In this document: positions 1 to 23,859 of the stretch, in pieces
Layout of the letters: each line of letters opens with the position of its first letter
How positions within the stretch are numbered: the stretch's first letter is position 1
Translations under genes and position numbers: made by a program
Notes under the pieces: model-generated
Told to the model about the DNA's origin: nothing
What the model saw: only the letters and a program-made list of their open reading frames with translations
Databases searched by the model: none
NCBI GenBank assembly: GCA_027604185.1
Contig: JADGKB010000158.1
Coordinates: 1 to 23,859 of the forward strand
DNA: 23,859 nt
From: Boothiomyces macroporosus
Lineage: Eukaryota > Chytridiomycota > Chytridiomycetes > Rhizophydiales > Terramycetaceae
Reading direction: 5' to 3'

Positions 1-559
1 AAAGTCAATGTATCTGGGCTGGTAACATTTTTTACTGTACATTTTTAAATTTGTTCAACTTTGAAACCCCCCATTATATGGTGTGCTTTTATTATAGTAT
101 TTGAGTAAAAATCAATCAAAGATTCAACAATTGATATGAAATATTGAAAGATGCTGAGTGCAATTGGTATCCAATTTTAGTAATATAGATGGATCTACTA
201 GGCTCAATCTAAACCGCGATTACTCAGGGAAATACGGACAACTAGAAATTACAAGTATCGAAGAATACAAAATTACGCTTGATTAGATGGTTGATTGTAC
301 AAGAGGAAAAATATAGGTGTGCTCTGTGAAAAGCTAGATAATGAAAGTGCATTGCATGGTTACCTAATTCAAGAATTGGGTTAAAGTCGCAATGAAGAAA
401 CAGTAATGTAAGTGACTCACTAGATAAAAGGTATTTGCATCAGTTGGAGACAGTTCGTAGATTCAAAACTATACTTTTGGCAGTGGAAAACGCAGGATAG
501 TCTTGAAATAGAATGAAATGACAGGCAATTACTATTAATTTGATATATACAAAAAGAAT
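1..559. other. Gene-poor region with possible coding remnant
   Basis: No convincing gene is visible. A short coding-like reading starts at ATG 151. With a 22-nt GT..AG segment removed (167-188) it gives 37 residues and stops at 284-286. Further coding-like scraps in other frames follow between about 330 and 500. I cannot join these into one protein or recognise it, so this may be a decayed gene, an intron-rich gene I failed to assemble, or chance. Confidence 0.2.
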
Positions 560-570
560 TCCAGAGTCGT

Positions 571-644
571 GGTTCTATGGTGTAGTTGGTTATCACGTCA
601 GCTTTACATGCTGAAGGTCTCCAGTTCGATCCTGGATGGAATCA
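571..644 (+). tRNA. tRNA-Val (anticodon UAC)
   Basis: A full cloverleaf is visible. The acceptor stem GGTTCTA (571-577) pairs with TGGAATC (637-643) with two G-U pairs, and A644 is the discriminator. The anticodon stem TCAGC/GCTGA closes loop TTTACAT with anticodon TAC. The T arm is TCCAG/CTGGA with loop TTCGATC, which serves as the B box. There is no intron and no encoded CCA. A T-run follows directly. It is an exact copy of the minus-strand gene at 1151-1224. Confidence 0.96.
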
Positions 645-645
645 G

Positions 646-660
646 TCTTTTTATTTTTTT
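646..660 (+). terminator. Pol III T-run terminator
   Basis: A nearly uninterrupted run of T begins two bases after the tRNA discriminator, as expected for RNA polymerase III termination. Confidence 0.75.
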
Positions 661-761
661 CGCCAAATATAGTTTCTTGTAGATATATTTGAATGACCTT
701 TAAGTGGAGAATTTAGTAATATTTTTGCTTTTGCCAAAAACAAAATATGGTGTGTTAAAAT

Positions 762-833
762 AAGGGATCACAGTCGCCCTCCCAGAGAAACTGTCGTTCT
801 CGTCTAGCCTGCCCAAGGCAACTGCGATCCCTT
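762..833. ncRNA. Possible structured RNA or palindromic element
   Basis: The ends AAGGGATCACAGT (762-774) and ACTGCGATCCCTT (821-833) pair over 13 positions with a single A-C mismatch. Inside, GAGAA/TTCTC (785-789 with 797-801) and GCCT/AGGC (807-810 with 816-819) form two hairpins, giving a three-way junction. I recognise no family. The strand is unclear. The minus-strand reading is followed by ATTTTA, a weak Pol III stop. A miniature palindromic element is the alternative, but I see no target-site duplication. It sits between the two tRNA-Val genes. Confidence 0.35.
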
Positions 834-846
834 CTTTGCACCAATT

Positions 847-861
847 GTATTAATTTAATAC
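847..861. repeat. 15-bp palindrome
   Basis: GTATTAA and TTAATAC are perfect 7-bp inverted arms around a single T. It lies in the non-coding spacer between the tRNA genes. No function is evident, and the composition is AT-rich, so chance is possible. Confidence 0.3.
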
Positions 862-1140
862 GTTGATGAATTGAACATTATCATTCATTTTTACATAAAT
901 TGCGCGTTTTTCAACAACTCCCAGTCATTTATTCAAAATTGGTAATCTGAACTGGAATAATATCTGAACTAGTTCGAACAATCTCGAGCGTTTCTTTCTG
1001 GGCGACAGTTTTACACTCCAACTATACCATCCCATTTTCATGAAACAACTTGTTTAAAAATACTTGAAACTTTATGCAAAAAATGAATCCTATTTCCATA
1101 GTATTGCACTATTACTTTTCATGAAGGTTAAAGCATCTAC

Positions 1141-1147
1141 AAAAAAA
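1141..1147 (-). terminator. Pol III T-run terminator
   Basis: Seven A residues on the plus strand give a T7 run a few bases after the 3' end of the minus-strand tRNA-Val. Confidence 0.7.
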
Positions 1148-1150
1148 GAG

Positions 1151-1224
1151 TGATTCCATCCAGGATCGAACTGGAGACCTTCAGCATGTAAAGCTGACGT
1201 GATAACCAACTACACCATAGAACC
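1151..1224 (-). tRNA. tRNA-Val (anticodon UAC), inverted copy
   Basis: The reverse complement is identical, base for base, to the tRNA at 571-644, with the same cloverleaf and TAC anticodon. The identity extends into the 5' flank (TCCAGAGTCGT, to 1235 here and 560 there) and roughly into the 3' T-run. The pair therefore forms inverted arms of about 85 bp with a spacer of 506 bp. Confidence 0.96.
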
Positions 1225-1309
1225 ACGACTCTGGATTTCGAGGTGACATAATCAACACGCATTATAACTACTTTACTCGAAATCTTAATATTTAGAACAC
1301 CTTACATGC

Positions 1310-3155
1310 ATGAATGCATTAAAAATGGTACTTGGAACTGATTTTATTTGCATGCAAAAATCTTTACATTTTTTCAATAGAAAAATGGCGATACAAAAAT
1401 ATATACCGCTCCTGACAGGGATAGCGCTTCCAGTAGCAACTTTTATTAACTTGCAATCGATTACAGTGCCAGTAGACTTGTACAAACATAATTCAAAAGT
1501 GATCTGGTTATTATCTTTAATTTCACTACTGTTTGGATTCAGCAGCACCATTGCCCTGTTTGTGAGGATGCTGGAAAAAAAGATCAAGTGGATGACAAGG
1601 TATATAATTCATAATACAGAATAATTATGATGGGATCGCTGGGACAAGGAATGGGATGTATCCTAACTCTGTTGTTCTTCCACTTTACTTTGAAATCTGG
1701 GGAATCCAAATATACTGAAGCGATAGTTTACAATTTATTAGCAGCCAGTTTATCTTTTTTTAGTTGGGGATTAACAGTGTACCACCATCACTATAATGTT
1801 GCACACGATCAATTATATTCCTGGACGCTGTATGAACTATCACTTGAACAACGCCAATTTATCTTGCTGACGATCGCTTCGATATTTTACATGTCAGTGG
1901 TTTCTGCTTTCTATGGATTTCTGGAAGATTGGGATTTTGAAATTGCTCTGTATTGGTGTATATGTACTTTTACCACTATCGGATTTGGTGATTACGCTCC
2001 CAAGAATATATGGGGAATGGCTTTGTTGCCTCCTGTTACTTTTGTTGGAATTGGGCTAGTTGGTTCAAATATGTGGTCTCTTCGTAACGTGCTATTGGAA
2101 TTCCTGGCAATCCAACTAGCATCACAATATTCAAAAGTTTATGTCGACTCCCAGCTTAAAGTTACCAATCCAAGAAGGAAACCTATCAATAGAAGAACGT
2201 CAGAACCAGTGTTTGACCGTTACCACAACCAAAGAGATTTGGAAAATAGTCAACAAGATTTAAATGTACCAACTAGTAGCAGAATGCCTATTCCTAAACC
2301 TGCCAGAAAACCAAACATTTCCAGGTCACCAGGGCAGTTCAAGTTTGGTGTGATGCACCAATCTCCTGTTGATGAAAATGTTCCTTTATTGGAAGAGCAT
2401 GAAGATGGTAGCTTAAGTTAACGATAGACTCAGTTGATTTATCTCCTCCAGAACCAAATTCAGTCAACCCTGTTGACAATGAAGCAAATCCAAAAACGCT
2501 TCGAATTACAAGAAACAAGCGACTGCCTTCAGTGGTAATTGTCGGAAATGATGCGCTTAAAAGATCCCACATTGTCCAAACTACCCAGTCTACCATTTCC
2601 AGGCAAATAGTCTATTCTTTAATCTTGGTAATCTCCAACATTCTGGTTTCAGGAATGATATTTTCATATCTAGAGGATTGGTCTATTTTGGAAGGATTCT
2701 ACTTTTCATATTGCGCATTCATGACTATTGGATATGGCGATTATACGCTTAAAACTTATCTTGCCAGATCTATATTTATTTGGTTTATTTTCTTTGCGAT
2801 CGGCAGCTCCACCTATCTCATCGCAATGCTATCTGAATTGGCAGTTGATCAATGGACAGTCACTACAAACTATATTGCCAAGCGGGTTGACCGATACGAA
2901 GTAAAAGCCAAACTAAAGAAACAATTCAACAAAAAAGGTAAAGAAAAGCAAGAGAGCGAGGAAGAGGATGCGCTACCGAAATCAGATGCTATTGATATCC
3001 ACCCAGAATCACTTGGCGAGTACGGCGCGAGACAGTTTATCCCGGATAGAGCATCATACGATGGTGCTATGCAACGGCAATTCGATCGTCCAGCAGCTTA
3101 CTCTGTAAGTCTCACTCGCTCAGAAGAAACCACTCGTCCTAACCCCTTCCTATAA
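1310..3155 (+). CDS. TOK-type two-pore outward-rectifier K+ channel
   Basis: Predicted 601-residue membrane channel moving K+ across the plasma membrane, of the fungal TOK architecture (four N-terminal helices, then two pore units). Selectivity filters are visible as TIGFGD (about residues 216-221) and TIGYGD (about 459-464), each after an EDW-containing pore-helix lead. A long polar loop of about 150 residues separates the pores, and the C-terminal tail is charged and coiled-coil-like. Exons are 1310-1599, 1620-2407 and 2428-3155. The introns are 20 nt each (GTATATAATTCATAATACAG and GTAGCTTAAGTTAACGATAG), and removing them restores one frame. The start is uncertain: ATG 1385, just before the first hydrophobic stretch, is an alternative. 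No closer subfamily is claimed. Confidence 0.88.
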
Positions 3156-3189
3156 TATATTTTAATTTTCGCGTTGGTAATTTTTTCAA

Positions 3190-3712
3190 ATGCAATCTCT
3201 AGTCCCGCTTGGAGGTGAAGCTTGTCCATATTTTGCGCCATTTTTAGGTCTAGCTGGAGCAGCTTGTGCAATGATATTTTCAGCTGTTGGAGCTGCATAC
3301 GGAACAGCGAAATCAGGAATCGGTATTGCAGGATTAGGTCAAGTTAAACCGGAATTGTAATACGAGTTAATTTAGAATGATGAAGAGTTTGATTCCTGTT
3401 GTTATGGCTGGTATTATTGGTGTTTATGGGTTGGTTATAGCGGTACTGATTGCAAATAATATGGACCCTACCAAAGGGTACAGTCTGTTTGCTGGGTGTG
3501 TACATTTGGCGTCTGGATTATCAGTTGGATTCAGTGGAATTGCCGGAGGATATGCCATTGGGTTGGTTGGAGATGCTGGTGTCAGATCATATATATATCA
3601 ACCAAAAATGTTTGTAGGAATGGTATTAATATTAATTTTCGCTGAAGTTTTGGGATTGTATGGAATGATTATCGGATTGATTCTCAACACTAAAGCAACA
3701 AGCGCTTGTTGA
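3190..3712 (+). CDS. V-type H+-ATPase proteolipid subunit c (or c')
   Basis: 167-residue four-helix proteolipid of the V-ATPase Vo rotor, which carries protons across the vacuolar or endosomal membrane. The N-terminal [14 protein letters not shown], the [15 protein letters not shown] block and the fourth helix [13 protein letters not shown] are diagnostic. The proton-carrying Glu is about E146. Exons are 3190-3356 and 3376-3712, split by a 19-nt intron (GTAATACGAGTTAATTTAG), without which the protein would end at KPEL. Length matches the family (about 160). The sequence mixes Vma3-like and Vma11-like residues, so c versus c' is left open. It ends 81 bp from the convergent CTNNBL1 gene. Confidence 0.93.
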
Positions 3713-3793
3713 TCAAATAAACATTTTAAGTTTAAAGTCTTGCACCGATACTTATTTATTCGTTCGATTCAATCGTTGATATCATGTCAGTTA

Positions 3794-5353
3794 TCAATTG
3801 CTTTTCCTTTCCTTCATCCAGATTTTCACAGTACACTTAATTAGCCTCATTTTACCTTGCAAGACATTGATTACATTGTCCAACGTCTCGTTTATAGTAC
3901 CAAGCAGTTCGGGAAGCACCAATTTGATCTCTGGTGATTTTGTAATCAAATACAGGAGTATTACATCAACCATTTGTAATGTAAACAGCCCCGCTTCTAA
4001 AAGGTCAAAGTATTCTTCATCCTCTTCTCCAGCATCAACCATCTGGATTTTTAGTTTGTATTGATCGTGTAATAGAATCAATCTATGTAGTTTTTCATAA
4101 TCATTCTCGATGAATTTATAAATCAAACGCTGTGCGGTTGCTGGTGATAGACTGCGAAACAGAGATGCAATAATGGATACGAGGTGCTCTTCTTGGTCTT
4201 TCTGGGAGTAATCCGGGTAGAGTTTCTTGTATTTTGTGTCTGATTTCTTCATGAATGCTGAAAATATTGATCCTAGTCCCGATAATTCAACCAATTGTTC
4301 CGCAGCTTCGTTAGAATCACCAAGCATCAAGTGAGATAATGTTTTGAATGCCCTCATCTTGGCCATCTTTTTTTGTCTATCTTAAACCAGAGTTACTTTA
4401 TCATTATCAGCATTAGCTGAATACCTTCGCCTTCCATGAACAATTTCTTGTGCGCTTCATGATGCAAAATTAAGCAGAGAATATCAAAGCAGTTTTCCAT
4501 TAATTCAACTTCTTCCCCTTCTCCAGGATCTTTCTTGATATAGTTGGCCAATACCTGAAGTAATATTTCAATTCCGTCCTTCTCTACTAGTTTTGTCCTA
4601 TTTGCTTCAGACCTCGTTACTAATATGGAAAGCAACTCTGAGCAATACTGGCGAACAGAGTCAAACTCTTTTCTGCTGATTCGCTCCAGTAACCAATCCA
4701 ACAGCTTTCCAGTATTAAAGATTCTAGCATCCAGATCAGGATTGACAGAGATAAAGTTTTCAAAAACAGACAGTGTATTGAAGATCCCTTTGTTATCATA
4801 AAGTACCTTGCTTATCGTCCAGCCTGGTGTCGTCTAACCTTCCCAGATTAGCAACCAGCAAATCTAAAGCATCCAACTGAACTAATTTTTCCACCAATAG
4901 ACCAACTCCTTCTTCATCTTCTGCCAAATCTTCATCTACAAGTTCATTCAATAACTCTACACACTGAATCGAAATATCTGTATTTTCATGTGACAAAAGG
5001 GATAAAATATTTGGTAGGCAATCCAAATCCAAAAGTGCCGGATATAATTCTGGTGCTGATGAAATTGAAGTCAAATTCTTGATTGCTTCAACCAAATCTG
5101 CTTCCGATTCGATATATTTCATTGGATCGCCAGCATACTTGCTACGCTGAATGGTATTCTTTTGTAACGCCTTGTTGAATGCGGAAACTAATTTCTTCAA
5201 GGTTGGTAAATCTATCACTGCAGCGACTTTTTCTCCTTGGTCGATTAGTGCCGAGAGTTGATGGTCCGCGGTTGTTATCTTTGCGGATCCGCTATCCAAT
5301 TTCACTTTTTTATTTGCCTGTTCTGGCTGCTTGAAAATATCGTCAATATTCAT
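3794..5353 (-). CDS. CTNNBL1: Beta-catenin-like protein 1 (spliceosome-associated)
   Basis: 506-residue homologue of CTNNBL1, an armadillo-like helical protein known to associate with the Prp19/CDC5L spliceosomal complex in the nucleus. Matching landmarks are an N-terminal Lys-rich segment (NKKVKL), DPMKYIESEADL, SHENTDISIQCVELLNEL, YCSELLSIL, the EGEGIQLMLIMIK block, RAFKTLSHLMLG, and a C-terminal EEYFDLLEAGLFTLQ region. Exons are 5353-4807, 4787-4397 and 4376-3794. The introns are 19 nt (GTACTTTATGATAACAAAG, ending AAG) and 20 nt (GTAACTCTGGTTTAAGATAG). Human CTNNBL1 is slightly longer (563), mostly in its acidic N-terminus. This splicing-associated gene itself carries ultra-short introns. 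Confidence 0.93.
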
Positions 5354-5395
5354 TTTCTTTTGATCTCAATTTTCACTTTTGAAAAAAACGTGACT

Positions 5396-5695
5396 TTAGT
5401 AAATTGGCTCTAATTGGGAATGGATTTCGAATGAACAGAGGATCGACTCTTCTAAATGTTTGCCAATCGATTTGCTGTAGTGGCAACATAAGGGGGAGGT
5501 TGAGTTCACCAATGACTGGGCATCAGAGTGACCTTTTATACTTGGACACTTTGGGGCTAGATCTTGTAATCTTTTAAGGTAGGAAGATATTAAATCGGAC
5601 CATTTCGGAATATGCGTTAGCGATGAGTAATCATTTCCCTTTACTGCATCCCTGTGCCACAAAAAACTAATTTCAACAGCTCTTTTAATTATCAT
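5396..5695 (-). CDS. Small hypothetical protein
   Basis: 99-codon open frame, 42 bp upstream of CTNNBL1 on the same strand and divergent from the chitinase. It contains several Cys and His residues (KCPSIKGH, PLCCHYSK) and no membrane segment or signal peptide. I do not recognise a family. Its residue composition looks protein-like and nothing overlaps it, but a spurious ORF or one exon of a longer gene cannot be excluded. Confidence 0.45.
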   Translation of the reverse strand: MIIKRAVEISFLWHRDAVKGNDYSSLTHIPKWSDLISSYLKRLQDLAPKCPSIKGHSDAQSLVNSTSPLCCHYSKSIGKHLEESILCSFEIHSQLEPIY

Positions 5696-5868
5696 TCAAA
5701 TCAAAAATTAACTCGATTAGCACATGTTAACATCTTTAAAATTTCCTTGGTTACCAAATAATACGATTTGTGAATGACAATCAAATCCTCGAGTTACAAG
5801 CTTCCACTCTTATTTCATGGGATCCATTGAATTAGGAAGTAATTTTTTTACAAAAATTAAAAGGTTAG

Positions 5869-7675
5869 ATGCTGGGGTTATTAATTCACTCCGCAAATGC
5901 CGGACCGTTGGGGTCGACCATCAAGTTCACTGGATCAGCAATTTGTGCACCACTCTGGGGTCAATGTAACTAGTATTAATTTAGGTGGTGGAGTAACTTG
6001 GACTGGTCCAACCTGCTGTGCATCTGGATCGTTTTGCTCAGCAGGAAATCCCGTCAATCCTTGGTATTCTCAATGTATTCCGGGTACCGCTCCTGCCACT
6101 ACTAGTGATGCAGGTAATGGGAACCCAACGACTACTACTACTTCTACAGTTCCTACATCGGGAAGCTGCGTAGGTGCGCCATTGGCCCCTTACTCTCAAT
6201 GTGGAGGATTTGGATATGTTGGTAAATAGAGGCTCAATATAGGTAGTAATTGCTGCGCGTCATTCAGTGGTGTAACTTATGCCTGTCAAGGGGGATACTG
6301 GTGGATGAGCTGCACTCCTTCTGGTAACCAACCACCAGCAACTACCACTACCAACATTGTAGTACCTGTTACAACCACCACCAATGTTGTAGTACCTGCC
6401 ACAACCACTACTCGAGCAGCCACCACTACCAATCCTGTTGTTCCTACTACAACTGCTAACGTTCCTTCAACCACCACCAGCAATAGTGCTACTCCAACTG
6501 GGTGTGTCGGTGCTCCTCTTGCTGAATGGGCTCAATGTTCTGGAATAGGCTATACAGGAAGCACTTGCTGTTCCTCTGGTCTTGTTTGTGTGGTATCATC
6601 TCAATGGTGGGGTTCATGTCAAAAAGCACCTCCTACAACAGCTGCTTCTACAACTGTTTCTGCATCTACTACAAAGGTTACGTCAACTACTACACCAGCT
6701 TCCGCTACTACTACAAAAGTAACCACCTCCTCAGCATCGCCAACCTCCACTCACTTTCCGATGCATCCTCCACCTGCAAGAGTATTTGCTCCGTATTTGG
6801 ATGTAACCAAGAGTACCATATCTGTCTCTGATATGCAAAATGCTAGAACAAACTGGGTTATTTTATCATTTATCGTTGCTGGATCAAACAACCAGCCTAC
6901 CTGGGCATCACAGTATGACATTACTTCCAGTTTTTACATGGATGCAATTAACAGTATCCGTGCAAATGGAAATGACATTGCAATTGCTTTTGGTGGTTAT
7001 GACTTTCAAGAACTTGCTTTGGTTATCACTGATGTAAAACAACTACAGGCTGCTTACCAATCAGTAATTGACAGATATCAAGTAAGCTGGATTGATTTCG
7101 ATATTGAATCTACCTCTATTTACGATACAGCAGCAAATGATCGCCGTGCACAAGCAATTGCAGGGCTTCAACAAGCTAATCCAGGTCTTACTGTATCATT
7201 TACTGTTTCTGTAATTCCTTCTGGAATGGTTTCATCTGGTATTTCTTGGATAACCAACCTGAAATCTCGAGGTGTCCGTATCGACATCCTGAACATTTTA
7301 GCGATGGATTACGGGGTTCCTGGAGAAAATGGTGCAACTGGAATGGGTGGATATGCTATCCAAGCTGCCCAAAGTACATACGCTCAATTGCAACAGATCG
7401 GATATACCAGTACTAAACTGGGAATCACACCAATGATTGGTGCTAATGATGTCAGTGGTGAATTCTTTACCTTGGCCAATGCTCAACAAGTTGTTGATTT
7501 TGCTCTTGCAAATTCATACATTCAAATGCTGGCTTTCTGGTCACTTCATCGTGATTCAGCTTGTAGTGGACAATGTGCTGACTACACTAATTATGCAGCT
7601 GTGGTTCCATTATACGATTCTTCCAGAATTGCTCAAAATGCCTTTGATTTTAGTCACATTTTCAACGCTTTTTAG
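5869..7675 (+). CDS. Secreted GH18 chitinase with three CBM1 modules
   Basis: 588-residue modular enzyme predicted to hydrolyse chitin outside the cell. Order: short hydrophobic N-terminus; CBM1 module 1 (about 27-63, WGQCGGVTWTGPTCC); module 2 (94-135); module 3 (199-237); Thr/Ser-rich linkers; GH18 barrel (about 290-588). The GH18 active-site strand reads SWIDFDIE with E400 as the predicted proton donor; the first Asp of the usual DxxDxDxE is Ser. AMDYG and the later Trp strand (AFWSLHRD) are also present, as in the PF-ChiA-like/ChiD-like branch. Exons are 5869-5965, 5985-6221 and 6243-7675, with introns of 19 and 21 nt. Joining exon 1 restores the first CBM1. The start at 5869 gives a weak signal peptide (MLGLLIHSANA), so the true N-terminus is uncertain. 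Confidence 0.88.
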
Positions 7676-7719
7676 TATATTCAATTTGCAACTGAAATAA
7701 ATATATTTTACAACGATAA

Positions 7720-8658
7720 TTACAACAACAATTGAACAATTTGTTCAAATCCTTTTTCTTGAGCCCAAGCTATCGCATAGTCATTATCAGCGTGTTTATC
7801 AACTCTGCTGTCTTGTAAAAGTAACTTTACGATTTCGTAATGGCCATTTCTGCAAGAATGCTTCAAGGAAAAGTTGTCATTGTCACTGGGATCTGCACCT
7901 TTTTCAACCAACAGTTTAACGATAGCTAAATGTCCTTTGCGAGCTGCCCAGCATAACGCATAGTTTGCCTGTGAATGTATATTCACTCTGGAATCTGAAA
8001 CCAACAATTTTGTAATATCAAAGTATCCTTTCTTGCAAGCTATGCGTAGTGCCAAATCAGAATCGAATGAAGGATCAACCAGTGGAAGTAATCTCTCAAC
8101 TATTTGGATTTTGTTCAAGTCTGTTGCATGTAATAATAGCTCTACGGAAGGTTCAGATTTTGCTAGCAAGTAGTCAAACATTTCTAAATTCCCGTATTTG
8201 ATGGATAGTATGAGATCGCTTGTAGTAATTTCTTGGTTTAATAATTGAACTGATTTAACTGAGCCGTTGACAATACTTGATTGAAATAGTTCCTTCTTGT
8301 TTCTAACTAAAGAAAGCCCAACCAAATTGATTAATCGGATGATAATGCGTTCATCAAAGACGGGCATATTTTCAAGCAAGCCCAACATGTCAGATTTTGA
8401 AAGTTTCGTGAACGCCAAGTCCAATTGAGAGTAGTGTCCCCTTTCAATGAGGTAATATAGGGAATCGAGCGTAAGGTATGCCAAATCCAACTGGTAGCAG
8501 CCTGGGTGTGCTTGAGATTCGGATTCTTTGTAAGCTTGGAAAGTAAGCTTTGGGATTTTTGATAATTGGTTAGTATTGATTGCCATGGATAACTGATGAT
8601 ATGATTCGAACGGTAAGTGTTGTGCTATGAGATCAATTTCAAAGAAAAGATTTTGCAT
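7720..8658 (-). CDS. Ankyrin-repeat protein
   Basis: 312-residue intronless protein. The C-terminal half holds about five ankyrin repeats, clearest from residue 190 on (ALRIACKKGYFDITKLLV, ALCWAARKGHLAIVKLLV, SLKHSCRNGHYEIVKLLL, AIAWAQEKGFEQIVQLLL). The N-terminal 150 residues are Leu-rich and degenerate, with a possible F-box-like opening (HLPFESYHQLS) that I cannot confirm. No signal peptide or transmembrane helix is visible. The last repeat ends exactly at the stop, with no capping segment. Its 3' end is 44 bp from the convergent chitinase. Ligand and function are unknown; ankyrin repeats indicate protein binding. Confidence 0.85.
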   Translation of the reverse strand: MQNLFFEIDLIAQHLPFESYHQLSMAINTNQLSKIPKLTFQAYKESESQAHPGCYQLDLAYLTLDSLYYLIERGHYSQLDLAFTKLSKSDMLGLLENMPVFDERIIIRLINLVGLSLVRNKKELFQSSIVNGSVKSVQLLNQEITTSDLILSIKYGNLEMFDYLLAKSEPSVELLLHATDLNKIQIVERLLPLVDPSFDSDLALRIACKKGYFDITKLLVSDSRVNIHSQANYALCWAARKGHLAIVKLLVEKGADPSDNDNFSLKHSCRNGHYEIVKLLLQDSRVDKHADNDYAIAWAQEKGFEQIVQLLL

Positions 8659-8711
8659 GCTGGCAGCAATTTTATCTTGAATTTATACAATTTTTTATCT
8701 CATTTTGATGA

Positions 8712-8735
8712 CATGTGAAAACCATTTTTCACATG
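8712..8735. repeat. Perfect 10-bp inverted repeat (hairpin)
   Basis: CATGTGAAAA and TTTTCACATG are exact reverse complements separated by CCAT. It lies 54 bp upstream of the ankyrin gene ATG, so it may sit in that gene's promoter or leader. Confidence 0.6.
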
Positions 8736-8796
8736 GTTGGTAATTTAATTGCCGCGCTGTAAGAAAAAACGTTGGAAACAAGAAATAAAGAAATGG

Positions 8797-8874
8797 GAAT
8801 AAATATTACCCGCATTTGAATACCGGATTCATTTATAGAAATAAATATTACCCGCATTTGAATACCAGATTCAT
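8797..8874. repeat. Tandem duplication, 42-bp period
   Basis: The unit AATAAATATTACCCGCATTT plus the following GAATACC and ATTCATT recurs at an offset of 42 bp (copy 1 at 8797-8838, copy 2 from 8839). Only one substitution (CCGG versus CCAG) is seen in the first 35 bases, suggesting a recent duplication. Confidence 0.85.
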
Positions 8875-9042
8875 TATTCAATTCCTTTTTCATTTATCCA
8901 AGTTTTCGTGAATCGAATACATGTGCAGCCCCTAATTTACAATCAATAACGCCAAAAACCTTTATCATATGAAGACATTGACAGTGATTTATTGCTATGG
9001 AAAACCAATTTAGCCATTTTGGAATTTAATTTAGATCATATG

Positions 9043-9063
9043 GAACAGAACCACATTCTGTTC
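9043..9063. repeat. Perfect 8-bp inverted repeat (hairpin)
   Basis: GAACAGAA and TTCTGTTC are exact inverted arms around CCACA in the same intergenic spacer. Function unknown. Confidence 0.5.
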
Positions 9064-9303
9064 GTATATCTGATTGGTAAAAATCTCTCTTATCGTGGCT
9101 ACAAGTAATGAATTGATGGCGGAGCGGTTGCTGTACTGTACTGCCTGATAACCTGTGCAAGTAGTCAATTTATCTTTTAACAATTCTGAACACAACCAAC
9201 AGTTTTGCCTTTACAATGATTAAAATGAGCCAGTCCCTTTCCTTACTAAAGAATGACAGGAAACAATTACAATGATATTCAAATAGCCAAGGGTGTAAAC
9301 AGT

Positions 9304-9983
9304 TTATTTCAATAGTGGACGGAAAAGCCGTCTGTAAAGGAATAGGGATCCATCTCTCTGCAGCCAATACAAAATCAATACTTTTGGCAGGTAGTATGGA
9401 ACGTGTTTGGAAATATACTTTGCTTGATGGTCCAAAAGTACAAACAATCCAAAGCAAGACCCTAAGATTAACTACTATTACAATAAGTCAACCATCTCTC
9501 ATCATCGTTCAACTCTGGTGTTTCAACTGCCTTCAAAGATCTATAAACCGGATACAAAATTCCATAAAGCTGAGTAGTGAGTAACGGATTCCTCATGGAC
9601 AATTTCACTATCGCTATACTAGATATAATAGTAAACAGCAAAAAGGCAGCCGGAGGTGATAAAGTTGTTCGTTTCTGTATTTGCTGCAACAAGTAATGGG
9701 AGGATAAATATACTTCTGATTCATGTAGAAATGGAACTGTGCTTTCTAACCGCTTTAGGAGAAACTTTAGGAATGGAAAGCGTTGTTGTATTGATTGTAG
9801 GATATCCCAGTATCGTCTAGTTAGAGGTGCGACTTGGTATTCTTGGTAGTCCTCTTCCTTTTCTTCCCTGTCTTTCTTTTCTGGTATCGGTATTTCGCTT
9901 AGGTTCTCGGCGGTGAGGAATAGCTGGTTTTCTATGCTCATTTCTTCTGTAAAGGGAATGTCGACAGATTCGTTTGAAAGCAT
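9304..9983 (-). CDS. REEP/Yop1/HVA22 (TB2/DP1) family ER-shaping protein
   Basis: 219-residue homologue of the REEP/Yop1 family, which uses hairpin membrane insertions to curve tubular ER. The diagnostic core is YGILYPVYRSLKAVETPELN, then DDERWLTYW, then YYLPKVLILYWLQRDGSLFL and YRRLFRPLL. Exons are 9983-9482 and 9461-9304. A 20-nt intron (GTAATAGTAGTTAATCTTAG) splits the Trp codon of LTYW; without removal the frame stops at once. The N-terminal segment of about 90 acidic residues is long compared with yeast Yop1 (180 residues in total) and is unrecognised. It lies 59 bp downstream of the first GH16 gene on the same strand. Confidence 0.9.
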
Positions 9984-10042
9984 AACTAAGTCAGGTGGTC
10001 AGCAAAGCCGCCAAAAAGATAAAATAATAAATCAGTGTATAT

Positions 10043-11200
10043 TTATAACATTGCAACAAAAGCAGCAGCAGCCAAAACAGCGAATGAGGATTGGGATGCG
10101 AAAGCGGATGATGGTGAAGAAGTTCCTGCAGCAGGAGTGGTAGCAACAGTAGCTGCTGGAGCACCGGAAACGGTAAGAGCAGGCAGTTGAGTAGAGTTGT
10201 TGTTGGTTGGAGTGGTAGAGTTGGAGCTTGCAGATGATCCACCTGGAGCTGCTCCGGCTGGAATCTTTCCACCAGTTGCAACTTCAGTTGGTTGACCTTT
10301 TTGGGTTGGGGCAGCTTTAACGTTTTGTGGAATCAATGGCCATTGTGGGACTGGGTTATCGTTATCATCATAACATTGCACTGTGATGGACTTGTAAATA
10401 GCAGAAGCAGAAGTAGTGCCTGCTGGCCAAGCTGGAGCACCACCAGCCCAAACGTTGGTCTTGTCAGACCAAAGAGAAAATTGGATTTTCATTGCTCTGT
10501 CAGGGAAGAATGGAACTCCATGAGTATTTGGAGAGTTCAGTGCAGCTGGGTCGTTCTTGTTGTATGTTCTGACGACATTTCCGTCCAATGACCAGGTGAT
10601 AGAGTTGTGTTTCCAGTCAAAGGTGTAAGTGTGGAATTGGTCAATTCCATTTGGTACATTGTGGATGCCACCACGAGCACCAAGTTCTTGGAACCCACGG
10701 AAGAATACATTGCTGTTGAATTGGTTTGGAGTTTTACCCAAAATTTCAACGTCGATTTCATCACCGCCCTGAGGGTTGGCTTTGCTTAAATCGAATCTAG
10801 AGTCTGGCAATTGTGGTCCCATACCGATAAAAGTAGTAACAATACCAGAGATGGCAGGCGCTTTAAGAGTAGCGGAAACCTTTGCATATCTAATGAAACG
10901 GGTTGAAGAAACTCTAGGGGCAAGCGGATTGTCGTTTCCGTTAGCAGTAATTAAAAGCTCCAAACCACCACCAGCAGCTTGTTTGACATTTTTTTGGTTG
11001 TAATCAATGGTAAAGTCGTATCTTCCCAAATCAATTCCAATGTTTGATTGAACTGGAATCAACGAATCCAAGGCAAATAGTCTGTTCATGTCAGAGAAAT
11101 CATAAGTGGTGGACAAGCATTCTCCAACGTATTGAGGATCGTTAGTTGGGTCAGCTGCGAGAACTAATGAGGCTAAAACAAGTGCTGTAAATTTATTCAT
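10043..11200 (-). CDS. GH16 Crh-like wall glycosidase/transglycosylase, copy 1
   Basis: 385-residue secreted enzyme of glycoside hydrolase family 16, resembling fungal Crh/Utr proteins that cross-link chitin to beta-glucan. Signal peptide about 1-16 (MNKFTALVLASLVLA). The catalytic strand is DEIDVE, with E148 as nucleophile, D150 as helper and E152 as acid/base. A Ser/Thr/Pro/Ala-rich stalk follows from about residue 310, then a hydrophobic end (FAVLAAAAFVAML), consistent with GPI attachment. Intronless. It is a tandem paralogue of the gene at 11356-12495, with long stretches nearly identical even in DNA. Substrate is inferred from family only. Confidence 0.92.
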   Translation of the reverse strand: MNKFTALVLASLVLAADPTNDPQYVGECLSTTYDFSDMNRLFALDSLIPVQSNIGIDLGRYDFTIDYNQKNVKQAAGGGLELLITANGNDNPLAPRVSSTRFIRYAKVSATLKAPAISGIVTTFIGMGPQLPDSRFDLSKANPQGGDEIDVEILGKTPNQFNSNVFFRGFQELGARGGIHNVPNGIDQFHTYTFDWKHNSITWSLDGNVVRTYNKNDPAALNSPNTHGVPFFPDRAMKIQFSLWSDKTNVWAGGAPAWPAGTTSASAIYKSITVQCYDDNDNPVPQWPLIPQNVKAAPTQKGQPTEVATGGKIPAGAAPGGSSASSNSTTPTNNNSTQLPALTVSGAPAATVATTPAAGTSSPSSAFASQSSFAVLAAAAFVAML

Positions 11201-11226
11201 CTTCCAAAATAGCTTGTATCGTACTG

Positions 11227-11235
11227 CTTTTTATA
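11227..11235 (-). promoter_or_regulatory. TATA box of GH16 copy 1
   Basis: TATAAAAAG on the minus strand, 27-35 nt before the ATG at 11200. This spacing implies a very short 5' leader. Confidence 0.45.
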
Positions 11236-11246
11236 TTACCAGCCTT

Positions 11247-11259
11247 GCGGCCAGGGAAC
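11247..11259 (-). promoter_or_regulatory. Shared upstream element GTTCCCTGGCCGC
   Basis: This 13-mer recurs with one change (GTTCCCTGGGCGC) upstream of the second GH16 gene at 12590-12602, although the sequences around it differ. It is a candidate regulator site common to the two wall genes, or leftover homology from the duplication. Confidence 0.35.
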
Positions 11260-11355
11260 TCAAAGCGGTCTCGTCCTTCCAAAAGGTATTGTCACAAACG
11301 GATGTCACACAGGCTCCACTTGTAAAACCATCAATCTTTCAAGGAACTTTTTTTA

Positions 11356-12495
11356 TTACAAAATGTTTACTAGGAGGAGAGCAAAGAGCCCGCTTGAAAT
11401 TTGCAAAGCGAGTGAAGAACTTGCTTGTGCAGTTGGGTAGGAGCTTGCGCTAGAACCGGAAGCGCCAGTTGCAGAAGGATTGGCTGCAGCATTGGTTGTG
11501 GCTGGAGCAATGCTTTGTCCACCCACAGCAGCTTGTGGTGGAATAGTACCATTAACTGCAATAGTAGGCTGCCCTGGAGCAGTTGGTGTGTAGTCTGGGT
11601 TTTGTGAGTTGAGCGGCCATTTTGGAACTGGGTTCATGTTGTCGTCATAACATTGAATTTCGATATCCTTGTAAACAGCGTAAGCAGAGTCAGATCCAGC
11701 AGGCCAAGCTGGAGCACCACCTGCCCAAGTGTTGGTTTTATCAGACCATAGAGAAAATTGAACCTTCATGGCTCTGTCAGGGAAGAATGGAATTCCATGA
11801 GTATTTGGAGAGTTCAGTGCAGTTGGGTCAGTCTTGGTGTAAGTACGGACTGCAACATCATCGATAAGCCATGTGATTTTATCTTTTTGATAATCAATCG
11901 TGTATTTGTGGAATTCAGCTACACCACCTTTGACAGGATGATACCCACCGCGAGGGCCGAGTTCTTGGAAACCACGGAAGAATACATTGGTTTCAATGTT
12001 CATAGGGTCTTTACCCAGGATTTCCCAATCAATTTCATCACCACCGTCAGGGTTCGCCTTGCTCAAGTCAAATCGAGAGTCTGGCAATTGAGGTCCCATA
12101 CCAATGAATGTAGTAACAATTCCAGAGATTGCTGGCGCCTTCAATGTAACAGAGATTTTTCCATAGTGAATAAATCTGGTGGTTGAAACTCTTGGGGCGC
12201 TTGGATTCTGATCGCCGTTCTTTTGGATCGTCAATTGGAGGCCTTCACTAGTAACGTTCACCAAATGAGTGTTGTAGTCAACGGTAAAGTCGTATCTGCC
12301 AACATCTAGTCCAGGAATGTTGGCAAGGGCAGGAATGTTTTCCAATCCAAATATTCTAGACATGTCTGTAAGATTATATTTGGTGGACAAGCAGGAGCCA
12401 GTGTAACGTGGATCATCAGAAGGTCCAGACGAAGTGCTGTTTTGGGCAGAGACCAACGACAACAAAATAAGGGCGAATTGCTTTGCAGTGTACAT
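11356..12495 (-). CDS. GH16 Crh-like wall glycosidase/transglycosylase, copy 2
   Basis: 379-residue intronless paralogue of the downstream GH16 gene. Signal peptide about 1-17 (MYTAKQFALILLSLVSA). The catalytic strand is DEIDWE (E154, D156, E158), closer to the usual Crh DEIDWE form than copy 1, which has V at the fifth position. A Ser/Ala-rich stalk and hydrophobic C-terminus (LALQISSGLFALLLVNIL) suggest GPI anchoring. Several N-glycosylation sequons occur (NSTS, NLTD, NVTS, NGTI). The stop lies 155 bp from the ATG of copy 1, so each gene probably has its own promoter. Confidence 0.92.
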   Translation of the reverse strand: MYTAKQFALILLSLVSAQNSTSSGPSDDPRYTGSCLSTKYNLTDMSRIFGLENIPALANIPGLDVGRYDFTVDYNTHLVNVTSEGLQLTIQKNGDQNPSAPRVSTTRFIHYGKISVTLKAPAISGIVTTFIGMGPQLPDSRFDLSKANPDGGDEIDWEILGKDPMNIETNVFFRGFQELGPRGGYHPVKGGVAEFHKYTIDYQKDKITWLIDDVAVRTYTKTDPTALNSPNTHGIPFFPDRAMKVQFSLWSDKTNTWAGGAPAWPAGSDSAYAVYKDIEIQCYDDNMNPVPKWPLNSQNPDYTPTAPGQPTIAVNGTIPPQAAVGGQSIAPATTNAAANPSATGASGSSASSYPTAQASSSLALQISSGLFALLLVNIL

Positions 12496-12531
12496 CTAAA
12501 TGAGTTAACCCAGGTATTGTAATCTCGAGTG

Positions 12532-12538
12532 ATTTATA
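12532..12538 (-). promoter_or_regulatory. TATA box of GH16 copy 2
   Basis: TATAAAT on the minus strand about 37-43 nt before the ATG at 12495, matching the TATA placement of GH16 copy 1. Confidence 0.4.
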
Positions 12539-12589
12539 ATGGGAGGCAATTGGTTTCATCATAAGGGGCTTGCTATTGGCTTTACCTCA

Positions 12590-12602
12590 GCGCCCAGGGA
12601 AC
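12590..12602 (-). promoter_or_regulatory. Shared upstream element GTTCCCTGGGCGC
   Basis: 12 of 13 positions match the element upstream of GH16 copy 1, here 95-107 nt before the ATG. It is unusually GC-rich for this AT-rich spacer. Confidence 0.35.
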
Positions 12603-12861
12603 GAAAAAAGCTGCAAGGAACGAAAAGAATGACCTAAACTGCTTAATGTGAGTGCCAAAGAATACGACTGGGGTTGAGAGCTGCAAATCATAAATATTGC
12701 AGGTCCGCGCAAGTGCTGTCTGCTTTTCCAAAATTTTGGCATTAAAGCAGGCCCAAAGTAAACAATATGAAATCAGAATAGCGCTGTCCGTGATGGTGAT
12801 AGAGTGGGAATCTTTACAATGGAAAATTGAGCACAGATGCTAAAATATTTCTCCGATCTTG

Positions 12862-14623
12862 ATGACTATGATTGAAGAATTTCTTTCTATTACCAATCGC
12901 CTTTCAGTGCCTAGCAAGATACTGGCATCTTTGGGCGTAATTGTGGTAGGAACTGTCCTATCAACAGTTTGGGCAGTTGAAAGCAGGGTCTCAAAGCTAA
13001 AGAAGCTAAATCGAAATGTAGAGATGACTATCAAGCGACTGTATCTTCCCTTCCCCATGGCAATGATTGTAATCCTTGTTAATCTCAGTTCAAATGGGGT
13101 GGAATATTTTCAATGCCATTTGGGTGGTTGTACGATCCGAAAATGAAGAGATATCCAGACTCGTACTCCAAATTAATCTAGTGGCGATAGTGTATTGTTC
13201 ATTGTTACACCTAACGCAATAGTACTTCAGATTGCGGACAGCAGTTTATGCCAGGAAGTGTTTGATCGCAAGCAAGACTTTGTAAAGTAACCCAATATTC
13301 ACACAGACCAACTCATTTCTACAAAATTCTATCCGTATTCGGTGAGAATGTTGTTACACTGGAAGGAAGGGAGTGGAAACGACGTACCCAATGTTAACGT
13401 AGATCGTAAAATTACCTCACCGCAATTCAGCGAAAAGAACAACCTTCTAGTCCACAAAGAAACAATTCAAGTAGTCTCTCAGATGATGGAACATTGGGAG
13501 AGCACTGGCGAGATTAATGGAGAGATTGATATCACAAAGAACATGATGAATGTCGCACTTCATATAATTTCATCTGCAGCATTTGGTAAACAGTTGGACT
13601 GGGTTGAAGATGCAACAAAAATACAAGATGGACATAAGCGAACCTTCAAACAGAATCTTCAATTTGTGGTTCACGAATTAATCAACTACATCGGAACGCC
13701 AAAATTCTTGTTTTACCTCCCTATCCCTAAACTCAAAGAACTTGAAAGTAACTTTGATGGTAACTAGTTTCTAAGTAGAATTCCACCAATATCTTGTAGA
13801 ACTGTACCAAGATGCCAAGAAGCCTGAAAATTTAAACAAGAGCAATTTAATGTCTGCATTGGTAAAAGGATCCATGAATGAAAACGAATTCAGTTCACTC
13901 TCTGATAGAGAATTGATTGGTAATCAGTTCATCTTTTTGTTTGCAGGGTATCTATTATTGACATAGGCATGAGACTACAGCCGGCACTCTGAATTTTGCC
14001 TTTACTCTATTGGCAAATAATCCAAAGATGCAAGATCGTTTGTATCAGGAAATAACTGCCACTTGCGGAAACGAATTGCCTGATTATAAGCACTTGAATG
14101 AAGTACCGTATACATTTGTAATCTAATCTAACTGTAGGCAGTTATCAATGAAACACTAAGGATGTATCCTCCGGTTGTATCTATCCCTAAAATCACCGAT
14201 GGCGAACAGAAGCTGGGAAGATATGTTTTGCCAGATAAAACTGACATTAGCATTCATTCACATGGATTGCAATTTAATCCAAAGTATTGGGGTCCAGATC
14301 CTCTCAAATTTAGGCCAGAAAGATGGTTTGCAGACCAAGAATGTGCAGTATCTGCATCCAAAGTAAAGGAGAGGCTATCCGAGTACACTTCGATAAAATC
14401 ATTCTTCAAGTACGACAAATGGGCATTCGTACCATTCTCTGAAGGAGTAAGATCCTGCTTGGGGAGGAGATTTGCAGAAGTAGAAATGCTGGTTGTTTTA
14501 CTAATGATATGCCAAAGATATGAAATCTGCGCGCCTAAAGGAGAGGACGCATTGAAATCGTCTAACTTTATTACTTTGAAAACCTCAGAGCCAGTATCGC
14601 TAATTTTTAAAAAGAGAAAATAA
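12862..14623 (+). CDS. Cytochrome P450, copy 1 (8 exons)
   Basis: 541-residue microsomal-type P450 monooxygenase with one N-terminal membrane anchor (ILASLGVIVVGTVL). Motifs: I-helix AGHETT (329-334), K-helix E385-T-L-R388, FRPERW, and heme loop FSEGVRSCLG with Cys487 as heme ligand. Exons: 12862-13068, 13089-13162, 13182-13286, 13307-13383, 13403-13759, 13779-13947, 13967-14117 and 14138-14623. All seven introns are 19 or 20 nt. Unspliced, the gene looks shattered; spliced, it aligns along its length with the P450 at 17953-19611. Three of its introns (13069, 13163, 13287) have no counterpart in that paralogue. Substrate and CYP family are not assignable from sequence alone. Confidence 0.9.
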
Positions 14624-14700
14624 ACTTGTCATTGTCTGTTTTGAACGCCACTGCTCAGCCATATCCCATAAGGCTATCCTCTAAACTTTCCAACAGTTGC

Positions 14701-15189
14701 ATGAACCAGAATCAACCTCTCCCTCCAGGTTATATCGCTCAATGGGATCAAAACTACCAGAGATACTACTTTGTCAACACTAAAACAGGAATATCTTCAT
14801 GGGATGATCCCAGAGGACCAATTACCTCATACCAACCTACTCTGCAGGCAAATGCAACTCCACCTCCTCCATATGCACCAACAATTCAGAATCCACAATA
14901 CAGACCAGCAAACGGTTATCCTGGGCAATACCCTCCTCAGCAATATGCTCCACGACCTCCTCAAAGCAACTCAATTATGGGTATTCCTGGAGGTGCCGCA
15001 ACAGCTGGTGCCGCTGGTTTAGCTCTTGGTGCATTAGGTGGGATGTTTGTTGGTGAGAATATGAATAGACACCACCACCACAATGGGTTGCTTGGCAACG
15101 CACTTGGAGGAAACATCCTTGGGGGTCACCACGGTCATCATGGACATCACCATCACCACCATCATCATGGCCACCATGGTTTCTTTTAA
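14701..15189 (+). CDS. WW-domain, glycine-zipper, His-rich protein, copy 1
   Basis: 162-residue protein. A WW domain starts near residue 5 (LPPGYIAQWDQNYQRYYF, then the second Trp in SSWDDPR) and should bind Pro-rich PPxY-type ligands. A Pro/Gln/Tyr-rich segment with its own PPPPY follows, then a Gly/Ala-rich stretch (AGAAGLALGALGGMFVG) like a glycine-zipper membrane or oligomerising segment, then a tail with very many His, which could bind metal. The start at 14701 was chosen because it aligns with the ATG of copy 2 (MNQNQPLPPGY versus MSQNTALPPGY). Intronless. No enzyme activity is expected. Confidence 0.82.
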   Translation: MNQNQPLPPGYIAQWDQNYQRYYFVNTKTGISSWDDPRGPITSYQPTLQANATPPPPYAPTIQNPQYRPANGYPGQYPPQQYAPRPPQSNSIMGIPGGAATAGAAGLALGALGGMFVGENMNRHHHHNGLLGNALGGNILGGHHGHHGHHHHHHHHGHHGFF

Positions 15190-15310
15190 TTCGTTTTTAA
15201 TAAATCTAATTTTTTCTACATGGATCGATGAAAAATGTGTCAGAATTATCACTTGTTGCATAACACGTGCTCATCCTGCTTAAATAGACCCAACATAGGA
15301 GACTTGGCAA

Positions 15311-15706
15311 ATGTCACAGAACACTGCACTGCCTCCAGGATACATTTCTCAATGGGATCCTAATCACCAGAGATACTACTTTGTCGATACTAGAACAGGA
15401 ATTTCAAGTTGGGACGATCCACGATATCCCCATTTCACTCCCCCAATGACAGCAGAGAGCCAACCACCTCCTTATTCGGCGGTAGATAAACATCAACCTT
15501 CGCAACCTAGTGTACCTTATTCGCAACTGAATAATAATTATCTAGGAAATGCGGTTGCTCCTGATGCAGCTGGTCTTGCCTTGGGTGGTTTAGGCGGTCT
15601 ATTTGTTGGAGAAGGCATCGCTAACCTTGGTGGATATAATCGATACAACAGATTCGGTCCTTTCCATCACTTTCACCACCACCATTGTGGCCACTGGCGA
15701 TTTTAA
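15311..15706 (+). CDS. WW-domain, glycine-zipper, His-rich protein, copy 2
   Basis: 131-residue paralogue of the preceding gene, 121 bp downstream. The WW domain (LPPGYISQWDPNHQRYYF, SSWDDPR) is nearly the same as in copy 1. The linker is shorter, with one PPPY. The glycine-zipper (AAGLALGGLGGLFVGEG) is kept. The tail has fewer His and ends HCGHWRF. Intronless. The conserved modular order with divergent linkers suggests selection on the WW and zipper parts. The next gene starts 38 bp later. Confidence 0.82.
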   Translation: MSQNTALPPGYISQWDPNHQRYYFVDTRTGISSWDDPRYPHFTPPMTAESQPPPYSAVDKHQPSQPSVPYSQLNNNYLGNAVAPDAAGLALGGLGGLFVGEGIANLGGYNRYNRFGPFHHFHHHHCGHWRF

Positions 15707-15744
15707 GTTATTGCAATAAACTTTTTTTACAAATTTTCTATCAA

Positions 15745-16284
15745 ATGGAGGACGAAAAGATTATAGCAGACTTGCTAAACGACAATGAGCTATTGAACGA
15801 TATCGATCTGGATGAAATTATAACCGATGGTGAAGTTCATATCAAGTTACCACAGGCTTCCTTTGTAGATTTCGACCAGGTGGTGGATGAGATTACCAAA
15901 TCACCCTCCAAACCAGAACCGTTGTCGGAAGAAGCTGATCTTTTGCTAAAGCAAATCAAGGACGAAGTCAAGCTTGAATCCAAGTACGGACCAGTTGAAA
16001 AGGACGAACTTCAGAAATTCGAACGACGGCTATCTCAATTAAAAGATTTCAAAGTAGATAAAACAGCAGTTAAAAACAAGAAACCAGTCGGAAGCGTTCC
16101 TGTAGCACCGAAAATTGACGATTTTAAGGATGGAACGGATGGCTGGTGCTGCATATGTAATGAAGACGGACAGGTTGTTTGTAAAGAATGCGATGATGAT
16201 GTGTACTGTAACAGGTGCTTTCGGGAAGGACATAAGGATAACTTGGAGATGCGTGGACATACCGCTCGTAAATTAAATAAATAA
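15745..16284 (+). CDS. ANCHR/ZFYVE19-like B-box zinc-finger protein
   Basis: 179-residue protein whose C-terminus matches the B-box-like zinc finger of ZFYVE19/ANCHR, a regulator of the abscission (NoCut) checkpoint with ESCRT-III and VPS4 in animals. The likely Zn ligands are C135, C138, C146, C149, C155, C158, H163 and H172 (WCCICNEDGQVVCKECDDD, then VYCNRCFREGH). The N-terminal 130 residues are acidic and helical with an amphipathic DELQKFERRLSQLKDF helix, possibly a MIT-interacting type; this is inference. There is no FYVE domain, unlike the animal protein. Start at 15745: an in-frame ATG at 15685 would overlap copy 2 of the WW gene and is less likely. Confidence 0.8.
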   Translation: MEDEKIIADLLNDNELLNDIDLDEIITDGEVHIKLPQASFVDFDQVVDEITKSPSKPEPLSEEADLLLKQIKDEVKLESKYGPVEKDELQKFERRLSQLKDFKVDKTAVKNKKPVGSVPVAPKIDDFKDGTDGWCCICNEDGQVVCKECDDDVYCNRCFREGHKDNLEMRGHTARKLNK

Positions 16285-16455
16285 CAATCGGAGAATTAGA
16301 TATTTCCATGAGCCTCATTGTATTTGGATTTGATTAACCAACTGATTAATTGGTGGGGGGACGGTTAGGTCCTGTAAAACGGTCGTTGAATAAGCGGCTA
16401 TTTTAAAAGGGACGAGAAAAGCCATTTCCCAAAAGTTTTTGGATAGTATTTTTAA

Positions 16456-17603
16456 ATGTCAGTAACAACTACCCAGACCAGCACTGTATATACCAGCTCT
16501 ATATTATCGACTGTTACGGACACTATATCCACTGTCCCAACGCTTACTGTGGAAAGCGTGCGAGGCAATTCAGAAAACCAAAGTCAAAGCTCAGACATGG
16601 TGTTTGTAATTTCAGTATCTGTCGTAGCGGGAATATTTCTACTGATGCTCTTGTATTTTACTTGGTACTATTTTTATAGAAAGAACAGAATCAATGTAAT
16701 CAAATTTAACTGTAGCCATTAAGCGATGAAGAATTGGGTAGATACTTAGGACAGAAAAAAGAAACGATTAGTGATACTGGGACACTGGCAAAGCTGGTTG
16801 AAAAAAATCCATCTTCACCCATCTTGGCTGCAAATGAGTTGTCAAGAGCAACTTCCAAAGGCTCAACTTCAAGCTTATCGAGGGGTATATCAAAGAACTC
16901 TGGTGCCATTCCAAACTCGCTTGCAACATACACAGCCAGACCTGAAAATGTCCGCAAAGCGTTCACCATGACTCCTAGAAAGAACAGTGTTGAACCACCA
17001 CCTTATGCGCGCGCAACGTTAGCTCACAAGAGAAGTTCAGATTTCATCCCAAGAAATACGTTGGAATACCCTTACACAAAACGCAATTCAGATACTGTCC
17101 TACAAACCCAATACGGTTCATTTACTACAGCCTCCTTCCAAAAACTGGATCGTTACAACACAATTGGTGAGAGAAGACCCACTAAATTGAAAACCAGCAT
17201 TTCATTTGATTCTACGACTACCAGTGTAGTAAATCAAGATGCTACCCCAAAGAAAAGACGTTCAGCTGATTTTACTTACTCTCCAATAACAGGTGTAAAC
17301 GCGGTGCCAACAGTTGCTATACCTTCGTTTGATGGAGTGATGGAAAATTCAAAACTACGAAACGTCAACAAAAGCACAACAGAGTTCAGCTATTCCCCAA
17401 AGACTGGAGTTGGACAGCAAATTCCAGAAGTTCCTGCATACCAACCTGATTTACAACATTTAGAAAAACTCCGTCGAGAAGCTGCTATTGAAAAACGCAA
17501 CACTGTGAGCGACTTTCAATTTTCACCCAGCACTGGAGTTGAAAGTTTAGCTTACAAAGTACCAGAATTTAACATGCCATCATTAAACCGCAAAAAGCAA
17601 TAA
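16456..17603 (+). CDS. Single-pass membrane protein with 'SPxTGV' cytoplasmic repeats
   Basis: 375-residue protein of unknown function. Residues 1-46 are Thr/Ser-rich and probably external and O-glycosylated. One transmembrane helix (about 48-72) follows, then Arg/Lys, so the remaining 300 residues should be cytoplasmic. This is a sensor-like layout similar to fungal wall-stress proteins, without sequence proof. The tail has a PPPY motif (174-177) and three copies of a pattern around SADFTYSPITGV (264), TTEFSYSPKTGV (302) and VSDFQFSPSTGV (344), each followed by a VP or IP segment. Exons are 16456-16695 and 16716-17603, with a 20-nt intron (GTAATCAAATTTAACTGTAG) just after the helix. No family recognised. 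Confidence 0.78.
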
Positions 17604-17952
17604 ATTAAGATCAATTTAATTCAACCGTGTGAAAATCATGCATTCGATTACTGTGAGAAAGAAAAGTTTGAGTATTTCCACTGGTTGACGAGGAATTTGA
17701 GCAAAGACGCTTCTCGAAAAGATGCTGATTTCAAACCGCTTTGGAAAAGTTTAAACTTGGAAATGATTTGCTCGAAACCATTGGTAGAATTCGATTCCCT
17801 CGAAACGGAAAACGGCATTCAAGTCCACAGGAGTTTTGGTGAAATTTGCTAGTAATGGTAAAGGCAGACATGAATGTTGCTCAATTATGGAATGCAGTCA
17901 AGGATATCGGTTCCCTTTATCAAAATAAATTTGCTGCACGGATTTTTGAAAA
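17604..17952 (+). other. Intergenic region with two coding-like open frames
   Basis: Immediately after the previous stop, an in-frame run of 82 codons (17604-17849) is open but has no early ATG. It reads like protein (for example FEYFHWLTRNLSKDASRKDA). A second small ORF (17855-17956, 33 codons) follows and overlaps the P450 start codon. Either may be remnant, leader or exon. No family recognised. Confidence 0.35.
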
Positions 17953-17956
17953 ATGA
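17855..17956 (+). CDS. Possible upstream ORF overlapping the P450 start (ATGA)
   Basis: 33-codon frame from ATG 17855 (MVKADMNVAQLWNAVKDIGS, ending IFEK). Its TGA overlaps the P450 copy 2 ATG in the arrangement ATGA at 17953-17956. If both are on one mRNA, it could control P450 translation by termination-reinitiation. Whether it is translated cannot be seen here. Confidence 0.3.
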   Translation: MVKADMNVAQLWNAVKDIGSLYQNKFAARIFEK

Positions 17957-19611
17957 TTTCCAGGTTACTAATCTCGTCTGGAGTTTTACTTGCAACTGCG
18001 GCGATTATTTGCATTGTTTCGGTAAACAGAAAGGTAGCCCTAGTGAAAAAATTGAATCCGGATGCAAGATTGGATATCAGAAAAGTGTATTTACCATTTC
18101 AGCTTATATTTGAAAGAGCGGAAATTAGACTTCCATCATTCTTGACCACCCCATTTGACTTTATGTACAATAACAAGATGGATAGATATCGCGGAGAAGA
18201 TCGGATAACATTCATTGTAGCGCCTGATCTAATTGCTGCGGTTATTGCAGATGCCAAGTTCATTGAAGAAGCGTATGAAAAAAAGAATGAATTTGTTAAA
18301 CCGATCAAATATTACAATGTATTACAGATATACGGAGAAAACATATTGACGCTGGATGGAAAGGCTTGGAAAAGACGTACAAGGGATTTAATCTAGATCG
18401 TAAATTTGTTTCTCCGCAGTTCTCGGAACGAACTAATATACTGGTACACCAAGAAGCTGTTCGCAGTTGTCAGCAGATGATTGATCATTGGGAAGCGAGT
18501 GGAGAAATTGATGGGTTGATCAATATCACGGTTGCCATGTTTTATTATGCATTAGGAGTTGTTTCAGCAGCAAGTTTTGGGACTAGATTGAACTGGGTCG
18601 ATGATCCAAATGACAAGCCGGAAGGATTCAACCTCACTTTGAAACAGAGCTTGACATATGTCACTCACCATCTCTTTCAATACATTTTGACTCCAAACAT
18701 TGCTTACTATCTCCCATTTGAAGGATTGCAGACCATGAAGAGAAATTTTGAAGGTACATGGATTTAATCTCTGAATTTCACTTGTATTTAAAACAATTTG
18801 TTGCTTCTGCTAAACTACCAGAAAACAAAGAGAAAAGCAACTTGTTATCGTCAATGGTAAGGGCTTGCGAAGGCGATAGTGAAACGTTCACTGATGAAGA
18901 GTTGATTGGCAATATCTTTATATTCTTGTTTGCTGGGTAACTATTTTTGACACAGGCATGAAACTTCTGCTGGAACACTGAATTATATCTTGACTCTACT
19001 TGCACTTCACCCGCATGTGCAAGAAAGGTTGTATCAGGAAGTGAAATTGACTTGCGGAGACCAACCGCCAGAATACAAGCACATCAACCAAGTACCATAC
19101 TGTTTCGTAATTGATATTAATTCAGGCAATCATCAATGAGAGTCTTCGATTGTATCCAGCTGTAGTTGCTGTCCCAAAACTAGCGGTGACAAACGCAACA
19201 ATAGGCAAGTATGTTATCCCGGAAAACACCGACTTGTTTATTCACACCCATGGCGTTCAGCACCATGAAAAGTATTGGGGCAAAGACTATGAAGAGTTCA
19301 AACCAGAAAGATGGTTTGAAGACCAAGAATGCGCTCAATCTGCCGAGAAAGTGTATGAGAAAATCCAGGCAGACACACCTATTCGCGCATTCTACAAATT
19401 CGAAAAGTACGCTTTTACTCCGTTTTCAGATGGCCCTAGAGCATGTATTGGCCGTAGATTTTCCGAAGTAGAGATGCTGGTTGCGTTGATTATGCTTTCG
19501 CAAAGATACAAGATTACTATCCCACCCGGACCGGATCCGCTTGTTTCTTGCGCAAAGATTACCTATAAAACAACCAAAGATGTGCTCTTGAAATTTACAA
19601 TTCGCCAATAA
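17953..19611 (+). CDS. Cytochrome P450, copy 2 (5 exons)
   Basis: 526-residue paralogue of the P450 at 12862-14623 with an N-terminal anchor (LLISSGVLLATAAIICIV). Motifs: AGHETS in helix I (A314 on), E370-S-L-R373, FKPERW, and heme loop FSDGPRACIG with Cys472. Exons: 17953-18376, 18397-18753, 18774-18936, 18956-19106 and 19126-19611. Exons 2, 4 and 5 have exactly the same lengths as their counterparts in copy 1 (357, 151, 486). The second intron (18754-18773) ends in TG, not AG; if it is not spliced the gene is broken. Exon 1 is continuous where copy 1 has three introns. Only 23 bp separate its stop from the aminoacylase ATG. Confidence 0.86.
18754..18773 (+). other. Candidate non-canonical GT-TG intron (20 nt)
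   Basis: GTACATGGATTTAATCTCTG interrupts the P450 frame at exactly the position where copy 1 has a 19-nt GT-AG intron. Removing these 20 bases restores the frame (NFEG then FHLYLKQF, against NFDG then FHQYLVEL in copy 1). The branch-like TTAAT is in the usual place. No AG occurs near the junction, so the acceptor would be TG. A splice-site mutation or base-call error is the alternative. Confidence 0.6.
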
Positions 19612-19634
19612 AAACTTGTCATTTTTTCCATTTA

Positions 19635-20971
19635 ATGTCCCCACAATCCAAGAAAGCAAAAGTTGAAGATATCGCAGTGACCAGATTCCGGGAATATCTG
19701 AGGATCAAAACAGTTCAACCAACTCCGGACTACGCTGGATGCACTGCATTCCTCACCAAGTATGCCAAGGAGCTCAATCTTGAATGCAAAGTTGTGGAGG
19801 TAAATTCGCTTTGATCCAGCTTGTTAAAGGAAAGCCTTTGGTCATAATGACCTGGAAAGGAACTGATCCATCCCAAAAATCATTAATATTGAACAGTCAT
19901 ACAGATGTAGTTCCAGTATCTGAGGAGCACTGGGATAATCCGCCATTCGAAGCCGTTAAGTTGGACAATGGAGACATTGTCGCTAGAGGTGCTCAGGATA
20001 TGAAGTGCGTTGGCATCTGGTACATGGAAGCCATTCGCAAACTTCAACAACAAAACAAGAAATTGAAGAGGACTTTACACTTGACTTGGTACTTGCTCTT
20101 GACGTAGGGTTCCAGATGAAGAAATCGGAGGTCACGACGGAATGATGGTGTTTGTAAAGAGCAAGGAATTCAAAGAGTTGAATGCTGGCTTTGCTTTGGA
20201 TGAAGGTAGATGGAATTAATGTAGGACTTGCCAATGAAAAGAATGCGTTCAAATTGTACTATGGGGAAAGATCTCCGTGGTGGTTGACTTTGATTGCCAA
20301 GGGCAACGCAGGTAGATAGTACCTTAGCTTTAGGACATGGGAGTAAATTCATTGAACCGTCCGCTACTTATAGATTGTTGAAGACTTTGGACAAATTCCT
20401 TGCTTTCAGAGGTAAGAATTTTTGACATTAGATTCTGAACAGAAAAGGTTGGAATTTGAATTGTCTCACGATGGAAAACCAATAACTCTTGGCGATGTAC
20501 TTTATATTAATATAGGTTACTACTACCAATGTAACAATTTTAAAAGCTGGAGTTCAACATAACGTTGTCCACGAAGAAGCTCAGGCTGGGGTTGACATTA
20601 GAATTGCGCCAACTGTCAACCATAAGGAATTTGAACAGATGGTCAAGGAATGGTGTGCTGAATATGATGTAGAAATGAAAACTGTTCAAAAGTTTGATGG
20701 AGCTCCATCCACCATTCTCAGCGAGCACAAGGAATGGCAAGTCGTGCAGTCTGTTGCCAAGAAGCACAAGGTTGATATTGAACCGGAAATCTTCCCGGCA
20801 GCAACCGACTCTAGATTCTTGAGGCAAATTGGAGTGCCTGCGTTTGGTATTTCAGCAATCAAAAACACGCCGGTATTGCTTCATGACCACAACGAATATT
20901 TGAATGAAAATGTCTTTCTTGAAGGCGTTTCTTTCTATGTGGACCTGATTTCTGGAATGGCGAATCTCTAG
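19635..20971 (+). CDS. ACY1: Aminoacylase-1 (M20 metallopeptidase family)
   Basis: 405-residue zinc enzyme that hydrolyses N-acyl-L-amino acids in the cytosol. All key residues of the family are in place: H82 and D84 (NSHTDVVP), bridging D114 (GAQDMK), catalytic E149 and ligand E150 (VPDEE), E177 (LDEG), H208 of the dimer contact (AGHGSKF) and H377 (LLHDH). Length matches human ACY1 (408). Exons: 19635-19799, 19820-20088, 20108-20205, 20225-20311, 20334-20411, 20432-20496 and 20516-20971. The six introns are 20, 19, 19, 22, 20 and 19 nt. The 22-nt intron has an internal AG, but only the full length restores AGHGS. Confidence 0.95.
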
Positions 20972-21048
20972 GACAGCGAATAAAAACTTTGACAGTGCCT
21001 CTTTTTGTAACATGGATTTTTTTTCTCAAAAAGCCAAGTTAAAAAAAT

Positions 21049-22350
21049 ATGTTGGAGTGGTATCCAGAGGCAGTAAGTGAGGAGGCTCTAAATGGATTGA
21101 AAAAGTACAAATATTCTGCAATCGACTTGGTAAATATAATTTAATATAGTCGCCTATTTCCAGGTATATTCTCCAGCCGTACTGGACTTGGGCAGCAACA
21201 CTCTTTCCAATATGGATGGCGTAAGACTGTACTAACCCAGACCCAACTTAATCACACTGTTAGGGTTTGTATTTGTGCTGTTTAATTTCTTTTTGCTCTT
21301 GGTGTACACTCCAGACTTGTATACCCCAGGACCATCTTGGATTTATTTCAGTTTTGGAATAGGGTTGTGGTTGTACTCTACATTTGACAATGTTGACGGA
21401 AAGCAAGCTAGAAGAACTGGATCATCTTCACCTCTTGGAGAATTATTTGATCAGTAATTGCTTTATAATGTAGTGGTGTTGATGCTCTGAACTGTACTAC
21501 TGGAGCGCTTCTGAACGCTGCAGGGCTATGTTTAGGACTGGGTGATTGGTCATTATTATCCGTTGGAATTGCCGCGACTGCCTTCTTTTTCTCTACTTGG
21601 GAGACTTACTACACTGGAACATTGTTTTTGGGCTATATCAACGGACCAACTGAAGGACTACTCATTTCTATTTCTTCTCTATTCATTTCTGGTATTTTCG
21701 GACCACAAGTATGGACTACTGCTGTTTCACAAGTATTGCCATTCCTTAAACCATTACTTGGAGAATTATCATTTGCTCATTTTGCAGTTGGAAATATGTT
21801 GTTGTTGCTCATTTTCACACAAATTCCAGTCAGTATTTTAAGAGTTATTGAAGTTTGCGGCAAAAAGAATATTTCAGTTACAAGTGCACTGTTCACCACT
21901 GTGCCGTATCTTGTAATGGCTAGTTCTGCATTCTTTTGGGCAACTGCTGGAACTCATGTTGCACCAGACAACACCATTGTATTTGCTTTAGCGTGGGGTT
22001 TCGCTATTGGACGCATCAATGCACTGATTATATTGAATCATGTTACTCATATTGAATATCCAAGTTACAACTTTCTCGTTGTTCCATTCGCGTTTGGTGC
22101 TTTTGTTGCAAGAGCTCCGCAACTTTTTGGAATGTAATTTATTTTCTAACGTAGTGCCCCAATATTTAACGCTCACACTGAATCTGTTTATATTTGGATA
22201 ACATTCTTGTTTATTACCATTGAATACATACTATGGGCAGTTAAAGTGGTTGAACAATTCTGTGACCATTTGAATATCAAATGCTTTACTATCCCGTACA
22301 AGCATTTGCTAAAGAGTGCTTCGCCAGTTAGAGGAAGACTTGAAGATTAA
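21049..22350 (+). CDS. CDP-choline/ethanolamine:diacylglycerol phosphotransferase
   Basis: 406-residue multi-pass ER or Golgi enzyme making phosphatidylcholine or phosphatidylethanolamine from CDP-alcohol and diacylglycerol (last step of the Kennedy pathway). The full CDP-alcohol transferase motif is present: D100-x2-D103-G104-x2-A107-R108-x8-G117-x3-D121-x3-D125, the last part completed across an intron (LFDHGVD). Upstream [14 protein letters not shown] and the N-terminal [17 protein letters not shown] also match. Exons: 21049-21129, 21150-21220, 21241-21453, 21474-22133 and 22155-22350, with introns of 20, 20, 20 and 21 nt. The choice between choline and ethanolamine cannot be made from motifs. 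It ends 12 bp from the convergent membrane-protein gene. Confidence 0.94.
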
Positions 22351-22362
22351 AATAAATTGAAT

Positions 22363-23425
22363 TTATGGATCTAATTGCACGTCAGTTTTCACAGACACTG
22401 ATTGTAGCACTTGCGTTTTTCCGTTTGTGTAGAATGGATTCCAAGCCTTTTCATTCGATGATTTCTCATGAATCTTTTTCAGGAAATTACTAAAGAACGG
22501 CACCAATGGGTAAACGTTCTGGGTACTTCCGTTGTTAATAAACGCCAGTACTGGTGTAACTGCAATCAGCAAAAAGGCAAAGGTGCCTACCATTAATCCC
22601 GCTTACCATAATAAACATTAATTTCTGATGGGAATATCCATATTAATAGTTCAAACCCTTTAATGAATCCTACAACTGGTATAGATAACCCCGCTTGCAA
22701 TACTTGAAAGACAATGTAACCTGGAATAGAGCATCTAGTAGCAGACTCCATCATCATTTTAAAGTCTACTTTTAATTGCCCATAAGTTTGAATAGATATA
22801 TATAAGCCGTACAGTGTATCTAGAATAGAAAGAATGTATACAGTTATAACTAGCATTAAACTAAACCACCTGTATATGATGTATTGTATGGATGTATTAA
22901 CCCACCATCTACGGCAAAAGTAGAAACGTTCCTGCAATAGATTTCTATCCAATAGAATATTACACTAGCAACACCTGGTAATATTCCAAGCGAGTAAAAC
23001 CGCAACGGATGGTTTTGGATGAATCGGAGATACTTTCCCTTTCCCATTAATATAACTCGAAGAGCAACTATCTGCAATGTTCCAGACACGTAAATTGGAA
23101 GACATACCAACAAAAATAACGTTGGATTGAAATAATGTATCCAAGATGATTGCGTGATTGATAGGTTTGGTGCGTCAAACTGTAACCCGCCAGCACTCCA
23201 ATTATAATAAAGGAGCTCATGCTTGGATGCTATTCCAATAATTATAAATCCGGTTGTACAAAGTAGTTGTAGAACTGCACTGTACTGCATTGGTTGAAAC
23301 GTGTTCAGACGATATGCTCTGGTTAATCCGACTGCTAAGCAGATAATTAAAAATAGTCCAGTATAATCTAGTAATAAAACAAATAAAACGAAATAATTGG
23401 ATAGCTTTTGAAGAGGGTTTGGCAT
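22363..23425 (-). CDS. Unrecognised seven-helix membrane protein
   Basis: 340-residue protein with about seven hydrophobic helices: LFLIICLAVGL, AVLQLLCTTGFIIIGIA, TLFLLVCLPIYVSGTLQIVA, LGILPGVASVIFYWIEIY, VITVYILSILDTLYGLYI, a proline-containing segment before FELLIWIF, and TFAFLLIAVTPVLAF. A Cys/Asn-rich loop and a hydrophilic C-terminus (KKIHEKSSNEKAWN) follow a receptor-like layout, but I see no known receptor motif. Exons: 23425-22870, 22849-22607 and 22586-22363. Intron 2 is 20 nt (GTAAGCGGGATTAATGGTAG). Intron 1 is probably 20 nt but starts GTGG (GTGGTTTAGTTTAATGCTAG); a 17-nt alternative at the same acceptor is also in frame. Confidence 0.75.
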
Positions 23426-23769
23426 TAATTAATTGAAAAGCTGTTGGATGACGTGGGTTGATTAATAGGACTTGTGATATTTATATACGACTTTGGTTTA
23501 AAATTTAGGTTTCTTTCGATTTTAAATTTAGTTTTTCTTTCGATTTTAAATTTACTAGTTTGGTTGTAATGAGTATGAATTATCATAAAATAACACAGGT
23601 TCTCATTCTGGACTTGCAGATTTTGAAATTCTTTGATTGAATTCTGTATGTTATTTCCTACTGCAATTCATCAAGCGGGAATTCAAATCGAGGGAAGATG
23701 CAATTGATAAGGAATCAGCTGTCAATCTTTTTGAAACAAAGCAACTTTATTCAAGTCTATCTACACTCA
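23426..23769. other. Intergenic region with tandem repeat
   Basis: No gene seen. It holds the three-unit AT-rich tandem repeat at 23491-23553 and presumably the promoter of the seven-helix gene. Confidence 0.5.
23491..23553. repeat. Tandem repeat, about 24-bp unit, three copies
   Basis: CTTTCGATTTTAAATTTA occurs at 23513 and 23537 (24 bp apart), with a degenerate copy (CTTTGGTTTAAAATTTA) at 23491. It lies 66-128 bp upstream of the ATG of the seven-helix gene. Confidence 0.8.
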
Positions 23770-23859
23770 CTACAAGGATTTATTATTCATTAGTTCCATC
23801 TTTTCATTGTATAGCTGGAGAATCTTGTATTCCGATGCAATCAATCTGCGCTCGTAGCT
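23770..23859 (-). CDS. 3' end of a partial gene
   Basis: The last 30 codons in one minus-strand frame are open from the window edge to a TAG at 23770-23772. They read as a charged, helical end (YERRLIASEYKILQLYNEKM), typical of coiled coil. The gene continues beyond the window. The family is not recognised. Confidence 0.45.
   Translation of the reverse strand, partial: SYERRLIASEYKILQLYNEKMELMNNKSL

What the first reader, a model, noticed from the sequence alone, without database searches (positions are those of the whole stretch)
1600..22869. Ultra-short spliceosomal introns (19-22 nt) throughout a fungal-like genome segment
Seen: 32 introns inferred in 11 genes, with lengths 19 (12), 20 (17), 21 (2) and 22 (1). 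Each one restores a frame; for the recognised families (V-ATPase c, CTNNBL1, ACY1, CPT/EPT, REEP, P450, CBM1) the joined residues match conserved positions. Nearly all start GTA and have a YTRAY-like branch (TTAAC, CTAAC, TTGAC, TTAAT) with only 4-5 nt to the end. Known: comparable sizes are reported in chlorarachniophyte nucleomorphs (18-21 nt) and Stentor (15-16 nt); I know of no fungus with such a uniform 19-20 nt set. Inference: the spliceosome here recognises a nearly fixed-length module.
Basis: partly seen in the sequence, partly recalled or inferred. Interest (0 to 1): 0.95.

Follow-up and report, generated by a model that had tools for sequence, protein, structure and literature searches.

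The report
Chytrid fungus with tiny 19-22-nucleotide introns
The genes of this chytrid fungus are interrupted by introns of only 19-22 bases, among the shortest known, yet the splicing parts that were looked for are present and human-like, so it offers a way to find out how small an intron an ordinary splicing machine can remove.

Summary
Confirmed and extended. The window is a contig of Boothiomyces macroporosus (Chytridiomycota): its aminoacylase, with six predicted introns removed, equals that species' database protein over 405 aa. In 200 kb of the same genome, a scan with no length or branch preference peaks at 19-22 nt, not 19-20 (15, 27, 19, 14). A gene finder with a flat length prior finds 179 such introns against 0 decoys, and no excess at 24-150 nt. 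The introns follow two tight rulers: presumed branch A at position 14-16 in 252 of 287, then mostly 5-7 nt to the end. The splicing factors searched for are all present: U1, U2, U6, Prp8, SF1, both U2AF subunits, Slu7, Prp18, Isy1, and Cwc25 with the glycine plug reported lost in Stentor. Most likely this is ordinary U2-type splicing at an extreme geometry, with spacing as a recognition signal. Similar introns are known in nucleomorphs, heterotrich ciliates and mikrocytids; my ten capped literature searches listed no report for a fungus. No RNA evidence was available.

The parts
1600..1619 (+). 20-nt intron, TOK1-like potassium channel gene
   Evidence: frame and motif only; one search placed it in a spurious model
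2408..2427 (+). 20-nt intron, TOK1-like gene
   Evidence: frame and motif
3357..3375 (+). 19-nt intron, V-ATPase subunit c
   Evidence: joined protein 97.7 bits on ATP-synt_C, second exon alone 72.8, first exon none
4788..4806 (-). 19-nt intron, CTNNBL1
   Evidence: pieces on either side match profile 5-155 and 152-287; joined 487 bits
4377..4396 (-). 20-nt intron, CTNNBL1
   Evidence: pieces match profile 152-287 and 287-474; flat-prior run had called a 44-nt intron here
3836..3855 (-). 20-nt intron, CTNNBL1
   Evidence: at the end of the Pfam match, so frame and motif
5966..5984 (+). 19-nt intron inside the first CBM1 domain
   Evidence: joining restores WGQCGG...GPTCC
6222..6242 (+). 21-nt intron inside the second CBM1 domain
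   Evidence: joining restores YSQCGGFGYVGSNCC
9462..9481 (-). 20-nt intron, REEP/TB2-DP1-HVA22 gene
   Evidence: joined protein matches PF03134 1-77 of 77, 60 bits; first exon alone none
13069..13088 (+). 20-nt intron, P450a
13163..13181 (+). 19-nt intron, P450a
   Evidence: paralogue alignment
13287..13306 (+). 20-nt intron, P450a
   Evidence: paralogue alignment without gap
13384..13402 (+). 19-nt intron, P450a
   Evidence: shared position with P450b
13760..13778 (+). 19-nt intron, P450a
   Evidence: shared position with P450b
13948..13966 (+). 19-nt intron, P450a
   Evidence: shared position with P450b
14118..14137 (+). 20-nt intron, P450a
   Evidence: shared position with P450b
16696..16715 (+). 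20-nt intron, membrane-protein gene 16456-17603
   Evidence: frame and motif only
18377..18396 (+). 20-nt intron, P450b
   Evidence: shared position with P450a
18754..18773 (+). possible 20-nt GT-TG intron, P450b
   Evidence: sits where P450a has a GT-AG intron
18937..18955 (+). 19-nt intron, P450b
   Evidence: shared position with P450a
19107..19125 (+). 19-nt intron, P450b
   Evidence: shared position with P450a
19800..19819 (+). 20-nt intron, ACY1 aminoacylase
   Evidence: best of all rivals tested; database protein identical
20089..20107 (+). 19-nt intron, ACY1
20206..20224 (+). 19-nt intron, ACY1
20312..20333 (+). 22-nt intron, ACY1
20412..20431 (+). 20-nt intron, ACY1
20497..20515 (+). 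19-nt intron, ACY1
21130..21149 (+). 20-nt intron, CPT/EPT gene
   Evidence: frame and motif
21221..21240 (+). 20-nt intron, CPT/EPT gene
   Evidence: just upstream of the CDP-OH_P_transf match of the joined protein
21454..21473 (+). 20-nt intron, CPT/EPT gene
   Evidence: inside the CDP-OH_P_transf match of the joined protein, 43.3 bits; downstream exon alone none
22134..22154 (+). 21-nt intron, CPT/EPT gene
   Evidence: frame and motif
22587..22606 (-). 20-nt intron, membrane-protein gene
   Evidence: frame and motif only
22850..22869 (-). 20-nt intron (GTG start), membrane-protein gene
   Evidence: frame and motif only

Best explanation
These are ordinary U2-type spliceosomal introns, shrunk to near the smallest size an unreduced spliceosome can handle. 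Seen in sequence: a GTA 5' splice site, a YTAAY branch motif whose presumed A lies at position 14-16, mostly 5-7 nt from there to AG, canonical U1, U2 and U6, and the conserved splicing proteins searched for. Inferred: two short rulers (5' splice site to branch A, branch A to AG) supply specificity that the weak 5' splice site (no preference for G at +5) and the missing polypyrimidine tract do not. Inferred also: with U6 pairing near +4 to +6 and U2 around -5 to +1 of the branch A, only about 2-4 nt link the two duplexes, so U1 and U2 probably cannot occupy one intron together in the usual way; U1 hands over before U2 is stably bound, or assembly begins across exons. SF1, U2AF65 and U2AF35 would then act in turn or on other sites.
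For: Length peak at 19-22 nt without length or branch preference; 179 introns against 0 decoys at 19-22 nt, and 119 against 224 at 24-150 nt; 277 against 14. With GT and a branch motif in place, 71 of 79 frame-restoring segments end AG. Branch A at 14-16 in 252 of 287 when sought along the whole intron. Spacing cuts false sites from 877 to 9. ACY1 competition 6 of 6. U2 with GTAGTA, U6 with ACAGAGA, U1 with ACTTACCT. Prp8 2329 aa after removal of six 19-22-nt introns, SF1 (21), U2AF35, U2AF65, Slu7, Prp18 (20), Cwc25, Isy1 (50). P450 paralogues keep 19-20 nt at four shared positions though the intron sequences differ. Intron-like modules rarer in sense coding sequence than after synonymous shuffling at the loosest threshold (33 against 48.8; 0 of 60 as low), not in antisense.
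Against: No RNA evidence. The gene finder was trained on introns, so searches are not independent of its motifs, and the flat-prior run got only 17 of 32 window introns right. At stricter thresholds the depletion in sense exons is not significant (13, 4, 0 against 15.0, 6.8, 2.5). U1 scores 68.8, just under its cut-off of 69.5, and U2AF65, read unspliced, 230.7 under a cut-off of 310.3. U4, U5, SF3B1, Yju2 and most other factors were not searched. The sample comes from contigs 1-6 only. Lengths vary between stretches more than chance.
Confidence: 0.88

Rival explanations
1. The machine is specially adapted to tiny introns, as proposed for Stentor: changed branching factors, or reliance on helpers such as SMU1/RED and SPF45/RBM17 in place of U2AF.
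For: The Isy1 N-terminus could not be modelled with the usual start and may be extended or diverged; Stentor is reported to have a non-conserved Isy1 N-terminus (PMC9505925 section 2.6). In human cells SMU1/RED and RBM17 serve short introns (PMC6692369, passages; PMC8363638, abstract).
Against: Cwc25 keeps the plug that Stentor lost: the first 14 residues equal those of the CWC25 homologue in the PDB. Prp8 is full length, and U2AF35 and U2AF65 are both present. SMU1, RED and RBM17 were not searched.
Confidence: 0.25
2. The segments are not spliced but skipped in another way: translational bypassing, DNA elimination, or self-splicing or enzyme-cut RNA.
For: Their uniform length recalls such elements, and no transcript was seen.
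Against: GT-AG ends, a branch motif that fits U2, and intact U1, U2, U6 and splicing proteins. The database protein of the species is the joined one. Bypassing and elimination elements would not carry U2-type signals.
Confidence: 0.03
3. Only part of the genome is like this; elsewhere introns are longer and more varied.
For: Only 200 kb of 15.2 Mb, from the six longest contigs, plus the window and some factor loci were seen. Introns over 150 nt and introns in untranslated regions were not tested. The share of 21-22 nt introns is uneven.
Against: No excess over decoys at 24-150 nt in 20 stretches. The same sizes in Prp8 on contig 58 and U2AF35 on contig 1.
Confidence: 0.07
4. The pattern is an artefact of frame errors in assembly or of a reader joining open frames.
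For: Any two open frames can be joined by some GT-AG pair; the flat-prior run called 11 longer ones in the window.
Against: Decoy donors show no peak; homology chooses the tiny intron in 6 of 6; frame errors do not carry GTA, YTAAY and AG at fixed spacing.
Confidence: 0.01

Closest known systems
Heterotrich ciliate introns (Stentor coeruleus, 15-16 nt)
   Same: uniform tiny GT-AG introns, GTA start, branch A at nearly fixed position, 5-nt tail, near-complete spliceosome (PMC9505925, sections read)
   Different: Stentor: branch A at 10 or 11, weak branch consensus, 8806 introns in 18% of genes, Cwc25 plug lost. Here: A at 14-16, clear YTAAY, denser introns, plug kept
Mikrocytid introns (16-17 nt)
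   Same: narrow size range at the shortest extreme (PMC10245619, passages)
   Different: parasites with 224 introns and a highly reduced spliceosome (17-19 proteins); here the proteins searched were found, and introns are far more numerous
Chlorarachniophyte nucleomorph introns (18-21 nt)
   Same: almost the same lengths (18-21 as given in PMC10245619)
   Different: relict nucleus of an endosymbiont with some 800 introns; here the nucleus of a fungus
Paramecium introns (median 24-25 nt)
   Same: short U2-type introns in thousands, SMU1 and RBM17 kept (PMC12862383, passages)
   Different: broader, 15-100 nt
Human short introns needing SMU1/RED or SPF45/RBM17
   Same: same steric problem: short 5' splice site to branch distance, truncated pyrimidine tract
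   Different: about 50 nt is given as the minimum from 5' splice site to branch site (PMC6692369, passages); here 13-15. The helpers were not searched here

Membership tests
U2-type spliceosomal introns | GT-AG ends | tested here: met
   71 of 79 frame-restoring segments with GT and branch motif end AG; 32 of 33 window introns
U2-type spliceosomal introns | branch motif that can pair with U2 | tested here: met
   YTAAY-like motif in range in 282 of 299; U2 has GTAGTA
U2-type spliceosomal introns | major-spliceosome snRNAs in the genome | tested here: met
   U2 and U6 over cut-off, U1 0.7 bits under it; U4 and U5 not searched
U2-type spliceosomal introns | removed from RNA through a lariat | not testable with these tools
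   no RNA data; database protein equals the joined reading
Tiny-intron genomes of reduced endosymbionts and parasites | strongly reduced spliceosome | tested here: not met
   Prp8, SF1, U2AF35, U2AF65, Slu7, Prp18, Cwc25 and Isy1 all found, 8 of 8 proteins searched
Stentor-type adapted branching factors | Cwc25 glycine plug lost | tested here: not met
   MGGGDLNLKKSWHP kept; the start at MGGG was chosen by homology
Stentor-type adapted branching factors | Isy1 N-terminus not conserved | tested here: inconclusive

The most novel reading that the evidence does not exclude
An unreduced, human-like spliceosome can excise introns with only 13-15 nt from 5' splice site to branch A and 5-7 nt to the AG. 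Minimal intron size is then set by RNA geometry and assembly order, not by stripping the machine down; in this fungus U1 and U2 cannot both sit on one intron in the usual way, so assembly is cross-exon or by hand-over, and the length itself is a recognition signal.
Probability: 0.5. Interest if true: 0.9.

Novelty: new variant of a known kind. Interest (0 to 1): 0.82.

Why it matters
Tiny uniform introns were known from relict nuclei, intracellular parasites and ciliates, where loss of splicing factors or ciliate peculiarities could explain them. A fungus (free-living by recalled knowledge of the genus) with perhaps 20,000 such introns, a rough extrapolation, and conserved core splicing proteins gives a cleaner test of what sets the minimal intron, of how SF1 and U2AF work without a pyrimidine tract, and of whether the limit of about 50 nt seen in human extracts belongs to the spliceosome or to its assembly route. 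It also matters for annotation: gene finders with a usual minimum intron length would miss these introns.

Tried and rejected
Loss of second-step factors: I expected Slu7 and Prp18 to be missing, since they are dispensable in yeast when the branch-to-AG distance is short (recalled). Both are present. Loss of U2AF35: not so.

Gene-finder settings: the first overpredicted, for decoys too; the intron cost was raised. With a flat length prior the window run recovered 17 of 32 tiny introns and called 11 of 31-146 nt. The run limited to 18-23 nt called 37, of which I dropped five as chance: 1480-1499, 3105-3123, 14594-14616, 15630-15651, 21906-21923. It placed the first TOK1 intron in a spurious model and split P450b at the GT-TG place. 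Introns ending in something other than AG: 8 of 79 in sample plus window, with one TG. GC donors: 2 ending AG, near background.

Rows left out: L001-L008 were fetched by an intron-like pattern, so they were kept out of the sample; the crude count included them.

Literature: ten searches. No listed paper has a title or abstract start that reports this for a fungus. Lists were capped (20 of 32, 30 of 57 and 25 of 1,032), and the four papers holding both Boothiomyces and intron were not opened. The library holds open-licence papers only.
Full report
WHAT IT IS. The window is contig 158 of a 15,203,306-bp assembly in 216 contigs. The aminoacylase at 19635-20971, with six introns of 20, 19, 19, 22, 20 and 19 nt removed, is identical over all 405 residues to a database protein of Boothiomyces macroporosus whose longest contig is 23,859 bp, the length of the window. 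That names the organism: Chytridiomycota, Rhizophydiales, Terramycetaceae. It also shows that the deposited gene model uses the same tiny introns; whether RNA stood behind that model I could not see.

THE WINDOW. A 33rd place, in P450b at 18754-18773, has GT, TTAAT and the right length but ends TG; it sits where the paralogue has a GT-AG intron. It may be non-canonical, a damaged gene or a base error. The gene finder limited to 18-23 nt called all 32 plus five that I dropped. With a flat prior it recovered 17 of 32 and called 11 longer introns in their place or elsewhere, so motif and frame alone do not settle each junction.

HOMOLOGY TESTS. For ACY1 I built a profile from 38 of the 120 listed homologues and let the stop-free GT-AG pairs of 10-150 nt within 75 nt of each junction compete (5 to 21 rivals each, retention included). 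The tiny intron won in 6 of 6, by 7 to 59 bits; 692 bits spliced, 115 unspliced. Spliced CTNNBL1, P450a, V-ATPase c, the CBM1 protein, REEP and CPT/EPT score 487, 260.6, 97.7, 74.9, 60.0 and 43.3 bits on their Pfam families. Of nine open-frame pieces, three gave no match, two P450a exons 27.5 and 105, one V-ATPase exon 72.8, and the three CTNNBL1 exons 165, 170 and 133 on profile positions 5-155, 152-287 and 287-474, which adjoin as the tiny introns require. The two P450 paralogues share four intron positions, with different sequences but 19-20 nt each, one of these being the GT-TG case.

GENOME-WIDE. In 20 stretches of 10 kb from contigs 1-6 I looked for GTA...AG segments of 10-150 nt flanked by codon-like sequence in frames that join, with no preference for length or branch site. 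Counts at 18-23 nt: 2, 15, 27, 19, 14, 1; at other lengths from 10 to 60 nt, 0-7 each; from 61 to 150 nt, 342 in all, against 248 for CTA...AG. Controls at 19-22 nt: 4, 0, 1, 1 for CTA...AG and 3, 0, 1, 2 for GTA...A[CT]. A Viterbi gene finder with a flat prior over 12-150 nt found 43, 75, 35 and 26 introns at 19-22 nt against 0 each for a CT...AG decoy, and 119 at 24-150 nt against 224 for the decoy. Limited to 14-26 nt it called 304 introns in 118 genes, 277 of them 19-22 nt; the decoy gave 14 in that range. Scaled to the genome that is some 20,000 introns, a rough extrapolation. Density is about 2 per kb of coding sequence. Introns over 150 nt and in untranslated regions were not tested.

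THE TWO RULERS. When the branch motif is sought along the whole intron, the presumed A falls at 14-16 in 252 of 287. In one search, 282 of 299 introns of 18-23 nt have a positive-scoring branch in the allowed range. The commonest pairs of A position and tail are 15+5 (60), 14+5 (59), 15+6 (53), 14+6 (45) and 16+6 (19). The two do not clearly depend on each other (chi-square p = 0.06). The 5' splice site is weak: A 90% at +3 but G only 21% at +5, with AG preferred on the exon side. There is no room for a pyrimidine tract after the branch. Scoring motifs plus spacing, a threshold that keeps 253 of 282 introns admits 9 sites in 147 kb of spliced coding sequence; without the spacing rule (A at 9-60, tail 4-30) the matching threshold admits 877. 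This is partly circular, since the introns were called with similar motifs.

SIGN OF USE IN VIVO. Intron-like modules that would break the frame are rarer in sense coding sequence than after synonymous shuffling at the loosest threshold (33 against 48.8, sd 6.3; 0 of 60 shuffles as low), and not in antisense (50 against 48.4). At three stricter thresholds the counts are small and not significant (13, 4, 0 against 15.0, 6.8, 2.5; 20, 11 and 3 of 60 shuffles as low). I take this as suggestive only.

UNEVENNESS. Introns of 21-22 nt are 100 of 277 in the sample but 3 of 32 in the window (p = 0.0015), and the sample's stretches differ among themselves (permutation p = 0.0056). The window overstates uniformity; I do not know why.

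THE MACHINE. U2 occurs in two copies with the GTAGTA branch-binding sequence. U6 has ACAGAGA. U1 begins ATACTTACCTGG, though its score, 68.8, is just under the 69.5 cut-off. Prp8 is 2329 aa after removal of six introns of 19-22 nt and matches the hPrp8 chain over residues 6-2311, better than the chain I recall as yeast Prp8 (4571 against 3388 bits). The other proteins searched are all there: Slu7, Prp18, SF1 with its HH domain, U2AF35 with both zinc fingers and a 19-nt intron inside the first, U2AF65 with both RRMs and the UHM, Isy1 and Cwc25. Read unspliced, U2AF65 stays under its family cut-off (230.7 against 310.3). Cwc25, taken to start at its MGGG, keeps the glycine plug, identical over 14 residues to the PDB CWC25 homologue I recall as human. 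The Stentor paper reports that plug as lost and proposes that this avoids a clash with the small lariat (PMC9505925; introduction and sections 2.1, 2.4, 2.5, 2.6 read).

MECHANISM. I take these to be U2-type introns at the lower limit of an unreduced spliceosome (0.88). Human extracts need about 50 nt between 5' splice site and branch site, thought to allow simultaneous snRNP binding (PMC6692369, passages). Here it is 13-15. By established pairing (recalled), U1 or U6 would cover about +1 to +6 and U2 about 9-17, leaving 2-4 nt. Simultaneous U1 and U2 occupancy of one intron looks unlikely, hence cross-exon assembly or hand-over; this step is inference. Internal exons have a median of 210 nt (5-95%: 42-757), which neither proves nor excludes exon definition. 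In a subset of human short introns SPF45/RBM17 replaces U2AF (PMC8363638, abstract), and Paramecium keeps SMU1 and RBM17 (PMC12862383, passages). I had no genome searches left to test these here.

NOVELTY. Uniform tiny introns are known in nucleomorphs (18-21), heterotrichs (15-16) and mikrocytids (16-17) (PMC10245619, passages). A survey that analysed 644 fungal genomes names Cryptococcus, mean 63 bp, as its short example (PMC8476143, one section and passages). My ten literature searches listed no report for a fungus, with capped lists and an open-licence library. So: a new variant of a known kind, and new for fungi as far as I could see. No relative could be compared at the DNA level.

Noticed in passing
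18754-18773: Possible GT-TG intron in P450b at the place where P450a has a GT-AG intron; could be non-canonical splicing, a damaged gene or a base error.
   Followed up: partly
12862-14623 and 17953-19611: P450 paralogues share four intron positions with different intron sequences but 19-20 nt kept; P450a has three more introns than P450b.
   Followed up: partly
570-645 (+) and 1150-1224 (-): Two tRNA-Val (anticodon TAC) genes in inverted orientation.
   Followed up: no
10043-11200 and 11356-12495 (-): Two adjacent similar secreted proteins, by eye glycoside hydrolase family 16 (Crh-like); no family search was made.
   Followed up: no
L045 and L046 (contigs 49 and 100): The Cwc25 gene and its neighbour give identical models on two contigs: duplication or unmerged haplotypes.
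   Followed up: no
L029 1501-1693 and L030 1501-1691: Two U2 genes, alike in the 5' half and diverged in the 3' half.
   Followed up: no
19635-20971: The aminoacylase is labelled adenylate cyclase in several chytrid and Mortierella records, probably a confusion of gene symbols.
   Followed up: no
L048 1220-1330: Isy1 has no usual MARN-like start; the model gives an extended N-terminus after an intron with an odd tail of 8 nt.
   Followed up: partly
L009-L028: The share of 21-22 nt introns varies between 10-kb stretches more than chance (permutation p = 0.0056).
   Followed up: partly
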